DNA from: Spongiibacter sp. IMCC21906
GTDB lineage: Bacteria; Pseudomonadota; Gammaproteobacteria; Pseudomonadales; Spongiibacteraceae
Length of the DNA stretch: 64,000 nt
Assembly (NCBI RefSeq): GCF_001010805.1
Contig: NZ_CP011477.1
Span: 372,001-436,000, forward strand
Direction: 5' to 3'
The translations under genes and the position numbers were made by a program. Shown piece after piece: positions 1 to 64,000 of this stretch; position 1 is the first letter of the stretch; each line of letters opens with the position of its first letter. Under the pieces are notes generated by a model. It did not search any database and was not told the DNA's origin. It worked only from the letters and a program-made list of their open reading frames with translations.

Positions 1-554
1 TAGGTCACGGTCCACAACAGCACCGCCATATACATCAGCCACAAGGCGGGGGGTAAGCTGTCAGTCTGGGCGGCAAAGGCCATGGGAATGCCCCAGGCAA
101 AGGCGGCACCCAATACCAGCTGGGGCAGGTGAGTGTAGCGCTTCATAAAAGGATAACAGGCGGCCAAAGCCACCGCGCCGAAGGACAGCAAAATGGTCAG
201 GCCATTGGTAAATAACACCAACACAAAAGAGATTAAGCACAGACTGGCAAACAGCATCAGGGCTTCTTTCTCGGTGACCTTACCCTGAGCAAAGGGTCGC
301 TCGGTGGTGCGGCGAACATGGGCGTCGATATCGCGATCTGCATAGTCATTAATGACACAGCCCGCCGAACGCATTAGAAACGTCCCCAAACAAAAAATCA
401 GCAATAAATGCCAGTCCGGAAACCCTTCAGCGGCAATCCACAGCGCCCACAGAGTCGGCCACAACACCAGATACGTCCCAATGGGACGAGACACTCGCAT
501 CAAGGCAAGATAATGGGGTAACTGGGCGCGCAAGATCTGGAATTGTGACTTCAT
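1..554 (-). CDS. ubiA: 4-hydroxybenzoate octaprenyltransferase UbiA (C-terminus beyond window)
   Basis: Reading the minus strand from an ATG at 554 gives a protein starting [20 protein letters not shown], followed by several hydrophobic segments and an [15 protein letters not shown] stretch at about residue 70. That is the first Asp-rich prenyl-diphosphate/Mg binding motif (NDxxDxxxD) of UbiA-family membrane prenyltransferases. The family attaches the polyprenyl tail to 4-hydroxybenzoate in ubiquinone synthesis at the inner membrane. About 184 residues are visible and the second Asp-rich motif lies off the left edge. ubiC lies directly upstream on the same strand with a 61-base gap, so the two form the usual ubiCA pair, with UbiC making the aromatic substrate for UbiA. 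The identification is firm; only completeness is unknown. Confidence 0.93.
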
Positions 555-615
555 GATATTTTTAAGGTTGAAAAGCAGAGTGGCAGTATAACGCTGCTGA
601 TGGCTTGAGCCAGAA

Positions 616-1173
616 TCACGGCTGAAATGCAGGCAGAAAAATTTCGCTGACCATAATGGGCCGATCGCGCAAATCAAACCGAGATCGCCGTCCCCACAAG
701 GCCTGCTCGTCACCGCCGACAATATCCTGTGACAACATAGCGACGGGCATTTGGCAAAACTGGTAGCCACCTCGGCGCATACTTCGCGTGTTAAACAGCA
801 ACGGCCCCAAGGGCCGGGAATCTAACTGCCGCAGCTGTCGCAGATCACCTACCAGCGACCGGGCAGGCATAACACTGCGGGCAAACACCCAAGGCTCGCC
901 CCGCCCGCAAAGCAGGACTTCGCGAACCAGGCCCCACTCCCGCTCTCCCATCTCCAGCAACTCTCTCTCAGAGAAATGCGGCAAGGCCCAAGCCTGATTA
1001 AGCACCCTCACACTAAACTGCCCCGCCGATTTTTTGCGCAGCCGAGCCGTTAAGGAGCCAGTGTCTTCCAGCCAGGCACGCATGGGCAATGGCAGCTTGG
1101 TGGACAAAAAATGTCCGGCATCACGCCATTGCGGCTCGGTCGGCTGGCAGAATTTTGTCCGAAGGGTGTACAA
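616..1173 (-). CDS. ubiC: Chorismate lyase UbiC
   Basis: UbiC removes pyruvate from chorismate to give 4-hydroxybenzoate, the first committed ubiquinone precursor. Family hallmarks visible in order are [14 protein letters not shown] near the N-terminus, [20 protein letters not shown] in the middle, RPLGPLLF, and the C-terminal [10 protein letters not shown] followed by ISEIFLP-like residues (here VSEIFLPAF). The open frame extends to 1284, but that would add about 37 residues absent from the family. A TTG at 1173 preceded by GGAAG at 7 bases gives 186 residues and aligns with where E. coli UbiC begins, so it was chosen. ubiA follows at once. The rubredoxin gene is divergent, so 1174-1402 probably holds both promoters. 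Function is confident, start moderately so. Confidence 0.9.
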
Positions 1174-1402
1174 TCGCGAGCTTCCAATTGTTGGGAGTGG
1201 TCTGTAAAGCACGGCTTTTGGTAACACCAACCTGCACTTTATGTATCCCATCCCACAAGCTATTCGAGCGGATATTGGCAACAATATCGATTAAAACGAG
1301 GCGGCAGAATGCGTGATCCCCGGGCGACTTGCAAGCCTGCAGCGCCGGATTACAACCGCCAGTATCAAAGCAGAACTGTCAAAACGGAGAAAGGTACTCA
1401 AC

Positions 1403-1570
1403 ATGCGCAAGTGGGAATGTATCGTCTGTGGCTGGGTTTACGACGAAGAATTAGGCGATCCTGAGTCGGGGGTAGCACCGGGTACCGCATGGGAAGACGT
1501 TCCCGATGACTGGATGTGCCCAGATTGCGGCGTAGGCAAAGAAGATTTTGAAATGATTGAAATTAGCTAA
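1403..1570 (+). CDS. rubA: Rubredoxin
   Basis: This 55-residue protein carries two CxxC(G) knuckles, [10 protein letters not shown] near residue 6 and [11 protein letters not shown] near residue 40, which bind a single iron through four cysteines. The length and the conserved [11 protein letters not shown] loop are typical of bacterial rubredoxins, soluble one-electron carriers that can serve alkane hydroxylases or oxidative-stress reductases. An upstream in-frame start at 1313 would add 30 residues with no family counterpart. The ATG at 1403 has a purine-rich GGAGAAAGG upstream and gives the canonical N-terminus MRKWEC. The gene is divergent from ubiC and ends just before a hairpin terminator. 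The partner is not shown by the neighbourhood; the membrane hydroxylase at 62 kb has its own ferredoxin-type reductase. Confidence 0.95.
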
Positions 1571-1590
1571 ACCCAAACAAACTCTGTGCC

Positions 1591-1620
1591 GAGCCGCCAT
1601 CAGTGGCGGCTCCTGTTTTC
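1591..1620 (+). terminator. Rho-independent terminator after rubredoxin
   Basis: A perfect 8-bp GC-rich stem (gagccgcc at 1591-1598 with ggcggctc at 1605-1612) with a 6-base loop is followed by ctgttttc. It begins 21 bases after the rubredoxin stop codon. The T-run is short, so efficiency is uncertain. Confidence 0.75.
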
Positions 1621-1746
1621 CCTTTCCAGTTACACGTTCTTTGCCTCCTCTCTGCAACACTGTAAATTCACCCAAAAACTGCTCGCGTACTTAAAACCTA
1701 CATTGCACTAGAAATAGGCATTGTCGCTATGTTCAAGCCCGAGACG

Positions 1747-1781
1747 CTGGATCCCGGATCGCTAAACGCGTCCGGGATGAC
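1747..1781. repeat. Dispersed palindromic repeat, CTGGAT...ATGAC type
   Basis: An 8-bp inverted repeat (atcccgga at 1751-1758, tccgggat at 1771-1778) is bounded by ctggat and atgac. Two relatives with the same outer ends occur at 23446-23472 and 23628-23665, all between genes, so this looks like a family of intergenic REP-like palindromes. The rest of 1621-1868 shows no gene. Confidence 0.5.
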
Positions 1782-1868
1782 AAAGCGCGGTAATCTTTTT
1801 TAGTCGTCCAAAAAGCCGGAACGGTGATAAGTCGAAAATTCCATTAAACTAAAGCAAAGGAGTTTTCT

Positions 1869-2354
1869 ATGGGTAACAACGTCATCACGAAAATTACAGA
1901 AGCGCAGCAAAGAGAAGCTCAGCAAAGAAAGGCACTTGAGCGCCTGGAGAAATTCAGTCATTTTACCGACAGCAGTATTGGCATCCCCTTTACAAAGTTT
2001 CGACTTGGCGCAGACTCTGTAATTGGGGTGTTGCCGGTGGGGGGCGATATTGCGGGCCTGCTGTTATCGTCTTATGTGCTAGTCGAGGCACAACGTATAG
2101 GTGCCAGCAAGGAAGTGAAGCGGCAAATATTGCGCAATATGGTGATCGATTTTGCAGGTGGCCTGCTGCCAGTAGTGGGAGACGCCTTCGATGCTATTTT
2201 TAAGGCCAATACCCGCAATACCCATTTGCTAAAAAACTACCTGGAAGGACAGCTTGCAGTAGCGCCACCCCCAGCGCCTTTCCCTTGGAAAACCTTGGTC
2301 GTATTGTCTATTTTATTGGCACTGATTACGGCTGGAGCGATGCTACTTTTCTGA
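1869..2354 (+). CDS. DUF4112 membrane protein
   Basis: A 161-residue protein. Residues about 35-125 match the DUF4112 pattern: FRLGADSVIGVLPVGGD, then a hydrophobic stretch, a basic segment (EVKRQILRNMVIDFAGGLLPVVGD) and FDAIFKANTRN. The paired G-x-x-P-x-x-GD motifs are the family's mark. The N-terminus is polar with AQQREAQQRKAL repeats and may form a short coiled coil. The C-terminus has one clear transmembrane helix after a proline-rich linker. An AAAGGAG Shine-Dalgarno stands upstream of the ATG. The family has no established function that I know. The gene appears to be transcribed alone. Confidence 0.8.
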   Translation: MGNNVITKITEAQQREAQQRKALERLEKFSHFTDSSIGIPFTKFRLGADSVIGVLPVGGDIAGLLLSSYVLVEAQRIGASKEVKRQILRNMVIDFAGGLLPVVGDAFDAIFKANTRNTHLLKNYLEGQLAVAPPPAPFPWKTLVVLSILLALITAGAMLLF

Positions 2355-2566
2355 CATCATGTAATGACAGTCACCAATGCCGAAACATAAATGGACTTTA
2401 TTTATAAAGCACTCAAGGCAAACAGCTTATCAATAAAACTACATCACATTTGCCAGCGTCTTGAAATGTTCCTGCCAACAAGCTGCAGACTATTCCCACC
2501 GAGATAAGCAAGCGCTATGCTCTGAACAAGCCCTACAAATAATCACAATAACGCTGGAAAACCACT

Positions 2567-3187
2567 ATGAGCTTTTATGAAAACCGCATTTTGCCAAGGA
2601 TGATTGATACCCTGTGCAGTCAAAAAGCGGTAATGGAGATGCGCGAAAAAGTCGTGCCCAAAGCCTATGGCGTAGTGTTGGAAGTTGGCATGGGTAGCGG
2701 CATCAACCTTCCCCTCTACGATCCCGACAAAGTGGATTTTGTTTGGGGGCTAGAGCCGTCAGAAGGAATGCGCCGCAAAGCCCAAAAAAATCTCCAAAAC
2801 GCCCCCGTTGAAGTCCGCTGGCTGGATTTACCGGGAGAAAGCATTCCGCTGGACGACAATAGCGTTGACACCGTGTTGCTCACCTACACCCTCTGCACCA
2901 TTCCAGACTGGCACAAAGCCCTGGAACAAATGCACCGGGTACTGAAGCCAGATGGCGTTTTATTATTTTGTGAGCACGGCCAGTCTTGCGATCACGACGT
3001 CGAAAAATGGCAGCACCGCATCACCCCAATGTGGAAAAAACTGGCCGGTGGTTGTCATCTAAACCGGAATATTATCGAACTGATTGGCCGCGCCAATTTC
3101 AACGTCACCCGCTACGAAAATTGCTATATGACTGGCATGCCCCGTATTGCCAGCTATATGTATATTGGGGAGGCGCAAAAAGCCTAA
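2567..3187 (+). CDS. Class I SAM-dependent methyltransferase
   Basis: A 206-residue soluble protein with a Rossmann methyltransferase fold. Motif I, VLEVGMGSGINLPLY (about residues 37-51), binds S-adenosylmethionine; GLEPSEGMRRKA is the acidic motif II; SVDTVLLTYTLCTIPDW and VLKPDGVLLFCEHG are the post-I and motif III segments of the Methyltransf_11 group. The length is right for this small single-domain class. The substrate cannot be read from the sequence. The DNA ligase gene starts 38 bases downstream on the same strand and may be cotranscribed. There is no functional link visible between the two. Confidence 0.85.
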   Translation: MSFYENRILPRMIDTLCSQKAVMEMREKVVPKAYGVVLEVGMGSGINLPLYDPDKVDFVWGLEPSEGMRRKAQKNLQNAPVEVRWLDLPGESIPLDDNSVDTVLLTYTLCTIPDWHKALEQMHRVLKPDGVLLFCEHGQSCDHDVEKWQHRITPMWKKLAGGCHLNRNIIELIGRANFNVTRYENCYMTGMPRIASYMYIGEAQKA

Positions 3188-3225
3188 ACCTCAAACATAC
3201 TGTCGCAAATCAAGGAGGATTTGCC

Positions 3226-4110
3226 ATGCCTATACTGCTGCACTGGCCACAAGGGTTTCTGCTCGGTTTTTTACTCAGCCTCTCGACCGCAATTGCCGCC
3301 GACACCAATTCAAACCACGCGATACCAAGCAACACCGACTCGCCCCCACTGATGTTGGCCAATAGCTACCACAGCGCCATCGACCTTGACGATTATTGGG
3401 TAAGCGAAAAGCTCGACGGGGTCAGAGCGTACTGGAACGGCCGCCATCTCATCAGCCGGGGTGGCCAGGTGTTTACCGCTCCTAGCTGGTTTACCCAGGA
3501 TTTTCCCGATCAACCGCTAGATGGCGAGCTGTGGATGGGGCGGGGCCGCTTTGCCGAAGTCTCCGGTGCCGTCCGACGGCAAACACCCAACCCGCAACAA
3601 TGGCGGCAAATTCACTTTATGGTTTTTGATTTGCCAGCCCACAAAGGCGATTTCAATCATCGCCTGGCAGCCATGCAGACACTATTTGCAAAAACGTCCT
3701 CTCCGTATATTCAGCTAGTTAAACAACAGAAAATGGCGACCAAAGCACAATTGATGACGCATTTAGATACCCTGATTGCCCAAGGCGCCGAAGGGCTAAT
3801 GCTTCACCTTGGCACTGCGCCCTATCGAGCAAAACGCAGCGATGATTTACTCAAACTCAAACGCTATCAAGATGCCGAAGCCACCGTCGTTAAACACCTT
3901 CCTGGCAAGGGTAAATATCAGGGAATGATGGGCGCCCTGTTAGTCGAGATGCCCAACGGCAGGCAGTTTAAACTTGGCAGCGGCTTCTCCGACGATCAAC
4001 GCCGGCAGCCTCCCGCCCCCGGCACCACAGTAACGTATAAATACTACGGCTTAACCAACAGTGGCCTGCCCCGTTTTGCCAGCTTTATGCGGATTCGTCG
4101 CGGCCATTAA
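3226..4110 (+). CDS. ligE: Exported minimal ATP-dependent DNA ligase (LigE type)
   Basis: From the ATG at 3226, preceded by a strong AAGGAGGA, the product is 294 residues. Residues 1-25 form a signal peptide (hydrophobic core LLGFLLSLSTAIA, cleavage near AIAAD). Motif I of ATP-dependent ligases, EKLDGVRAYW, follows at about 61-70 with K62 as the adenylated lysine. Then come DGELWMGRGRF (motif III region), EGLMLH (motif IV), DDLLKLKRY (motif V) and a small C-terminal OB-like domain. This is the minimal two-domain LigE architecture, thought to act on DNA in the periplasm or outside the cell. The longer frame from 2986 overlaps the methyltransferase and is rejected. The export signal is read directly; the role (DNA repair during uptake, extracellular DNA) is inference. 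Confidence 0.88.
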   Translation: MPILLHWPQGFLLGFLLSLSTAIAADTNSNHAIPSNTDSPPLMLANSYHSAIDLDDYWVSEKLDGVRAYWNGRHLISRGGQVFTAPSWFTQDFPDQPLDGELWMGRGRFAEVSGAVRRQTPNPQQWRQIHFMVFDLPAHKGDFNHRLAAMQTLFAKTSSPYIQLVKQQKMATKAQLMTHLDTLIAQGAEGLMLHLGTAPYRAKRSDDLLKLKRYQDAEATVVKHLPGKGKYQGMMGALLVEMPNGRQFKLGSGFSDDQRRQPPAPGTTVTYKYYGLTNSGLPRFASFMRIRRGH

Positions 4111-4217
4111 AATGGCCGTAGCCCCTATCCAAACCGCTCAATCATTGCCGATACTGGCCTTGATCTGGTCACCGCGCTAGAGTGTTGGGCAAATCACTAT
4201 CATCGGAGTCCGCCCCT

Positions 4218-5492
4218 ATGCCCAAACTCGCCCTGCACTGGCAAATTGCCATCGCCATTGGTCTGGCGGTGCTCCTTGGTAGCATTACCAGCGCAGACAG
4301 CAGCCTGCTTGGCGTATCTATTTTGGGCAGCTACGACTTTGTGGGCACTCTGTTCCTCAATGCTCTGAAAATGCTGATTGTGCCCTTGGTAATGTCCTCT
4401 ATTATCAGTGGCATGGCAGGGCTGGGTGGCCCGGGTCTTGAACGTCTTGGCGGCAAAACTCTGTTGTTTTACGCTTGCAGTAGCTTGCTCGCCATACTGA
4501 TTGGCTTAACCGTAGTGAACCTGATTGGTCCCGGCACCGGCGACAACCAGGCTCTGGCCGAAAGCATGCGCCCCGACGACGCCGTACTCAACGACACAAT
4601 GGACAAAGTCGCTGGTCGCGATGCTAGCGATGTGATTCAAGTCTTTATTCGGATGGTGCCTACCAATGTGGTCGCGGCAGCCGCTGAAGGGCAAATGCTG
4701 GGGCTGATTTTTTTCAGTTTGTTGTTTGGTATCTTTTTGGCCAAGAGCGACAGCAAAGCGACCAAATTGGTCGGCGACTTCTTTCAAGGGGTCATGGATA
4801 TCATGACCGACATCACTATGTGGGTCATGCGATTTGCGCCGCTTGGGGTATTTGGTCTGGTGGCAGAAACCGTCACCAATACCGGTTTTGCCGCCTTTAA
4901 ACCCATGATGCTCTTCTTTGTTACCGCCTTACTCGCGCTGATGCTCCACGCCTTTGTCGCCTTGCCATTGGTATTGCGCTATGTGGGCAGAGTGCAGCCC
5001 CACAAGCATTATTCCGCCATGGCTCCCGCCATGCTAACGGCATTCTCTACCGCATCCAGCTCCGCCACGCTGCCGCTAACCATGGAGTGTATTCAAGAAA
5101 AATCTGGGGTATCCAAACGCACCAGTGGTTTTGTGTTGCCCTTAGGCGCCACTGTCAATATGGATGGCACTGCATTGTATGAATGTGTTGCCGCCATGTT
5201 TATCGCTCAGGTCTATGGTCTGGATCTGAGCCTGGGTCAGCAGTTTATGGTGGTGATGATTGCCCTGCTCACATCCATTGGTGTCGCCGGTATCCCCGCT
5301 GCCAGTCTGGTTGCCATCTCAGTCATTCTAGGTGCGATTGGTCTGCCACTGGAGGGCATCGGCTTATTGCTCGTCACCGACCGAATTCTGGATATGATCC
5401 GCACCGCCGTCAACGTCTTCAGTGACTCCTGTGCCGCCGTGGTGATCGCCCGTAGCGAAGGCGAAGAAACCCATATTGCCGTAACGAAATAG
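4218..5492 (+). CDS. Dicarboxylate/amino acid:cation symporter (SDF/DAACS family)
   Basis: A 424-residue integral membrane protein with the GltP/DctA fold. Hydrophobic segments are spread throughout. The serine-rich re-entrant loop TAFSTASSSATLPLTMEC (about residue 275) and the loop PLGATVNMDGTALYE (about 310) are the family's substrate and cation-binding hairpin and helix signatures. The C-terminal DRILDMIRTAVNVFSDSCAA completes the binding site. Such proteins take up glutamate, aspartate or C4-dicarboxylates with Na+ or H+. The ATG at 4218 has GGAG 9 bases upstream; a GTG at 4182 would add 12 residues without family support. Neighbours give no hint of substrate. Family assignment is firm, the exact substrate is not known. 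Confidence 0.9.
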   Translation: MPKLALHWQIAIAIGLAVLLGSITSADSSLLGVSILGSYDFVGTLFLNALKMLIVPLVMSSIISGMAGLGGPGLERLGGKTLLFYACSSLLAILIGLTVVNLIGPGTGDNQALAESMRPDDAVLNDTMDKVAGRDASDVIQVFIRMVPTNVVAAAAEGQMLGLIFFSLLFGIFLAKSDSKATKLVGDFFQGVMDIMTDITMWVMRFAPLGVFGLVAETVTNTGFAAFKPMMLFFVTALLALMLHAFVALPLVLRYVGRVQPHKHYSAMAPAMLTAFSTASSSATLPLTMECIQEKSGVSKRTSGFVLPLGATVNMDGTALYECVAAMFIAQVYGLDLSLGQQFMVVMIALLTSIGVAGIPAASLVAISVILGAIGLPLEGIGLLLVTDRILDMIRTAVNVFSDSCAAVVIARSEGEETHIAVTK

Positions 5493-5713
5493 ACACACCT
5501 ATTCACTACGCCGGGGAGGCTTTATCAGCTTCCCCGGCCCGTAATTTTGCGCAGTTTTGTTCTCAATCCGTACTCGAGCTCCTTTCGGCCACAACCTCTG
5601 CCGACCTCTCTTATAGTATTTAACGCTTATCAATAACGCTGCCTTAGCATATTTGCTATAGTAGTACGCCAAATTTCTGTGGTCGTAGATGCTACACTGC
5701 AGGGCTGCCCTCA

Positions 5714-5863
5714 CCTAGCAGGCTGTTGATTTTCGTTTTCGAGGTGGCCAATGCAAGGCAAAAACAGGCGAAAAAGCGGAGTTTACACGTAGTAAATGAG
5801 CATTTTGAGCCTGTTTTTAACGCCGCAGTGGCAACGCAGATAGAAAATCAACAGCCTGCTAGG
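5714..5863. mobile_element. MITE-like element with 21-bp perfect terminal inverted repeats
   Basis: The ends at 5714-5734 and 5843-5863 are perfect 21-bp inverted copies of each other, starting cctagcaggctgttgat. The outer CTAG is itself palindromic and fits a YTAR-type target duplication as made by IS5-family transposases. Inside, aaaaacaggc (5760-5769) and gcctgttttt (5809-5818) form a second nested stem. There is no coding capacity; short frames crossing it are not credible genes. It fills most of the 441-base gap between the symporter and the MerR gene. The element is certain as a repeat structure; mobility by an IS5-type enzyme is inference. Confidence 0.7.
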
Positions 5864-5933
5864 CATACACTATTATTTACTAATCTCGCTGTTCCAATGA
5901 CAGCCTCGATATCGGCAAGACGGAATACCTTTG

Positions 5934-6632
5934 ATGAAAATGCGCGAACTGGAAACACGCACCGGCGTCAGCCGACAAATGATTCAGTTTTATTTTAAAA
6001 ATGGCATGCTGCCCGATCCCGAGCGGCCAAAGCGCAATGTCGCTATTTATAATGAAAATCACGTTAACGCGATTTTATCCATCCGCCAGCTGCAATCCGA
6101 AGGCCGTCTTAGCATAGAAGAAATTAAGCAATTTCTAGCGGGGAACACCAACAACAAAACCACACGAGCGGCGGTGTTTACGCACCTTGATGAGCTGTTC
6201 GCTGCCCACGCCGGCGTTGACCTGCAATTGGTGCCGCTTAGCTCAATTACATCCCGCAACCCGCTGGCAGAACAAGACGCCCCCATTCTCCAACAAGTCG
6301 GGGCAATCGAGCTTATCGAACGCAATGGCGAACTCCACCTCAGCCATGTCGACGCCCAAATTATCGGTTGCTGGGGCGATATGCGTGCCGCTGGTTACAC
6401 AGAGGAAGACGGTTTCGGTCCCGATATCGTATCCGCCCACGTTGAGTCCGCCGAAAAGCTCGCCAACGCCGAAGTCGATATTTTCTTAAGCCATGTACCA
6501 GCCGATTATCCCACCGAGAAAAAAGCCACCATGGCTCAAGCCGGTGCCAAAGTGATGCTCGACCTGTTTACGCTATTGAGGATGAAGGCGACCATCGCCG
6601 CCTTCGGACGAATAGACAGCCCCCAGTCATAA
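5934..6632 (+). CDS. MerR-family transcriptional regulator
   Basis: A 232-residue protein. Residues 1-68 form a MerR winged helix: KMRELETRTGVSRQMIQFYFKNGMLP is the helix-turn-helix plus wing, and NENHVNAILSIRQLQSEGRLSIEEIKQFLAG the recognition and linker helices. The rest (about 75-232) is a long effector domain with no cysteine-rich metal site, so it is unlike MerR metal sensors and more like a small-molecule or protein-sensing member. The ATG at 5934 follows GGAATACCTTTG; a TTG one codon upstream is the alternative. The MITE-like element lies just upstream and may affect its promoter. The convergent gene at 6656 ends 23 bases away. Targets are not evident. Confidence 0.82.
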   Translation: MKMRELETRTGVSRQMIQFYFKNGMLPDPERPKRNVAIYNENHVNAILSIRQLQSEGRLSIEEIKQFLAGNTNNKTTRAAVFTHLDELFAAHAGVDLQLVPLSSITSRNPLAEQDAPILQQVGAIELIERNGELHLSHVDAQIIGCWGDMRAAGYTEEDGFGPDIVSAHVESAEKLANAEVDIFLSHVPADYPTEKKATMAQAGAKVMLDLFTLLRMKATIAAFGRIDSPQS

Positions 6633-6655
6633 CAACATCTTTGGCGGTGTCAGGC

Positions 6656-7093
6656 TCAGCCTTCCACTAACACCACGCCCTGGGTGGACACCGCAACAGC
6701 TCGTCCGCCATGTTGTTCTGCATGGCGTTGTGCCTGGTCAAAACTCGAAAACCAAAGATTGGGATAGCCTGCGTCTCTCAAATGTTTATCTGTATCGATA
6801 ACACTATGGCCTTTGCCCGCCACCAAGAGACGGCGATAGTCTTGCCAGTTCGCTTCACCAGCCTCCATCGCCAGCATATGTAACAAGTGTTTACGCTGAA
6901 TCATTGCCCGTTGTTTAAATAACGCAGGCAAAGACACATCTCGAATTACCTGACTAGCAAGCAAACGACGCAATATCGGCAGCGCAGTAACTTTAGCATC
7001 CGAGCACGCCCCTCGATGAAGTCGTTTTGCTTGCCAAAGAAGAGCGCTAATCACTGCCTCAGCAGCGTCAGAAGAAGTATGTGCAGAAGTCAT
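6656..7093 (-). CDS. Hypothetical protein, unknown function
   Basis: A 145-residue mostly soluble protein I do not recognise. It has an alpha-helical, basic N-terminal two-thirds (SALLWQAKRLHRGACSDAKVTALPILRRLL, RAMIQRKHLLHMLAMEAG) and a C-terminal part (HSVIDTDKHLRDAGYPNLWFSSFDQAQRHAEQHGG) that reads like a short alpha/beta unit. There is no signal peptide or membrane helix. The frame is open to 7198, but the ATG at 7093 has GAGG about 10 bases upstream and drops 35 poorly conserved-looking residues. It is convergent with the MerR gene and upstream of nothing on its strand except the DUF1499 gene 198 bases away. Coding is likely from composition; the function is unknown. Confidence 0.6.
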   Translation of the reverse strand: MTSAHTSSDAAEAVISALLWQAKRLHRGACSDAKVTALPILRRLLASQVIRDVSLPALFKQRAMIQRKHLLHMLAMEAGEANWQDYRRLLVAGKGHSVIDTDKHLRDAGYPNLWFSSFDQAQRHAEQHGGRAVAVSTQGVVLVEG

Positions 7094-7291
7094 AGCATAT
7101 CGCCTCAATATGTTGGCCTGCTCGCTTTTGGCCAGAGAGATACGCGGTGATATAGAAATGGATGGTGTTAACACTTTTGCGAGGCGGGCGCCCATCACAC
7201 CCTCGCTAAACTCTACAATGCCTGAAAATAAGATTCAATCCTTGCTTAGCCAGTGGGAAAATCCCCTCAACGGAGAGTCGAGGCTATTATG

Positions 7292-7747
7292 CTATTGCAC
7301 TGCTTGGGAGAACTCCCGGCGCAGGGTTTCCAGTCGTTCACGATTCACAGCAAAATCATAATAGCCAATCCGAGACAATGACCGCTGCTGTATCTCACCA
7401 TTGGGCTCGATCAAAAACTCAACATCGTCGTGATAACGCATAATGGCACTCACCACCACCGCATGAATATAGCGTGGTGTTTCTTCAACAATTTGCGTTC
7501 GCGGCTGGGCCAGAAGCAGGGCTTTCAGGCGGGCTTTCGCCGCTGCAACATCACCACCATATTTCAGCGCTGGAATGTGATACTCCTCATCCCTTGCTTT
7601 AGAAGAAACGCAACTCGGCCGGGGCGGGCAAGAAGGAAAAATGCCTGTCTTTGACCAGAGATCGTCTCGCTTACCCACCGTCGAGCAGGCGCTTAACATT
7701 AGCAACAACGCCAACACTGGCAATATTAAAATGCGTCTTACCATCAT
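7292..7747 (-). CDS. DUF1499 family lipoprotein
   Basis: A 151-residue predicted lipoprotein. The N-terminus MMVRRILILPVLALLLMLSACS holds a signal peptide and the lipobox LSAC, giving a diacylglyceryl cysteine near residue 21. The mature part matches DUF1499: a CPPRPSCVSSKA motif, then PRTQIVEETPRYIHAVVVSAIMRYHDDVEFLIEP and a C-terminal SRIGYYDFAVNRERLETLR (the family ends in a similar R-x-G-x-x-D-xGxNRxRxExLR). The frame is open to 7795, but the ATG at 7747 with AGGA 7 bases upstream places the signal peptide correctly. The GST-like gene upstream ends 37 bases before it on the same strand, so the two may be cotranscribed. The biochemical role of DUF1499 is not known to me. Confidence 0.85.
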   Translation of the reverse strand: MMVRRILILPVLALLLMLSACSTVGKRDDLWSKTGIFPSCPPRPSCVSSKARDEEYHIPALKYGGDVAAAKARLKALLLAQPRTQIVEETPRYIHAVVVSAIMRYHDDVEFLIEPNGEIQQRSLSRIGYYDFAVNRERLETLRREFSQAVQ

Positions 7748-7784
7748 CGTTATTTCCTGACTGTCTGGTGACGAATTCCCATAC

Positions 7785-8561
7785 TCACAAAGCATAGGTC
7801 TCTTTCAAATAACGAATAATATCCTGAGACTCAAACATGCCAATACCCGTGTTGGAATCAATCAGATAAGGCACTTGCGAGCGGCCCGTTAAGTCTCGTA
7901 AACGGATGCGATTAACGCTGGTAATCGGCGCATCTGAAAACCACTGATTTCGCACACTCGGCGGCCCCATTTCCTGCCAGCGCGATTTGGCAAAGTTGCG
8001 TAAAATATAAGGAATTTCCAACTCACATAGCAGTTCACGAACAGGGCGAGAGTAGGGGCTGGATTCAAAGCTAAACAGCTCCAGTGGTTGTGCCGGCAAC
8101 TGGGAAGGCTTGGCCTTATACCCGCCCTTACCAATACTGCTTCGCAATAACGTCGCCGCCACAGAACCCGATAATTGCAAACCGCGTTTTACCCCCCGTG
8201 GGGCCCGGCGACGCCCCCTCGCGGAGTAGTGCTGATAGAGATGATCAATAATCTCAGCGGATTCCAGAATTTCATCGCCAGTATTCGGATCAATCAAAAA
8301 CGGAAACTGGCTGATGCCACTCAATGCGGTCGCTTCTGGCCGATAGCGGCTTCCGCCCCGTGGGCAGGGATAAATCATGGCGTCCAAATCCAGTTCGCTC
8401 AGCACTTCACGCACTAATCGACAATAGGGGCTGCCCTCATATTCATACAGGACCAGCAGTTGTTCTGGGCGCGGGGCAGCACCTGCATGAAATGCCGCCG
8501 TTCCCCGCCAAGCGGCAACACTGCTCGCCAATAAGGAATTACTTAAGTCAATTAAGGCCAT
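7785..8561 (-). CDS. Tandem glutathione S-transferase N-terminal (thioredoxin-fold) domain protein
   Basis: A 258-residue protein containing two thioredoxin-like GST N-terminal domains in series. The first is at about residues 35-115 (LVLYEYEGSPYCRLVREVLSEL, later FPFLIDPNTGDEILESAEIIDHLY), the second at about 160-256 (LELFSFESSPYSRPVRELLCEL, later VPYLIDSNTGIGMFESQDIIRYL). The first keeps the active-site SPYC, the second has SPYS. There is no GST C-terminal helical domain. A role in glutathione-dependent thiol chemistry is plausible but not shown. The two halves are obvious internal duplicates. The DUF1499 lipoprotein lies immediately downstream. Confidence 0.82.
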   Translation of the reverse strand: MALIDLSNSLLASSVAAWRGTAAFHAGAAPRPEQLLVLYEYEGSPYCRLVREVLSELDLDAMIYPCPRGGSRYRPEATALSGISQFPFLIDPNTGDEILESAEIIDHLYQHYSARGRRRAPRGVKRGLQLSGSVAATLLRSSIGKGGYKAKPSQLPAQPLELFSFESSPYSRPVRELLCELEIPYILRNFAKSRWQEMGPPSVRNQWFSDAPITSVNRIRLRDLTGRSQVPYLIDSNTGIGMFESQDIIRYLKETYAL

Positions 8562-8600
8562 AAAAACCCCGACGCTCTGTGTGTTGTATAAGATACGCGC

Positions 8601-8957
8601 TCAATGTGCCTGTTTGGCACTCAACCGCCGCTGCCAATTGCCAGAATGCGCTTGTTGGCAGGCTTCTTCACTATCAAAATGAATCGTTCTTTTAGCATGA
8701 CGCATCACAATACCCACCGATGCTAAGTGCTGCTTTATGACGCTACGTAAATAGTCGTCTTGTTGACCCCGAATGGCGGCCGATAATGCTGCCTCGGTGT
8801 CAAACACAGCTGTTACAACAAGAGACTGGGGGAAACGGCTATAGTTTAGCTGATGTGTTAACCAGCTAAAGCCTGGCACCTCTTCTAAGGCAATATTGCA
8901 GGCATCGCTTAGTGCTTCACGGATAGCCTTGTCATATTTTTTGTCCGTTTTTTTCAT
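8601..8957 (-). CDS. Conserved hypothetical protein
   Basis: A 118-residue soluble protein beginning MKKTDKKYDKAIREALSDAC and continuing GFSWLTHQLNYSRFPQSLVV and FDTEAALSAAIRGQQ. This pattern is a conserved small family in Pseudomonas-like gammaproteobacteria that I recall being labelled Fis-family regulator in some annotations; no helix-turn-helix is visible here, so I do not assign that function. The C-terminus (IVMRHAKRTIHFDSEEACQQ) is basic. The frame is open to 9020, but the ATG at 8957 matches the family's usual first residues; its Shine-Dalgarno is weak. It lies 87 bases downstream of fisR on the same strand, and could be read through from it. Confidence 0.65.
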   Translation of the reverse strand: MKKTDKKYDKAIREALSDACNIALEEVPGFSWLTHQLNYSRFPQSLVVTAVFDTEAALSAAIRGQQDDYLRSVIKQHLASVGIVMRHAKRTIHFDSEEACQQAHSGNWQRRLSAKQAH

Positions 8958-9044
8958 ACACTCAACAATCTGTTTTAAAAAGTAAAACAGAAAGCGCATT
9001 TTTACGGCGCTTTCCTGCAAACTTGGCAGTCCCTGAACGGGATG

Positions 9045-10355
9045 CTATTCCCCCTCAAGCTTGCGATATAGTGACCGGGCGCTAATCCCCGCGATATCCG
9101 CTGCCATCTGTTTATCGCCATGACAATGTTGCAAAAGACGATGTAAATAGCGGCGTTGTTGGGTTTTTAAATCTGTCCACGTAGAAAGCTCATCACCTTC
9201 ATTTTTAGCAATATCACCAAGGGAGGCATGGTTTTTCAAACTGCGTTCCAGTACGGACAAATCCAAGATATTAGATCGCGCAAAGATCATTCCCCGCTCC
9301 AGAACATTTCGCAGCTCGCGAATATTGCCCGGAAAGTGCTCTGACTCCAGGCGCATGACCGCTTCTTTCGTCAGCCGGTAGCTTGCTTTGCCTGCTAGTT
9401 TGTCGAGCAGCGATTGACTGAGCAGCGCCATATCACCCGACCGATCGCGCAAGGGCGGCAACACGATAGGAAACGCATTAATACGGTAGTACAGATCTTC
9501 GCGAAACTCTCCCCGGGCAATCATTGCCGGTAAGTCTTTATTGGTCGCGCTGACCAGCCGAAAGTCTGCCCGTTTTAGCTGGGTGCTTCCCACCGCGCGA
9601 TAGGTGCCGGTCTCCAAAAGGCGGAGCAGTTTTACCTGCATACCCATGGGAACGTCGCCAATTTCATCCAAAAATAAGGTGCCACCCCCGGCCGCCTCCA
9701 GCAGTCCGGGTTTGTTTTGGCTGGCCCCAGTGAAGGCCCCTTTTACATGGCCAAATAATTCACTTTCAAACAAGGTTTCGGTCAGCCCTGCACACTCCAC
9801 GGTAATCATGCTTTGATTGGCGTTTGGGCTGGCATCGTGAATAGCCTTGGCGGCCAATTCTTTACCCGTGCCAGATTCACCTAACAGTAGCACCGAGGTT
9901 TTTCGTGGTGCCACTAACTGAATCAACTCCAGCATGTCATTGAACGCTGGGCTGCGACCCACCATTTGCTCGCCATTAGTTTCTGCGCTGGCAATCGTGA
10001 CCGGCTTAAGGATTTCTATAAAATAACTGGGTTGGCCACTGCGGTTTTTTAACGGCAGCATTTCTACATCAATGTGCTCCCGCCCCCTTGGGGTATTGTG
10101 AATATGCAGCACCCGCTCTTTGGCTTTTGACTCCCGGCAGGCTTGGAGCGGGCAGCTTTCACCCGCCTGATCACAGGGACGATCATAACCATGAGAAACC
10201 TGATAACAGTTTTGGCCTTCGCTCAACTCACCAAAACTGTCTAAGTACTTTTGGTTCCAAGCCAGAATCTCATATTCGTCCGATAGCAAGATGGCGGGAT
10301 AGGCCACACTCTCCAATAATGAACTTACATCTAAGTCTGGGACAATTTGTCGCAT
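9045..10355 (-). CDS. fisR: FisR-like sigma-54-dependent activator, probable sulfane-sulfur sensor
   Basis: A 436-residue bacterial enhancer-binding protein. Residues about 8-130 form a PAS-like sensor. The AAA+ domain (about 132-365) has Walker A GESGTGKE, the sigma-54 contact loop GAFTGA, Walker [12 protein letters not shown] and the arginine-finger region. The C-terminal Fis-type helix-turn-helix is [21 protein letters not shown]. The sensor carries C50, C61 and C68, spaced C-x10-C-x6-C exactly as C53/C64/C71 of the FisR that senses polysulfide in Cupriavidus and activates sqr and pdo; an extra C73 follows. Persulfide dioxygenase and an SQR fusion lie 5.5 kb away, and the divergent cydA has a sigma-54 promoter. 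Specificity is therefore strongly suggested by motif plus context, though untested. Confidence 0.88.
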
Positions 10356-10441
10356 CGCGTTTTGCCATATTTGTCATTTACTCTGTCGATTATGGCAACA
10401 CCTCAAGGGGAATTGATAGCCCCACAATTGACACAAGTTCT

Positions 10442-10475
10442 AGACATTGAAATAACTATTTATATTTCAATGTCT
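10442..10475. promoter_or_regulatory. Palindrome, candidate FisR upstream activator site
   Basis: A perfect 13-bp inverted repeat (agacattgaaata at 10442-10454, tatttcaatgtct at 10463-10475) with an 8-base spacer lies in the fisR-cydA gap, centred 46 bases before the -24 element. That is an unusually close but possible position for an enhancer-binding-protein site. Its symmetry and place fit a dimeric Fis-type helix-turn-helix; binding by FisR is inferred. Confidence 0.6.
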
Positions 10476-10503
10476 TATAGTTTTTTACCTTAAAAAATAC
10501 CGC

Positions 10504-10519
10504 TGGCATAAAGTTTGCA
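10504..10519 (+). promoter_or_regulatory. Sigma-54 (-24/-12) promoter for cydAB
   Basis: TGGCATAAAGTTTGCA matches the sigma-54 consensus TGGCACG-N4-TTGCW with exact spacing of the GG and GC pairs. It lies 105 bases upstream of the cydA ATG on the same strand, directly beside the divergent sigma-54 activator gene and downstream of a palindrome. Confidence 0.8.
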
Positions 10520-10624
10520 CTTAACACCCAGCTCATGCGTGACGAACCTGGCAAGACCGGTTCAGCCAATCCGTCACAGGCCGCACAATGCATTGTGCTA
10601 ATCGTGCTTTATAGGACGAACGCT

Positions 10625-11989
10625 ATGGACCTCGACCCCTTTGTACTGGCACGGATTCAGTTTGCCGCCAATATCAGCTTTCATATTTTGTTTCCGGCCA
10701 TTTCCATTGGCCTTGCCTGGCTGTTGCTGTTCTTTCGTTTGCGCTACAGCCAAACCGGTGACAAAGCCTGGGAGTTCGCCTATTTCTTCTGGGTAAAAAT
10801 CTTTGCCCTCACCTTCGCGATGGGTGTGGTATCTGGCATCACCATGAGCTTTCAGTTTGGCACCAATTGGCCGGGGTTTATGGAAAAAGCCGGTAATGTC
10901 GCTGGACCACTGCTGGGCTACGAGGTACTGACCGCCTTTTTTCTAGAAGCTTCCTTTCTCGGCATTATGCTGTTTGGCAAAAACCGAGTATCCAACCGCC
11001 TACACTTAACCAGCACCTTTTTGGTGGCTTTTGGCACCACCTTATCTGCCTTCTGGATTCTGAGTTTAAATTCCTGGATGCACACGCCTACAGGTTACCG
11101 CTTGGAGAACGGCGTGGTAATGGTAGAAAGCTGGATAGACGTGATCTTTAATCCTTCGTTTCCCTATCGATTTTTTCACATGCTGACCGCTTCTTTACTC
11201 ACCAGTGCGTTTTTAATTGCCGGGGTGAGTGCATGGCGAACGCTGAAAAATGTCGACGGCCCTGCTACCTGGAAAGTCTTAAAAACCGGGGTGATTTTGG
11301 CCGCAATATTGGCGCCGCTGCAGATCTTTATTGGTGATCTTCACGGCCTCAATACGCTAAAGCACCAACCCGCAAAAGTAGCGGCAATGGAGGCGATCTG
11401 GGATACCCAAGAAAGCGCCCCTTTTACGGTATTTGCGCTCCCCGATGAACAAAGCCGCAGCAACAAATATGCCCTTGAAGTGCCCTACGCGGCCAGCCTG
11501 ATCCTAACCCACAACGTTAACGGTGAGGTCAAAGGTTTGAACGACTTTAAAGATCAGCATCCCCCTGTCGCCATGGTGTTCTGGTCCTTTAGAGTAATGC
11601 TTGCTATGGGTGGGCTCATGCTGCTTGTTTCCTGGTGGGGCATAATTGAAATCCGAAGTAAGCGCTCACCAAGGCGTGTGTTTCTTACCACACTATCAGC
11701 CATGACCTTCTCTGGCTGGATCGCGGTTCTGGCAGGCTGGTATGTCACTGAAATCGGTCGCCAACCCTGGATCGTCAACGGTGTACTGGCAGTAAAGGAC
11801 GTAGTTGCTGATCACAGTGGCGCTACCGTTGCGGGCTCTTTAACCGGCTATATTCTGCTGTACCTGTTCTTGCTGGCATCCTATATCGGCGCCTTGCGTC
11901 ATCTGTCTAAAAAGCCTGCAGCCTCTTTAATTATGGGGCCGGCCAATCGTAAACAAGACCCTGCCAACCACGTCTCTGGAGAGGCCTGA
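10625..11989 (+). CDS. cydA: Cytochrome bd ubiquinol oxidase subunit I (CIO-like)
   Basis: A 454-residue multi-helix inner-membrane protein carrying the three hemes of bd oxidase. Conserved segments are RIQFAANISFHILFPAISIG (distal heme ligand His near residue 18), FGTNWPGFMEKAGNVAGPLLGYEVLTAFFLEASF (conserved Glu residues), SLNSWMHTPTG, GDLHG, and EIGRQPWIVNG near the C-terminus. The loop after GDLHG is short, so this is the short Q-loop (CIO or bd-II-like) form rather than the long E. coli bd-I form. The ATG at 10625 has AGGACG upstream; the longer frame from 10535 overlaps the promoter and is rejected. cydB starts two bases after the stop. Expression from a sigma-54 promoter next to fisR suggests use when sulfide, which poisons heme-copper oxidases, is present. 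Confidence 0.95.
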   Translation: MDLDPFVLARIQFAANISFHILFPAISIGLAWLLLFFRLRYSQTGDKAWEFAYFFWVKIFALTFAMGVVSGITMSFQFGTNWPGFMEKAGNVAGPLLGYEVLTAFFLEASFLGIMLFGKNRVSNRLHLTSTFLVAFGTTLSAFWILSLNSWMHTPTGYRLENGVVMVESWIDVIFNPSFPYRFFHMLTASLLTSAFLIAGVSAWRTLKNVDGPATWKVLKTGVILAAILAPLQIFIGDLHGLNTLKHQPAKVAAMEAIWDTQESAPFTVFALPDEQSRSNKYALEVPYAASLILTHNVNGEVKGLNDFKDQHPPVAMVFWSFRVMLAMGGLMLLVSWWGIIEIRSKRSPRRVFLTTLSAMTFSGWIAVLAGWYVTEIGRQPWIVNGVLAVKDVVADHSGATVAGSLTGYILLYLFLLASYIGALRHLSKKPAASLIMGPANRKQDPANHVSGEA

Positions 11990-11990
11990 C

Positions 11991-12983
11991 ATGGAATATT
12001 ATCTACCTATTATCTACGTTGGCATTATGGGACTTGCCCTGCTGATTTACGTCATTCTGGATGGCTTTGACCTGGGCGTGGGCATGTTGCTGCCATGGGC
12101 GAATGCCTCAGAAAAAGACACCATGATTGCCTCTATTGGCCCTTTTTGGGACGCCAACGAAACCTGGATTGTGTTGGGTGTCGGCGTTTTGCTCATTGCC
12201 TTTCCCATGGCCCACGGCATTATTCTCAGCAAGTTATATATCCCGGTCACGATTATGCTGATGGGGCTGATACTGCGAGGCGTGGCGTTTGATTTAAGAG
12301 TGAAAGCGGGGGATCAACATAAAGCCCTCTGGAACAAAGCCTTTTTTATAGGCTCGCTCACCGCATCGGTAGCCCAAGGTTGGATGCTGGGCGCATTTGT
12401 CAGCGGCCTGCAAGGTGATGCACTCAGTTTGTTGTTCTCGGCCTTGATTGCCCTGACACTACCTGCGCTGTACTTAATACTGGCCTGCGGCTGGCTGATG
12501 ATGAAAACCGAGGGCGCCCTGCTCACAAAAAGTATTCACTGGGCCAGAAGTGCTATTTGGCCGATGGGGCTGGGCTTATTGCTGGTCTCCATCGCCACCC
12601 CCATTGTTAGCAGCCACATCGCTGGCAAGTGGTTTAGTCTTCCTAACGCTATATTACTGGCGCCAATTCCGATTCTCACCGCGCTTTGTTACGGCGGTAT
12701 CTTGCTGCTGTTAAAAAACGATAACTGGATTTACCGGGGCCGAGGCTGGCTGATGTTTGCCGCCACCGTCACCATTTGTCTCACAGCCACTCTCGGTTTA
12801 GCCTACAGTTTATTTCCCGATATTCTTTTAGGGCAGATGAGCATTTGGGAGGCCGCTGCATCCGTTAAGTCGCTGAGCTTCACGTTGGTCGGGGTGCTTA
12901 TCACGGTACCGATGATTTTGATTTATACCTTCTTTGTGTATCGGATCTTTCACGGTAAAGCCACCGAGTTGTCTTACGAATAA
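11991..12983 (+). CDS. cydB: Cytochrome bd ubiquinol oxidase subunit II
   Basis: A 330-residue, roughly eight-helix inner-membrane protein that pairs with CydA. Family signatures are the N-terminal YLPIIYVGIMGLALLIYVILDGFDLG, GPFWDANETWIVLGVG, LRGVAFDLR and FFIGSLTASVAQGWMLG. Length is normal for the CIO-type subunit. The start follows the cydA stop by one base with GAGAGG in the cydA tail as Shine-Dalgarno, so the two are translationally linked. No CydX-like small subunit frame was recognised directly downstream. No cydCD transporter genes are in the window. Confidence 0.95.
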   Translation: MEYYLPIIYVGIMGLALLIYVILDGFDLGVGMLLPWANASEKDTMIASIGPFWDANETWIVLGVGVLLIAFPMAHGIILSKLYIPVTIMLMGLILRGVAFDLRVKAGDQHKALWNKAFFIGSLTASVAQGWMLGAFVSGLQGDALSLLFSALIALTLPALYLILACGWLMMKTEGALLTKSIHWARSAIWPMGLGLLLVSIATPIVSSHIAGKWFSLPNAILLAPIPILTALCYGGILLLLKNDNWIYRGRGWLMFAATVTICLTATLGLAYSLFPDILLGQMSIWEAAASVKSLSFTLVGVLITVPMILIYTFFVYRIFHGKATELSYE

Positions 12984-13052
12984 GCGACGCCGCACTGACA
13001 GCCGCTGGCGGTGTATACTGCTCCCTGCCAAGGTAATTTTGATAGCGATCGC

Positions 13053-13346
13053 ATGACTACAGACTGGGACAAAAAACGCAAAGGCCTTATTTCACGACTC
13101 CGTCGAGTAGAGGGCCAGCTTCGCGGCATTCAAAAAATGATGGAAGAAGAGCAGGATTGTGAGCGCGTCGCCCAGCAACTTTCCGCCGCCCGCAAAGCAT
13201 TGGATAAAACCTTCTTTGAAACCATGGCCTGCGCCATGCAGCAAGAGCTCGCCAAAGCCGACGGCGAAGACCCCGCAATGCAATCCTCGGCAAAACGGGA
13301 TGAGCAAATTCAACATATTACTGCCCTACTCACCAAATATGGTTAG
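13053..13346 (+). CDS. CsoR/FrmR-family regulator with two cysteines, possibly CstR-like
   Basis: A 97-residue all-helical DNA-binding protein of the CsoR/RcnR/FrmR (DUF156) family: RLRRVEGQLRGIQKMMEEEQDCERVAQQLSAARKALDKTFFE. It keeps the family's first cysteine (C36). At the second-helix site, where FrmR has His and copper-sensing CsoR has His followed by Cys, the sequence reads MACAMQQ, giving C60 and no histidine. A thiol-only pair is reminiscent of the persulfide sensor CstR, and the setting among sulfide-oxidation genes supports this, but the cysteine spacing (24) is shorter than CstR's, so assignment is tentative. The ATG at 13053 was preferred over an upstream frame at 13011. It follows cydB by 69 bases and converges with the porin gene. 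Confidence 0.8.
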   Translation: MTTDWDKKRKGLISRLRRVEGQLRGIQKMMEEEQDCERVAQQLSAARKALDKTFFETMACAMQQELAKADGEDPAMQSSAKRDEQIQHITALLTKYG

Positions 13347-13361
13347 GGCAGCGCTTCACGC

Positions 13362-14630
13362 TTACAATTGATAGCTGATCTGACTATATACGTAGCTGGT
13401 GTCGCCAGTATCTGGCGCATTGGGCGCATCCTCAAGAAACTCTCCTTTTAATAAATACGCGCCCCCTAGCTCAAGCTGCAACTGGGCTGACAGAGCCCAC
13501 TGCCAGCGGACTTCTAATTGATTTCCGGCAAAGCGGCCACTATCCCCAGCAGTATCCCGCAAACCAGACCGAGCCTGAGCCGCCTTGGCCGAGTCCAACC
13601 AAATCGCGCGATAAGCGAGATAGGCCGCGCTATTACTGCTGGGTTTGAAATCCCACTTCACCCCCGGCGACAGGATATTAGCCCGGGCAAAAGCACCATA
13701 AATTGCAGTGGGGCCAAAATCAAAACGGGTCACGCCAAACAGGGCGTTAAATTGATTGGATTCGTCATCGTTAGGATCATCATCACCGCTGGCATAATCC
13801 GCCATCAACTCAATCCGCGACGACAGCGGATCATCAAATTGATAACCAACGGCAGCGTGCAGCATAGCCGCACTCACATCCAAATTGCCGGTTTCACCAA
13901 ACTGGTAGGCTGCCTCCACTTCGTAATGCCATTGCAAGGGAATAGCGGGTTTTAGGTTTCTAAACCCCACGGTGCTGATTTCAGCGCCATTATCGTCTTC
14001 ATCCAGACCGTAGTAATACAGCTCTAGATCCGTTATCTCACTGCGGCTGACATGCAGCCCCCAAAAACGGTCGTCGCCCTGCTTGTCGAGTTTGATTTGA
14101 TTGTCGTCTAAATCTTCCCGTTCGGCTGGACGGGGCTCAACAGGCTTTAAATAAAATGCCTGCCACTGCCACTGCTCCTGTTGGTAACTACCGTAAACCC
14201 CGTCGAAGGCATTGATGGTGTTACGAAACCGTTGCCGAGCCATTAACCGACGGCTGCCAATATCAAAATTTAAGCGGCCGACCTTGGCAACAAACGCCTC
14301 TTGTCGCCAACCAAGCCACGCCTGCAAAGGTTCAAGGGTGTTGACGTCATCTGTGCCCAACGGCGTGCCATTATCATCCAGCCAGGAGCGGGCATCCTGT
14401 ATTTCCAGCTCGCCAAATACATGTTCACCGTTGGCTTTGACGCTGGCCAGCAGCTGTGACACCAAAATCTGGTCGCCGCCGCGGGTATTGGCACGATACG
14501 CATTATCCAAGGTTTCATAACGCAGCTTATAACTGCCATCAATACGCCAAACCGGATTGGTCTCGGCCATGATAAGCGAAGAAAACATCAACAATAGCGG
14601 TAAAAAAAACAGGGCCCGTGCCACAGCCAT
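13362..14630 (-). CDS. Alginate_exp-family outer-membrane porin
   Basis: A 422-residue predicted outer-membrane beta-barrel. It begins with a signal peptide (ALFFLPLLLMFSSLIMAETNP, cleavage after about residue 22). The body has alternating aromatic beta strands and the motif VGRLNFDIGSRRLMARQRFRNTINAFDG, typical of the alginate-export-type porin family. It ends in an aromatic/hydrophobic strand SYVYSQISYQL suited to Bam recognition. The name of the family does not prove alginate transport; many members are uptake porins of unknown substrate. It is divergent from the ModA-like gene across 148 bases and may share its regulation. Acidic loops (LDEDDNGAE, DDDPNDDESN) suggest cation-rich surfaces. 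Confidence 0.8.
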   Translation of the reverse strand: MAVARALFFLPLLLMFSSLIMAETNPVWRIDGSYKLRYETLDNAYRANTRGGDQILVSQLLASVKANGEHVFGELEIQDARSWLDDNGTPLGTDDVNTLEPLQAWLGWRQEAFVAKVGRLNFDIGSRRLMARQRFRNTINAFDGVYGSYQQEQWQWQAFYLKPVEPRPAEREDLDDNQIKLDKQGDDRFWGLHVSRSEITDLELYYYGLDEDDNGAEISTVGFRNLKPAIPLQWHYEVEAAYQFGETGNLDVSAAMLHAAVGYQFDDPLSSRIELMADYASGDDDPNDDESNQFNALFGVTRFDFGPTAIYGAFARANILSPGVKWDFKPSSNSAAYLAYRAIWLDSAKAAQARSGLRDTAGDSGRFAGNQLEVRWQWALSAQLQLELGGAYLLKGEFLEDAPNAPDTGDTSYVYSQISYQL

Positions 14631-14778
14631 AAAAAATACTCCGTAAATGTATATCCTGATTTTTTGCGCATTTCAGCAGGTTATCCAATGCTCTGCATAA
14701 CAGAAAAAGGCTTGCGCAACAGGGTTATGTCATGAATTATGTCTACGCAGACGTGACCTAAGCGGCGAGGAATCTACG

Positions 14779-15534
14779 ATTAACAGTCTAAAAAAACTGC
14801 CGGTGATTTTACTCAGTTATTTACTGAGCATCACGGCAAGCGCCGAAAATATTCATATTGCCGTCGCCTCTAATTTTACTGCGGCGATGAAGTCGATTGT
14901 CACCGCGTTTGAAGAAGACACCGGCCACAAGGTCATTGTGTCCTATGGCTCATCGGGCAAAATATATGCTCAAATTCAGCACCACGCGCCTTTTCAGCTG
15001 TTTCTGTCAGCGGACCAGAGCAAACCCAAAGCCCTTGAAGAAGACGGGTTGACCGTCCCAGGCAGTCGCTTTACTTATGCTATTGGCGCACTGGCGCTGT
15101 GGTCGGCAAAAGTGGATTTTATCGATAAAGAATACCGCCCTTTAAAACAGGGCCGTTTTGACAAACTGGCGTTGGCAAACCCCAAACTAGCCCCCTATGG
15201 GGTTGCCGCACTTGAGGTGCTGGAAAAGCTGAACTTAAAAAGTAGCACCCAAACAAAATGGGTTCAGGGGGAAAACATCGCCCAAACCTATCAGTTTGTG
15301 GCGTCAGGGAATGCCGAACTGGGCTTTGTGGCGCTATCCCAAATCATGGACAAGGGCCATGTTAGCACTGGATCGAGCTGGCTGATTCCTCACCACCTCT
15401 ATAACCCCATTCGGCAAGATGCCGTACTATTAAAATCGGCGCAACACAGTGCCGCTGCCAAAACCTTGTTGATGTATTTACGCAGCGATAAAGCCCGAGA
15501 GATTATTCATTCTTACGGTTATCAAACCGAGTAA
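14779..15534 (+). CDS. modA: ModA-like molybdate/oxyanion-binding periplasmic protein, apparent ATT start
   Basis: Periplasmic binding protein of the ModA type: mature start ENIHIAVASNFTAAMKSIV, then SYGSSGKIYAQI, FLSADQSKP, LANPKLAPYGVAALEVLEKL, WVQGENIAQTYQFVASGNAELGFVALSQI. These are the family's oxyanion-binding segments. The first GTG in frame (14803) would cut off the basic n-region of the signal peptide. Starting at ATT (14779) gives xNSLKKLPVILLSYLLSITASA, a complete signal peptide, with GAGGA 8 bases upstream and no other ATG/GTG/TTG start in the right place. Rare ATT initiation or a recent loss of ATG is therefore inferred. No modB or modC follows, so it is a solo binding protein. 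Its place in a sulfur cluster leaves the real ligand open. Confidence 0.85.
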   Translation: MNSLKKLPVILLSYLLSITASAENIHIAVASNFTAAMKSIVTAFEEDTGHKVIVSYGSSGKIYAQIQHHAPFQLFLSADQSKPKALEEDGLTVPGSRFTYAIGALALWSAKVDFIDKEYRPLKQGRFDKLALANPKLAPYGVAALEVLEKLNLKSSTQTKWVQGENIAQTYQFVASGNAELGFVALSQIMDKGHVSTGSSWLIPHHLYNPIRQDAVLLKSAQHSAAAKTLLMYLRSDKAREIIHSYGYQTE

Positions 15535-15627
15535 GGCATCCATACCCTACAAACCCGCCTTGAATAAACAGAATTATTTCAGCCCCTGCTCACCGATTTT
15601 TATCGGCAGCACTGGCGGCCTTATCCG

Positions 15628-15653
15628 CATTATTGACAGTAGTGGCAATAATG
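15628..15653. promoter_or_regulatory. Inverted repeat upstream of the pdo operon; otherwise empty gap
   Basis: cattattg (15628-15635) and caataatg (15646-15653) are perfect 8-bp arms with a 10-base spacer, about 220 bases before the dioxygenase start. It could be an operator, but no consensus promoter of matching quality was seen; the best sigma-54-like site, tggcacactttgtg near 15776, lacks the -12 GC. A short frame at 15560-15766 does not look coding. Confidence 0.35.
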
Positions 15654-15872
15654 TTGACAGATTTGACGAAAATCTTGCTGTAAGAACAAAAATTCTTAGC
15701 CTAAGACAGCTTTTTAAAAACATAAAACCCAGTAAAAACAAGCAACTACACTGCTCCCACAAATAGCCCGGCAAGCTGGCACACTTTGTGATATATCATA
15801 AAGGAATTAATATATTCTTTTTTTGTATATGGCATTGCGATAAAGGTCGCTATTCGCCATCAGGAGGACCGC

Positions 15873-16769
15873 ATGAACAGCGCCATTCCCTTCACCCCCG
15901 ACCTCAGCCAACAGCCCGAGGTAGTCCCGTTTTTTGATGCGCCAAGCAATACGTTTTCCTATGTTGTAAAAGATCCTGCGTCCAAGGCCTGTGCGGTGGT
16001 GGATTCGGTTATGGAGATCGACTACGCCGCTGGCCGTCTAAGCCTGGACGGGGCCGACAAAATTATTGACTACATCCAAGGCCAACAGCTCGAACTGCAA
16101 TGGATTATTGAAACCCATGTCCATGCCGACCATCTTTCTGCCGCGCCTTATATCCAAGAAAAATTAGGCGGCAAAATCGGCATTGGCGCGGATATTGTGA
16201 CGGTACAAAACACCTTCGGCAAAATCTTTAATGAAGACACTGACTTTGCCAGAGACGGTTCCCAGTTTGACGCCTTGTTCAACGATGGTGACCAATATCA
16301 TGTGGGGCAGTTGGTTTGTCATGCGCTGCACACCCCCGGCCATACCCCCGCATGCATGAGCCATGTTATGGGTGATGCCTGCTTTGTCGGCGACACCTTA
16401 TTTATGCCTGACGGCGGCACCGCCAGAGCCGATTTCCCCGGTGGCGATGCAACCACACTTTTTCAATCCATTCGCCGTTTACTGTCCTTGCCCGGCGAAA
16501 CCCGGCTGTTTATGTGCCACGACTATATGCCCAATAATCGCGAAGTGGCCTTTGAAACCACCATTGCCGAGCAACGCGCTTCTAATATCCACGTTCATGA
16601 CGGTGTCAGTGAAACCCAGTTTGTTGAAATGCGCGAAGCGCGGGATGCCTCACTGGGCATGCCCCGGCTGATTCTGCCCTCGCTACAGGTCAATATGCGC
16701 GCCGGTCACCTCCCCGCCAGTGATACCAACGGGGTGGTGTATTTAAAACTGCCCATCAACCAACTTTAG
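15873..16769 (+). CDS. pdo: Persulfide dioxygenase (ETHE1-like metallo-beta-lactamase fold)
   Basis: A 298-residue soluble metallo-beta-lactamase-fold protein. The metal motif THVHADHLSA supplies H82, H84, D86 and H87. Later ligands are in LHTPGHTPACMSH and CFVGDTLFMPDGGTARADFPGG, the latter typical of bacterial persulfide dioxygenases/Blh proteins rather than glyoxalase II, since the ETHE1-like enzymes use only the 2-His-1-Asp iron set. The enzyme oxidises glutathione persulfide to sulfite, the step after SQR. It has a strong AGGAGGA Shine-Dalgarno. The SQR fusion gene starts 16 bases after its stop, followed by SulP and DUF2970, so this is the first gene of a sulfide-oxidation operon. Confidence is high for family and good for reaction because of the neighbours. 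Confidence 0.92.
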   Translation: MNSAIPFTPDLSQQPEVVPFFDAPSNTFSYVVKDPASKACAVVDSVMEIDYAAGRLSLDGADKIIDYIQGQQLELQWIIETHVHADHLSAAPYIQEKLGGKIGIGADIVTVQNTFGKIFNEDTDFARDGSQFDALFNDGDQYHVGQLVCHALHTPGHTPACMSHVMGDACFVGDTLFMPDGGTARADFPGGDATTLFQSIRRLLSLPGETRLFMCHDYMPNNREVAFETTIAEQRASNIHVHDGVSETQFVEMREARDASLGMPRLILPSLQVNMRAGHLPASDTNGVVYLKLPINQL

Positions 16770-16785
16770 CCGGGGAGACAAGGCC

Positions 16786-18456
16786 ATGCAATACAAAACC
16801 CTCGATGCGCAACTAAGTGTATCTGGACAAGTCAATGCAGATGATGTTGCAGCTCTTGCCAAGCTGGGAGTGAAAACCCTGATCTGTAACCGCCCCGACG
16901 GAGAGGCTGTAGATCAAATAGGCTTTGAAGACATTGCCCGGGTCGCCGCTGAACACCATATGAGCTGCCACTACCTGCCCGTTCAGTCTGGCCAGGTCCA
17001 AGACGACGAGGCAGCCCATTTTGGCACATTACTGGCCACCAACCCTGGTCCGATTCACGCCTATTGCCGCAGTGGTATGCGCTCTACCACTCTATGGGCG
17101 CTGAGCCAAAGTCAACAGCGACCGTTAAGTGAAATCAGCAATATGGCCAAACAGGCGGGTTACGACATCCACGGCCTGGCCACCCGCATCGCCAGCCATG
17201 GCAACAACTTTGGCAACCATGTTTTGGGGAGTTTTGATGTAGTCATTGTGGGTGGTGGCGCAGCTGGCATCGCTACCGCATCCAGTATTTTGGCTCGCCA
17301 ACACAATATCTCTGTCGCCATTATCGATCCGGCAGATGTTCACTATTACCAGCCCGGCTGGACCTTTGTCGGCGCGGGCATTTTCAGCCCCAGCCAAACC
17401 GCCAAAACCATGGCGTCGTTGATCCCCAAAAATGTCGAATGGATTAAAGCGGGCGTTGCCGCCTTTGACCCTGACCGAAACAGTGTTGTTTTAGAAGGTT
17501 GCCGTTTAATAAGCTACAAACGGCTTGTTGTTGCGCCGGGTTTAAAGCTGGATTGGGCCGGTATTGAAGGGCTGCCAGAGACCTTGGGACGCAACGGTGT
17601 TACCTCCAACTATCGCTTTGATCTAGCGCCATACACATGGGAGCTTGTGCAAAACCTGCGGGAAGGACGGGCGCTGTTTACCCAACCCCCGATGCCCATT
17701 AAATGTGCTGGCGCGCCACAAAAAGCCATGTACCTCTCTGCGGATTATTGGTATCGCAATCATCGCTTGAACAATATCAATCTGGCTTTTTATAACGCGG
17801 GGCCAGTGCTGTTTGGGGTGGCCGATTATGTGCCTGCTTTAATGAAATATGTTGAAAAATATCAGGCCCAACTTAATTTCAGTCATAAGCTGGTCAAAAT
17901 TGACGGCGAGACCAAAACCGCCTGGTTTGAAGTTGCAAAAGATAATGCCGAACCAGAATTAGTCTGCCGTGAATTCGATATGATTCATGTATGCCCACCC
18001 CAAGCAGCACCTGATTTTATTCGTGTCAGTCCATTGGCAGATGCCGCAGGCTGGGTCGATGTCGACCAGCACACCCTGCGGCATCTGCACTATGACAACA
18101 TTTGGTCGCTGGGCGATGTCATGAATGCTCCCAATGCCAAAACTGCCGCTGCGGCACGCAAACAAGCGCCGATAGTCGCCCACAATGTGTTGGCCGATAT
18201 GGGAATGTCCAAAGGCATTGCCCACTATGATGGTTACGGTTCTTGTCCGCTCACGGTCGAGCGCGGCAAAATCGTGCTGGCTGAATTTGGTTACGGCGGC
18301 AAACTGCTCCCCAGCATGCCTCGCTGGTTGCTTGATGGCACCAAACCCACCCGGCTGGCCTGGCTTCTGAAAGAATCAATGCTGCCACCCATTTACTGGA
18401 AGGCGATGCTACGCGGCAAAGAATGGCTGGTGAAACCGGTTATTGAGGACGCTTGA
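16786..18456 (+). CDS. sqr: DUF442 phosphatase-like domain fused to sulfide:quinone oxidoreductase
   Basis: A 556-residue two-domain protein. Residues about 1-125 are DUF442 (beta-lactamase hydrolase-like, PTP superfamily) with a C-x4-R signature HAYCRSGMRSTTLW, cysteine at 94; such domains are often fused to persulfide dioxygenase or rhodanese units. Residues about 147-556 are a flavoprotein SQR: dinucleotide-binding VVIVGGGAAGIATASSIL, YYQPGWTFVGAG, the redox cysteine in PIKCAGAPQKAMYL (C307), WSLGDVMNAPNAKTAAAARKQAP near the second FAD contact, and C487 in YGSCPLTV. The segments resemble type II (mitochondrial-type) SQR, which oxidises H2S with quinone and loads sulfane sulfur on an acceptor. 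It sits between pdo and sulP, so persulfide could pass directly to the dioxygenase. Confidence 0.93.
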   Translation: MQYKTLDAQLSVSGQVNADDVAALAKLGVKTLICNRPDGEAVDQIGFEDIARVAAEHHMSCHYLPVQSGQVQDDEAAHFGTLLATNPGPIHAYCRSGMRSTTLWALSQSQQRPLSEISNMAKQAGYDIHGLATRIASHGNNFGNHVLGSFDVVIVGGGAAGIATASSILARQHNISVAIIDPADVHYYQPGWTFVGAGIFSPSQTAKTMASLIPKNVEWIKAGVAAFDPDRNSVVLEGCRLISYKRLVVAPGLKLDWAGIEGLPETLGRNGVTSNYRFDLAPYTWELVQNLREGRALFTQPPMPIKCAGAPQKAMYLSADYWYRNHRLNNINLAFYNAGPVLFGVADYVPALMKYVEKYQAQLNFSHKLVKIDGETKTAWFEVAKDNAEPELVCREFDMIHVCPPQAAPDFIRVSPLADAAGWVDVDQHTLRHLHYDNIWSLGDVMNAPNAKTAAAARKQAPIVAHNVLADMGMSKGIAHYDGYGSCPLTVERGKIVLAEFGYGGKLLPSMPRWLLDGTKPTRLAWLLKESMLPPIYWKAMLRGKEWLVKPVIEDA

Positions 18457-18523
18457 TGGCGCCGACAAAACCCACTCACAAGCCAGGCTGCTTATACAGC
18501 CCCTGTACGCTAAAGGACATAAC

Positions 18524-20272
18524 ATGGTGAAAATACTCGCCAGGTATTTCCCCATACTGAGCTGGGGCCAGGAATACAATAAAGCGTCTTTGATCAGCGA
18601 TGGGCTCGCGGCGGTCATTGTCACCATTATGTTAATCCCACAGTCGTTGGCCTATGCGCTGCTAGCCGGCCTGCCAGCCGAAATGGGGCTGTATGCCAGC
18701 ATGCTGCCACTGGTGGCCTACGGTATATTTGGCACCAGCCGCACTTTGTCGGTGGGGCCGGTGGCAGTGGTGTCGTTAATGACCGCCTCTGCGGTGGGGC
18801 AAATCGCCAGTAGCGGCGATGTGAGCTATATGGCAGCAGCCATGTTGTTGGCGCTGATGTCGGGATTTTTTCTGCTGGCTATGGGACTGTTAAAAGCCGG
18901 ATTTTTGGCCAATTTTTTATCTCATCCTGTCATTGCAGGCTTTATTACTGCCTCGGGAATAATTATTGCCTTTAGTCAGCTCAAACATATTTTGGGCGTC
19001 AATGCCCAGGGCGAAAACCTGCTGCAATTGTTAATCAGTCTGTTTTCTCAGCTCCAATATACAAACCTGAGCACTTTGGCAGTGGGCTTGCCGGTACTGG
19101 TTTTTTTATTTTGGGTACGCAGTGGTCTCAAGGCACTGCTGCTTACCCTAGGCATGACGGAATTCAGCGCCAGCATGCTGGCCAAAACCGGTCCCGTGGT
19201 TGGGGTCATTGCGACCAGTGTCGCTGCTTACGGTTTTGAGCTGGGCAATCAAGGCGTCGCGTTGGTGGGCCAGGTTCCGGTTGGCCTGCCCGAATTGCAG
19301 CTTCCCGCCATGGACAACCCCGCCTGGAAACATCTGCTGATCTCAGCCATTTTTATTTCGATTATCGGCTTTGTTGAGTCGGTCTCTGTGGGGCATACCT
19401 TGGCCGCCAAACGTCGCCAAAAAATTTCACCGGATCAAGAGTTGATTGGTTTGGGCGCGGCCAATATCGCGTCATCCCTGTCGGGCGGTTATCCGGTTAC
19501 TGGTGGCTTTGCCCGCTCCGTGGTTAATTTTGATGCCGGTGCCGTCACCCCGGCAGCGGGGATCTTTACCGCCGTGGGCATTGCCCTCGCCGCCATTTTT
19601 TTCACCCCTTATTTAGCCTATTTACCAACGGCAACACTGGCGGCCACCATTATTGTCGCCGTGTTGTCACTGGTGGATTTTTCAATACTGAAAAAAACCT
19701 GGTCTTATGCCAAATCCGACTTTATTGCCGTCACCACCACCCTATTGGTAACGCTGATTTTTGGTGTAGAAATCGGGGTTGCCTGCGGGGTATTCGCCTC
19801 GCTGGCACTGCATCTGTATAAAACCTCAAAACCCCATATGGCCGTGATAGGCGAAGTGCCCGGCACCGAACATTTCCGCAATATCCATCGTCACAAAGTG
19901 ATTACCCATAGCGATATACTGTCGCTGCGCATAGATGAAAGCCTGTACTTTGCCAACGCCAGTTATATTGAAGACCGCATATATGCTTTGCTGGAACAGC
20001 AGCCAAAAGTAAAACACGTTGTGCTAATGTGCACCGCCGTCAATGAAATTGATTTAAGTGCGCTGGAGGCGTTGGAATCGATCAATATGCGCCTCACTGA
20101 CAGCGATATAAAACTGCATCTATCGGAAATTAAAGGGCCGGTGATGGATATGCTTGAACGCACGCATTTTTTAAGTAAATTAAGCGGTGAGGTGTTTTTA
20201 AGTCATCATCTTGCCGTGAGCAAGCTGGCCGATTCACCCCGTCAAACCCAGCCGCTGAACTGGGAAATTTAA
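18524..20272 (+). CDS. SulP-family anion transporter with STAS domain
   Basis: A 582-residue inner-membrane transporter. It has 10-14 hydrophobic segments with the SulP signatures LIPQSLAYALLAGLPAEMGLYAS and LSVGPVAVVSLMT near the N-terminus, HPVIAGFITASG in the middle and GGYPVTGGFARSVVNFDAGA in the second half. A cytoplasmic STAS domain follows at about 445-560 (ILSLRIDESLYFANASYIEDRI, VVLMCTAVNEIDLSALEAL). SulP proteins move sulfate, bicarbonate or dicarboxylates. In this operon, after SQR and persulfide dioxygenase, export or exchange of sulfite or sulfate is a reasonable guess, since these are the end products. The ATG at 18524 follows AAAGGAC; an upstream TTG frame overlaps sqr and is rejected. 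Confidence 0.9.
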   Translation: MVKILARYFPILSWGQEYNKASLISDGLAAVIVTIMLIPQSLAYALLAGLPAEMGLYASMLPLVAYGIFGTSRTLSVGPVAVVSLMTASAVGQIASSGDVSYMAAAMLLALMSGFFLLAMGLLKAGFLANFLSHPVIAGFITASGIIIAFSQLKHILGVNAQGENLLQLLISLFSQLQYTNLSTLAVGLPVLVFLFWVRSGLKALLLTLGMTEFSASMLAKTGPVVGVIATSVAAYGFELGNQGVALVGQVPVGLPELQLPAMDNPAWKHLLISAIFISIIGFVESVSVGHTLAAKRRQKISPDQELIGLGAANIASSLSGGYPVTGGFARSVVNFDAGAVTPAAGIFTAVGIALAAIFFTPYLAYLPTATLAATIIVAVLSLVDFSILKKTWSYAKSDFIAVTTTLLVTLIFGVEIGVACGVFASLALHLYKTSKPHMAVIGEVPGTEHFRNIHRHKVITHSDILSLRIDESLYFANASYIEDRIYALLEQQPKVKHVVLMCTAVNEIDLSALEALESINMRLTDSDIKLHLSEIKGPVMDMLERTHFLSKLSGEVFLSHHLAVSKLADSPRQTQPLNWEI

Positions 20273-20282
20273 GGAGTCTTTA

Positions 20283-20504
20283 GTGTCAGACCATCAGGAT
20301 AATCAGCCAAAGTCCCAATCTAAGTCAGGGCCACTCACGGTGTTACGCAGTGTTATTTCTGCTGCATTTGGTGTGCGCAACAGCCGTCACCGGGGCAAAG
20401 AAGCCAAGTTTCGCCACTATGTATTAGCAGCCGTTATTTTTGTGGTGCTGTTTTTAATTGTGGTCAATTCCGTAGTGCGACTGGTACTCAGCCAAACCGC
20501 CTAA
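20283..20504 (+). CDS. DUF2970 small membrane protein
   Basis: A 73-residue protein from a GTG start with a strong AAGGAG 8 bases upstream. The N-terminal third is hydrophilic. LTVLRSVISAAFGVRNSRHRGKEAKF matches the DUF2970 core, and one C-terminal transmembrane helix (FVVLFLIVVNSVVRLVL) follows. It starts 10 bases after the SulP stop, so it is the last gene of the pdo operon, though the family also occurs away from sulfur genes. Function unknown. A terminator hairpin overlaps its stop codon. Confidence 0.82.
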   Translation: MSDHQDNQPKSQSKSGPLTVLRSVISAAFGVRNSRHRGKEAKFRHYVLAAVIFVVLFLIVVNSVVRLVLSQTA

Positions 20505-20516
20505 CGCGGTTTTTTA
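20494..20516 (+). terminator. Rho-independent terminator overlapping a stop codon
   Basis: aaaccgc (20494-20500) pairs with gcggttt (20506-20512) around a ctaac loop, followed by more T residues. The TAA stop of the DUF2970 gene lies in the loop, so the hairpin ends the pdo-sqr-sulP operon very compactly. Confidence 0.75.
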
Positions 20517-20561
20517 TCAATACGCCTGATCGAGCCTCAAGCATTTCTGCGTATTGATTGC

Positions 20562-21038
20562 ATGACCCATTCCTCCGCCCAAACGACCCATTCCACCAAC
20601 GAGCTGCTCACCAAACTGTGGCGGCCCACGCTGCTGTGCTGGATGGTTATTAGCTTGGGGCTGTGGTCGGGCTTACCTGCCGGTGGTCTTATCAACATTA
20701 CGCCATGGGTATGCGGGATATTATTAGCATCTGTTGGCGCAAGCCTGTCGGCCATGCTGTGGCCTCTTCGAGAATCAGCCCGCCAAGTCCCAGGGTTTTG
20801 GGCAGTATTGCTATCAGCACTAGCAGCCCCTATTGCTGGTATTGCCTTTGCCCTAGAAGCCAAATCGCTGCTAAGCCTTTACCCCACTATCAAACTGGCA
20901 GGACTGCTGTGGATGATATGCTCGATGGGTGCGGTGTTAACCTTGGTGGTCTGTCGATTTATATTAGCCCTACAACAACCTCAGCGCATCATCGATAAGC
21001 CAACATTACCTACCGGAGAGAGCTTACAAACGGATTGA
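20562..21038 (+). CDS. Hypothetical four-helix membrane protein
   Basis: A 158-residue protein I do not recognise. It has a hydrophilic N-terminus rich in Thr/Ser, four hydrophobic segments (about 25-43, 48-64, 77-98 and 112-137, the last including KLAGLLWMICSMGAVLTLVVC) and a polar C-terminal tail with a QQPQRIIDKPTLP stretch. There is no signal peptide cleavage site or known motif. The Shine-Dalgarno is weak. It lies after the terminator of the sulfide operon and converges with the SLC13 gene 93 bases away. Coding is supported by its clean hydrophobicity pattern; the function is unknown. Confidence 0.6.
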   Translation: MTHSSAQTTHSTNELLTKLWRPTLLCWMVISLGLWSGLPAGGLINITPWVCGILLASVGASLSAMLWPLRESARQVPGFWAVLLSALAAPIAGIAFALEAKSLLSLYPTIKLAGLLWMICSMGAVLTLVVCRFILALQQPQRIIDKPTLPTGESLQTD

Positions 21039-21131
21039 AGGACGGGGGAGGTTAAAACGTAAATCGGGTAAATTGCCGGCAATCCATCGTTCCAACAACA
21101 GCAGTGCCACTCCGATTAGTACGAGCTAGCC

Positions 21132-22577
21132 TTAAGAAACCAGTACCCCCTCCACCACCCACAAACCCAGAAAACTCAACAGTAAAATAGCAAACAGATT
21201 TATCATCAATCCTGCCCGCACCATATCTTTAATACTCACCTGCCCACTGGAAAACACCACCGCATTTGGCGGCGTCGCCACCGGCATCATAAAAGCGCAG
21301 GAGGCTGCCAGGGCAACGGGCACCGCATAAAGTAATGGCGAGTGGCCTTGAGCAACAGCCAAAGCACCCATCAATGGTAAGAAGGCAGCTGTTGTTGCCG
21401 TGTTGGAGCTCAACTCGGTTAGAAAGACAATGACCGCCACCAAACCTAAGATAATAAATAGCATTGGCATAACCGCCAACAAATCTAAGCTTTGGGCAAT
21501 CCATTCAGCCAACCCGCTGCTTTTAATAACCGCCGCCAATGCCAGGCCACCACCAAACAGTATCAGTACGCCCCAAGGCAGACTTTGCAGATCACCCCAT
21601 GTTAGTAAGCGCTTACCTTTTATTCCTGATGGCAAAATAAAAAAAGCGACGGCGGCGATAATCGCAATAACCGTATCGTTTAATCCCGGCAAGTATTGGC
21701 TTAACAATGGCCGAAGAATCCACGCCGTGGCGGTGAGTAAAAACACCGTCAATACCCGCTGTTCTGCTTTGCTTATGCTGCCCATGTCACTCAGTTCGGT
21801 ATTGAAAAGCTGGTCTGAGCCTTGCGCCTTTAGCGTGGGCAGCGGGCCCCGGCACAGCCACCACCACACAAAGACCAACAAGCACAGGGAGATAGGCAAG
21901 CCGACCAGCATCCATTGCGCAAAGCCAATTTCAATACCGTGGCTGTCTTTAATATACGCCGCCAGCAAGGCATTTGGCGGCGTGCCAATTAAAGTAGCCA
22001 TGCCGCCAATGCTGGCACTATAGGCCACAGCCAATAAAAGGGTTTTACGAAAATTATTGGCCTGGCGGCTATTACCTGAATGATAAGCCAGCACTGACAG
22101 GGCAATGGGTAACATCATCACGCTGGTGGCGGTATTGCTGACCCACATGCTCAAAAAAGCTGTCGCCAGCATAAAGCCAGCAATCTGCGCCCTCGCTTCA
22201 CCTCCAGATCGTTTTAAAATAAACAGCGCAATACGCCGGTGTAAATTCCAGCGCTGCATGGCAATACCCAGCACAAAGCCACCAAAAAACAAAAAGATAA
22301 TCGGGTGCGCGTAAGCCGGTGCCACTTCGGTCAAATCCGCTATACCCAATAACGGGCAAAGGATGAGGGGCAGCAGTGCCGTGGCGGGAATCGGGATTGC
22401 CTCACTGGCCCACCAAACCGCCATCCACAAGCCCATTCCTGCCACCCGCCAAGCGGGGTCCGCCAAACCCGCTGGCGCAGGAAGCAGTAAAGTCACTGAA
22501 AATACTAATGGCCCAAGTAATTGAGGAAACCATGCCATTAATTGTAGGCGCGTAACTTTCATGCTTGAGCCAACCAT
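21132..22577 (-). CDS. SLC13/DASS-family anion:Na+ symporter
   Basis: A 481-residue inner-membrane transporter of the divalent anion:Na+ symporter family. It contains the two repeated binding signatures: FLSMWVSNTATSVMMLPIA with IGTPPNALLAAY in the first half, and FLTELSSNTATTAAFLPLM with PVATPPNAVVFSSG in the second. The SNT motifs coordinate substrate and sodium. Relatives carry C4-dicarboxylates, citrate or sulfate; the sequence does not decide, though the location beside a sulfide-oxidation operon makes a sulfur oxyanion worth considering. The ATG at 22577 was taken; M6 (22562) is an alternative because no clear Shine-Dalgarno precedes either. It is divergent from the DUF2959 gene across 78 bases. 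Confidence 0.88.
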   Translation of the reverse strand: MVGSSMKVTRLQLMAWFPQLLGPLVFSVTLLLPAPAGLADPAWRVAGMGLWMAVWWASEAIPIPATALLPLILCPLLGIADLTEVAPAYAHPIIFLFFGGFVLGIAMQRWNLHRRIALFILKRSGGEARAQIAGFMLATAFLSMWVSNTATSVMMLPIALSVLAYHSGNSRQANNFRKTLLLAVAYSASIGGMATLIGTPPNALLAAYIKDSHGIEIGFAQWMLVGLPISLCLLVFVWWWLCRGPLPTLKAQGSDQLFNTELSDMGSISKAEQRVLTVFLLTATAWILRPLLSQYLPGLNDTVIAIIAAVAFFILPSGIKGKRLLTWGDLQSLPWGVLILFGGGLALAAVIKSSGLAEWIAQSLDLLAVMPMLFIILGLVAVIVFLTELSSNTATTAAFLPLMGALAVAQGHSPLLYAVPVALAASCAFMMPVATPPNAVVFSSGQVSIKDMVRAGLMINLFAILLLSFLGLWVVEGVLVS

Positions 22578-22655
22578 AACAAGGTGATTATTGTTTGCGA
22601 CTGCCGGTCTGCAAGGCTACCATCTTTGCCGTAATCTATTTAAATCGTAGGGCTT

Positions 22656-23297
22656 ATGAATTTTATCCGTATCTGTACAACCGTGTTACTGCTGGGAGGT
22701 CTTATTGGCTGCCAGTCCACTTACTACAACGCCATGGAGAAAGTCGGTGTTCACAAACGCGATATTCTGGTTGATCGCGTAGACGAAGCCAAAGAATCTC
22801 AGGCAGATGCTCAGGTAGAGTTTCAAGACGCCCTCACCCAATTTCGCAGCGTGGTCAATTTTAAGGGCGGCGACCTAGAAGAGCTCTACGACCGCCTCAA
22901 CGGCGAATATGAAGATAGCGTCGAGGCCGCCGAGGAAATCCGCGACCGCATTGATAAAGTCGAATCGGTGGCCGAAGCCCTGTTCGATGAGTGGCAAGAC
23001 GAATTAGAACTCTACAGCAATGCCCGTCTGCGCAACGAGAGCAAAGCCAAATTGGCAGACACTCAACGCCGCTACAAAAGTCTGATCAGCAGCATGCGCA
23101 AGGCCGAAAAAAGCATGGAGCCAGTCCTGTCAGCACTGCAGGATAATGTGCTTTACCTGAAGCACAATCTTAATGCGTCCGCCATTGGCGCCCTGAAAGG
23201 CGAGCTGAACAGCATCGACCGGGACGTCTCTTCGCTGCTTAATGCCATGAACAATGCCATTAAAGAATCGGATAGTTTTATTGCTCAATTGCGTTAG
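22656..23297 (+). CDS. DUF2959 family lipoprotein
   Basis: A 213-residue predicted lipoprotein with N-terminal signal ICTTVLLLGGLIGCQS (lipobox LIGC, cysteine near residue 19). The mature chain is almost wholly helical and highly charged (EEIRDRIDKVESVAEALFDEWQDELELY, KAKLADTQRRYKSLISSMRKAEKSMEPVLSALQD), consistent with long antiparallel coiled coils, and matches DUF2959 from YYNAMEKVGVHKRDILVDRV onward. Function is not established. It has no close partner; a repeat-rich gap follows before the LemA cluster. Confidence 0.85.
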   Translation: MNFIRICTTVLLLGGLIGCQSTYYNAMEKVGVHKRDILVDRVDEAKESQADAQVEFQDALTQFRSVVNFKGGDLEELYDRLNGEYEDSVEAAEEIRDRIDKVESVAEALFDEWQDELELYSNARLRNESKAKLADTQRRYKSLISSMRKAEKSMEPVLSALQDNVLYLKHNLNASAIGALKGELNSIDRDVSSLLNAMNNAIKESDSFIAQLR

Positions 23298-23445
23298 TGA
23301 ACTTGGCGTCGTGTTCGACGTGCTCAAGCAGAATTGCAAATGCGCGTAGAACACACGCCATTCACAAAAGAGTACGCCTGCGTTGTCATTTTCACAGGGG
23401 TTTAGTGACTCCGAGTCCAGAAAATCCAACTCCGCCAGCCACTTA

Positions 23446-23472
23446 CTGGATACCTGCAGACGTGGGTATGAC
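23446..23472. repeat. Degenerate CTGGAT...ATGAC palindrome
   Basis: Bounded by ctggat and atgac, with partly paired atacc and gggtat arms. It is one of two such remnants in the 568-base gap 23298-23865, which contains no convincing gene; the long antisense frame crossing it overlaps two real genes. Confidence 0.4.
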
Positions 23473-23627
23473 TGCGTTTTAAACTTTATGAGCCGGGTCC
23501 TACTCGGCAACATTCGGTTTTCGTTACTTTTTAAGCTCCGATGAAGCAAAACCAGAGTGTTTCCGAACAAACTGTCGACGCAATACCGGGGAGACAAAAA
23601 TCTGGTCGACTCCCTTACATCAAGCTC

Positions 23628-23665
23628 GTCATTCCGAACCCGCTTTACAGCGATCCGGAATCCAG
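23628..23665. repeat. Inverted copy of the CTGGAT...ATGAC palindrome
   Basis: gtcattccg and cggaatccag ends form an inverted repeat (attccg with cggaat) around about 20 bases. On the minus strand it runs CTGGATTCCGG ... GGAATGAC, the same family as 1747-1781 in opposite orientation. Confidence 0.5.
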
Positions 23666-23865
23666 AAAGCCCGGCGACGTCAGTTACTCGCCTTCGCGGC
23701 TCTGACGGGATTGAGACTTTGCTGAATCGAATCTCCACCTCAAATCCAGTCTTGTTGTCATCAATTGTCCAAACCTTGGAAACAATCTCCACAGTCCCCA
23801 CTCTTATAGGTACCATGGTGTAATCGATACTATGGTGGTGCCTTTGGAACGGGAGATTTCCGGCA

Positions 23866-24480
23866 ATGACGACAATGATCACTGGGCGCAAGATGCAACG
23901 CCTCACATTAATCAGTTTTATCCTCAGTATGCTGATACTTAGCGGCTGCGGTATTAACAATATTCCCACCTACGACGAACAAGTAAAATCAGCGTGGGGA
24001 CAGGTCGAAAACCAATACCAGCGCCGAGCGGATCTGGTGCCTAACCTGGTATCAACAGTGAAAGGTTTTGCCGCTCAAGAGAAAGAAACGCTTACCGCCG
24101 TTATTGAAGCGCGCGCCAAAGCCACGTCCATTCAGTTGAATACCGATGATTTGGGCAATGCCGAAAAAATGCAGGCTTTTGATAAAGCCCAGAACAAACT
24201 CAGCGGTGCCTTGAGCCGTTTAATGGTGGTGTCAGAACGCTACCCCGATCTCAAGTCCAACCAGAACTTTCTCGCCCTGCAGTCTCAGCTTGAGGGGACC
24301 GAAAACCGCATCGCGGTGGCTCGCCGGGATTACATTAAGTCTGTGGAGAAGTACAACACCGAGATTCGTACCTTTCCCGGCCGGCTCTGGCACAGCATGA
24401 TGTACAGCGATCTGGAAATTCGCGAAAGCTTTGAAGCCACTACCGAAAACGCCGAACAAGCGCCCAAGGTTGAATTCTAA
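23866..24480 (+). CDS. LemA-family lipoprotein
   Basis: A 204-residue LemA protein. A signal segment LISFILSMLILSGCG has lipobox LSGC, followed by the LemA core: NNIPTYDEQVKSAWGQVENQYQRRADLVPNLVSTVKGFA, then EKETLTAVIEARAKA, LSRLMVVSERYPDLKSNQNFLALQSQLEGTENRIAVARRDY and N-EIRTFPGRLW. These are the most conserved segments of the family and form a long helical bundle. The function of LemA is poorly defined; it is usually paired with TPM-domain proteins, as here, where the next start overlaps the stop (TAATG). ATG 23866 has GGAGA upstream; M10 (23893) is an alternative giving a tighter signal peptide. Confidence 0.9.
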   Translation: MTTMITGRKMQRLTLISFILSMLILSGCGINNIPTYDEQVKSAWGQVENQYQRRADLVPNLVSTVKGFAAQEKETLTAVIEARAKATSIQLNTDDLGNAEKMQAFDKAQNKLSGALSRLMVVSERYPDLKSNQNFLALQSQLEGTENRIAVARRDYIKSVEKYNTEIRTFPGRLWHSMMYSDLEIRESFEATTENAEQAPKVEF

Positions 24481-25226
24481 TGTTTTTTCTCCGTCCCCAG
24501 CTTTGGCTACTCAGCGCATGCATGTTGTTTAGCAGCTTAGCCTTAGCAGAAATCGACTTTCCCAAACTGAGCGGCCGGGTAGTCGATGAAGCGAATATGC
24601 TTTCTACCGCCACTGAGCGCAGCCTGAGTGAAAAGCTTGCCGGTCACGAACGCGCCACCAGCAACCAGCTGGTAGTGGTCACTGTTAATGACCTTCAAGG
24701 CAACAGCATTGAAGACTACGGTTATCAGCTTGGCCGCGAGTGGGGCATCGGCCAAAAAGACCAAAACAACGGCGCACTGCTGATTGTTGCCAAACAGGAG
24801 CGTGAAGTGCGGATAGAGGTGGGTTATGGCCTTGAAGGCCAGTTAACTGACGCCATCAGCTCACAAATTATCTTTCAAATCATCACCCCTGCTTTTCGCC
24901 AAGGTCAGTTCGACACCGGTATCAGCCAAGGCGTAGATGCCATGATTAAAGTGCTGGGCGGAGAGAGCCTCCCAGCCCAAGGCAATGCCAAACAAACAGG
25001 CAAAGCGCCCCCTGCTCTGGGCGGCTTACTGATGCTGTTTGTTGTATTAATGATGCTGGGCGGTGGCGGCCGTGGTGGTCGAGGCTTGCTGGGCGGGTTA
25101 TTGCTAGGCTCCATGCTGGGCGGCAGTCATCGCGGTGGCTTTGGCGGTGGGGGTGGATTTGGCGGAGGCGGCTTCGGTGGAGGAGGCGGCGGTTTCGGCG
25201 GCGGCGGTGCCAGCGGTGGTTGGTAA
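24480..25226 (+). CDS. TPM-domain (YgcG-type) protein with Gly-rich tail
   Basis: A 248-residue protein. It has a signal peptide (LWLLSACMLFSSLALAEID, cleavage near residue 23) and a TPM domain at about 27-160 with FPKLSGRVVDEANML, QLVVVTVNDLQGNSIEDYGYQLGREWGIGQKDQNNGALLIVAK and REVRIEVGYGLEG. A transmembrane helix (about 178-194) follows, and then a Gly/Phe-rich tail (repeats of GGGFGGGG) to the C-terminus. This is the classic partner of LemA. The start overlaps the LemA stop, so the two are translationally coupled. The Gly-rich tail is common in the family and is expected to be disordered. Exact role unknown; proposed links are to membrane or cell-envelope quality control. Confidence 0.9.
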   Translation: MFFLRPQLWLLSACMLFSSLALAEIDFPKLSGRVVDEANMLSTATERSLSEKLAGHERATSNQLVVVTVNDLQGNSIEDYGYQLGREWGIGQKDQNNGALLIVAKQEREVRIEVGYGLEGQLTDAISSQIIFQIITPAFRQGQFDTGISQGVDAMIKVLGGESLPAQGNAKQTGKAPPALGGLLMLFVVLMMLGGGGRGGRGLLGGLLLGSMLGGSHRGGFGGGGGFGGGGFGGGGGGFGGGGASGGW

Positions 25227-25280
25227 GTTCCCCGTGCTTGATCCAAAACACGTCCCCACGGTTTCTATAATGGAGTGCAA

Positions 25281-25898
25281 ATGAGCCTACTAAGCCAAAC
25301 AGAACAAGATCAGGTCGCCGAGGCAATTCGCAATGCCGAAGCACAAACCGATGCGGAGCTGGTTACCGTGCTCGCGCGGCAATCCGACGATTACAGCTAT
25401 ATCCCCCTGCTTTGGGCGGGAATGATGGCGCTGATCCTGCCCGGTGCCATTAACTATTATTCCGGCTGGCTGGGTATGCATCAGTTAATTCTCAGCCAAT
25501 GGAGTTTGTTTATTATTTTGGCATTGCTGTTTAGGCTGCCTTTTTTCGGCCCGCAACTGGTGCCAAAATCGGTTCGCCACTGGCGCGCCAGCAACATGGC
25601 CCGGCGGCAGTTTTTACAGCAAAACCTTCACCACACCAAAGGCGAAACCGGCATGCTGATTTTTGTGTCAGAGACCGAGCGCTATGTAGAGATTCTGGTC
25701 GACCGGGGCATTTCGGCCAAAATCCCCGACAGTCAATGGCAGAGCATTGTGGCGCGTTTCACCCAGCAGGTTAAAGAAGGTAAAACCTTGGATGGCTTTC
25801 TGCATTGCATCGCCAGCTGTGGCGAAGAACTCGGGCGGGCACTGCCTGCCAGCCAAACTAAAAATGAATTGCCGAATCACTTGGTGATCCTGGACTGA
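25281..25898 (+). CDS. Second TPM-domain membrane protein
   Basis: A 205-residue protein with a short N-terminal TPM-like half (SQTEQDQVAEAIRNAEAQTDAELVTVLARQSDDY), two transmembrane helices (about 46-66 and 76-92), then the second half of the domain (RRQFLQQNLHHTKGETGMLIFVSETERYVEILVDRGISAKI, QWQSIVARFTQQVKEGKTLDGFLHCI). It lacks a signal peptide, so the catalytic-like region is probably anchored with the helices as a hairpin. The ATG at 25281 has GGAG 5 bases upstream; the GTG two codons earlier is less likely. It is third in the lemA-TPM-TPM operon, 54 bases after the second gene. Confidence 0.87.
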   Translation: MSLLSQTEQDQVAEAIRNAEAQTDAELVTVLARQSDDYSYIPLLWAGMMALILPGAINYYSGWLGMHQLILSQWSLFIILALLFRLPFFGPQLVPKSVRHWRASNMARRQFLQQNLHHTKGETGMLIFVSETERYVEILVDRGISAKIPDSQWQSIVARFTQQVKEGKTLDGFLHCIASCGEELGRALPASQTKNELPNHLVILD

Positions 25899-25910
25899 CC
25901 CTTCCTGAAT

Positions 25911-25932
25911 GGGGCCGGTTTTGCTCGGCCCC
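25911..25932 (+). terminator. GC-rich hairpin after the LemA/TPM operon
   Basis: ggggccg (25911-25917) pairs with cggcccc (25926-25932), 12 bases after the stop codon. No T-run follows at once, so it is a possible rather than proven terminator. A weaker ctgcc/ggcag stem with T-rich tail lies near 25994-26020. Confidence 0.5.
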
Positions 25933-26034
25933 ACATGCACCCACATCAGCACGGCAAAACTACCAGTCTTAAACTATTGACCGCTCCCTGAAGCTGCCCT
26001 AAAAAGGCAGACCTTTTCTTTCTGTGCAAACATC

Positions 26035-26865
26035 ATGGCATGGGTTTCTTTCGATATTTTTCGCACCCTGGGCTTTGCAGATACCCTGCAGCTCAAACCA
26101 GAACAACTCTTTAAATACCGAGATCAAATCGGTGCTGCTGACTGGGTGTTGTTTCCTGAATACTGGCAGCTCAATGCCTTACGCTACGGCCTGAATGCCA
26201 AAGTCTTTCCCAGCGAAGCCAGTTATCACCTCGGCCATAACAAAATTGAAATGACCCGGGCCTTTGAGTTGGTCGCGCCCTCCCATACTCCATTAACCAT
26301 TATCCAAGCCAATACCCCTGACAATGCCGAACAACTGTGGCAACAAATGCTGCTGCCCTTTGTCGCCAAGCTGCCCAAATCTTCTCAAGGTGACGGCGTC
26401 TGGCTAATCAATGATAAACAGGACTGGCGCGAGTATCTCCATCGCAGCGATGTACTCTATGTACAGGAATACCTGCCCATCGACCGGGATATCCGCATTG
26501 TCATTATTGGCGATCAACTTATTGCGGCCTATTGGCGGCAGCAGGCAACAAGAGGGTTTTATAACAACGTCAGCAAAGGGGGCTTTATTGATCGCAGCCC
26601 TGTTCCCCAACCCGCCATTGATTTGGCACTGAACCTCGCCAAAACCTTGGGGATTAACCATGCCGGGTTTGATATTGCTATGGTCGGTGATCATCCCTAC
26701 ATACTGGAATTTAACCGTCTGTTTGGCAATCAAGGTATAGAAGGAGGAGATGCACGACTGCGGGACGCCATCATTGACTATCTGAACCGGGAATCTACAC
26801 CTACAGGACCAAACTTTCCTAATCGTCCAATAAGCAACCGTCGGCCACTCAAGCGGGCTGCCTAA
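26035..26865 (+). CDS. RimK-type ATP-grasp protein
   Basis: A 276-residue protein with an ATP-grasp fold. Visible segments are LPFVAKLPKSSQGDGVWLI (the P-loop-like glycine-rich ATP contact at about 112-130), VLYVQEYLPIDRDIRIVIIGDQLIAAYWRQ (about 145-175), VSKGGFIDRS (the second binding loop) and HAGFDIAMVGDHPYILEFNRLFG (the Mg-binding ExN at about 230-238). The pattern is that of RimK/GshB-like carboxylate-amine ligases, which join an amino acid or peptide to a carboxylate. The N-terminal region has no recognised specificity motif. It is a lone gene with no biosynthetic neighbours, so the substrate is open. The start has only a weak Shine-Dalgarno. Confidence 0.75.
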   Translation: MAWVSFDIFRTLGFADTLQLKPEQLFKYRDQIGAADWVLFPEYWQLNALRYGLNAKVFPSEASYHLGHNKIEMTRAFELVAPSHTPLTIIQANTPDNAEQLWQQMLLPFVAKLPKSSQGDGVWLINDKQDWREYLHRSDVLYVQEYLPIDRDIRIVIIGDQLIAAYWRQQATRGFYNNVSKGGFIDRSPVPQPAIDLALNLAKTLGINHAGFDIAMVGDHPYILEFNRLFGNQGIEGGDARLRDAIIDYLNRESTPTGPNFPNRPISNRRPLKRAA

Positions 26866-27224
26866 CTCAGCAAAGGCACTATTTTAGTGCGAATACTTGC
26901 CTTCCACACCCCATTAGTGCACCATCTTGATTCGTTCAAAATTCATGCATCTTTCTTCTGGGCTACGAAATAAACAGCTCAAAAATTTTACTGAGAAAGC
27001 CGCACTGCCATGGCGATATGAGAGTAGCGTTCTCCCATAATCGGTACACATTATAAATGGCGTTGCCTGCATTAAAAATTTTAGATTAGTAATAAAAAAT
27101 AAATCATGTTGATTTAATTTCTAATATGTCCACTATGACAGAGATGAATCAGAACAATAAATTACCGCCAAAATCTTCTCGCCAGCCTACGGTAAAATTT
27201 GTCGTTAGGGCCTTTCTCTCTTTC

Positions 27225-27252
27225 GCCGACTAAAAGCAGAATTTTAGTCGGC
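27225..27252. repeat. 11-bp hairpin in a gene-free gap
   Basis: gccgactaaaa (27225-27235) and ttttagtcggc (27242-27252) form a perfect stem with a 6-base loop. It sits 86 bases before the rnk-like start, in the 472-base gap 26866-27337, where I see no gene. It could be a terminator or leader structure. Confidence 0.5.
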
Positions 27253-27337
27253 AGACACAAAAAATCACACCGCGTTACTAAGCTCAAACTTGGGCGGTTT
27301 TTGCACACCTGTGTTTTTTTAAAGAGAAAATGTTGCC

Positions 27338-27751
27338 ATGAATTACGAAAGCGATCTTGTTATCAGTGAATCAGACTACTTAAAAATTAAAAAATTAATT
27401 TCAACAAATCGATCAACCGCAACAATGGAGCTGCTCAGTAAGCTTACGCGCTGTGAAATTGCTAAAGACGAGGACACACCTACTACCGTTGTAAGATTGT
27501 TTAAAGAAGTTCTCTACCAAGAAATTGCCACGGGAAATACCCGCAAGGTCTGTATCGTAATGCCTTGGGAGTCCGACGTTATAAAAATGCGGGTGTCTAT
27601 ATTATCGCCCGTTGGCATTGCCTTACTCGGCACCTCCATCGGCGATACCGTTTGCTGGCCACTGCTCCACGGCAAATCACTACTTCTTAAAGTAGTGTCA
27701 GTTGACCTACCACAGCAAGATTATTCTGAGAGTATTAAATACGTCTATTAA
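27338..27751 (+). CDS. Rnk-like nucleoside diphosphate kinase regulator (GreA/B C-terminal domain)
   Basis: A 137-residue protein. The N-terminal 45 residues are helical (ESDYLKIKKLISTNRSTATMELLSKLTRCEIA), as in Rnk. The C-terminal FKBP-like domain of GreA/GreB follows, with ILSPVGIALLGTSIGDTVCWPLLHGKSLLLKVVSVDLP. The Rnk-type signature V-x-S-P-x-G-x-A-L-L-G is intact. Rnk lacks the Gre coiled coil and binds RNA polymerase without cleavage activity, and in Pseudomonas influences NDP kinase levels. The middle segment (TVVRLFKEVLYQEI) is less conserved than in standard Rnk, so this may be a diverged paralogue. Monocistronic. Confidence 0.82.
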   Translation: MNYESDLVISESDYLKIKKLISTNRSTATMELLSKLTRCEIAKDEDTPTTVVRLFKEVLYQEIATGNTRKVCIVMPWESDVIKMRVSILSPVGIALLGTSIGDTVCWPLLHGKSLLLKVVSVDLPQQDYSESIKYVY

Positions 27752-27996
27752 CACCATCACTAATGTTCACAGGTATGGAAAATCTCGCAGCATTACAAAG
27801 TTGTAATGCATTGCGTTATAGACACTGAAATAAAGGCACACGCGTCCAAATTAGGCATGACGTTCTGAGCTTGTCGCAACATTATTGATATTTTACTCAA
27901 TTGCTTATTGACAAAATATTCAACAGGGTGTAATTTCCAGCCATTGATATATGCAATGATAATAAGCTAAGAATTTCGCCATCAAGGAGCAATGTT

Positions 27997-28797
27997 ATGA
28001 ATGTTCTTCCACATATGAGTAATGAGGAATATTTCAAGTACTGGCGCGTATGCTGCGCTATGGGTCCCGTTTTTCTCGCCTGTTTTTTATTTTTTTGGGG
28101 GTATCTGGGCTTCAATGTTCCACCCATTCCTGCGGATTGGACAGCTGATCAGATGGCCGCCCATTTTAGAGAAAACTACAATTCCACAAGAGCTGCCATG
28201 GCGGGTGCCATGTTGTTTGGCGTACTTTACTTACCTTGGACCCTATCCATTACAAAAGTGATGCAATGGATAAACCCCAATAAAAACGATATTTGGTCAA
28301 CACTGCAAATGTGGGGTGGCGGCCTGACAGTGGTACCGCTAATTACATCATCCGTGTTCTGGTTAACGGCTTCTTATCGACCAGAATCCTTGCCTCCCTA
28401 TATGCTGCAAATGCTGTATGACCAGGGTTGGCTGCTGATCGACATGTTCTACGCCATCACCACTATTCCAATGGTCGCCATCGGTGTTGCAGGCTTAACT
28501 GACCGACGCAAAAACGTGCTGTTTCCAAAGTGGGCGTGTTGGTTTTCTATTTGGGCTGGCGCCAGCTTTCTTTTTGAATTGTTAATGCCATTTTTTAAAT
28601 CTGGTCTTTTTGCTCGCCAGGGCTGGTTGAATTTTTGGGTTGAATTTTTAGTGTGGTTTTTTTACATCGTCATTATTTCTTACTACACATGGAAAGCTAT
28701 TCCACGCTTATATAACGAGAGAGAAACCTTGTTAAAAATGAATAATCTCTCACCCTCAGCTCATGATTTCAGCCCCGTTCAAAAAGAGGTGGCCTAA
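27997..28797 (+). CDS. Unknown six-helix membrane protein linked to COX3/COX4-like genes
   Basis: A 266-residue integral membrane protein of no family I can name. Six or so hydrophobic segments are visible (for example MGPVFLACFLFFWGYLGF, AMAGAMLFGVLYLPWTLSI, WGGGLTVVPLITSSVFWLTA, LLIDMFYAITTIPMVAIGVAG, CWFSIWAGASFLFELLMPFF, FWVEFLVWFFYIVIISYYTW), with short loops and a cytoplasmic-like C-tail. Tryptophan and tyrosine are frequent at helix ends. There is no obvious heme ligand pair. AAGGAG precedes the ATG by 8 bases. The stop overlaps the next start (TAATG), so it is translated with a COX3-like protein and is probably a partner of it. Confidence 0.8.
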   Translation: MNVLPHMSNEEYFKYWRVCCAMGPVFLACFLFFWGYLGFNVPPIPADWTADQMAAHFRENYNSTRAAMAGAMLFGVLYLPWTLSITKVMQWINPNKNDIWSTLQMWGGGLTVVPLITSSVFWLTASYRPESLPPYMLQMLYDQGWLLIDMFYAITTIPMVAIGVAGLTDRRKNVLFPKWACWFSIWAGASFLFELLMPFFKSGLFARQGWLNFWVEFLVWFFYIVIISYYTWKAIPRLYNERETLLKMNNLSPSAHDFSPVQKEVA

Positions 28798-29405
28798 TGT
28801 CAAATTCTCAAAATTCAACACTCCCCTGGAATGAAACCAAAGATCAATCCATATCCAGCCAAATTTCAGCGGGTGTGCATTTTTTTATGCTTGCCGACAT
28901 TTTTGTGTTTAGTGGGATATTTATTGATTTTATGCTGAAACGGTCCCAAGACCTGGAAACATTTAATCAGTCTGCAGCTCTTCTCAACCCCTGGTCAGGA
29001 ATTATCAACACACTGATACTTATCACCAGTGGTTTCTTTGTTGTGCTTGCATTTAATGCGGGTAAAGCTGGCAAAGTTGCAGATATGCGGCGCTGGGTGT
29101 TATTCGCTATTGTCATTGGTGCAGGTTTTGCCGTTAGCAAAGGCTTTGAATATAGCGGCAAAATTGCTGATGGTTTAACCATGCATAGCAATGAATTTTT
29201 TATGTTTTACTACACTCTGACAGGAGCGCATTTTCTTCACTTCATTGGCGGAATGATTGCATTATCAGCAATATTTCATAAATCTAAAAAAGAAGTCATC
29301 GATGAAGAGTTTCTTGGCAACTTCAAATCCGTTGCCCTCTACTGGCATATGGTCGACTTTCTTTGGATCTCCATCTTTCCACTTCTCTATTTGTTGGGGG
29401 CATAA
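28797..29405 (+). CDS. Cytochrome c oxidase subunit III-like protein (NorE-type)
   Basis: A 202-residue membrane protein with the COX3 fold. Five helices are visible, with the signatures SAGVHFFMLADIFVFSGIF at the start, LILITSGFFVVLAF, HSNEFFMFYYTLTGAHFLHFIGG (the conserved HF-x-H-x-x-G block) and VALYWHMVDFLWISIFPLLYL at the end. It is short, as in NorE-type or quinol-oxidase subunit III proteins that lack the two N-terminal helices. No subunit I or II is in the window, so it is an orphan subunit. Both junctions overlap by TAATG, binding it to the unknown upstream protein and the COX4-like protein downstream. It could assist a heme-copper oxidase or nitric oxide reductase encoded elsewhere. 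Confidence 0.85.
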   Translation: MSNSQNSTLPWNETKDQSISSQISAGVHFFMLADIFVFSGIFIDFMLKRSQDLETFNQSAALLNPWSGIINTLILITSGFFVVLAFNAGKAGKVADMRRWVLFAIVIGAGFAVSKGFEYSGKIADGLTMHSNEFFMFYYTLTGAHFLHFIGGMIALSAIFHKSKKEVIDEEFLGNFKSVALYWHMVDFLWISIFPLLYLLGA

Positions 29406-29677
29406 TGAACAGCACACAAATGAGTACTAAAACGGCTGCCGTGGTTTGGTTGTTATTAATTATAGCCAGCCTTGCAACAACCTGGGTGGGGGATCATAAC
29501 CTTATTTTTGCACAGTGGGGCGCGGTTATTGTAATGCTGGTAGCGGCATTCAAAACACGGTTAATCCTCAGCTATTATATGGAGCTGAGATCAGCTCCTC
29601 TAATATTACGATTAAGCTACGATGCGTGGATATTGCTTACCACGGCTATCATTCTCTATCTTTGGCTTACAGCTTAA
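29405..29677 (+). CDS. Cytochrome c oxidase subunit IV-like (NorF/COX4_pro) small membrane protein
   Basis: A 90-residue protein with three transmembrane segments (TAAVVWLLLIIASLATTWV, QWGAVIVMLVAAFKTRLILSYYMELR, AWILLTTAIILYLWL). The middle stretch KTRLILSYYMELRSAP resembles the prokaryotic COX4/NorF family signature (K-x-x-L-x-x-x-x-F/YMxLR). The ATG at 29405 overlaps the COX3-like stop. The protein ends at LTA with the TAA lying at the edge of a MITE-like element: the stop codon is inside the 20-bp terminal repeat, so the original C-terminus may have been a little different. A strong terminator lies beyond the element. Confidence 0.82.
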   Translation: MNSTQMSTKTAAVVWLLLIIASLATTWVGDHNLIFAQWGAVIVMLVAAFKTRLILSYYMELRSAPLILRLSYDAWILLTTAIILYLWLTA

Positions 29678-29947
29678 GGCACCTCTGATTAATTCGGTAA
29701 TGTTTCAACGGAGTCTCTGGCGCGCACTGGCAAGGCGCGATGCGAAGATTAAGGCTGGTTGTCCTTAATGAGCATGGCAACGCAGTCCAGTGTGCGCCAG
29801 AGACCCGCCCCTCGGGGCTTAGCCAAAAACGGCTCAACTGCGTTGCCGCCACTTGAAAGGCAACCAGCATTCCTTCATGTCGGCGCCTTGTTGAGCCGCT
29901 TTTGGCTAAGCTTGAGATATCACCGATATTAATCAGAGGTGCCTTAA
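29674..29947. mobile_element. 274-bp MITE-like element with 20-bp terminal inverted repeats
   Basis: Perfect 20-bp inverted ends (29674-29693 and 29928-29947, containing ggcacctctgattaat) extend imperfectly inward through tcggt. The outermost TTAA is palindromic and matches YTAR, the target type of IS5-family elements. The interior contains further inverted pieces (tctctggcgcgcactgg with ccagtgtgcgccagaga; agccaaaaacggctcaa with ttgagccgcttttggct), so it can fold into multiple long hairpins. It carries no reading frame. It lies between the COX4-like gene and the operon terminator. Confidence 0.72.
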
Positions 29948-29969
29948 TATTTATACGTTAACTCTCGAT

Positions 29970-30006
29970 GATCAGCCATCTCGGTGAGATGGCTGATCTT
30001 TTTTTT
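29970..30006 (+). terminator. Strong rho-independent terminator
   Basis: A perfect 13-bp stem (gatcagccatctc at 29970-29982, gagatggctgatc at 29986-29998) with a 3-base loop is followed by eight T residues. It belongs to the COX-like operon, now separated from it by the MITE-like element. The remaining 30007-30232 shows no gene. Confidence 0.9.
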
Positions 30007-30232
30007 CGATAACCCTAATAATATTCTATTCTCCCAACCCAAATACGGTTTTTGATTTCTCAAAAATCAGGCTTGCTTATTCAATATACTAACGGAAATT
30101 ATTAACTATCTTATTAGAGATAATATTTCCCCTGCTGTCACAGTTCTTTTGCCTCTTTGTCACACTCGCTCTATAAACTCAAGCGTTCAAAAATATTCAG
30201 CGTGCTGATAAGAATTAAACGGGGAGGCCATA

Positions 30233-31837
30233 ATGAAGAAACTACTAGCCACTACATTGATGCTAAGCAGCTTGTCTACGCAAGCCCTAGTCAGTAATGG
30301 TGATTTTGAAAACTGGACAGGTAATTCAGCAGACGGCTGGACCACAGTAGACAGTGGTATCAGCCTAAGCCCATCTTCTTCGGAAGTTCATACTGGCAGC
30401 CACTCCGCTAAAGTGACTGTCAATACTGCCACTCAGAGTAATACCGATTTTCGTCAGAATGTCAGCATCACCTCCGGCAGCAGTTATACTTTTAGTGTTT
30501 GGGTAAAACACAGCGAAGGCGGTGTAAAAGCTCGCCTCTATGTCGATGGTTATCAAGCTTACTCTGACCCTTCCGAAGTTAATCAGTGGCAAAAAATTTC
30601 GTATAGCTACACGGCTAACACCACTGGCACCATAGAAGTGGGGCTACGATTTTATGACGTAAGCGGATTTGACGGCAGTGAGGACGTCTACGTTGACGAC
30701 TATGCCCCCGTAACCAGCAGCTCCAGCGGTGGTAGTTGCAACGAAACTGTAGGAACACTGGCACTAGACACTGACAACTACGGCGGCGAAACCAGTTGGG
30801 AAATTGCCAATAGCGTCAATGCCATAATAGCCAACGGCAGCGGCTACAGCAGCAATACGAGCTACACTGAAGAATTCTGCCTGAGCAATGACAACTACCG
30901 CTTTACCATCTTTGACAGCTATGGCGATGGTATTTGCTGCAATGTAGGCAGCGGTGCTTATACCCTTACAATAGACAGTAATATCGTCGCAAATGGCGGT
31001 CAATTTGCGAGTGCAGAAACCACAAGCTTTAATGTTGGGGGAAGCCCTTCTGGCGACGGCGCTAATCTCAGCGGCTATTACGCCAGTGCTGACGGGCTTA
31101 GTGGATACGCGCTTAAAACCGAACTCTATAACATCATCAAGGGACATTCATCTCAAGGTTACAGCGCGTTGTGGAGTTTTTATAATAACAACGAGCGTGA
31201 TAACTACTTTGAAAATGACGGTTCTCTACTGGATATTTACTCGGAAAATCCTACTGGTAGTGACCCCTACATTTACAGCAACAGTGGCTCACAATGTGGA
31301 AACTACAACAGTGAATCTGACTGCTATAACCGTGAACACAGCTTTCCACGTAGCTGGTTTGGCGGCTCCCTAGAACCCATGAACTCTGACGTTCATCACA
31401 TTTTTGCCAGCGACGGCTATGTCAACTCCAAGCGAGGTAGCTACCCTTATGGTGAAGTGGCATCAGCAAGCTTTACCTCACAAAATGCCTCCAAACTTGG
31501 AAGTGCGACTTCAAACCTAGGATACGGCGGCACCGTATTCGAACCCATCGATGAATTCAAAGGCGACTTAGCTCGCGCGTATTTTTACATGGCAACACGC
31601 TACGAAAATGTTATTGCTGGATGGGAAAATAATACCAGCAGCAGCGATGCCGTACTAAACGGAAATGCCAATACCGTATTTGAACCTTGGGCTCTGGATA
31701 TGCTGAAAAGATGGCACGCTCAAGACCCCGTCAGCCAGAAAGAAATCGACCGTAATAACGCTGCTTATTCCTATCAAGGTAACCGCAACCCCTTTATCGA
31801 TCACCCTGAACTGGTTAGTGAAATCTGGGGGAATTAA
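30233..31837 (+). CDS. Secreted endonuclease I family nuclease with accessory domains
   Basis: A 534-residue exported protein. Residues 1-18 are a signal peptide (ATTLMLSSLSTQA). About 20-160 form a jelly-roll CBM_4_9-like domain (NGDFENWTGNSADGW, YTFSVWVKHSEGGVKARLYVDG). About 168-262 form a second beta domain with FDSYGDGICCNVGSGAYTL, a module often found in secreted enzymes of Bacteroidetes and marine bacteria. The C-terminal endonuclease I domain (about 275-530) contains YNREHSFPRSWF, DVHHIFASDGYVNSKRG, GDLARAYFYMATRY and RNNAAYSYQGNRNPFIDHPEL. The REHSFP histidine and nearby residues are the metal-dependent active site. The role is extracellular DNA or RNA degradation; attachment modules suggest action on particles or biofilm. 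Confidence 0.9.
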   Translation: MKKLLATTLMLSSLSTQALVSNGDFENWTGNSADGWTTVDSGISLSPSSSEVHTGSHSAKVTVNTATQSNTDFRQNVSITSGSSYTFSVWVKHSEGGVKARLYVDGYQAYSDPSEVNQWQKISYSYTANTTGTIEVGLRFYDVSGFDGSEDVYVDDYAPVTSSSSGGSCNETVGTLALDTDNYGGETSWEIANSVNAIIANGSGYSSNTSYTEEFCLSNDNYRFTIFDSYGDGICCNVGSGAYTLTIDSNIVANGGQFASAETTSFNVGGSPSGDGANLSGYYASADGLSGYALKTELYNIIKGHSSQGYSALWSFYNNNERDNYFENDGSLLDIYSENPTGSDPYIYSNSGSQCGNYNSESDCYNREHSFPRSWFGGSLEPMNSDVHHIFASDGYVNSKRGSYPYGEVASASFTSQNASKLGSATSNLGYGGTVFEPIDEFKGDLARAYFYMATRYENVIAGWENNTSSSDAVLNGNANTVFEPWALDMLKRWHAQDPVSQKEIDRNNAAYSYQGNRNPFIDHPELVSEIWGN

Positions 31838-31848
31838 GCAAACTTACT

Positions 31849-31877
31849 TCACTGCGGTAGCATTGCTGCCGCAGTGA
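31849..31877 (+). terminator. Hairpin after the nuclease gene
   Basis: tcactgcgg(t)agc pairs with gct(g)ccgcagtga around an att loop, 11 bases after the stop. The stem is long with one mismatch; the T-run (gttttt) begins 10 bases later, so termination is probable but not certain. Confidence 0.6.
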
Positions 31878-31891
31878 TATTCATATTGTTT

Positions 31892-32065
31892 TTAGGTGCT
31901 TTCAAGATTATTTAATAATTTTTCCAGCTTAACCCGATGATCACTAAGTGATTCACGAACTTTTGCTTTAGCATTTTTATAGTCGCCAGCATTGTCAGAT
32001 TTTTCCCATCGCTCATAAGGCAACAGAGCACAGTCAGCCTCTTGAATTAATGCGCTTAAAGCCAT
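31892..32065 (-). CDS. Small unrecognised ORF or gene remnant
   Basis: A 57-residue frame, MALSALIQEADCALLPYERW to KVRESLSDHRVKLEKLLNNLE, reads as charged and helical and looks protein-like. In-frame sense continues upstream (ANRQSLEI) back to a TAA, and before that another protein-like stretch (VWLQSLDVKTNQESLNKSM) and a hydrophobic segment in a different frame near 32200-32310 (FILAVIVTALWIGSGLFFI). The picture suggests a gene or pair of small genes decaying by stops and shifts in the 495-base gap 31838-32332. There is no good Shine-Dalgarno. Low confidence that it is expressed. Confidence 0.3.
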   Translation of the reverse strand: MALSALIQEADCALLPYERWEKSDNAGDYKNAKAKVRESLSDHRVKLEKLLNNLEST

Positions 32066-32332
32066 GATTTCTAATGACTGACGATTAGCTTACATTGATT
32101 TATTTAGGCTCTCCTGATTCGTTTTTACATCCAGCGACTGAAGCCATACCGTAAAAATTACCTAGCAAAAATGTCGCCTGCCTTTGATGCATTTAGTGGA
32201 ATCCCATACTTTTATAAAAAATAATCCTGAGCCGATCCACAGTGCAGTGACAATAACAGCAAGAATAAAAAACCCTGAAAACCTTTTTATTAATAAAGCG
32301 TCCTTACTTATTTTCTAAAGTAACTCGATAAA

Positions 32333-32938
32333 TTATTCTGTGAACGTTAACAGAATGTGCTTAATGCTTTTGGTCAAGCTGTCGAACTCAGCCTGTTCAT
32401 TAAGCCTGCCGTCAAGAATATGGGGAACATGCACAAATAAGGCTTTGCTGGAAAGTTGCTTTTCCTTGATATCTGACAGCACATTGTAATAAAGAAAATT
32501 ACATACATAGTCACCACAATCTTCCGATATCACGCAATGCTGCTTCTGATTGGCCAATGTAGCTTGGAGCTTTTTAGTATCAACAGCGGTGTGCAAAACG
32601 TCGCAAGCACTCGCAGAAATATAGGGTGCCTGGGGTACATAACCATCGTTATCTTCTATTTTGGTGGATAACCGGTTATGGGCCTGCTGCTCAATTCTAA
32701 TATCCTGGCTGCTTGAGGCTACACCGAGCATAACGATAAAATCGGGTTGCAACTCTGTGATCAGCGCGCTTAAGGTAACAAAAGATCTCTCATACGAGGT
32801 TGGCAAAATGGCGCTATAAAGAATGCTTCCGCTTGTTTGCGTGGCGATAATGGCTTCAACAATGGCTTGCGAGGTATTACGATGCAGCTTGCCGAAAGCA
32901 TCAAAGCCGCTGAGCAGAATTTTTGACCGCTGTGTCAT
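32333..32938 (-). CDS. Pyroglutamyl peptidase I-like protein (peptidase C15)
   Basis: A 201-residue soluble protein of the C15 fold: N-terminal LLSGFDAFGKLHRNTSQAIVEAI, central PDFIVMLGVASSSQDIRIEQQAHN, SEDCGDYVCNFLYYNVLSDI, and FVHVPHILD. The catalytic triad of the family maps to E83, C146 and H170 or H173. Such enzymes remove N-terminal pyroglutamate from peptides. The length is slightly below the usual 215 and the RIPDN-like loop is diverged (KIEDNDG), so it may be a specialised member. It reads toward the nuclease region; the cfa gene lies upstream on the same strand with a 131-base gap. Confidence 0.85.
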   Translation of the reverse strand: MTQRSKILLSGFDAFGKLHRNTSQAIVEAIIATQTSGSILYSAILPTSYERSFVTLSALITELQPDFIVMLGVASSSQDIRIEQQAHNRLSTKIEDNDGYVPQAPYISASACDVLHTAVDTKKLQATLANQKQHCVISEDCGDYVCNFLYYNVLSDIKEKQLSSKALFVHVPHILDGRLNEQAEFDSLTKSIKHILLTFTE

Positions 32939-33069
32939 GTTCCTAATACTCTTAAAAAAGTATGATTGCCCAGTTAAGCCGTTTTACGGGTTTGCGGTGT
33001 TAGCATTTTCTGCTCAGTGTTTTTTTGAGCAATTGCGTTCAATGGCACACTCTTTTTCAAGGTCTTACC

Positions 33070-34227
33070 TCAGCTTATACGCTTATATCCACCTAGTTCT
33101 CCCGAGGGAGAAAACACCCACTGCCACAATTGAATATCCCTGGCCCGAAACGCGCCCGCACAACTCAGTAGATAATAACGCCACATGCGATAAAAGCGCG
33201 TATCAAATTTTGGGGCGAGTGTTTCTGGCCAAGCTATTTCAAAATTGCGATGCCATGCCATTAAGGTTTTGTCGTAATCGGCCCCAAAATTATGAACATC
33301 TTCGGTGACAAACAGATTATCGGCGGCATCGCCAATTTGTCCCATACTGGGCAGATCCCCGTTGGGAAAAATATAGCGGTCTACCCAGGCATCGGGCACC
33401 GAGCGACGGTTATTTTTGCCAATGGTATGCAATAACATCAAGCCGTTGTCTTTTAAACAACGCCGGGCGACATTCATAAACGTCTGGTGATTTTTGCGTC
33501 CCACATGTTCAAACATGCCCAGACTGATGATGCGATCGAACTGGCCTTGAACCTCTCGGTAATCTTGCAACCAGAATGTTAAAGGCAGACTTTGATACTG
33601 TTGCTTGGCCCAATCCGCCTGTTCTTTTGACACTGTGACTCCGACACACTCCACACCATAGTGCTCGGCGGCGTAGGCCATAAAGCTGCCCCAACCACAG
33701 CCGATATCCAATATTTTCATGCCGGGTCGCAGGGCCATTTTTTTGCAGACCAGATCCAGCTTATCGGTTTGAGCCTGTTCAAGATTGGCGGCATTTTTCC
33801 AGTAACCACAGGTGTAGGTTAGCCGAGAGTCCAGCATGGCCTCATACACGGTATTACCAATATCGTAATGCTGCTCACCCACCTGAAAGGCGCGGGATAA
33901 ACTTTGCAGGTTAAACAAGCGCGCTCGCAGTGAATCAATCAACATCTGTCGGGGTTTAATTTGCCGATCGATACCGTGGCGTAATATTCGAAAGAAGAAT
34001 TCATCCAACCGTCGCACATCCCACAGACCTGCCATATAGGCTTCGCCCAGCGCCAGATTGCCTTGGGTGATTAACCTGGGAATAAAGCGTTTATCATGCA
34101 ATTGAAGATCCCAACTGCGTGAACCGTTGATTTCGATATCCGCTTTGTTTAACAAGGCTTCAAAAACAGCATAGGGGCTGCCTTTAAAGGTAGTTTTCTC
34201 ATTGCGCGTTTTAACGACACTGCCCAC
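33070..34227 (-). CDS. cfa: Cyclopropane-fatty-acyl-phospholipid synthase
   Basis: A 385-residue enzyme. It has an N-terminal non-methyltransferase domain (GSRSWDLQLHDKRF, LALGEAYMAGLWDV) and a C-terminal SAM domain from about residue 110: FQVGEQHYDIGNTVYEAMLDSRLTYTCGYW, MKILDIGCGWGSFMAYAAEHYGVECVGVTVSKEQ, FDRIISLGMFEHVGRKN, IFPNGDLPSMGQIGDAA. These are the usual Cfa signatures, including the GCGWG SAM loop and the conserved E-H pair near the bicarbonate site. It adds a methylene bridge across unsaturated acyl chains at the inner membrane, a common stationary-phase and stress modification. Complete, with a plain start; the next gene upstream is the end of the aerobactin operon, 270 bases away. 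Confidence 0.95.
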   Translation of the reverse strand: MGSVVKTRNEKTTFKGSPYAVFEALLNKADIEINGSRSWDLQLHDKRFIPRLITQGNLALGEAYMAGLWDVRRLDEFFFRILRHGIDRQIKPRQMLIDSLRARLFNLQSLSRAFQVGEQHYDIGNTVYEAMLDSRLTYTCGYWKNAANLEQAQTDKLDLVCKKMALRPGMKILDIGCGWGSFMAYAAEHYGVECVGVTVSKEQADWAKQQYQSLPLTFWLQDYREVQGQFDRIISLGMFEHVGRKNHQTFMNVARRCLKDNGLMLLHTIGKNNRRSVPDAWVDRYIFPNGDLPSMGQIGDAADNLFVTEDVHNFGADYDKTLMAWHRNFEIAWPETLAPKFDTRFYRMWRYYLLSCAGAFRARDIQLWQWVFSPSGELGGYKRIS

Positions 34228-34497
34228 TGCTTCGCCTCCTCAATCCTATTGGATGTGAATCAATGCTGTGCTCAGTACTTAAAAGGCCTAGCTGCGCGCA
34301 GGCCCCTCAAGCCACCATCGGGTTTCTTAAAAAACCAGCAAAAAACGGGCCCATTCCATGGGCTGCTTGCGCGACGGTATGGCTCTAATACTGCAATGCG
34401 TTGGCGGGAATGTCTAATCAATACCGAAGAATAGGCAACAATGCCAGGTTCAATATGCCCAACAACGACGGCAAATACCGCCGCTGCCAGCCAGTAA

Positions 34498-35787
34498 TTA
34501 TGCGACCTGAGCTTTACGCAAACTAGGTGTTTGCCAATGGGTGAAACCCGTCGCCTGACCCGTGTCGTAAAGCGTTTTACCCAGCACACTATTCACCACA
34601 CAGGCTGCCCGCCATGCGGAAAGACTCAGCTGAGGCTCAGCAATACCGTGGGAGTGCCGTCCCATATTTAAAAGATAGAGCCGACTTTGTTTCTGGCCGG
34701 GTAGCCTTGCCGAAAAATCATCTTGGAGCTGTAGCTGGCCACCCTCGTCTCGTGCAAGTAGGTAGCCAATATCCCCCAAGCAGGCAGGCAGACACTCTTC
34801 CAATCCCGTACAGAGAATAATCATATCGGCATTCAATAACTCTGCATCGCCATTAAAATTATTTTGCAGAGCCAATTGATATTGACCGCTGTGGCTCAGC
34901 TTTTCCAAACAGCGTCCCGGATATAGCCCCAAGCGGGTGCCGTCTTTCTGCAAATGGGTGAGTTGATAAAATCGCTGGTACAACGCCTTTAAGGTGATAG
35001 GGGAGATACCGTCAGAAGCCAGCTTTTGCTCCCTAAGCAGTTTTGCACGTTGCTGGGTATTCCACTGTCGAAAGCAGGCAACGTAATTGGGTGTAAACCA
35101 GTCGTTGCTAAATGGCGTTTCATCCAAGGGCAAAAAATTGCTGCGGCGTGACACCCAACTAACCTCGGCTGGCTCACCCCAATGATGATTGAGCAGATTT
35201 AATACGATTTCGGCACCGGTTTGACCACCTCCAATCACCGCCACCCGTTTAGCCGCGACGTTTAGGTTTCGCTTGGCTATATCTATAGCATGAAAGCACT
35301 TTGGTGAAAGTAAGTGCTTACAGTTTTCTGGTACATACGGACGTTTCCCCGCCCCTACACAAAGCCGTCGACTACGAACCTGCCCTTCTGGCAGCTGCAA
35401 TAAAAAGTGGTCGCCTCGGTCCTCCACAGATTCCACCGAGCTGGAAAACTGTAAATTGGGCAGCTTATTGGCCACCCACCCCAAGTAGTCTGCATATTCC
35501 TGACGACTCACCGCGTCCTGCTCTGCATTCATAAAATCATAAAAACGCCGCTTGGCCACCAAGTAATTTAAGAAGCTGTAGGGGTTGGTCGGGTCAACCG
35601 GGGTCACCAAATCTTTCAGATAGGAGGTCTGCATCATGGCATTAGGCAACATCAAGCCGGGGTGCCAATCAAATTGTTGCTTGGCCTCAAAAAACTGACT
35701 ACGGCAGGCTTGGCCTTGTAGCAAGGCGGCAACAGCCAGATTAAAAGGACCCGCACCTATACCAGCAAAATCCAATATCTCACTCAT
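34498..35787 (-). CDS. iucD: Lysine N6-hydroxylase (aerobactin biosynthesis IucD)
   Basis: A 429-residue flavoprotein monooxygenase. FAD motif LDFAGIGAGPFNLAVAALL at the N-terminus, then FDWHPGLMLPNAMMQTSYLKDLVTPVDPTNPYSFLNYL, NADPH motif VAVIGGGQTGAEIVLNLLNHHWG, WVSRRSNFLPLDETPFSNDWFTPNYV and the C-terminal HGIAEPQLSLSAWRAA. These blocks line up with E. coli IucD over the whole length. It hydroxylates the epsilon-amino group of lysine, the first aerobactin step. Its start overlaps the iucC stop by 4 bases (ATGA). It is last in the iucABCD-ordered operon. No ferric-aerobactin receptor gene (iutA) follows, unlike the classical locus. Confidence 0.92.
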   Translation of the reverse strand: MSEILDFAGIGAGPFNLAVAALLQGQACRSQFFEAKQQFDWHPGLMLPNAMMQTSYLKDLVTPVDPTNPYSFLNYLVAKRRFYDFMNAEQDAVSRQEYADYLGWVANKLPNLQFSSSVESVEDRGDHFLLQLPEGQVRSRRLCVGAGKRPYVPENCKHLLSPKCFHAIDIAKRNLNVAAKRVAVIGGGQTGAEIVLNLLNHHWGEPAEVSWVSRRSNFLPLDETPFSNDWFTPNYVACFRQWNTQQRAKLLREQKLASDGISPITLKALYQRFYQLTHLQKDGTRLGLYPGRCLEKLSHSGQYQLALQNNFNGDAELLNADMIILCTGLEECLPACLGDIGYLLARDEGGQLQLQDDFSARLPGQKQSRLYLLNMGRHSHGIAEPQLSLSAWRAACVVNSVLGKTLYDTGQATGFTHWQTPSLRKAQVA

Positions 35788-37590
35788 ATTGATACCTCCT
35801 TTAATGTTGTTTCAGAATCTGCTTTCAAATGGCAATCAGCGAGATACAGCGGGTTATCAACAAAGCCATCGACAATCGGTACTGGACGCTGGGCGCTGTC
35901 GCCATAACCCTCTTTAAGCCGCACCCGGTTGATACACACCCGTTCAATTTTGGCGGCAAATAAATTTAGCTCCGCAAAAACCGGAGCTAAGCCCGGATGC
36001 CGCCCCTGATAATCTCGCAACACCTTGGCAAGCTGTCGATAAAAATCCAGCTCCGCAATCACCCCTTCTTTTGCCAACTGAGCCGATAAAAAACGCAGCA
36101 CCGTGACACAGTGGCCGGTGTAAAGATCGTGAATCAAATAATTGCTGGGGAGGCGCTTCACCACATCGGCACTTGCCGGTAGGCCCGCCCGCTCTGCAAC
36201 TCCAGAGTCCAACACCCGCAGGTCGCCCTGAAAGTCTTTTAGTAACACACGTTTTGGACGGTGCTGCGCTAGCATTACTGTGAGGTTTTGGGCATGGGCC
36301 ACTAATCCCACACCGTAGGCACACAGCAAATGATAAAGGGGCACCATGACCGCCGTGAACAACTCGGACAACCATTGCTCCGGGCGGATTCCCGATTCCT
36401 CAATCAATGCGGAGGCGATGGACTTTCCAGACTCGTCACACTGTAAGAGGGCGGCCATTAACATATGTCGCTCACCGGCTTTACAGTGGCTAGCGGGGCT
36501 TTGTCGCCATGTCGCGCCAAGCATTTCTTTATAACGATAAGGACTGGCATCAAGCTGATTGTGCAGCACTTGCGGAACATGGACCCCGGCGATTTCTTCC
36601 ATCACTGCTGTTCCCCGCTGCTGCAACTCAGCATCTTTTGCACACAGCGAAGCCATCCATGCAGACAACTCAGGACCACAGTGAATAAAGTCGCCTGGAA
36701 TGCCTCTAAAACAAGAGGTGTTTAAAATGGTTATCGGCAGTTTGATATGCAGCGCGCCGGGGCGATCATGATTGGACAAGGTACGTAATGACACCTGCGG
36801 TAAATATTCGTCGCCAACCGGACCAAGATAAATTAATTGCTCCGTGGCCAACAGGGCCGCGTAATGATGGCGAATATAGTGTTGCCACTGCCAAGGATGC
36901 ACCGGCAAAGGTAAATAACCTTGTCCAATCAAGCTCTGTAACCTGGCTGCGACCGGATCGCCAGTGCTGAAACTGTCATCCAATAACGACGCCCAACCGA
37001 GCTCGACACCAATACCACTTACATAGCGTGGCGTCTACGGCCAACCATACCAAGGCCCGGGGCTTTGAGCATTCAGGCGCATAGCGCTGGTAGTCCTCTG
37101 CCCCCCAGCCAATCCTACCTTTGTTAACAATGGCTTTGGGGTGACCGTCCAACAAGCACTGCAACTGCTCGTCAGCCATAAACGCCATAGCTCTGGCACT
37201 ATGATTTTTGCGGGCTTGGCGCAACAACATATCTGCCGCTAACGTGTTTGCGGTCTCATGTAGCAAGTTGCCTAAATCGGCATCACTGAGTTCTAACTCA
37301 GACTGGGCATTTACAAAAAATTGCCCGGCATCCAAAGCATCACCACCGGCTTGATTTTCTGCTTGCCTTGCTGAAGTGGATGTCATTATCAAACTGCCCG
37401 GATCAATATTGAGACGACCCCAAATTCCTTCATTGGCACTAAAGCAATATGCTCGACCTGATTTTAAGTGCAACGCATACTCACCCGGCTTATAGCTGAC
37501 AACTGAAAGGGCTTTTTCGTAATGCAGCTCGGCAATACTCTTCGCAATTAGCGCTAGATTTACCTGTTTCCAAAGTGTCGAATCAATCAT
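35784..37590 (-). pseudogene. iucC: Aerobactin synthase IucC, split by an apparent frameshift
   Basis: Two frames together make one IucC-type NIS synthetase of about 600 residues. The N-terminal part (36976-37590) holds LQCLLDGHPKAIVNKGRIGWGAEDYQRYAPE and RALVWLAVDATLCK. The C-terminal part (35784-36983) holds LPLPVHPWQWQ, YLPQVSLRTLSN, IKLPITILNTSCFRGIPG, VLLKDFQGDLRVLDSG and NYLIHDLYTGHCVTVLRF. Coding sense passes from TLCK in one frame to SGIGVELGWASLLDD in the other around 37017-37022, so a single missing base there would restore the gene. The whole chain resembles E. coli IucC. Start overlaps iucB (ATGA) and end overlaps iucD. It may be a real mutation that blocks the last aerobactin step, or a base-calling error; the clean flanks favour a recent event either way. 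Confidence 0.85.
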
Positions 37591-38579
37591 CCCAGCTTGG
37601 CCTCCGCAAAAAATCGCGTCCTATCACACAGCAAAAGCCGGGCGCGCTTATGAGGAAAATCAAATTCTTTATCTAAAGTCCAACCGGGTAATTTGGGAAT
37701 ATAACGAAGCAAAGCTTTGTTGTCGTAGCGAGGCTCGCCAACTAAACACTGGGTACGGGGCTCATCCAAAAACATAAAATGACTGATGCTGTGCATCCAG
37801 GCATAAAAATATTTTGTCCCTAAAAAGCGCTTATCACCTACTAATAAATGCACTCCTCGGTCATAGGGCTTGGCGTTATAATAGGGTCCTAAACGATCTT
37901 CCATTGCCCAGTAAACTTCAAAGTAAGCAAAGGGCTGATTGCCAAAACAGGCAATAACAGGTTGTTTATGCGGGTCAGCCAGGGTTTTTTGAAGATATTC
38001 CCGCTGCTGCGACTTGGGCCAGGCTTGCTCCCAAAATTCGGCCACTCTGGGTTGATTCATCCACTCGGTGAATATGTCTAAATCGCTATCTATATTGAGC
38101 AGTCGCAAGCTGATATCAAGATCAAGACTGTGAATATGGCGCCGATAAAGTTCGCCCTCTGGCAAAAATTTTCGTTGCGGGTGACGCAGGCCATTTTCTG
38201 CGGTTACCCATATCTCAGGGTGGCTGCCACCATTATCACCGCGATACCAAAGCGCCGCTGATTCAAAAAATGCACTGCGAGAGATTTCTTGATCACCAAT
38301 TTGATCACTCTTGCTGCGAATGGACAGATTTTTGATATCTAAATTTCGACTAAATACCCATTGAGCAATATGATTAGATAGCTCGCGATGATTAAGACCA
38401 TCAATGCTTGAGTTTGGCTCCTCATCTAAACTCACTGAAGCCACGCTCCCTATGATATCCATCTTTAAAGCATCTTCTAAAACACGATAAATTTTGGCCT
38501 GTTTTTCTTTGCTTGCAATACTGGATTTTTGGCTTGGTGAAAATGGGGCCTCCATGTTTAAGGCACTTACAGCAGACAT
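37587..38579 (-). CDS. iucB: N6-hydroxylysine acetyltransferase IucB
   Basis: A 330-residue GNAT-type acyltransferase of the siderophore IucB/AlcB group. The C-terminal acyltransferase domain (about 155-325) has LDISLRLLNIDSDLDIFTEWMNQPRVAEFWEQAWP, FAYFEVYWAMEDRLGPYYNAKPYDRGVHLLVGDKRFLG and LVGEPRYDNKALLRYIPKLPGW, all standard for the family. The N-terminal half is variable, as in E. coli IucB. It transfers acetyl from acetyl-CoA to N6-hydroxylysine. It is second in the operon, starting 16 bases after the iucA stop and overlapping iucC by 4 bases. The complete length and the gene order support aerobactin-type chemistry. Confidence 0.9.
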   Translation of the reverse strand: MSAVSALNMEAPFSPSQKSSIASKEKQAKIYRVLEDALKMDIIGSVASVSLDEEPNSSIDGLNHRELSNHIAQWVFSRNLDIKNLSIRSKSDQIGDQEISRSAFFESAALWYRGDNGGSHPEIWVTAENGLRHPQRKFLPEGELYRRHIHSLDLDISLRLLNIDSDLDIFTEWMNQPRVAEFWEQAWPKSQQREYLQKTLADPHKQPVIACFGNQPFAYFEVYWAMEDRLGPYYNAKPYDRGVHLLVGDKRFLGTKYFYAWMHSISHFMFLDEPRTQCLVGEPRYDNKALLRYIPKLPGWTLDKEFDFPHKRARLLLCDRTRFFAEAKLG

Positions 38580-38595
38580 AACAACTCCTTCTAAC

Positions 38596-40446
38596 TTAAA
38601 TCTTTAGCGGATTGGCCATAGGGTGATAGATGGCCAACGGGTCTTCAGTTGTACTTTCATTCATACCCACAACAGAACATAAGAAATTGCCCTTGGACCA
38701 AAGTTGATCTGACTCCAAAAGGTAATCAAAGCAACTCCGGTCCTGGCGTGGACCATTTCGAAGCGCAATTAAAAAATCTCGCATCTGCTGAAATAACTTT
38801 TTTTCTGAACAGAGGCCATAAGACGCCAAGGCAGAAACAAGACCAAAGCTGCTGTTGATGAAAAGGTAATAAACAAAAAGAAGATTCGCCATACGCTCAT
38901 CTAAGGTGTTCTCACTGGCTCTTCCTAATTCGGGTAGTTCGGGTTTCAGCAAGGTAATGCCCAAATTACTATAGGCGGTGCCCTGACAATCTCTAAAATA
39001 AGCACCGCTTGGCAATAGCCTATCAAAACGGATAATGAGGTTTTGTTGGTGGGCGCCGTATAACAATCCGTAATCTGCTTGGGCAATCATCAAGGGTTCA
39101 ACGACCCGTTCTAAATAACGCTGGAACCAGGTTTTAACGGCTTTTTCTATCGGTAAATTTTGGCTTATGGCAAATTGTCTAACCAAACGCGCTGCTCGAC
39201 ACTCTTCTGCATAAGGATGATCTTGAGTAAGCGTCGCCAACAAGCACACATTATCCGCGCTGGATCCTATAAAAGGATTTTCTCGAAGCAACACCAAGGT
39301 TTCTGGAATGCCTTCAGTGGCGCCTTTTGGCTTTAGCATGGCATAGGCAGGCTCAGCTAATATCTGAAAATATGGATAGCGACGGGAAAACTCTTGCCCC
39401 ACCGTCGTATTTCTTATCCGGCGAACCTCCAAGCCGCGACGCATCTCCTTGGGTAGTAGCACGCGCAAAGAATTGGTTAAACGCAAACTAAGCGAAAACT
39501 TAAGCATATAATCGCTGTCTGGCGAATATATTGCCCGTAGTGACGAGGTTGCGCGCCAGTCATTACTTGAATGACCCAGCACATAAATATCACCACGTCC
39601 CAGCATGTCGTTAATAATGGAATGACGCTGCAGTTGCTGCCACTGCCACGGATGAGCGGGGAAAACGCTGTAATTATCTAATAATTCCGTCGCCGGATGG
39701 GTTGACTTGTCATTTCGCCATAGTTCATAAAAATCACCAGCTACCACTGCTTGCGCGTTACTACTTCTTTCACTTCCCCCTTCACTGCTTTCACCCACCC
39801 AACATTCGTTGGCGACAGCCAACCAAATAATCGAAAATTTCCCAGCAAATTCTGGCGCATAATGTATCGCCTCTTGGGTGGAAAGCGGCTCGCGGCTTTT
39901 TGGGACTGGATGAATTGAATGGCCGCAGAGCAGACCTTGCTCTGCTTGCTGAAAGTTTATTGACTCAGAAAACAGCTTATCAAGATCATCCTGACGATGA
40001 GCCATAACCTCCCGCATATTATCGATACTCTGGCGACATCGATTTAAAAATGCAGCACGCTGCCCGGCGCTAGCATCAGGGAAATAGCTGGACTCAGCCA
40101 ATAGCTCAGCCATTGCATCCAGCAACGCAATCTCTTGCCAATCACCACCCTCTTCCACAATAAATAGCGGCAGTTTAAATTGATGCCGAGAATTACCACC
40201 GCGACTGGCCAATGGTAAATACAGCTTGCGGTGGCTTTCTGTGAGCGGCACTACCAGCAATAACTGCCGACTCTGCATACAGCTTACATATTGACCCGTC
40301 GCCGTTTCGCGTATAAACGCATTAAAAAAACTGTTTGCCGAAAGCTGGTCTGCACCATGCTTTACCGCTGATTCTCCGCTGTCGATAAGTGATAGCGGCA
40401 ACCCAGACTGTCGTTGATCGGAATATGGCTGTGTAATAGTATTCAT
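38596..40446 (-). CDS. iucA: NIS siderophore synthetase IucA
   Basis: A 616-residue IucA/IucC-family synthetase. Key blocks are LLCGHSIHPVPKSREPLS (ATP-binding His/Lys region), YSVFPAHPWQWQQLQ, SSLRAIYSPDSDYMLKFSLSLRLTNSLRVLLPKE, YGLLYGAHQQNLIIRFDRLLPSGAYFRDCQGTAY. The H-P-x-H/K-P and KF-x-L-x-x-x-x-TN patterns mark the citrate-activating type. It joins citrate to the first acetyl-hydroxylysine arm in aerobactin. It is slightly longer than E. coli IucA, with extra residues near 205-215 rich in Ser/Glu/Gly. It is first in the iucABCD operon; a Fur-box-like site lies just upstream, and the divergent exporter gene starts 186 bases away. Confidence 0.92.
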   Translation of the reverse strand: MNTITQPYSDQRQSGLPLSLIDSGESAVKHGADQLSANSFFNAFIRETATGQYVSCMQSRQLLLVVPLTESHRKLYLPLASRGGNSRHQFKLPLFIVEEGGDWQEIALLDAMAELLAESSYFPDASAGQRAAFLNRCRQSIDNMREVMAHRQDDLDKLFSESINFQQAEQGLLCGHSIHPVPKSREPLSTQEAIHYAPEFAGKFSIIWLAVANECWVGESSEGGSERSSNAQAVVAGDFYELWRNDKSTHPATELLDNYSVFPAHPWQWQQLQRHSIINDMLGRGDIYVLGHSSNDWRATSSLRAIYSPDSDYMLKFSLSLRLTNSLRVLLPKEMRRGLEVRRIRNTTVGQEFSRRYPYFQILAEPAYAMLKPKGATEGIPETLVLLRENPFIGSSADNVCLLATLTQDHPYAEECRAARLVRQFAISQNLPIEKAVKTWFQRYLERVVEPLMIAQADYGLLYGAHQQNLIIRFDRLLPSGAYFRDCQGTAYSNLGITLLKPELPELGRASENTLDERMANLLFVYYLFINSSFGLVSALASYGLCSEKKLFQQMRDFLIALRNGPRQDRSCFDYLLESDQLWSKGNFLCSVVGMNESTTEDPLAIYHPMANPLKI

Positions 40447-40458
40447 AGGCCAATCATG

Positions 40459-40482
40459 CTAATAATAACTGTTCTCATTTGC
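40459..40482. promoter_or_regulatory. Candidate Fur box between iucA and the exporter gene
   Basis: On the minus strand the site reads GCAAATGAGAACAGTTATTA and onward, similar to Fur boxes of the AAATGAGAAnnnTTATTATT kind. It is 13-36 bases before the iucA start and in the shared divergent promoter region, where iron control would be expected. Not every position matches, so this is a candidate. Confidence 0.5.
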
Positions 40483-40631
40483 AACTACTGTCATACAATC
40501 CTAGTGCCTTTTGTGACCAAGCGCATAGAACAGCATTGCTTAGCAGCGCGATATAGCCTTGCAAGCTTGATCTTTTATACGCTTTGCCACAGGCTGCCCC
40601 GGCCTATCTACCACCCACAATGAGATGTTTC

Positions 40632-41879
40632 ATGAATCAAGCCAGTTATGGCAAAGCATTAATCAAGCGGCTTAGCGCGCTGGTGATCACCATTGGCGCC
40701 AGCCAAATGATTATCCTCAGTCAAATCAGCTTAATTAGTGAGTATTGTGGGCTCAGCGTTGCCGAATTGGGAATGTTGGTGGCCATCGGCACGGCTTGCA
40801 TTATGTTTGCCGGACCCTACTGGGGGCAGCGCATTGACAGACTAGGTGCCAAACCCGTTTTACGGTTTGGTTTAATCACAAGCCTTTTGGCCAATGTTGT
40901 TTTTGTTGGCGTTATTCTGTTGCTAGGTTTACAACGTTTAGATCCAAGTCTAGGTTTTGCTATCTTAATCTGCAGTCGCATCGTCAACGGCATTGGCGCC
41001 GCGGGTATTTATCCTTCCTGCCAAAGCTGGGGGGTAAGCCACACACCGCCAGAACAACGAATGAAGGTGCTATCGTCACTGTCCGCAGCGGTCAACATTG
41101 GTCGCGTGATTGGCCCGCTACTGGCGCTGCCAACATTGGCGCTGCTGTCTTTACTCAAGCAGTTCCCTCCTTCACTGCAACTCACCACCTTATTGTGGAT
41201 TTTAATTCTGCCTCTCTTTGGTTTATGGGCACTGGGTGGCCTGCAAGGTCAGGCCGTCAATACCGACGATAGCAAAGAGTCAACGGCGAAAGAACCATTC
41301 GCTGTCACCCCGTATTTATTATTCTTTCTGGCCGCTTGCTGCACAATCACCGTATCCCAATTACAGGTGCTGCTGGGGCCAGTATTAGAAGATTTTTATC
41401 ACCTTTCTGCACTGGCTGCGAGTAAAGGCAGTGCTGCGCTGTTAGTCGCCATTGCGGTTGTTGCTGCAACCATTCAGCTCACTGTTGTACGCCGAATTCG
41501 CTCTGCACGATTTGGACTCATCCTTGGGGGTAGCTTGCTAACTGTTGGATTGATATGCATGCAAGCATTGTTGGGTGGTTGGGGAGCGTTACCGGGCTTG
41601 CTGCTTATTGTCGCCGGAATAACCTTGATGATTCCGGCTTACACCAGCCTGATCAGCGCCAGCGCTGGAACCAAGCAAGGTCGTATTTTTGGGCAGCTAT
41701 CGATGGTCCACACTGGGGGCTTTACCATCGGCTTTGGCTTGGGCAGCTGGTTGTACACCCATGTTCACAGCTTCCCTCTTATCGGGCTACTGAGTTCCGC
41801 AGCGCTGTTGATAGTGGTATTGCTAATATGTTTACAAAGCAAGCTCACCGCTGAGGGTGCAACACAGGAAGTCAATTAA
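40632..41879 (+). CDS. MFS exporter, ShiF-like (probable aerobactin export)
   Basis: A 415-residue 12-helix major facilitator protein. It has MFAGPYWGQRIDRLGAKPVLRFG (the cytoplasmic loop 2-3 G-x-x-x-D-R-x-G motif), ICSRIVNGIGAAGIYPSCQSWG in helix 5 and a matching second half. It lies divergent from iucA, as the ShiF exporter does in classical aerobactin loci, which makes siderophore export the likely job. ATG 40632 follows GAGATG; M at 40620 and a TTG at 40584 are alternatives. It overlaps the convergent EamA gene by four bases at the stop. Substrate is inferred from position. Confidence 0.85.
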   Translation: MNQASYGKALIKRLSALVITIGASQMIILSQISLISEYCGLSVAELGMLVAIGTACIMFAGPYWGQRIDRLGAKPVLRFGLITSLLANVVFVGVILLLGLQRLDPSLGFAILICSRIVNGIGAAGIYPSCQSWGVSHTPPEQRMKVLSSLSAAVNIGRVIGPLLALPTLALLSLLKQFPPSLQLTTLLWILILPLFGLWALGGLQGQAVNTDDSKESTAKEPFAVTPYLLFFLAACCTITVSQLQVLLGPVLEDFYHLSALAASKGSAALLVAIAVVAATIQLTVVRRIRSARFGLILGGSLLTVGLICMQALLGGWGALPGLLLIVAGITLMIPAYTSLISASAGTKQGRIFGQLSMVHTGGFTIGFGLGSWLYTHVHSFPLIGLLSSAALLIVVLLICLQSKLTAEGATQEVN

Positions 41880-42775
41880 GATATAGGTTTTGGTGCACCG
41901 CGTTCTGCCAAAAACAAACCGCTTAATACAAACAAAATCGCCAGCATATGAAACCCCTCCAGCGATTCACCCAATAGCGTCACCGCCAGCAATGAACCAA
42001 AAATTGGCACCAAATTAATAAAGAGGTTAGCGCGGTTTGGCCCGATCAATTCCACCCCGCGAATATACAGTGATTGAGCAAACAAGGATGGAAAGATGGC
42101 GATATACAGAACCACACCCCAGCCTTGCAGATCGGGCCAACGTCCATAGCCTGCGGTCCATTCATATGCCGCAAAAGGTATCGCGGTAATCAGTGCTGAC
42201 AGCGCCAGAACAAAAATGGTCGAACGCCAATGTAATGCCGGCTTGTATCGCAGCGCCAAGGTATAACTGCCATACATAAACACCGCTATCAACATTAGAG
42301 CATCGCCGCGATTTAAATCTAGCTGCAGTAATGCCTGGGGATGGCCATGGGTCACCGTCAGCACGACACCAACCACCGTGAGCAAAAATCCCACTACCTG
42401 TAGCAAGGTAAAACGGATGTGAAATAGCAGCAGATTTCCCAAAAAAACCATCAACGGCATTGCTGACTGTTCAATGGTGACATTAATTGCGGTGGTATGG
42501 TTTAACGCCCAATAAAACAAGGCGTTAAACCCCGTAAACCCCACACCCCCGAAGACAAACATCAATGCCAGATGTCGACGCAGTATTGGCCACTCCCTGC
42601 GTACATCTCCCCAGGCAAAGGGCGCAATAAGCAGCACCGCAAATATCCACCGCAGCAGGGTCAGTAGCATGGGTGAGACATGCCCTGCGGCAAGCTTTCC
42701 TGCAACAGCGTTGCCTGCCCAAATAATGCAGACCGTTGTCATGACCAGATAGGGATTGCGCAAATAAGTATTCAT
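41876..42775 (-). CDS. EamA/DMT superfamily transporter
   Basis: A 299-residue ten-helix drug/metabolite transporter with two EamA repeats. Segments such as VCIIWAGNAVAGKLAAGHVSPMLLTLLRW (repeat 1) and FPSLFAQSLYIRGVELIGPNRANLFINLVPIFGSLLAVTLLGE (repeat 2) carry the family's conserved Gly/Pro pattern. The frame opens at 42835, but M at 42775 begins MNTYLRNPYLVMTTVCIIWAG, which places the first helix properly. The Shine-Dalgarno is weak. The family exports amino acids, nucleotides or other metabolites, and no specific substrate can be named. It is adjacent to and convergent with the siderophore exporter. Confidence 0.85.
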   Translation of the reverse strand: MNTYLRNPYLVMTTVCIIWAGNAVAGKLAAGHVSPMLLTLLRWIFAVLLIAPFAWGDVRREWPILRRHLALMFVFGGVGFTGFNALFYWALNHTTAINVTIEQSAMPLMVFLGNLLLFHIRFTLLQVVGFLLTVVGVVLTVTHGHPQALLQLDLNRGDALMLIAVFMYGSYTLALRYKPALHWRSTIFVLALSALITAIPFAAYEWTAGYGRWPDLQGWGVVLYIAIFPSLFAQSLYIRGVELIGPNRANLFINLVPIFGSLLAVTLLGESLEGFHMLAILFVLSGLFLAERGAPKPIS

Positions 42776-42899
42776 AAAAACACATTGCAAGTTACCAAGG
42801 GTCGTCATGGTAAGCCAATGTGGCTGGCTCCGCACTTCTAGCCGCTAATTAAGAACAGCAATGCCAGCGGTTTACCCGCAATTCATAGCAACAAGCTTA

Positions 42900-43553
42900 T
42901 TATTTTTGCAATGAAGCTACGGCATCGTGAATAGGTGTATCGCCGTCGGTTAGCTCAATAATGTTGCGTTTAATTTCGGGAGTATCGATAAGTGCCGCCA
43001 ACATAGCTGCAACATTACCTCGGGCAACCGATCCATAAGGGATGGCAAAATTTGCATTCACCAAGCCATCACCCTCCTCACTAAGCAAGGTGCCAGGTCG
43101 AAGTATCACCCACTCAAGACCAGAGGCAACCAATGCGTTATCGGCTTGTTTTTTAACGCGCATATAATGTTCAAAGCCGTCTTTTCTGGGTTTGTCGCGG
43201 CCGGCATCCATAAATACAGAGACAAGATAAAAACGGGAGATTCCATTCGCCTTTGCTGCTGCAATGGCTTTAACAACACCCTCACCATCTATTGCCGTTG
43301 TTCGATCTAAACCACTGCCAGCCGCACCGGCGGTGAAAACAATCACATCACAATGCTTTGCCTCGCTTGCCAAATCATCGCTGGTCATCGTCATAATATC
43401 GCCAAGACAAGGCGTGGTACCGGCCTCGGACAATTGTTTGGCCTGTTCCGGTTTACGATGAAGGGCTGTGACGTTGTGGCCCGCTTTTATCAGCATAGCT
43501 GTCAGCCTAGAGCCGACTCCACCGGTTGCGCCAATAATAAAAACATGACTCAT
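42900..43553 (-). CDS. NAD(P)-binding atypical SDR (NmrA/NAD_binding_10 type)
   Basis: A 217-residue protein with a single Rossmann domain. VFIIGATGGVGSRLTAMLIKAGHNVTALHRKPEQ is the atypical SDR G-x-x-G-x-x-G start, DVIVFTAGAAGSGLD the following strand, and RFYLVSVFMDAG with HYMRVKKQADNALVASGLEWVILRPGTL corresponds to the Y-x-x-x-K region (YMRVK). It matches small YwnB/NmrA-like reductases or NAD(P)H sensors that are often of unknown substrate. A palindromic stretch with tttaaaagtacttttt (43581-43596) lies upstream of the start and may be an operator. It lies alone between the EamA gene and the secreted protein. Confidence 0.82.
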   Translation of the reverse strand: MSHVFIIGATGGVGSRLTAMLIKAGHNVTALHRKPEQAKQLSEAGTTPCLGDIMTMTSDDLASEAKHCDVIVFTAGAAGSGLDRTTAIDGEGVVKAIAAAKANGISRFYLVSVFMDAGRDKPRKDGFEHYMRVKKQADNALVASGLEWVILRPGTLLSEEGDGLVNANFAIPYGSVARGNVAAMLAALIDTPEIKRNIIELTDGDTPIHDAVASLQK

Positions 43554-43687
43554 ATATTGAACCTTTCGCTTTGGGTACCCTTTAAAAGTACTTTTTAAAC
43601 CCGTATTTTCTCACCTGGCCTAACATGCTTTAAAAATTGAATTTAACGGCGCGGTCCATCCCAGCAGTATCTTCTTTATAGAAGCCA

Positions 43688-45073
43688 CTACCGACGCAGG
43701 TCTTTGTATGCCTGATAGTGATGAACAGCGTAACCCAGGTAACTGCTGTGGTTTTGTGGAAGCTGACTATCTACGCTACGCAAAATTGACTCCATATTTG
43801 TGCTGCCCTCTTCACAAAAAGTAATTAACTCTGGTGGAATACACATGGTTTCTACACCGACCACCACTTTTTTGTTACGCGCTGTTGCATATCGCAGCTC
43901 GGCATCTGCATCATTTACTATACGTTGCTCCGTATCCCGATAATCCATCAACGCAACTCGATCACTGGCATCAATTACCCATTGGTGCAGCGGCCGCGAC
44001 ACACCAGAACGGCTAACATTAAAGCTATCCCACCACACTGGCATATCGACCACCAGCTGCAAGGCCACGTCAGCAGCACGCCCCTTGACCAAGGTGATTA
44101 AATCCACCAACTGATTAGCAACCCAAGCCCGCTGATTTTGCCACTGGGAAACCAAATGCGCTTCAATATCCAAATGAATTGCCGTTGGTTTAGCGTCCGG
44201 ATATCGACGAGTGTATTCAACCGCTTGATCGACCAAATCTAACACTTCGTGATGATTGTCCCGCAACGCCCACTCAGGCTTGCCAAACATGAGCTCCACA
44301 GCAATACCCCGGGACTGAAACGTGCGGATAAATTCCGATAACATATAGTGGTTATAGAGCACCGGAATTCTGGCGTCGATATAGGCGGTATTCAGTTCTT
44401 TGTTAAGCATAAACGTCAGCAGTTCGGTTCGCTTCTGCACATCCAAAACCGGATCTGCACGCCACACCCATAATCCCTTCTGAGAGACATTACTGGAGGA
44501 AGTGCTGGGCTGACTGGTGCTGGCATTTAAATGACTGCCCGCAGTGGAATCCGTAATGTGTGGCGACGAAAAAAAGACTCGGTCAATACTGGCTTGGGCA
44601 TTGAAATACGGCGCTGAATTTCCTTGGGCGATGCCGAAATGCACACTAGTGACATTGATCGCAGAATAACGAATATTGACCCGATACCAACCGCCGCCTA
44701 TTTGAGTGATTGCTGCATTATGTTCGGCACTGCTTGCTCCAAGCGAGCCATTGAGTAAATCAAAATAACTGCGATGAATCACGCCACTTTTTCGAGTCGC
44801 GAGGTAAACCCAGCGACGCCCTGTGTCTTTAAAATACGCAGACAGTACTTTATTACCTGTTCGCTGTGCTGCAGGAACATCATAAATTAAATCGTGGCCC
44901 CCTTTATTAAACGCTCTTACGGAATAATATCGATCGCCATTTGGACCACTCTCTCCAGCGATCACGGATTCTATTTGAAATGGGGTTAATCCAGACAGCG
45001 GTTCTGCTATAACAATATTGGAAAGCAGAAAAATTATTGCCAGAAAAAATGATTTACAGAAAATGGTTCTCAT
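43688..45073 (-). CDS. Secreted protein with CBM-like and TIM-barrel-like domains
   Basis: A 461-residue exported protein I cannot place in a named family. Residues 1-23 are a signal peptide (FCKSFFLAIIFLLSNIVIAEP). About 25-170 resemble a carbohydrate-binding beta-sandwich (RWVYLATRKSGVIHRSYFDLLNG, GGGWYRVNIRYSAINVTSVHFGIAQG). A Ser/Thr-rich linker follows (about 175-195). About 198-461 look like a glycosidase-type TIM barrel: GLWVWRADPVL, LNTAYIDARIPVLYNHY, AIHLDIEAHLVSQW, LQLVVDMPVWWDSF, RVALMDYRD, KVVVGVETMCIPPE. HLDIEAH and VGVETM place acidic residues at strand ends, as in glycoside hydrolases. Function is inferred from fold only. The frame has a TTG at 45088; ATG 45073 was chosen. Confidence 0.7.
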   Translation of the reverse strand: MRTIFCKSFFLAIIFLLSNIVIAEPLSGLTPFQIESVIAGESGPNGDRYYSVRAFNKGGHDLIYDVPAAQRTGNKVLSAYFKDTGRRWVYLATRKSGVIHRSYFDLLNGSLGASSAEHNAAITQIGGGWYRVNIRYSAINVTSVHFGIAQGNSAPYFNAQASIDRVFFSSPHITDSTAGSHLNASTSQPSTSSSNVSQKGLWVWRADPVLDVQKRTELLTFMLNKELNTAYIDARIPVLYNHYMLSEFIRTFQSRGIAVELMFGKPEWALRDNHHEVLDLVDQAVEYTRRYPDAKPTAIHLDIEAHLVSQWQNQRAWVANQLVDLITLVKGRAADVALQLVVDMPVWWDSFNVSRSGVSRPLHQWVIDASDRVALMDYRDTEQRIVNDADAELRYATARNKKVVVGVETMCIPPELITFCEEGSTNMESILRSVDSQLPQNHSSYLGYAVHHYQAYKDLRR

Positions 45074-45413
45074 AGGGACCGGGTCCAATCAGGTCTTGCA
45101 GCGCCTTCTTTTTATTTTCAGATACTAAAATCGGCCGCAATATCCAGCACATCAGCTGATTACATTGTGTTACCAGAAATTTAAAATCGGATGGATAAAA
45201 CCAAGGGATCGACAAGGCGAAAATGTAGAATTTTACAATTATAAAAAGGCCCTAGCGCCTTTGTATAACTATCATTCCCGTAAGCCTAAAAACTTACTAC
45301 CCTGTAGCGCAAGGGTGATTTATTATTTTTTCTCACGCTGTGTTGCAGGTCAAACTTAACGATTACCCCTAGTGTCGAGCTGTTCTATAACAGCAACATG
45401 TAAATTGACAAAA

Positions 45414-45492
45414 AAGTATCATACTTTGAAAGCTCTAACTTATTGATTTTATTACAGTGCATATTTCGTCAAATTCGAAAAGTATCATACTT
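45414..45492. promoter_or_regulatory. Two identical 13-bp palindromes beside an IS remnant
   Basis: aagtatcatactt occurs at 45414-45426 and again at 45480-45492, 66 bases apart. Each is a perfect dyad around a central C, so they look like a pair of operators for one dimeric regulator. The second ends one base before the left end of the IS5 remnant. The 420-base gap 45074-45493 holds no credible gene. Confidence 0.5.
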
Positions 45493-45493
45493 A

Positions 45494-46281
45494 GGGAATC
45501 TCTGCACAACCCCCAAAATTTGAGATAATTTCGCGATCGCCCCTTTCAACCGGAATATAGCATGAGCCAACTGACTTTCGCCGAAGCCGAATACCAAAAC
45601 AAGAAGCGCAAGACGCGGCGGGAGCTGTTCCTCGAGAAAATGGATGGCTTGATTCCCTGGGCGAAGTTGGAGAAGAAACTCCGCAAGCACTATCCCAAGG
45701 GTGAGAACGGGAATCCGCCGTACCCGCTGGCAATAATGCTTCGGGTCCACTGCCTGTAGTTGTTCTACAACCTCAGTGATCCTGCGATGGAAGATGCCCT
45801 GTATGAGATCGAGTCGATGCGCCGCTTTGCCGGGCTCCGCTTGTCTGATCGCCTGCCAGACGAGAGCACCATTCTCCGCTTCCGCCATTTCCTTGAGCGC
45901 TACAAGCTGGGCAAAGTGATCTTCGATACCGTCAGCGCACAGCTCCGCCAGCAAGGCCTGATGATGCGTGAAGGCAGAGGGGATCAAGGCCAGCATTCGC
46001 GCCAAGGTTGAGCATCCGTTCCGGACGATCAAGCAACAGTTTGGCTATGCGAAGGTTCGCTACCGTGGGCTGGCGAAAAACACTAACCGCCTGTATGTGT
46101 TATCGGCGTTTACCAACCTGCTGAGAGCGGAGAAATACCTGCCCTCATAGGGTAGGTGCGCCTGTAGTCAGCCAAATGGCTGCTTACAGGCTGAAATAAA
46201 CCGCGGATTGCTGCGTTTTACGCCGCTGAAGCGGAAATTTGGCGATATTTTATGAAAGCGGGAGGTTGTGCAGACCTTCCC
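45494..46281 (+). mobile_element. Decayed IS5-family insertion sequence
   Basis: Terminal inverted repeats gggaatctctgcacaac (45494-45510) and gttgtgcagaccttccc (46265-46281) differ at three positions. The flanks TTAG and CTAG fit the IS5 YTAR target. Inside is a transposase broken by a stop and a deletion; the element is about 790 bp rather than the about 1.2 kb expected. It cannot move by itself. It stands at the junction between the chromosomal part and the catabolic island. Confidence 0.85.
45562..46150 (+). pseudogene. IS5-family transposase remnant
   Basis: The N-terminal part begins MSQLTFAEAEYQNKKRKTRR and continues PPYPLAIMLRVHCL, then a TAG at 45757-45759 where the family has Gln. 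The same frame resumes with LFYNLSDPAMEDALYEIESMRRFAGL, LPDESTILRFRHFLE and GLMMREG. The next family segment, IVDAT and the whole DDE core of about 120 residues, is missing. In another frame the C-terminus is present: KASIRAKVEHPFRTIKQQFG, VRYRGLAKNTNRLYVLSAF. So there is one nonsense mutation plus an internal, frameshifting deletion, giving a clearly dead transposase. The long antisense frame at 45469-46032 is a shadow. Confidence 0.9.
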
Positions 46282-46629
46282 TAGGAGTTACAAGTAATCC
46301 TAGAAAAAGTTTAACCAACTTATTACAAAATGTAGCTGAAATTCCTAACTGCGTTATCGTCTAACCACAATGCTGAATAACGTAGAACATTTCTGTACGA
46401 GCATGGAATATGTCTATTCTGCATATTCCATGGGCAGGCACTCCACAACATCCCATCAAGGTAATCATCTATCAATATCGCGATGGCTTTACTCTTCAGT
46501 TTTAAACTGAGGAGTAAACTCCTACGCATGTAATTCATGTACATCCTTTCACTATCATATGGCTACATAGAAAAAGAATTTCAGCAAAGCTGACTGTGTC
46601 GATGTGCCTTCACAAACAAACTAGTGACT

Positions 46630-46660
46630 CTTGATATATATGTAGAACATACATATCAAG
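46630..46660. repeat. 31-base hairpin downstream of the acyl-CoA synthetase gene
   Basis: cttgatatatatgt (46630-46643) pairs with acatacatatcaag (46647-46660), 13 of 14 positions, with a 3-base loop. It lies about 108 bases past the end of the catabolic gene string read on the minus strand and could stop transcription, though no T-run follows on that side. The rest of 46282-46767 shows nothing recognisable. Confidence 0.5.
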
Positions 46661-46767
46661 CCTTACGGTGATGGTCATCGATCTGATAAGCGTATACGAA
46701 ATGCCAATTCCAAAATAAAGCCGGAGCTAACAAGATTGAAACGGTCTCTATGAATCACGTAACTAAT

Positions 46768-48615
46768 TTATCCAATTAATAACGCAATTTCATCAAGAAT
46801 AATCGGATCATCAATTGTCGCAGGTACATTAAACTCTTCTTTATCTGCAATTCTTTGTAACGTCGCGCGGAGTATTTTACCTGACCTTGTTTTTGGCAAC
46901 CGTTTTACAACAATCGCTCTTTTGAAGAATGCTACTGGTCCTATTTCATCGCGAACCTTAGAAACAACTTCAGCAACAATATCATTATCCGCTCGCAGTG
47001 TTCCTGAATTTAAAACGAGCAATCCTAGCGGTATCTGCCCTTTCATTTCATCCTTAATTCCAAACACTGCGCATTCTGCAACATCTGGATGTTTAGAAAT
47101 TACTTCTTCCATCTGGCCGGTCGATAGGCGATGGCCTGCTACGTTTATTACATCATCAGTCCGACTCATTATGTAAACGTAGCCGTCGCAATCTATATAT
47201 CCAGCATCACCAGCGCTGTAATAGCCGGGGTATTCTGAAAGATATTTATCAATAAATCCTTGGTCATTCTTCCATAAACTTGGCAATGTTCCTGGTGGCA
47301 ATGGCAGGCGAATTGCGAGTGCTCCCATTTTTCCCGACTCTGATTCGCGGCCGTCCTCCGCCAACACCACTACATCGAAACCCGGTACTGGCTTCCCTGA
47401 CGAACCATACTTAACCGGTAACAATTCAATACCAATACAATTCGCGACAGCCGGCCAGCCCAACTCTGTTTGCCACCAATGGTCGATAACCGGTATACCT
47501 AATTGCCTCTCGGCCCACTGTATAGTGTCTGAATCTGCGCGTTCGCCTCCCAAAAACAAATGTTTAAGGCTAGATAGGTCAAAGTTTTGCGGCCCTTCAC
47601 CCGCTGGATCTTGCTGCTTTATTGCCCTTATTGCTGTTGGTGCCGTAAACATAGCCTTAACTTTATGGCGTTCTATTAATCGCCAGTAAGTTGCCGCATC
47701 TGGCGTTCCAACCGGCTTCCCTTCAAACATGATAGCTGTAGCGCCGCGAATGAGTGGTCCGTAAACGATATAGGAGTGCCCAACTACCCAGCCGATATCA
47801 GAAGCCGCCCAAAATACGTCACCGGGATTAATTCCATAGACATTTTCGAGGCTCCAGTTCATGGCAACCATGTGGCCACCATTATCCCTTACCACACCCT
47901 TGGGATTCCCCGTAGTTCCAGAGGTATAGATTATATAGAGTGGATCAGTAGACTTAAGAGGCTCGCAATCACATGGATCACCACCTTTCTCTACATCATG
48001 CCAATTGAGGTCACGACCGGCTAACATTGTTACCTGCAACTCTGGTCGCTGCAAAATTATGCAATGCTCCGGCTTATGCATAGCTCGATTTATTGCCTCA
48101 TCAAGCAGTGGTTTGTATGGGACTAATCGACCAGGTTCAATACCGCAAGACGCCGATAAAATGAGTTTTGGCTGGCAGTCGTCAATTCGTGATGCTAGCT
48201 CATTAGCCGCAAATCCCCCGAAGACCACCGAATGAATTGCGCCTATTCTGGCGCAGGCCTGCATTGCAACTGCAGCCTCGGGCACCATCGGCATATAAAT
48301 TACAACACGATCGCCCTTACAGACTCCCAGCTCTTTAAGTGCACCTGCAAATCGACTAACTCGATGCAAGAGCGTGCTGTACGAAATATGCTCAATAGTA
48401 TTGGTAACAGGGCTATCATAAATAATAGCAGTTTGATCGCCACGATTATTTTGTACGTGCCTATCTAGACTGTTGTAGCAGGTATTACATTCGCCATCAC
48501 TGAACCACTGATAGAGTGGCGCCTGACTGTCGTCAAGTGTTATCGAGGGCTCCTTAAACCAGTCAATTGATTTGGCAGCCTCAGCCCATATTTTTATATT
48601 TTGTTGTTGATCCAT
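46768..48615 (-). CDS. PrpE-like propionyl/acetyl-CoA synthetase
   Basis: A 615-residue acyl-CoA synthetase of the Acs/PrpE group. Motif A3 YIIYTSGTTGNPKGVVRDNGGH (about 230-252) has the RDNGGH ending typical of propionyl-CoA synthetase. DHWWQTELGWP, YYSAGDAGYIDCDGYVYIMSRTDDVINVAGHRLSTG (A7-A8) and the C-terminal lysine motif LPKTRSGKILR complete the ANL fold. It activates short acids (acetate, propionate, perhaps isobutyrate) to CoA esters. In the cym operon of Pseudomonas putida F1, acetyl-CoA synthetase cymE is the last gene, and here too the gene ends the catabolic string, suggesting it activates the acid released by the ring-cleavage hydrolase. ATG 48615 was taken; TTG 48633 is the alternative. 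Confidence 0.9.
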   Translation of the reverse strand: MDQQQNIKIWAEAAKSIDWFKEPSITLDDSQAPLYQWFSDGECNTCYNSLDRHVQNNRGDQTAIIYDSPVTNTIEHISYSTLLHRVSRFAGALKELGVCKGDRVVIYMPMVPEAAVAMQACARIGAIHSVVFGGFAANELASRIDDCQPKLILSASCGIEPGRLVPYKPLLDEAINRAMHKPEHCIILQRPELQVTMLAGRDLNWHDVEKGGDPCDCEPLKSTDPLYIIYTSGTTGNPKGVVRDNGGHMVAMNWSLENVYGINPGDVFWAASDIGWVVGHSYIVYGPLIRGATAIMFEGKPVGTPDAATYWRLIERHKVKAMFTAPTAIRAIKQQDPAGEGPQNFDLSSLKHLFLGGERADSDTIQWAERQLGIPVIDHWWQTELGWPAVANCIGIELLPVKYGSSGKPVPGFDVVVLAEDGRESESGKMGALAIRLPLPPGTLPSLWKNDQGFIDKYLSEYPGYYSAGDAGYIDCDGYVYIMSRTDDVINVAGHRLSTGQMEEVISKHPDVAECAVFGIKDEMKGQIPLGLLVLNSGTLRADNDIVAEVVSKVRDEIGPVAFFKRAIVVKRLPKTRSGKILRATLQRIADKEEFNVPATIDDPIILDEIALLIG

Positions 48616-48684
48616 TCCTATTTTCCAACTCAATATTAGTCATTAGCTCGAAAACCACACGCAACATAAAAATGATAAACGAAT

Positions 48685-49467
48685 CTAGTTAACGAACTTT
48701 AAATTTAGGCTACCAATATCGCTTATTTCTAACGACATTTGATCACCAACTGAAACTGGCTCTAGCGGTACTAGCGACCCAGATAAAATAATATCGCCTT
48801 TACAAAGACTGATTCCATATTTTCCTAACGTATTTGCAAGCCACGCGACACACGTTAGGGGATTACCCATTGCCTCAATCCCGCGCCCTTCGCTAATAAT
48901 TTGACCATTTTTGTAAACCTGCATATTGCAATTCACAAGATCTACGGTTCTTGGGTCAATCCGACAATCTTGATTAACGGCAAACAAACCACATGAGGCA
49001 TTATCGGCAATAGTGTCTTGAATTTTTATTTTCCAATTATCAATTCTGGAATCAACAATTTCGAAACAAGGCATAACCCATTCCGTTGCGTTAAGAACAT
49101 CCAATTCACTTACCCCTGGCCCCACCAAGTCGCTTTTCAACACAAATGCGATTTCACCTTCCGCGCGCGGTGCAATCATATTCGAAATATCTGCTTCGGA
49201 TTCACACAGCATTTGATTAGTAAGAAAGCCAAAATCTGGTTGCGGAACCCCTAACATCTCTTGAACGGCCCGACTGGTAACCCCAATTTTTTTCCCTATG
49301 ACCCGCTCTCCATCTGATTCACGTTTGCTAAGAAAATGGAGAGATATTTTATACGCATCATCTATACTTAAATCGGGATAGCGGTCGGTTATTGGCTCTA
49401 TGGCGGCGCCGTCCTTTAAAGCGCCATACAGCTCGTCGCCAATACTCTCAATATAATTTTTAGGCAT
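48685..49467 (-). CDS. 2-hydroxypenta-2,4-dienoate hydratase / oxalocrotonate decarboxylase family
   Basis: A 260-residue fumarylacetoacetase-fold protein of the MhpD/DmpE/DmpH/XylJ group. GERVIGKKIGVTSRAVQEMLGVPQPDFGFLT, ISNMIAPRAEGEIAFVLKSDL (with the metal-binding E-x-E), MPCFEIVDSRIDNWKIKIQDTIADNASCGLFAV and GNPLTCVAWLANTLGKYG are its conserved blocks. The enzyme adds water to 2-hydroxypenta-2,4-dienoate to give 4-hydroxy-2-oxovalerate, the substrate of the aldolase encoded at 56.5 kb. Decarboxylase members look nearly the same, so the hydratase call rests on the presence of a hydrolase, aldolase and acylating dehydrogenase in the island. It is 69 bases downstream of nothing but the ADH string; next gene follows in the same direction. 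Confidence 0.86.
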   Translation of the reverse strand: MPKNYIESIGDELYGALKDGAAIEPITDRYPDLSIDDAYKISLHFLSKRESDGERVIGKKIGVTSRAVQEMLGVPQPDFGFLTNQMLCESEADISNMIAPRAEGEIAFVLKSDLVGPGVSELDVLNATEWVMPCFEIVDSRIDNWKIKIQDTIADNASCGLFAVNQDCRIDPRTVDLVNCNMQVYKNGQIISEGRGIEAMGNPLTCVAWLANTLGKYGISLCKGDIILSGSLVPLEPVSVGDQMSLEISDIGSLNLKFVN

Positions 49468-49482
49468 ATCAATAATTCAACT

Positions 49483-50586
49483 CTAGATTAAACAAACTGC
49501 TTTAATACATTTTCCACTATGCTGAGCTGCGACCGCATCATTAATTTTTTCGAACGGAAATTGTTGACACAATTTGTTAAATGGAAACTTATTATCCAAA
49601 TATAAGTCTACCAATGTCGGAATAAACTCATGAGGATCTGCATCTCCCTCACAAATCCCCTTAACTTTAATCCCCTTTAATATCATCGTTAAAACATCAA
49701 AACTTGCGGCGCTGGCCTCTGGCTTAGGCATGCCAACTAAACCTAGCGTGCCACTAAATCCCATCGCGCTAAATACGGCTGAAATCACCGACTGAATACC
49801 GCTAGTGTCTAGCGCATAATCAAAACCGCCAACAGCAATTTCCAATAAAGCGTCACTTAGGCTACTTACGTTATTCGGGTCGACTACATGAGTAGCTCCC
49901 AACTCCAGCGCTAACTCCCGCCGATTCTGATGTGGCTCAATAATAACAATTGGATTACAGCCCTGGACAACGGCTCCCAATACGGCACTTAGGCCCACAG
50001 CGCCACCACCTGAAATCACTACCGAGGTACCTGCCTTACAGGAAAAGGCGCGCATGATTGCACCTGCACCGGTTTGGATGCCACATCCCAGCGGACCAAG
50101 GAGATCCAAGGGTGCATCATTTCTAACCTTTACAACATTATCCTCGTACGCTAAGGCAAAATTAGCAAAGGAAGACTGGCCAAAAAAGTGGCCCGATATC
50201 CTCTTCCCACCAGAAGACAACGCGGAGCTACCATCAGCACGTCCACCCGACATATTTAGAGGTGCAAAGCTCTCACAATAACTGTAATTATCTCTGCTAC
50301 AACTTCGACAAATCCCGCAATGCGAGTAAGATAAAACGACATGGTCACCAGGCTTAACAGAACGCACTTCACTACCAACCTTTTCTACAATACCCGCCCC
50401 TTCGTGCCCAAGAACGGCTGGCAGTGGTATAGGGAGCTGCTGATCTCGCGCGACAATATCAGTATGGCAAATTCCAACACCAACTATTCTTACTAATACC
50501 TCATTTTTTCTAGGTTCCTCCATCTGGAGGCTTTCGATAGAAAAATCTTTACCAGCTTCTCGCACAACTGCAGCATTGATTTCCAT
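49483..50586 (-). CDS. Zinc-dependent aryl-alcohol dehydrogenase (XylB/CymB-like)
   Basis: A 367-residue MDR-superfamily dehydrogenase. GICHTDIVARDQQLPIPLPAVLGHEGAGIVEKVG supplies catalytic zinc ligands (Cys, His, and Glu region). CGICRSCSRDNYSYC gives the four structural-zinc cysteines. GCGIQTGAGAIMRAFSCKAG provides the third catalytic cysteine, and VVISGGGAVGLSAVLGAVVQG the NAD-binding G-x-G-x-x-G. Segments fit aryl-alcohol dehydrogenases such as benzyl and p-cumic alcohol dehydrogenase. It would oxidise the benzylic alcohol made by the XylM-like hydroxylase. The aldehyde dehydrogenase gene lies upstream on the same strand after 149 bases, and the hydratase follows 15 bases after its stop. 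Confidence 0.88.
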   Translation of the reverse strand: MEINAAVVREAGKDFSIESLQMEEPRKNEVLVRIVGVGICHTDIVARDQQLPIPLPAVLGHEGAGIVEKVGSEVRSVKPGDHVVLSYSHCGICRSCSRDNYSYCESFAPLNMSGGRADGSSALSSGGKRISGHFFGQSSFANFALAYEDNVVKVRNDAPLDLLGPLGCGIQTGAGAIMRAFSCKAGTSVVISGGGAVGLSAVLGAVVQGCNPIVIIEPHQNRRELALELGATHVVDPNNVSSLSDALLEIAVGGFDYALDTSGIQSVISAVFSAMGFSGTLGLVGMPKPEASAASFDVLTMILKGIKVKGICEGDADPHEFIPTLVDLYLDNKFPFNKLCQQFPFEKINDAVAAQHSGKCIKAVCLI

Positions 50587-50735
50587 AATAAATCCTAGTT
50601 ACGTAAAGTTTAATTAACAATAATAAAATCTTACTCTAGATATAAAAAAGCGACTTGTAACACCAAATTTATAACTTAATATTAAAGTCGCAAGCTGGGT
50701 GAAGTTTCAACACAACTAATTAATCACTCTAAAAC

Positions 50736-52226
50736 TTAACTTTCTAACGACATGCAAACTGATTTTGACTCTGTGAACATGAGCACACCATCTTCACCAA
50801 CTTCTCTACCTATACCTGACTGTTTGAAACCACCAAATGGCATTGCTGGATCAAGGACAAAATACGAGTTCACCCATACTGTACCGGCATTTATTGCACT
50901 AGCCATACGATGGCTGGCTTGACCATCTCTGCAGTAAAGGTTTGCACCCAAACCAAAGCAACTCTGATTCGCGAGTGCTATCGCTTCGTCCTCTGTCTTA
51001 AATTTCGTAGCCGTCAATACGGGGCCAAAAATTTCTTCATTAAACACCCGAGAATCAGGAGAAACCCCAGACAAAATTGTAGGAGCCACAAAATATCCTT
51101 GCTCAGGAATCTTACTATTAGCACTAATTGCTTCGGCCCCTTCTTCTTGACCAATCCTTATATAATTCTCAATCCGATCCTTCTGCTTTTTATTAACTAC
51201 CGGACCAATCATTGTCTCAGCTGCCTGACCATGGCCAATAGGCAAGTTTTTAGCTACCTCCTTTATACCGGCAATTACTTCGTCATAAACTGAGTCATGG
51301 CAGAGAAGGCGAGACCCCGCAAAGCAGGTTTGTCCCGAATTAAAGAAGATAGCCATCGCGGCATCAGGGATCGCCTTTTCTAAATTTGCATCTGGCATAA
51401 TGATAGTGGGCGATTTCCCGCCGAGCTCAAGGCTAACCCTTTTCAAATCATTTGCAGAGGTACGTAAAATGTGTTTTCCAACGGGAGTGGAGCCTGTAAA
51501 TGCAATTTTATTCACATCCAAATGCGTAATTAACGCTTCACCAACGGTTTCACCCTTACCCGTAACAACATTCAGTACACCAGGGGGAACACCGGCATCT
51601 AACATTAATTCAGCCATACGCAATGTGGTTAACGAGGTAATTTCTGATGGCTTTAATACTACTGTACATCCCGCAGCCATTGCTGAGGCAACCTTCCAGG
51701 CGGCCATCGGCAATGGATAATTCCAAGGAGTGATCGCGCCAATCACGCCGACAGGTTGCCGAATTGTATATGCATGATACCGGCTCCCATCACCAGAAAC
51801 TGGCAATGTTTTGCCATAGATCTTAGTACACCAACCCGCCATATAGCGAAACACTTCTACAGCTGTGGGCACGTCTACCATCAGAGCCAAATGCTTGGGC
51901 TTACCATTATCGTAGCTTTCTAGCAGCGCCAACTCGTCTGCATGTTGTTCCAACTTAAGCGCCACCTGCTCTAGCAACCGACTACGATCAAGCGGCCGCA
52001 TTCTTGACCATTCTATCGATTCAAATGCTGCACGAGCCGATTTAACTGCGAGATCGACCTCCAACGCGCTCCCCGAAGCAATCTGAGCAAAAATATCACC
52101 GTTGGCGGGATTTTCCACAGCGAGTGTCTCACCCGACTGCGCGCTTACCCAACTACTGCCAATCAACATTTTTCCTGCAGGTGCTTTTATGTTATCTAGA
52201 TTATACATCCCGTGTTTAATCTCCAT
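50736..52226 (-). CDS. NAD-dependent aldehyde dehydrogenase (CymC/XylC role)
   Basis: A 496-residue ALDH-superfamily enzyme. PWNYPLPMAAWKVASAMAAGCTVVLKPSE, FTGSTPVGKHI, LELGGKSPTII (catalytic Glu) and FNSGQTCFAGSRLLC (catalytic Cys near residue 300) are intact, followed by EEIFGPVLTATKF and PFGGFKQSGIGREVG. The subgroup resembles phenylacetaldehyde/betaine aldehyde dehydrogenases rather than XylC itself. With the alcohol dehydrogenase next to it and the reductase 24 bases upstream, oxidation of an aromatic aldehyde to its carboxylate is the likely role. Low GC for its length compared with the left half of the window. Confidence 0.9.
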   Translation of the reverse strand: MEIKHGMYNLDNIKAPAGKMLIGSSWVSAQSGETLAVENPANGDIFAQIASGSALEVDLAVKSARAAFESIEWSRMRPLDRSRLLEQVALKLEQHADELALLESYDNGKPKHLALMVDVPTAVEVFRYMAGWCTKIYGKTLPVSGDGSRYHAYTIRQPVGVIGAITPWNYPLPMAAWKVASAMAAGCTVVLKPSEITSLTTLRMAELMLDAGVPPGVLNVVTGKGETVGEALITHLDVNKIAFTGSTPVGKHILRTSANDLKRVSLELGGKSPTIIMPDANLEKAIPDAAMAIFFNSGQTCFAGSRLLCHDSVYDEVIAGIKEVAKNLPIGHGQAAETMIGPVVNKKQKDRIENYIRIGQEEGAEAISANSKIPEQGYFVAPTILSGVSPDSRVFNEEIFGPVLTATKFKTEDEAIALANQSCFGLGANLYCRDGQASHRMASAINAGTVWVNSYFVLDPAMPFGGFKQSGIGREVGEDGVLMFTESKSVCMSLES

Positions 52227-52250
52227 TTTTATAATTGGATTTTCATTTCA

Positions 52251-53318
52251 TTAATTGTGGCGAGAAAGACCATGGCTCGCGTCTAGAAATTTATCTGCAT
52301 GAATATTGTTGGCAGTAACACCTAATGCACCAACCGTCTCCGATACAGCATCAATCATTGGCGGCGGGCCACATACGTAAACTTGCGTTTCACCACTTAA
52401 ATACTGACTTGCCGCTGACTCTATCGCAGAATTTACAAACCCGCGCATACCTGTCCAATCGCTGTCTTCAGGTTCATTGGACAACACCGGTATAAACTTG
52501 AACGGACTGTCCCAAGATTTTTCAATCTCATTTATTCTATCAAGACAATAAAGATCTTCCCGAGTACGTGCGCCAAAGAACATAACACAAGGGCGCCCCT
52601 GGCTACTTTTTGCAGCTTGTTCTAGTAAACTCACAATAGGCGCCAACCCACTACCGCCAGCAACACAAACAATTGGGCCAAGACCTTCACGCAACCAAAA
52701 GTTTCCCGCAGGACCATGAACTTTAACTGTACCTTGATCCAACTTCCCGTCGAACAACATACCAGTGAATTCGCCGCCTGGCACATGACGAATAAACAAG
52801 TCTATCTCTCTACATCCCGCATCTTTAGGCGCCATCGCGAATGAATATGACCGCGCACCATATATAGCTTCGTGATGAATTTGAACATATTGTCCTGCAT
52901 CAAAATGAATCGGCCGATCAAGCTTAATCCTTACGCGTTTGGTATCGTGGGTTAGATCTTCTATTGCAACAATTTGACCATCAAAATCTTCGGGAGGAGT
53001 AAGCTTTTTTATTTCAAAATCAGGGACGCTCAAGGTGACATCCGATTTCAACGCAGCCTGACAGGTCAATATAACGCCATCTTTAAGTTCTTGCCCGTTC
53101 AATATATAAGCAAAATTACTTAGCTCACGAATACGCCCCTGCTGCAACTTACACTTACATGTACCACAAGTTCCTACAGTACAACTATGCGGCATTGCAT
53201 AACCTGCGGCCAAGCCTGCCTCTAGTATGGACTGCCCCGGCTTCACCGAGAAACTAACGCCTGACGGATTAATAGTTACACGGTTACTTGATGACTTTAA
53301 AAATCGAAATAACGACAA
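52251..53318 (-). CDS. NADH:ferredoxin-type reductase of an aromatic monooxygenase (XylA/CymAb-like)
   Basis: A 355-residue three-domain reductase. The N-terminal plant-type [2Fe-2S] domain (about 12-100) has C46, C51, C54 and C86 (HSCTVGTCGTCKCKL, TCQAAL). The FAD domain has ARSYSFAMAP and GGEFTGMLF. The NAD domain has GPIVCVAGGSGLAPI, MFFGARTREDLYCLD, IPVLSNEPEDSDWTGMRGFV and VYVCGPPPMIDAV. The order and motifs follow XylA of xylene monooxygenase closely (for example the ELS-NFAYILNGQ stretch and LYCLDRINEI). It would deliver electrons to the membrane hydroxylase at 62.2 kb, although nine kilobases separate the genes. BenC-type dioxygenase reductases share the architecture. Confidence 0.9.
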   Translation of the reverse strand: MSLFRFLKSSSNRVTINPSGVSFSVKPGQSILEAGLAAGYAMPHSCTVGTCGTCKCKLQQGRIRELSNFAYILNGQELKDGVILTCQAALKSDVTLSVPDFEIKKLTPPEDFDGQIVAIEDLTHDTKRVRIKLDRPIHFDAGQYVQIHHEAIYGARSYSFAMAPKDAGCREIDLFIRHVPGGEFTGMLFDGKLDQGTVKVHGPAGNFWLREGLGPIVCVAGGSGLAPIVSLLEQAAKSSQGRPCVMFFGARTREDLYCLDRINEIEKSWDSPFKFIPVLSNEPEDSDWTGMRGFVNSAIESAASQYLSGETQVYVCGPPPMIDAVSETVGALGVTANNIHADKFLDASHGLSRHN

Positions 53319-53445
53319 ATCTCATAATCCTGTATATTCAATGTAAACGATTTTTTATAAATTCAAATTTCGCAATCACCTCTATATACATAGACAACCT
53401 TAATCTCAAGTTTGAATAGGTAGGCAACGCGAATCGATTCAACAC

Positions 53446-53985
53446 TCAATGAAGGCTCTCAAGAATCTCTTTGGTTAAATTATCAGGTGAAACCAAAACA
53501 GACAACTCATTAAAAATATCGAATGAATCCAATAAAAGCGTTCCATTTCCAGCGAGGGGCAAGGGAGACGATATTAACGGAATTGGCGGTAATACTATAA
53601 GCGATGAAGATAGCAGCGTCCCACCTCCGCTGAGATACGTAACTATATCGGAAGGTCGATCAAATAAAACCTCGACCCCAGGTATAAAGCCAAAAATCAA
53701 CGTTGAACCAATTGATGACGGGACCTGAGCGCTAGGATCTCCAAGAATACCTTCTACTGCACCAATAAGTAGCCCCCCCCGATCTAACAGAAAAGGTATA
53801 TCGGTCAATGAAGATTGTATATTTTGTAGACTCAATGTACCCGTAGATACATTGCCAACAATAGGAATTTCACCTAATTGTGGAACTAGAATTCCACCTA
53901 ATTGTTGAACTAGATTCTGAGAAAATGTATAGAAACTCATAATAGACAACACCATAAACAATAATGCCTTTTTTATTTTATTCAT
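53446..53985 (-). CDS. Small exported protein of unknown function
   Basis: A 179-residue protein with a clear signal peptide (ALLFMVLSIMSFYTFSQN, cleavage around residue 23). The mature chain is uncharged over long stretches, Leu/Ile/Pro/Gly/Ser-rich, with a near-repeat QQLGGILVPQLGEIPIVGN, and further FLLDRGGLLIGAVEGILGD and LIVLPPIPLISSPLPLAGNG. It has no cysteines after the signal and ends in a charged tail (LTKEILESLH). I do not recognise it. It lies between the TonB receptor and the reductase on the same strand (86 and 127 bases away), so it may be a periplasmic or outer-membrane helper in hydrocarbon uptake. The pattern suggests a beta-rich, surface or lipid-binding protein, which is inference. 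Confidence 0.65.
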   Translation of the reverse strand: MNKIKKALLFMVLSIMSFYTFSQNLVQQLGGILVPQLGEIPIVGNVSTGTLSLQNIQSSLTDIPFLLDRGGLLIGAVEGILGDPSAQVPSSIGSTLIFGFIPGVEVLFDRPSDIVTYLSGGGTLLSSSLIVLPPIPLISSPLPLAGNGTLLLDSFDIFNELSVLVSPDNLTKEILESLH

Positions 53986-54071
53986 CGTCTAACTCTCCAC
54001 TAATAGTAAATTTAACTCTAAAACTAACTGTTTTTATTAGAGCTTTTCATATTATAAATACAACATGACTG

Positions 54072-56408
54072 CTATAGCAGAACATCAAAATTCCATTTAA
54101 TTCGCATTCCATATGTCATAGGCGGAGCTAAGGTAACTGATCTTCCAAAATCATGTTGTAATATTGCGCTATAATAATCTTTATCTTTTATGTTATTTAC
54201 AAAAGCAGTAAGCTGAATACCGGTAGGGTTATAAAAATATGAGACTCTTGCATTCCACAATTCATACTGATCCTGCACATAGAATTCTGAGTTTTGCGGA
54301 GTAGCGTAAAATCCACTGTTATAATAATAGTCCAGACCTAGCTCGATATCAGAATTATCAGTAACGCCAACGAACTGATTAACTGACATACTTGAACTAA
54401 ATCTCGGAGTTCGAACTACTCTGTTGTTGGTAAAATCTCGAGAAGTATCGCCCACGACACCGTCTGGCCCAAAGTACAATCCAGTATCATCGTCAAATCC
54501 AGCACCATTTTTATAATCGGTGTATGTCGCGTCAATATAAGTTGCATTTCCCGCTATAGCCAAACCGGGATTGAGGACCGGCATTGGCTGCCACATAAAA
54601 TCTGCTTCAGCACCCTCCGTCTCTGCTTCTCCTGCATTATCAAACCGGACAATGCCTCCGGAAGTAATCGATAGAACTGCAGTCAGAAGATCTTTTGTTT
54701 CCGTTTTAAAATAAGCTGCATTTAAACGAAGATTGCCATCAAATAGATCGCTTTTCACACCGATCTCGAAGGCTGTCACCTCCTCCCTGTCGACGCTCTC
54801 TGGACTGGAGAAGAAATTCACAATATTGTAAGTTGGGCTTTTATATGCACGCTGAAGCGATGCGAACATCTGCACTTGGTCTGCAGGGAAATATTGAACA
54901 GATACCTTAGGAGAAAATGTTTTATCCTCAACATCATCAACCTCGAACTCTGCCAACCTTACATTCCTGGAATAATCATTTCCCTCGAAGTATGAAGCCG
55001 GCGGCGGTGTAGGAAGGGTGTTTACCAAATCCAAGTAGCTTTCACTGATACCTCTTGTTTCCTCTTGATAACGTGCACCAAGCGTAAGCGACCATTCACT
55101 GTTAAATGACCATGTGCCCTGGAGATAAGCAGAATTTGACTCCGTTTCTAAAATTCCCGCAGCCTCCAATATTATATCTTGGTTTTGATTTACGAGAAGA
55201 TCACTTACTATTTCTGGTAACCCAACAACATTTGAAACGAAGCCTAGGGCATTCAGAGATAAAAGCAATCTCCCATAACCTCCCTCCCCTTCTAGCCGAT
55301 AAAGTCCCGCCACCCACTCAAGATTACTGCTTAGCCATGAGTCTTCGTTAGACAACAACTGAAGCTCATAGGTAGTTTGCATATTATATTGATCGTACGA
55401 TGAGAATGTTGCTTGACTATTTTCTGATGAGTCAAAGTCGTACTGTGTCCAATCGACGTCCATATTTGTGTCTGCATAAATAAATTTCAGATCAACTGGA
55501 CCTGGACTCCAATCTACGATAAGTCCGTATAATGTGCTTATATTTGCGCTTCCACCGTCATAGTTATGCTTAAAATCTCTGTCTTCTTCTTCTGCAGGAA
55601 CACCCCCCGCTAAAATTGCGCTTGGGCGTGAGTTTTCCTGGCTCATCAATGATTTTCCATTAAATTGATTGATATAAGACCCTATGAAGGTTGCACTTAT
55701 AGTATCTGAAATATCCCATTTTAATTTCAGTCTTGCTCCCTCTGAAAATTCATCTCTTATGGGCCCTGGCTCACCATTAACTATAGCTAAGTTTTTCCCA
55801 TACGGATCATTTGAATCCTTGAATAACGCAACCGTCGCACCCAGACTGCTTGTTACCATTCCCCCCATAAACAATTGATATGATTCTGAATTGTATTTAC
55901 TTTTTTCGGCCTTTAAATTACCTATAAATTCTTCACTAGGATCTGCCGTTACAATACTAATTGCACCACCTGTTGCGTTACGACCAAACAATGTGCCTTG
56001 CGGGCCCTTTAATACTTCCACACGCTGTACCGGCCCAAGGGAATCCATTTTTCCTTGACTCGCAGGTAAATTAATCCCATCAATATAAGTAGCTATACTA
56101 GGATCAGTATTAGCTAGAAATGCATCTGTACCAACTCCTCTTAAATAGATAACTGCGTATCCATACGTATAGGTAAAGGTTAATCCAGGTGTGATTCTAG
56201 CCAAGTCAGCCGTATTTTCTATACCAAAAGCATCTAGTTTATCTTCACTAAATGCCGTAATCATTATTGGGACATCCTGTGAATTCTCTTCTCTCTTTTG
56301 CGCGGTAACCATAACCTCTTCTATTAGCCTGCTAGATCGTCCAATCTCATCGGAAATCGCTAGTGACGAAACATATATCGAACAACAGACTGCCATAAAT
56401 TTCTTCAT
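54072..56408 (-). CDS. TonB-dependent receptor, probable uptake of hydrophobic aromatic substrate
   Basis: A 778-residue outer-membrane receptor. A short signal peptide (FMAVCCSIYVSSLAISD) is followed by a TonB-box-like IEEVMVTAQKREE, typical of the group often linked to catabolic clusters. A plug domain spans about 40-155 (VPIMITAFSEDKLDAFGIENTADLARITPGL, VQRVEVLKGPQGTLFGRNATGGAISIVTADP). The remainder is a beta-barrel with RDFTNNRVVRTPRFSSSMSVNQF and a final strand MTYGMRIKWNFDVLL. It is not adjacent to siderophore genes; it sits inside the aromatic island, so a hydrocarbon or its oxidised product is the plausible cargo. CymD of the cym operon is also an outer-membrane protein. Confidence 0.88.
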   Translation of the reverse strand: MKKFMAVCCSIYVSSLAISDEIGRSSRLIEEVMVTAQKREENSQDVPIMITAFSEDKLDAFGIENTADLARITPGLTFTYTYGYAVIYLRGVGTDAFLANTDPSIATYIDGINLPASQGKMDSLGPVQRVEVLKGPQGTLFGRNATGGAISIVTADPSEEFIGNLKAEKSKYNSESYQLFMGGMVTSSLGATVALFKDSNDPYGKNLAIVNGEPGPIRDEFSEGARLKLKWDISDTISATFIGSYINQFNGKSLMSQENSRPSAILAGGVPAEEEDRDFKHNYDGGSANISTLYGLIVDWSPGPVDLKFIYADTNMDVDWTQYDFDSSENSQATFSSYDQYNMQTTYELQLLSNEDSWLSSNLEWVAGLYRLEGEGGYGRLLLSLNALGFVSNVVGLPEIVSDLLVNQNQDIILEAAGILETESNSAYLQGTWSFNSEWSLTLGARYQEETRGISESYLDLVNTLPTPPPASYFEGNDYSRNVRLAEFEVDDVEDKTFSPKVSVQYFPADQVQMFASLQRAYKSPTYNIVNFFSSPESVDREEVTAFEIGVKSDLFDGNLRLNAAYFKTETKDLLTAVLSITSGGIVRFDNAGEAETEGAEADFMWQPMPVLNPGLAIAGNATYIDATYTDYKNGAGFDDDTGLYFGPDGVVGDTSRDFTNNRVVRTPRFSSSMSVNQFVGVTDNSDIELGLDYYYNSGFYATPQNSEFYVQDQYELWNARVSYFYNPTGIQLTAFVNNIKDKDYYSAILQHDFGRSVTLAPPMTYGMRIKWNFDVLL

Positions 56409-56456
56409 AGTTTAACCCTTATTTTTATAATTAATTTAATAATACTAACATTATTT

Positions 56457-57470
56457 TTATTTATTTGCTGATATCGTTAGTGCCAGATCTTCGATCATAT
56501 CTTCTTGACCACCGACCGTGCCGCGCCGTCCCAATTCAACCAATACATCGCGAGCCGAAATGCCGTAGCGCTGCTCGGCGCGTTTAGCAAATAGCAAAAA
56601 CGAGCTGTAAACACCGGCGTAGCCAAGCGTGAGCGCATCCCGATCAATACGAATCGGGCTATCCATCATGGGTACGACGAGGTCTTCCGCCACATCCATG
56701 ATTTTGTATAAATCTATGCCGGTTTTCATATCCATACGTTGTAAAACCGCGACCAACACTTCTAACGGGGTATTGCCTGCCCCAGCGCCAAGCCCAGCTA
56801 CTGAACCATCAATCCGCGCCGCACCCGCGTTAATGGCGGCAACCGAATTAGCCACGCCCATCGCAAGATTGTGATGACCGTGAAAACCAATCTCGACGTT
56901 ATCTGGCAAGCCATTTCTAAGCGTTGATATTTTCTCGGTGACTTCTTCTGGCAACATAAAGCCCGCCGAGTCTGTGCAGTAAAGACAGTTAGCGCCGTAG
57001 CTCACCATTAGCTTTGCTTGTTCTAATAAGGCGTCTGCAGAAATCATATGCGCCATCATCAAAAAGCCAACAGTGTCTAAACCCAGCTTTGCTGAGTAGG
57101 CGATATGTTGCTGAGACACGTCAGCTTCTGTGCAATGAGTTGCGACTCTTAAGGTGCTTACGCCACAGGCCTGCGCCATGCGAATGTGGTCAACCGTACC
57201 AATTCCCGGCAATAGCAGGGCCGACACTTTTGCCTGTGTCATTTTGGGGATAACCGCATTGAGATATTCTTCGTCGCTGTGCGCCGGAAAACCATAGTTA
57301 ACCGACGCGCCACCCAAGCCGTCACCGTGAGTGACTTCTATTAGCGGCATACCCGCAGCGTCTAATGCCGTTGATACCGCAACCATTTGCTCAATGGAAA
57401 TCTGATGGCGTTTTGAATGCATGCCATCGCGCAGGCTCATGTCATGCAATTTCACAAATTTATTTGTCAT
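56457..57470 (-). CDS. 4-hydroxy-2-oxovalerate aldolase
   Basis: A 337-residue aldolase of the DmpG/MhpE/BphI type. The N-terminal [19 protein letters not shown] has the R-D-G-x-H Mn-binding and catalytic start, [24 protein letters not shown] follows, and [45 protein letters not shown] includes the metal-binding His pair. The C-terminal communication domain ends with [21 protein letters not shown] sequence. It splits 4-hydroxy-2-oxovalerate into pyruvate and acetaldehyde (or propanal from the homologue). The ATG at 57470 with AAAGGTG upstream was chosen over GTG 57479. The partner acylating dehydrogenase is encoded 49 bases upstream. Base composition is richer in GC than the neighbouring Rieske genes. 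Confidence 0.94.
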
Positions 57471-57519
57471 ACTCTGCACCTTTCACTGGTCGGCTATTAC
57501 AAGGTAGCGGCGTAAATTA

Positions 57520-58422
57520 TTAGGCCGTAATAGCACTCGCTTCCGCGAGCTTTTGGGCAATCATTTCCGCTGTGCGCAATGCTGCCGCCGTCATGATGTC
57601 GAGGTTGCCCGCATACTTAGGCAAATAATCACCCAGCCCCTTAACTTCCATATACATAGAGACACGCTGGCCATCAAATACCGGCCCATTCACCAAGCGA
57701 TAGCCCGGTACATAGCGCTGCACTTCACTTACCATTTCATGCACCGATGCGGTAATGGCGGCTTGATCCGCCTCGCCTTCAACCAAGCAGTGAATGGTAT
57801 CGCGCATAATGAGTGGTGGCTCAGCAGGGTTAATCACGATGATCGCCTTACCCTGTTTCGCGCCGCCTACCTTCTCCACCGCGCTAGCGGTGGTACGGGT
57901 AAATTCATCAATATTGGCGCGAGTACCCGGACCAATTGAACGCGAAGATACCGTGGCTATAATCTCGCCGTAACTAACCGCTTGCACCCGCGACACCGCC
58001 GCCACCATCGGAATAGTCGCTTGACCACCGCAAGTGACCATATTGACGTTTTGAATATTGCCTTGGCTTAAGGCGTCTAAATTAACGGGAGGAATACAAT
58101 AAGGGCCAATGGCTGCAGGTGTGAGATCGATCATCGTCACCCCAAGCTCATTCAGTTTGCGACTGTTTTCCGCGTGGACATAGGCAGAGGTCGCATCGAA
58201 GGCGAGAGTAATACCATCTGCTTTAATAAATGGCAGCACGCCATCCACGCCCTCTGCACTGACTTTAATGCCCATTTCTGCAGCGCGTTTTAGACCGTCG
58301 GACTCGGGGTCTATACCCACCATCCACACCGGCTCAACCCACTCCGAACGCAGCATTTTTATCAACAAATCGGTACCGATATTACCGGGACCAATAATGA
58401 CTGCTTTCAGCTTCTTATTCAT
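57520..58422 (-). CDS. Acetaldehyde dehydrogenase (acylating), DmpF/MhpF type
   Basis: A 300-residue CoA-acylating aldehyde dehydrogenase. The Rossmann start [19 protein letters not shown] binds [21 protein letters not shown] holds the catalytic C131, and later [31 protein letters not shown] and [35 protein letters not shown] are conserved. It forms a channelling complex with the aldolase and turns acetaldehyde or propanal into acetyl- or propionyl-CoA. The start ATG is the family start ([11 protein letters not shown]). It lies between the hydrolase and aldolase genes, as in many meta-pathway operons, and shares the higher GC of the aldolase gene. Confidence 0.95.
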
Positions 58423-58464
58423 ATTTCACCTATGATTAATCCTAGAATATTGAGAGATCAATAT

Positions 58465-59298
58465 TTAAAGAATCAAAAAACTTTTTACTAAGTTAGAAAA
58501 TTCAGCTGGCTTTTCAACTTGAGTCCAATGCCCGCATTCACCGTATATATGTATCTGTGAATTTTTTATTAGGCGATGTGCTTTGATGGAGTTTTCCATT
58601 GGCACAATGACATCTTCTCGGCCATGAACCATCAAGGCCTTATGCTGAATTTGTGCGATTTCGTCTTCAGGTATACCCAAGCCGTCCAGCTTTTCTTGCA
58701 TGGGTTCTGGGAATAACTTCTCGTAAGCTTCTTGGTAGCCGGGGCGAATACTAGCTTCATAACGCGACTTGATAATTTCTTCGCTGACCAGATCTTGTCT
58801 ATACGCAAAAATAGACATTAGGCTGCGCATTGCGTCTACCGAGGGCTTATAACCCCACACTTCGCGCAGGCCATCGGTTATTTCAAAATGAATACCCGCA
58901 GCGCCCATCATTACGAATCGGTCAACGCGCTCGCCGTGGCGTGCGGCCATGGCAAGACTAATTGCACCACCGAAGGAGTTACCCACAAAATGCGCTTTAT
59001 CAACCTTAATCGCGTCCATGAACTGGCACATAAACCGCAACCAGTTATCTAAATTGTATTCAAAGCCGTCTGGGTTGTCGGTATAGCCAAAGCCAATGAC
59101 ATCCGGTGCAATCACGTGAAAATCATTTTCTAAAGCTGGAATAAGCAAACGCCAATTAGCGTAAGCCGTTACGCCGGGGCCTGAACCGTGTAATAAAATT
59201 ACGGTGGGATTACTGCGGTCACCCGACTCTAAATAGTTCGCTTCGTAGCCGTCTGCCAATTCAACTCGTTTTCCCATTTCCGGGTTTAGATTGCTCAC
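58465..59298 (-). CDS. Meta-cleavage product hydrolase (alpha/beta hydrolase, XylF/DmpD/BphD-like)
   Basis: A 277-residue alpha/beta hydrolase. VILLHGSGPGVTAYANWR forms the oxyanion-hole loop, VGNSFGGAISLAMAARH the nucleophile elbow, MVHGREDVIVPMENS the acid residue and YGECGHWTQVEKP the histidine. The Ser-Asp-His set and the HGSGPG loop are those of carbon-carbon bond hydrolases cleaving ring-fission products to 2-hydroxypenta-2,4-dienoate plus an acid. The frame is open to 59364 but would overlap the dioxygenase beta gene; a GTG at 59298 preceded by AAGGTG gives the usual N-terminal length and a 40-base gap. It is placed between ring dioxygenase and lower-pathway genes, as expected. Confidence 0.92.
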   Translation of the reverse strand: MSNLNPEMGKRVELADGYEANYLESGDRSNPTVILLHGSGPGVTAYANWRLLIPALENDFHVIAPDVIGFGYTDNPDGFEYNLDNWLRFMCQFMDAIKVDKAHFVGNSFGGAISLAMAARHGERVDRFVMMGAAGIHFEITDGLREVWGYKPSVDAMRSLMSIFAYRQDLVSEEIIKSRYEASIRPGYQEAYEKLFPEPMQEKLDGLGIPEDEIAQIQHKALMVHGREDVIVPMENSIKAHRLIKNSQIHIYGECGHWTQVEKPAEFSNLVKSFLIL

Positions 59299-59338
59299 AT
59301 TTACGCACCTTAATTTACGTATAATTTGTACAAATAAA

Positions 59339-59830
59339 TTACACTGAGTAGATATCCAAAACATTGGGAATTATTTCATTCATCACCAGAACTTTACGTT
59401 TAGCGATCTTCATTTTATCGTTGTCTAAAAACAGGGTATGTATTTGACCGCCGAAAAAATAATGCTCAGTCCCATTTTTATAACTAAAAGTCGCCCAGTT
59501 TGACTTCACTTCAAAAAATGAGTTGCCTATATCTTTAAAGCTTGTGGGTGTAATAATATGACATGTGCGCGGCAAAGGAGTCGACGCCAAAGATCGCCCA
59601 GTTTTTATCCGATAAACACGATCTTCTAGCCCAGCTCGCTCGGAATAATAGATCATCGACAACTCGGTTTTAGGATCGTTGGTGCTGTCTAGTTCGTCGC
59701 GCCAACATGGAATCCAATACTCGGCATTGGTCAAATATAAATCCAACCAACCATCCCAATCTCTGCTATCCAACAACTGACCCTCAGACACAACTAAACG
59801 CGTTGCCAATCGTTCATTCTCAAAATTCAT
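59339..59830 (-). CDS. Aromatic-ring-hydroxylating dioxygenase beta subunit (BenB/XylY-like)
   Basis: A 163-residue small subunit with the NTF2-like fold of Rieske dioxygenases. ERLATRLVVSEGQLLDSRDWDGWLDLYLTNAEYWIP is the family start, and SMIYYSERAGLEDRVYRIKTGRS, PRTCHIITPT and AKRKVLVMNEIIPNVLDIYSV the C-terminal blocks. It matches benzoate/toluate dioxygenase beta subunits in length and pattern. It has a structural role, forming the alpha3-beta3 hexamer. The alpha gene ends 22 bases upstream. AT-rich codon use, like the alpha gene. Confidence 0.92.
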   Translation of the reverse strand: MNFENERLATRLVVSEGQLLDSRDWDGWLDLYLTNAEYWIPCWRDELDSTNDPKTELSMIYYSERAGLEDRVYRIKTGRSLASTPLPRTCHIITPTSFKDIGNSFFEVKSNWATFSYKNGTEHYFFGGQIHTLFLDNDKMKIAKRKVLVMNEIIPNVLDIYSV

Positions 59831-59852
59831 GATTTATTCCTAGTTTCTTAGT

Positions 59853-61181
59853 CTAGTCGTTAAGCGCTTGAAGCAGCATATCTTTCCACCGTCTATGTTG
59901 ATTCAGGTAAATTCCCTCATCCTCTAGACCAGTGCCGTAAAACTGAGGTTTCAAATCTAATTGAAGAGTTCTTTCATCTGGAACTGTAAGTAAATTTTTA
60001 GCGCCACGAGAAATATCACTCCACTCAGCGCGCATAGCCATAAACCCTTCTTGACTATAATTAAACGCAGCAAGATCATCCGGCGTTGCCATTCCGGCTG
60101 CGTTAAAAAAGTCTTCATATTGACGAATCCGAAGGGCCCTTGCTTCTCGGCTTTCATTTTTTGGCGCAAAGCATAATGTCTGAATTTCTGTTTTATTCAC
60201 AGAAATAGGCTGAATAATTCGAATCTGAGTGCTCATTTGATCCATAAGAAATACATTTGGATAGAGGCACAAATTTCTCCAACAATTATGCATCCACCAC
60301 GAACGCACACCTCCTACTCGGGCCTCACGCTTTTCTCTACTAGCCCAAGTCGGTCTCGCATCAGGATTAGGCGTTTGATTCCAGAGTACAACATGACCAT
60401 TTTCAAATGCATAATAGCCACCCGGCAGCTTTGAAAACCCACTGACATCCATGGGCTTTACGGCACTTTCAGATTCAAGCTTAGTGCGATTATTAACGGT
60501 CATCACATAATTGCCGTGTATTGAGCCTATGTGATATCCATCAACTCCATTTTCACACTGAAGCTTCCAATTGCCATCAAAAGTATACTTCTGGACACCC
60601 GGAATCACTTCTATTTCCCCATTAGGATCCTGATCAATAATGAGATCTATAAATTTTTTCGCCTCGCCCAAATGATCACTCAATCTCGGAACGTCATCCG
60701 CAAGACTCCCAAAAATGAACCCACGATAACTTTCAATTTTTGCTATAGGTGTTAGGTTTAACTTTGCTTTATCAAAATTATCACTGTATCCGGCTTTTTC
60801 CACATCGCCGCAACTTTGCAACTTGCCATCTGCATCGTACGACCACGAATGAAAAGGGCAAACAAACCGGCGCTTATTCCCCGCCGCAGTTAAGGCCAAT
60901 TTCGCCCCACGATGCGCACACGCATTGAGGAGGCCACCTATTTTGCCTTGCTCATTACGATTAACTATTACCGGCTGCCGACCTATTTTACTTGTTACAA
61001 AATCACCTGGAGCCGGCAACTGACTCTCATGAGCAAGATATACCCAACCAGCCTCAAAGATATTTTCCATTTCAAAATTAAAAATATCTTCGTCTGTGAA
61101 CATAGAACGCTTCACTCTATAAATTTGTCTTTCTTCATCCTCAGACAGAAGATCTTCTATTAAAATTTTATCGACGCTCAT
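59853..61181 (-). CDS. Aromatic-ring-hydroxylating dioxygenase alpha subunit (benzoate/toluate type, BenA/XylX-like)
   Basis: A 442-residue Rieske oxygenase large subunit. The Rieske site is C88-x-H90 (NACAHRGAKL) and C108-x2-H111 (CPFHSWSY). The catalytic iron site is in CENGVDGYHIGSIH, with D214 the electron-bridging residue and H217 and H222 ligands. GGYYAFENGHVVLWNQTPNPDARP, RNLCLYPNVFLMDQMSTQIRI and FFNAAGMATPDDL are blocks shared with BenA and XylX rather than with biphenyl or toluene dioxygenases. The reaction would be 1,2-dihydroxylation of a benzoate-like carboxylate. No BenC-type reductase lies directly beside it; the XylA-like reductase at 52 kb could serve. The start ATG is ordinary. 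AT-rich relative to the window. Confidence 0.93.
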   Translation of the reverse strand: MSVDKILIEDLLSEDEERQIYRVKRSMFTDEDIFNFEMENIFEAGWVYLAHESQLPAPGDFVTSKIGRQPVIVNRNEQGKIGGLLNACAHRGAKLALTAAGNKRRFVCPFHSWSYDADGKLQSCGDVEKAGYSDNFDKAKLNLTPIAKIESYRGFIFGSLADDVPRLSDHLGEAKKFIDLIIDQDPNGEIEVIPGVQKYTFDGNWKLQCENGVDGYHIGSIHGNYVMTVNNRTKLESESAVKPMDVSGFSKLPGGYYAFENGHVVLWNQTPNPDARPTWASREKREARVGGVRSWWMHNCWRNLCLYPNVFLMDQMSTQIRIIQPISVNKTEIQTLCFAPKNESREARALRIRQYEDFFNAAGMATPDDLAAFNYSQEGFMAMRAEWSDISRGAKNLLTVPDERTLQLDLKPQFYGTGLEDEGIYLNQHRRWKDMLLQALND

Positions 61182-61324
61182 AGATATACCTTACAAAGAA
61201 TCTCGATTTTATTTTAGTAATGCTAGCATGTCAGTTTATGGGTGACTAGCCTGAATTTTATTTATTTTCTATTATTGTAGTACATAGTTTGCTACGAAAT
61301 AATACATCGGCTTCCGATATTTAA

Positions 61325-62155
61325 TTAAAGCTGGCAAGTAGTCTTATCAAAAAAATCTCCTCGGCTACTTCTCATCTTCGGCAACCAATAAGGCAACTTA
61401 CTCATCATACCGCCATCAACATCGATGGCCTGCCCCGTCACCATAGCTGACATATCTGACGCCAAAAATATAGCTACATTTGCAATATCAGACGGCGACG
61501 CAATTCGTGGTAACGGAGTTTCTGTTGCAAACAATTCAAATGCTCCATTATCCAATGTCTTTCGTCCTCGCTCTGTTAATACAGCGCCTGGCACCACAAC
61601 ATTGCAGCGAATATTATTGCGGCCATACGTGACTGCAACCTCTTTACTTAATTGATTCACTGCCGCTTTTGAAGCACTATAAGCTGCCAAATCGACCGTA
61701 GCAAAACGCGATGCAGCGGAAGAAATATTGACAATGGCACCACCACCAGCATCTATCATATGTTGCAATACATATTTACAGGCTAACATTGCACTAGTCG
61801 CATGGGCCCATAATGTCTTATTCCAGTCTTCCACCAACATATCTTTAATTTCACTATCTGGAGCAACTGTACGAGGCACACCCACACTATTAATAAGTAC
61901 ATCCACTCTTGAATATGTCATTGCTGTAAAATCGAATAGACCTTTTATTTGATCTTCATAAAAAATATCTAATTTAAAGAACTCAACTTCGCCGCCTTTA
62001 CTTTTTATGCGATTTTTGAGCTCTATACCAACCCCTTCATTTATATCTGCAATCATCACTTTTGCACCAAGATCAGAAAGCTTATTTACACAAGACTCGC
62101 CGATACCACTCGCCCCTCCCATCACTACTACTACTTTTCCACGCAAGTCATTCAT
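61325..62155 (-). CDS. Short-chain dehydrogenase, possible cis-diol dehydrogenase
   Basis: A 276-residue classical SDR. VVVVMGGASGIGESCVNKL is the NAD-binding G-x-x-x-G-x-G, DINEGVG the cofactor specificity site (Asp favours NAD), NSVGVPR the NAG-equivalent, VNISSAASRF the catalytic Ser, and YSASKAAV the catalytic Tyr and Lys. The C-terminal tail from YWLPKMRSSRG is longer than usual. Beside the benzoate-type dioxygenase, its natural role would be to turn the dihydrodiol carboxylate into catechol, as BenD or XylL do, although overall it looks like a generic SDR. The frame opens at 62284; M at 62155 (MNDLRGKVVVVMGG) is the family start. Confidence 0.82.
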   Translation of the reverse strand: MNDLRGKVVVVMGGASGIGESCVNKLSDLGAKVMIADINEGVGIELKNRIKSKGGEVEFFKLDIFYEDQIKGLFDFTAMTYSRVDVLINSVGVPRTVAPDSEIKDMLVEDWNKTLWAHATSAMLACKYVLQHMIDAGGGAIVNISSAASRFATVDLAAYSASKAAVNQLSKEVAVTYGRNNIRCNVVVPGAVLTERGRKTLDNGAFELFATETPLPRIASPSDIANVAIFLASDMSAMVTGQAIDVDGGMMSKLPYWLPKMRSSRGDFFDKTTCQL

Positions 62156-62207
62156 AGCAAGCCCTGTATAATTTTTAAAATTGATACCTATAAAGTTAAA
62201 GATATTT

Positions 62208-63290
62208 TTAATTAGCAAACCAATCGGGCCAGCCCGCCGCCTTATTCTGAGTTTTGGCGATAGCACGCTCACTATCATTCGCATGATTTAGATCCCACTC
62301 ACGTAGCGCCGGCATAATGATAAATTTTGTCCACACTGGCGGTATAATTGCCGCCATAAAACAAGTAAATACACTAGGCAGCTTCACCGCATCCACATCA
62401 GGTTTTAACTCATAATATGGCATATATGAATTTAGATGATGATCAGCGTGATTTGTGATCTCAAATGTCATTGCACGACTTAACGCACCAAGATGATTCC
62501 ATACATGGCGCTTTTCTATAGGCTCACCCTCTACTCGCACCTGACCATAATGCTGAAAGTAGTTAAACGCTTCCAATAAAAATCGAGCGAGGATACCAGC
62601 TACATAGCAAGCCGCCATTCCTTGCCACCCACCAATTAGGAACATCACAACCCCAAACACAATTAATGCTGCAAGCCCTTTCCAAATTCTATGACGGATA
62701 GACCACCGGCCAAACCCTCTTCTCTCCATTGAATCAGACTCCATGCGCTGCGACGTCACAAAACTATGTATCATCGCCTCAACTCCAAATGCATACAGAG
62801 ATTGACCGCGCCTTGCAGTATCACCATCTTTATTGGTCCCTACATCAATATGATGCCCAACCACATGCGCTATGTCCCGAGTGGGATCCATATAGAACAC
62901 CTGAAAACACAATCCAAAATTTCTTAAAAAAGAATCTCTGCGATGGAACATTTCATGGAAAGCAGGTATACCTACGATAGTTGCTGTCCAACCTGTAGAA
63001 ATCACAGCGCCAATTGTATTAAAGGCCGTTAAACCACCTTCACCCACTCGCATAGATAATAGAAAATAGGCGGATGCAGCCAGTATCGAAGTAATAACTA
63101 CTGGAACGTAGGCTAGCCACATTATTTTGATATTTCGTGTTCTTAAATCTCTGGGGAGAATTGCATCACCCAACGCTAAAGCAGGTAACGTTGCTAATCC
63201 TAGCCAGACATATCCTCCCCCTAAAACCAGACCAACAACACTTACCAATATTGTCAGCGGGGAAAGGTAATATATTATGTAATCTTTCAT
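62208..63290 (-). CDS. Membrane di-iron hydroxylase (XylM/CymAa/alkane hydroxylase family)
   Basis: A 360-residue integral membrane oxygenase. Paired N-terminal hydrophobic segments (SPLTILVSVVGLVLGGGYVWLGL, YVPVVITSILAASAYFLLS) precede histidine box 1, H112-EMF-H116; box 2 is H142-VVG-HH147; box 3 is NHADHHLN near residue 300, with NYFQHYGQVR between. These bind the two irons. The spacing and the short N-terminus resemble xylene and p-cymene monooxygenase hydroxylases (XylM, CymAa), which attack a methyl group on an aromatic ring. It needs an NADH reductase; the XylA-like gene at 52 kb fits. ATG 63290 follows GGTGATAATA; GTG 63299 is the alternative. Confidence 0.92.
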   Translation of the reverse strand: MKDYIIYYLSPLTILVSVVGLVLGGGYVWLGLATLPALALGDAILPRDLRTRNIKIMWLAYVPVVITSILAASAYFLLSMRVGEGGLTAFNTIGAVISTGWTATIVGIPAFHEMFHRRDSFLRNFGLCFQVFYMDPTRDIAHVVGHHIDVGTNKDGDTARRGQSLYAFGVEAMIHSFVTSQRMESDSMERRGFGRWSIRHRIWKGLAALIVFGVVMFLIGGWQGMAACYVAGILARFLLEAFNYFQHYGQVRVEGEPIEKRHVWNHLGALSRAMTFEITNHADHHLNSYMPYYELKPDVDAVKLPSVFTCFMAAIIPPVWTKFIIMPALREWDLNHANDSERAIAKTQNKAAGWPDWFAN

Positions 63291-63351
63291 TATTATCACC
63301 AAATTCTATTTATCATTAATCACATAAGAAATATTATTATTTGATTAAAAA

Positions 63352-64000
63352 TTAAAGTTCGACATCCAATCCCATTCCGGACGCCTCAATTTGGTGTCCA
63401 AAAACATCATTCTCGTGGTATTGCTGCTGCGATGACGCCACCACGCCACCCCACCCCAACTCCATCAACCATCCAGAAGGCGTTGCCGAATAGAAAGTTA
63501 AAGCCTGATCATTTGCATGTTTTCCAAGATTAAGCGCAACATCAATTTTCTTTGTACGAATAATGTCATGGGCCATACCTAAGTCATCAAGAGAACGGTA
63601 TTCGATCATGAAATGATTTAGTAGTTTTTGGCTTGGAACTCCGAATGCAATAGAATGCTGTCGATTATTGCAATGCATGAATATTGGCTTCGCCACTCCA
63701 TCAGGGGTTTTCAAGTGATACTCGATTGACCCACTCAAGCCCAGAAGCTCATAGAACTTATATGACGCGATTGGATCGTCACTTGCTACGAGCGCATGCC
63801 CCATCCCCATATCATCGGTAACAAACCCACTATGCATTCGACGACCAGGGTAAAGCGGCAGATGACCATCAACCTGTGGACCGTAAAATATTTCCGTTGG
63901 AACACCCGCTGGATCCCGGGTCTTAATCAACCCCAGAACACGCCGCTCTTTGGCCTCAGCCGAACTTCCTACCTTATATGCGATTCCCGCTTCTGAAAGC
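63352..64000 (-). CDS. Extradiol dioxygenase, BphC-type (N-terminus beyond window)
   Basis: The frame is open to the right edge, so the start is outside; 215 residues are visible. The C-terminal vicinal-oxygen-chelate domain has GMGHALVASDDPIASYKFYELLGL (first Fe-ligand His), QHSIAFG, NHFMIEYRSLDDLGMAHD (second His) and GKHANDQALTFYSATPSGWLMELGWGG (catalytic His and Glu ligand). These are the signatures of 2,3-dihydroxybiphenyl 1,2-dioxygenase-like, type I two-domain enzymes. The start of the visible part (GIAYKVGSSAEAKERRVLGLIKTRDPAG) is the end of the N-terminal domain. It would cleave the catechol made by the SDR. Being minus strand, it is upstream of all island genes seen here. Confidence 0.92.
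   Translation of the reverse strand, partial: LSEAGIAYKVGSSAEAKERRVLGLIKTRDPAGVPTEIFYGPQVDGHLPLYPGRRMHSGFVTDDMGMGHALVASDDPIASYKFYELLGLSGSIEYHLKTPDGVAKPIFMHCNNRQHSIAFGVPSQKLLNHFMIEYRSLDDLGMAHDIIRTKKIDVALNLGKHANDQALTFYSATPSGWLMELGWGGVVASSQQQYHENDVFGHQIEASGMGLDVEL

Follow-up and report, generated by a model that had tools for sequence, protein, structure and literature searches.

The closest described systems are the cym/cmt pathway for p-cymene, the TOL (xyl) pathway of plasmid pWW0 and the transposons of the Tn7 type. The cym/cmt pathway of Pseudomonas putida F1 and Burkholderia xenovorans LB400 shares with the operon described here XylM/CymA-type methyl oxidation, alcohol and aldehyde dehydrogenases, a CmtE-type hydrolase, a hydratase, an aldolase, an acylating dehydrogenase and a CymE-like ligase, and its cmt route, as outlined in excerpts of PMC5224996, runs through the same ring-fission intermediate and isobutyrate that are proposed below. 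The TOL pathway has in common methyl oxidation, a benzoate-type dioxygenase with decarboxylation and meta cleavage, but employs its own BenC, XylL, catechol 2,3-dioxygenase and 2-hydroxymuconic branch, and its BenA and XylM are 46 and 37% identical to those of the operon. Among the matching open-licence papers listed, judged by titles and abstract openings, none showed an aerobic gene cluster acting on m- or o-cymene; 3-isopropylcatechol is named once in PMC11881993, and m-cymene twice in PMC4561516, a paper on anaerobic bacteria.

Tn7 and Tn7-like elements share with the present locus the attTn7 site behind glmS, the 5-bp duplication, the TGT ends and the repeats, which are spaced on the left and abutting on the right; here the tns genes are gone, except for the start of tnsA. 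Complete pathways are few in a survey of what Tn7-like elements carry (PMC8649781, section 12). Among the matching open-licence papers listed, judged by titles and abstract openings, the only Tn7-like transposon with aromatic cargo is that of Cupriavidus metallidurans CH34, which is alike in its putative aromatic-degradation cargo but lies off attTn7 and carries two tnsD genes, according to excerpts of PMC3384475.

The window, a stretch of 64,000 nucleotides of Spongiibacter sp. IMCC21906, and its continuation to the right (L003, in which position 2257 is 64257 on the window scale) contain an operon of 15 genes on the minus strand (46768 to 64257, ∼17.5 kb, the last part lying beyond the window end) and a divergent regulator. 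With moderate confidence, the operon is interpreted as encoding the complete breakdown of an alkyltoluene with the alkyl group meta or ortho to the methyl group, m- and o-cymene fitting best, and as travelling as cargo of a tns-deleted Tn7-like transposon behind glmS. The genes, with identities to the nearest copies or the basis of assignment, are:

46768-48633, minus strand: AMP-forming acyl-CoA ligase, propionate/acetate type; 80.4% to the ligase of the host cmt-like cluster
48685-49467, minus strand: 2-oxopent-4-enoate hydratase (CmtF role); 67.8% to the host copy
49483-50586, minus strand: zinc alcohol dehydrogenase (CymB/XylB role); 61.5% to the host copy in stretch L163
50736-52226, minus strand: aldehyde dehydrogenase (CymC role); 79.1% to the copy of genus genome G011
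52251-53318, minus strand: 2Fe-2S/FAD/NAD reductase, XylA/CymAb-type; 78.0% to the host copy
53446-53985, minus strand: small secreted-type hydrophobic protein; 40.3% over 72 amino acids to an ORF of G014
54072-56408, minus strand: TonB-dependent outer-membrane receptor; 55-58% to genus receptors
56457-57479, minus strand: 4-hydroxy-2-oxovalerate aldolase (CmtG role); 85.8% to the host copy
57520-58422, minus strand: acylating acetaldehyde dehydrogenase (CmtH role); 81.5% to the host copy
58465-59364, minus strand: meta-cleavage-product hydrolase, CmtE/CumD kind; best solved structure 1iun and pocket residues
59339-59830, minus strand: benzoate-type dioxygenase small subunit (BenB); family model and homologue comparison
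59853-61181, minus strand: benzoate-type Rieske dioxygenase large subunit (BenA); family model, homologues and tree
61325-62284, minus strand: short-chain dehydrogenase (SDR), proposed dihydrodiol-carboxylate dehydrogenase; 27.1% to XylL of pWW0
62208-63302, minus strand: XylM-like membrane di-iron hydroxylase; family match and homologue comparison
63352-64257, minus strand: BphC-type extradiol dioxygenase; family match (the window stops at 64000, the end is L003:2257)
L003:2610-3389, divergent from the operon: GntR regulator

Every enzyme that the first-pass annotation had named was recovered as an uninterrupted minus-strand frame in one orientation, and its view of an alkylbenzene pathway that combines xylene/cymene-type, benzoate-type and meta-cleavage modules is supported. 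Several listed ORF starts are probably too long, as homologues place the start of the SDR near 62155 and that of the hydrolase near 59304. The island as then drawn lacked the small ORF 53446-53985, GntR, the adjacent glmS, the transposon and a rare alphaproteobacterial module; the sequence right of 64 kb, suggested there as a check, provided the BphC end, GntR, glmS and the right end of the transposon. The aldehyde dehydrogenase has no copy in the host stretches compared, and a family search with the small ORF gave no match. A homologue of this small protein in the genus adjoins a TonB receptor. The genus TonB receptors in L163 and L172 neighbour the same reductase and alcohol dehydrogenase types as those of the operon. 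GntR would regulate the operon; in the gap between it and BphC, promoter-like sites are at chance (3 against 3.3 in shuffles), the terminator scan gave 0 against 1.0 in shuffles, and inverted repeats are weak.

The operon is carried in its entirety by a tns-deleted Tn7-like transposon, which is inserted at attTn7, just behind glmS. The element measures 21,233 bp, from 45399 to L003:4631 (66631 on the window scale), has TGT..ACA ends and is marked by the following features:

45394-45398 and L003:4632-4636 (66632-66636 on the window scale): target-site duplication CAACA, read from the sequence
45399-45491, plus strand: transposon left end, with the terminus TGTAAATTGAC and two repeats of the TnsB-site kind
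45492-46283: IS-like remnant with 23-nt inverted repeats within the left end, named by eye

The duplication, of the 5 bp typical of Tn7-like elements, lies 19 bp after the glmS stop codon. Predicted TnsB-type repeats of the left end are located at 45407-45426 and, by eye, just ahead of 45492. The 20-bp repeats behind glmS recur as an inverted copy at 45407 with 3 mismatches, and across 3.48 Mb their pattern is matched 4 times, compared with once for the reversed control. The repeats, predicted transposase-binding sites, are spaced on the left and abutting on the right, with inverted termini at both ends. A single match with 3 mismatches, such as the left repeat, is not rare in genomes; what identifies the left end is its position, together with the duplication and a similarity over ∼94 nt to the presumed left ends of the elements in L216 (75.8%) and L218 (77.7%). 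The right end shares 79.6% identity with genome G246 over 250 nt and contains 54 codons of tnsA at 72%. This remnant of the start of tnsA stands in place of a tnsABC(D/E) set; queries with TnsB-E gave no match below E 0.6, and the TnsA N-terminal domain has no match anywhere in the host genome. The element is classed as a tns-deleted derivative and not as an active Tn7-like member.

When 293 genomes were scanned with the repeat pattern, the reversed control matched in ∼84 genomes and the pattern itself in 58; a single repeat match is therefore uninformative, and the analysis pursued abutting arrays only. Arrays of this kind occur in G208, beside a glmS and with proteins matching the TnsA, TniB/TnsC and TniQ/TnsD models, in G246, where there is a TnsA, and in G145, next to a glmS and with a TnsB-sized protein having a Mu-transposase C-terminal match. 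One scoring step was confined to the best 4 first-look candidates of each genome. Elsewhere in the order, related elements that share these repeats and have tns-type genes also sit behind glmS. A search of 16 genus members for an exact empty site gave none; compared with 16 relatives, the stretch behind glmS has no DNA-level match beyond one 75-nt piece, glmS itself and the genes for the DMT and spike-domain proteins. A search of L003 for the classic Tn7 end motif gave none, the element having its own repeats. There was no sign of a tRNA-borne island, the window and L003-L005 having no tRNA genes.

The link to cym genes drawn earlier holds by relatedness, as 9 of the 16 genes, all for enzymes or receptors, are closest to cym/cmt-type loci of the host genus, at 57-86% identity. 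The small secreted-type protein also has its closest relative there, which widens the range to 40-86%, whereas BenA, BenB, SDR, BphC and GntR are closest to the rare alphaproteobacterial module (42-60%), and the XylM-like protein is about 50% identical to both genus and alphaproteobacterial copies. Judged by these gene-by-gene scores, which split clearly and use loci from 4 of the 18 genus genomes (G000, G014, G011 and G001), the operon is a chimera of at least two sources. BenA reaches 32% against the genus cym/cmt loci of that comparison, a figure valid for those loci only; G001 and G005 carry, elsewhere in the genome, BenA-family genes 51-52% identical to the island BenA, and the BphC-family copies of the genus reach up to 37%. 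In a BenA tree of 27 chosen rows, which took in 11 of 15 loci that reach at least 40% (L009, L010, L011 and L020 were left out), the island copy groups with two alphaproteobacterial copies with a support of 1.0. The island XylM falls with the copies of the genus and of sphingomonads and apart from TOL XylM. For the genus-like genes the trees conflict, with the island copy inside or outside the genus copies and node supports down to 0.22.

The rare module, BenAB-SDR-BphC-GntR-TonB, is carried by plasmid NZ_CP009430 of Sphingopyxis macrogoltabida 203 and by the metagenome-assembled genome UBA3612. It has no reductase match beside BenAB, and differs from the island in gene order and in its distant TonB receptors. 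On the plasmid, a cmt-like cluster is about 5 kb away from it and XylM, which in the island is within the operon, ∼41 kb away. The operon retains the cmt order (hydrolase, acylating dehydrogenase, aldolase, [other genes], hydratase, ligase), with CmtD and its dioxygenase replaced. That the genes derive from at least two sources would also be expected if the upper, dioxygenase and lower genes served separate pathways merely travelling together; this is very hard to reconcile with a single strand over 17.5 kb, a partly kept cmt order, a candidate gene for every proposed step and the lack of CmtD just where it is unneeded.

Comparison with the cmt pathway shows what has been exchanged. The CmtE-kind hydrolase and the CmtFGH lower genes are present, while CmtD and CmtC queries have no match in the element and CmtAb/Ac queries match only BenAB (31.4 and 27.6%); in place of the p-cumate dioxygenase, CmtC and CmtD there are a benzoate-type dioxygenase, a different SDR and a BphC-type enzyme. 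The operon is thus probably a cym/cmt pathway with the ring-attack block CmtA, B, C, D swapped for a decarboxylating one. BenA has benA as its top model (551.2 bits against a cut-off of 780.95) and BenB has benB (150 against 225.55 bits). The reductase, the sole one of the operon, scores 205.4 bits against the BenC cut-off of 430 and is 38% identical to XylA and 31% to BenC of pWW0; with the SDR at 27% to XylL, the operon has neither its own BenC nor a BenD/XylL. Neither TOL XylE nor the XylG/H/I branch was seen in the operon, and membership of the TOL type failed on the extradiol enzyme, BenC, XylL and the XylM clade. Among solved structures, the hydrolase is closest to CumD (1iun, at 322.7 bits, compared with 182.5 for the best chain of another protein). 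Its presumed pocket residues A129, L139, V142 and W143 are as in CumD, XylF having V129 and A142.

In the proposed route, uptake would be aided by the TonB receptor and the small secreted-type protein, and the XylM-like hydroxylase with its reductase, followed by the alcohol and aldehyde dehydrogenases, would convert the methyl group to a carboxylate. The BenAB-type dioxygenase would oxygenate carbons 1 and 2, supplied by the same reductase, a sharing assumed because the operon has no second one. The SDR would oxidise the diol product with loss of CO2 to a 3-alkylcatechol; since it is only 27% identical to XylL, this decarboxylating step is assumed from pathway logic. Ring opening by the BphC-type enzyme would yield 2-hydroxy-6-oxo-7-methylocta-2,4-dienoate, which the p-cumate pathway likewise forms at its CmtD step, and from which the CmtE-type hydrolase would release isobutyrate for activation by the ligase, and the hydratase, aldolase and acylating dehydrogenase would yield pyruvate and acetyl-CoA. 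Isobutyrate or another short acid for the ligase and uptake for the receptor are guesses based on relatedness. The earlier label 'PrpE-like' proves loose, as propionate-CoA ligase is indeed the top NCBIfam model but the score is 720.4 bits against a cut-off of 955.

The likeliest substrates would be meta- or ortho-isopropyltoluene or close alkyltoluenes, relatives of cymene, which occurs in plants and petroleum. The hydrolase could accept methyl or ethyl side chains, so m-xylene and m-ethyltoluene remain candidates, and a TOL-like pathway for methyl- and ethylbenzenes (m-xylene, m-ethyltoluene, o-xylene) would follow the same logic with acetate or propionate released. The ligase resembles acetate/propionate ligases and, among solved extradiol enzymes, those nearest to the BphC-type enzyme are 1,2-dihydroxynaphthalene dioxygenases and a catechol 2,3-dioxygenase, but a XylM grouping with genus and sphingomonad copies (TOL XylM 37%) and a hydrolase pocket like that of CmtE/CumD, not XylF, make this reading unlikely.

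Of the substrates suggested at first, alkylbenzenes are upheld and p-cymene is less likely. The cym-like upper genes, in a genus having cym/cmt-like genes, would suit a second p-cymene pathway, with attack on carbons 1 and 2 of p-cumate and cleavage of 4-isopropylcatechol. 4-Substituted catechols normally use the dehydrogenase/isomerase/decarboxylase branch. That branch, found on TOL pWW0, is absent from the operon, the hydrolase is of the ketone-cleaving CmtE/CumD kind and a separate cmt-like cluster exists in the host. From p-cumate, 1,2-dioxygenation of the benzoate type would give 4-isopropylcatechol, while the sole, hydrolytic branch of the operon fits a 3-alkylcatechol instead; this weakens p-cymene as the sole reading and renders a second p-cymene pathway improbable. 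Uptake by a TonB receptor, a different AMP-ligase beside the UBA3612 hydrolase (23.5% to the island ligase) and a Sphingopyxis plasmid rich in acyl-CoA genes could point to a bulkier aromatic terpenoid, with a larger acid freed by the hydrolase. We consider this quite improbable, as genus cym-like loci have the same receptor type and the island ligase is of the short-acid type, 80% identical to that of the host cmt-like cluster.

The preferred reading, an alkyltoluene with a meta or ortho alkyl group, sharply predicts a 3-alkylcatechol and isobutyrate as intermediates. Rather tentatively, this may be the first gene set for complete m- or o-isopropyltoluene breakdown, a one-operon chimera in which a separate, BenC/BenD-free clade of benzoate-type dioxygenases shares its reductase with a membrane hydroxylase, spread as a Tn7-type cassette to attTn7 of a host with a cmt-like pathway. 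An apparently whole mineralisation pathway would here have moved as Tn7-type cargo. If true, the operon would illustrate the assembly of a new aromatic pathway, the known lower half being kept and the ring-attack block swapped for a decarboxylating one that joins it at a shared intermediate, with the enzyme no longer needed, CmtD, dropped during assembly.

The gene list of the first-pass annotation is borne out by the ORFs and family scans: in this genome (G000), of 3.48 Mb on two contigs, where the window spans C1:372001-436000, the whole set from 46768 to the window end lies on the minus strand. The BphC-type gene is completed in L003, the continuation to the right of the window, ending at 64257 on the window scale; beyond it, family scans revealed a divergent GntR-FCD regulator, glmS and an ORF with a DUF2326 domain. 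The XylM histidine boxes, the Rieske CxH..CxxH motif, the SDR YxxxK and the ferredoxin cysteines are all present. The G+C content of the operon genes and the GntR gene is 0.387-0.470, with the exception of the aldolase (0.501) and acetaldehyde dehydrogenase (0.519) genes, and that of five flanking genes is 0.475-0.508.

The DNA on either side of the operon carries repeats and an IS-like remnant:

L003:4564-4623, three abutting 20-bp repeats directly behind glmS
45407-45426 of the window, an inverted copy of the repeat with three mismatches (0 in 100 shuffles of the window)
45492-46283 of the window, an IS-like remnant interrupting the left end of the element

Genome-wide, the repeat pattern yielded four matches, namely the three abutting repeats and the inverted copy, and its reversed control one. 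The ends, as read, place the left terminus TGTAAATTGAC at 45399 and the right terminus TGTAGATTGAC, on the other strand, at L003:4631, each with CAACA alongside, which delimits an element of 21,233 bp; 19 bp separate the glmS stop from the start of the CAACA duplication. The first 54 codons of tnsA lie within the right end (72%, E 6e-19); beyond them the reading frame is disrupted. Queries with TnsB, C, D and E gave no match below E 0.6, and a TnsA-domain search of the host genome gave none, while such a match was obtained in five of 18 genus genomes, four of them above the cut-off. After the tnsA remnant come the DUF2326-domain ORF (L003:3461-3925) and an ORF without hits (3974-4417), which are possibly earlier transposon cargo.

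When 293 genomes drawn from the order of the host were searched for the repeat pattern with up to three mismatches, 58 were matched, as against about 84 for the reversed control (counted from rows), so that single matches are due to chance. Arrays of abutting repeats are conspicuous in G208, G246 and G145. The gene beside the array is glmS, confirmed by Pfam, in G208 and G145, and a 608-aa ORF whose length fits glmS in G246. The next proteins of G208 (L214) match TnsA, TniB/TnsC and TniQ/TnsD models, with no Pfam match at the TnsB and TnsE places; in G246 a TnsA was confirmed, and in G145 a TnsB-sized protein has a Mu-transposase C-terminal match. The right end of the element is 79.6% identical to G246 over 250 nt, and a stretch of about 94 nt at the left end resembles what are presumed to be the left ends of the elements in G145 (75.8%) and G208 (77.7%). 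Taken together, the repeats, the CAACA duplication, the tnsA remnant, the similarity of the ends and the lack of any other tns match in the searches show that the element is a tns-deleted Tn7-like transposon with the operon as its cargo. Apparently complete Tn7-like elements that carry the end repeats of this element occur at glmS elsewhere in the order (L214-L217).

The stretch behind glmS in 16 relatives did not contain the exact empty insertion site. The DMT transporter gene (41876-42835 in the window) was found behind glmS in seven of the 16, within the 12.5-16 kb examined, and the glmS-DMT gap is about 6.3 kb in G014, the closest relative by GlmS identity (88%), versus 23.8 kb in the host. 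Just outside the left end, the protein of 43688-45088 matches a phage head spike fiber domain model (39.1 bits, cut-off 36), and a 63% homologue sits between glmS and the DMT gene in G014. Siderophore synthesis genes (IucA/IucC-like and hydroxylase-like) and an MFS exporter, named by eye, occupy 34498-41879.

The source of the genes was compared by bit ratios, genus versus alphaproteobacterial, using loci retrieved from four genomes of the genus and from three alphaproteobacterial sources. The genus gave the best match for nine of 16 genes (ratios 1.34 to 4.39) and the sole match for a tenth, which encodes the small secreted-type protein (40.3% over 72 aa). BenA, BenB, SDR, BphC and GntR are best matched by the alphaproteobacterial loci, with ratios of 0 to 0.39; XylM scores almost equally against both (1.12). 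Outside the fetched loci, the genus holds BenA-family genes at 51-52% and BphC-family genes that reach 37%, lower than the alphaproteobacterial copies. In small trees, with some nodes weak, the aldolase, hydrolase, reductase and ALDH of the island group within the genus copies, and its acetaldehyde dehydrogenase, hydratase, ligase, ADH and TonB receptor branch just outside them; this placement fits an origin of the genus-like genes in the host genus or a near neighbour. The operon draws on two sources, one genus-type and one alphaproteobacterial-type.

The small secreted-type hydrophobic protein (53446-53985), to which family scans assigned no family, comes after the TonB receptor. Two ORFs of G014 (L169:5596-6213 and 15678-16409) also come after a TonB receptor, one resembling it (40% over 72 aa) and the second recognised by eye; G011 has a weak match (L171 near 3955-4440).

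A host cmt-like cluster stands apart from the island, its genes without an island homologue being named by eye from sequence and place:

L126 (G000:C1:2890001-2910000), ligase, hydratase, dioxygenase subunits, CmtD-like class II aldolase, aldolase, acetaldehyde dehydrogenase, hydrolase, SDR and CmtC-type enzyme

Besides this cluster, the host carries a reductase-ADH-TonB locus (L163) and a further XylM-like gene (L125). The island keeps the gene order hydrolase-acetaldehyde dehydrogenase-aldolase and, later, hydratase-ligase, with TonB, small protein, reductase, ALDH and ADH in the place of the CmtD and dioxygenase of the host cluster. The p-cumate dioxygenase of other systems has four components; the L126 cluster, by contrast, has no reductase among ORFs of at least 140 aa, a limit that lies above the size of a ferredoxin, and it may also be supplied by the CymAb-type reductase.

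In the BenA tree, the island copy forms a clade (support 1.0) with those of the Sphingopyxis macrogoltabida 203 plasmid and UBA3612, to the exclusion of the BenA, XylX and other relatives sampled. The clade looks rare: among 396 genomes from the order to which UBA3612 belongs, with four candidates scored per genome, a copy above 48% identity occurs only in UBA3612, and the next best BenA among 115 host relatives is 52%. The plasmid and UBA3612 Ben genes have no reductase match beside them, nor a BenD by name in ORFs and annotations, whereas three comparison plasmid Ben loci have both. The Sphingopyxis plasmid has the module at 327-334 kb, some 5 kb away from cmt-set matches (314-322 kb), with reductase, ALDH and XylM at 283-287 kb. 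In UBA3612, a CmtE-type hydrolase follows BenAB, and hydratase, aldolase and acetaldehyde dehydrogenase are on the same contig, which has no CmtD match.

Passages of PMC5224996 describe the CmtD product of the p-cumate route as 2-hydroxy-6-oxo-7-methylocta-2,4-dienoate, which is cleaved by CmtE, include isobutyrate among the end products, and call the role of CymE unknown. Among solved structures, the island hydrolase is closest to 1iun, a hydrolase of this same compound (322.7 bits versus 182.5 for the best chain of another protein). Its A129, L139, V142 and W143, which we take to be pocket positions, are CumD-like, whereas XylF of pWW0 has V129 and A142; I199 and V226 of CumD are replaced by L and I. 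For the extradiol enzyme the nearest solved structure is 2wl3, named catechol 2,3-dioxygenase and presumably AkbC of Rhodococcus DK17 (386.4 bits), followed by 1,2-dihydroxynaphthalene dioxygenases (368 bits).

Benzoate-type attack followed by an SDR step removes the carboxylate; CmtD, which a query search did not find in the element, would therefore not be needed. Meta- or ortho-isopropylbenzoate would yield 3-isopropylcatechol and reach the lower half of the cmt route at the compound that CmtE cleaves. The para compound would give 4-isopropylcatechol, and the further branch for this type of route, present in TOL pWW0, is missing in the operon. The one reductase of the operon is XylA/CymAb-like (38% to XylA and 31% to BenC, both of pWW0), and we infer that it feeds both oxygenases. 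The host match that ranks next, below the island copy and its 78% homologue, has 26% identity.

Aromatic-degradation cargo has a precedent in Cupriavidus metallidurans, where a Tn7-like element with putative genes of this kind, away from attTn7, is described in passages of PMC3384475. The unusual catabolic combination noticed earlier is real, and the ends, the duplication and the tnsA remnant, which that reading had missed, add that it is Tn7-type cargo. The assignment of the substrate is a prediction; the pathway, as judged from its genes, is a cym/cmt pathway with the ring-attack block swapped, and also a variant Tn7-type cargo.
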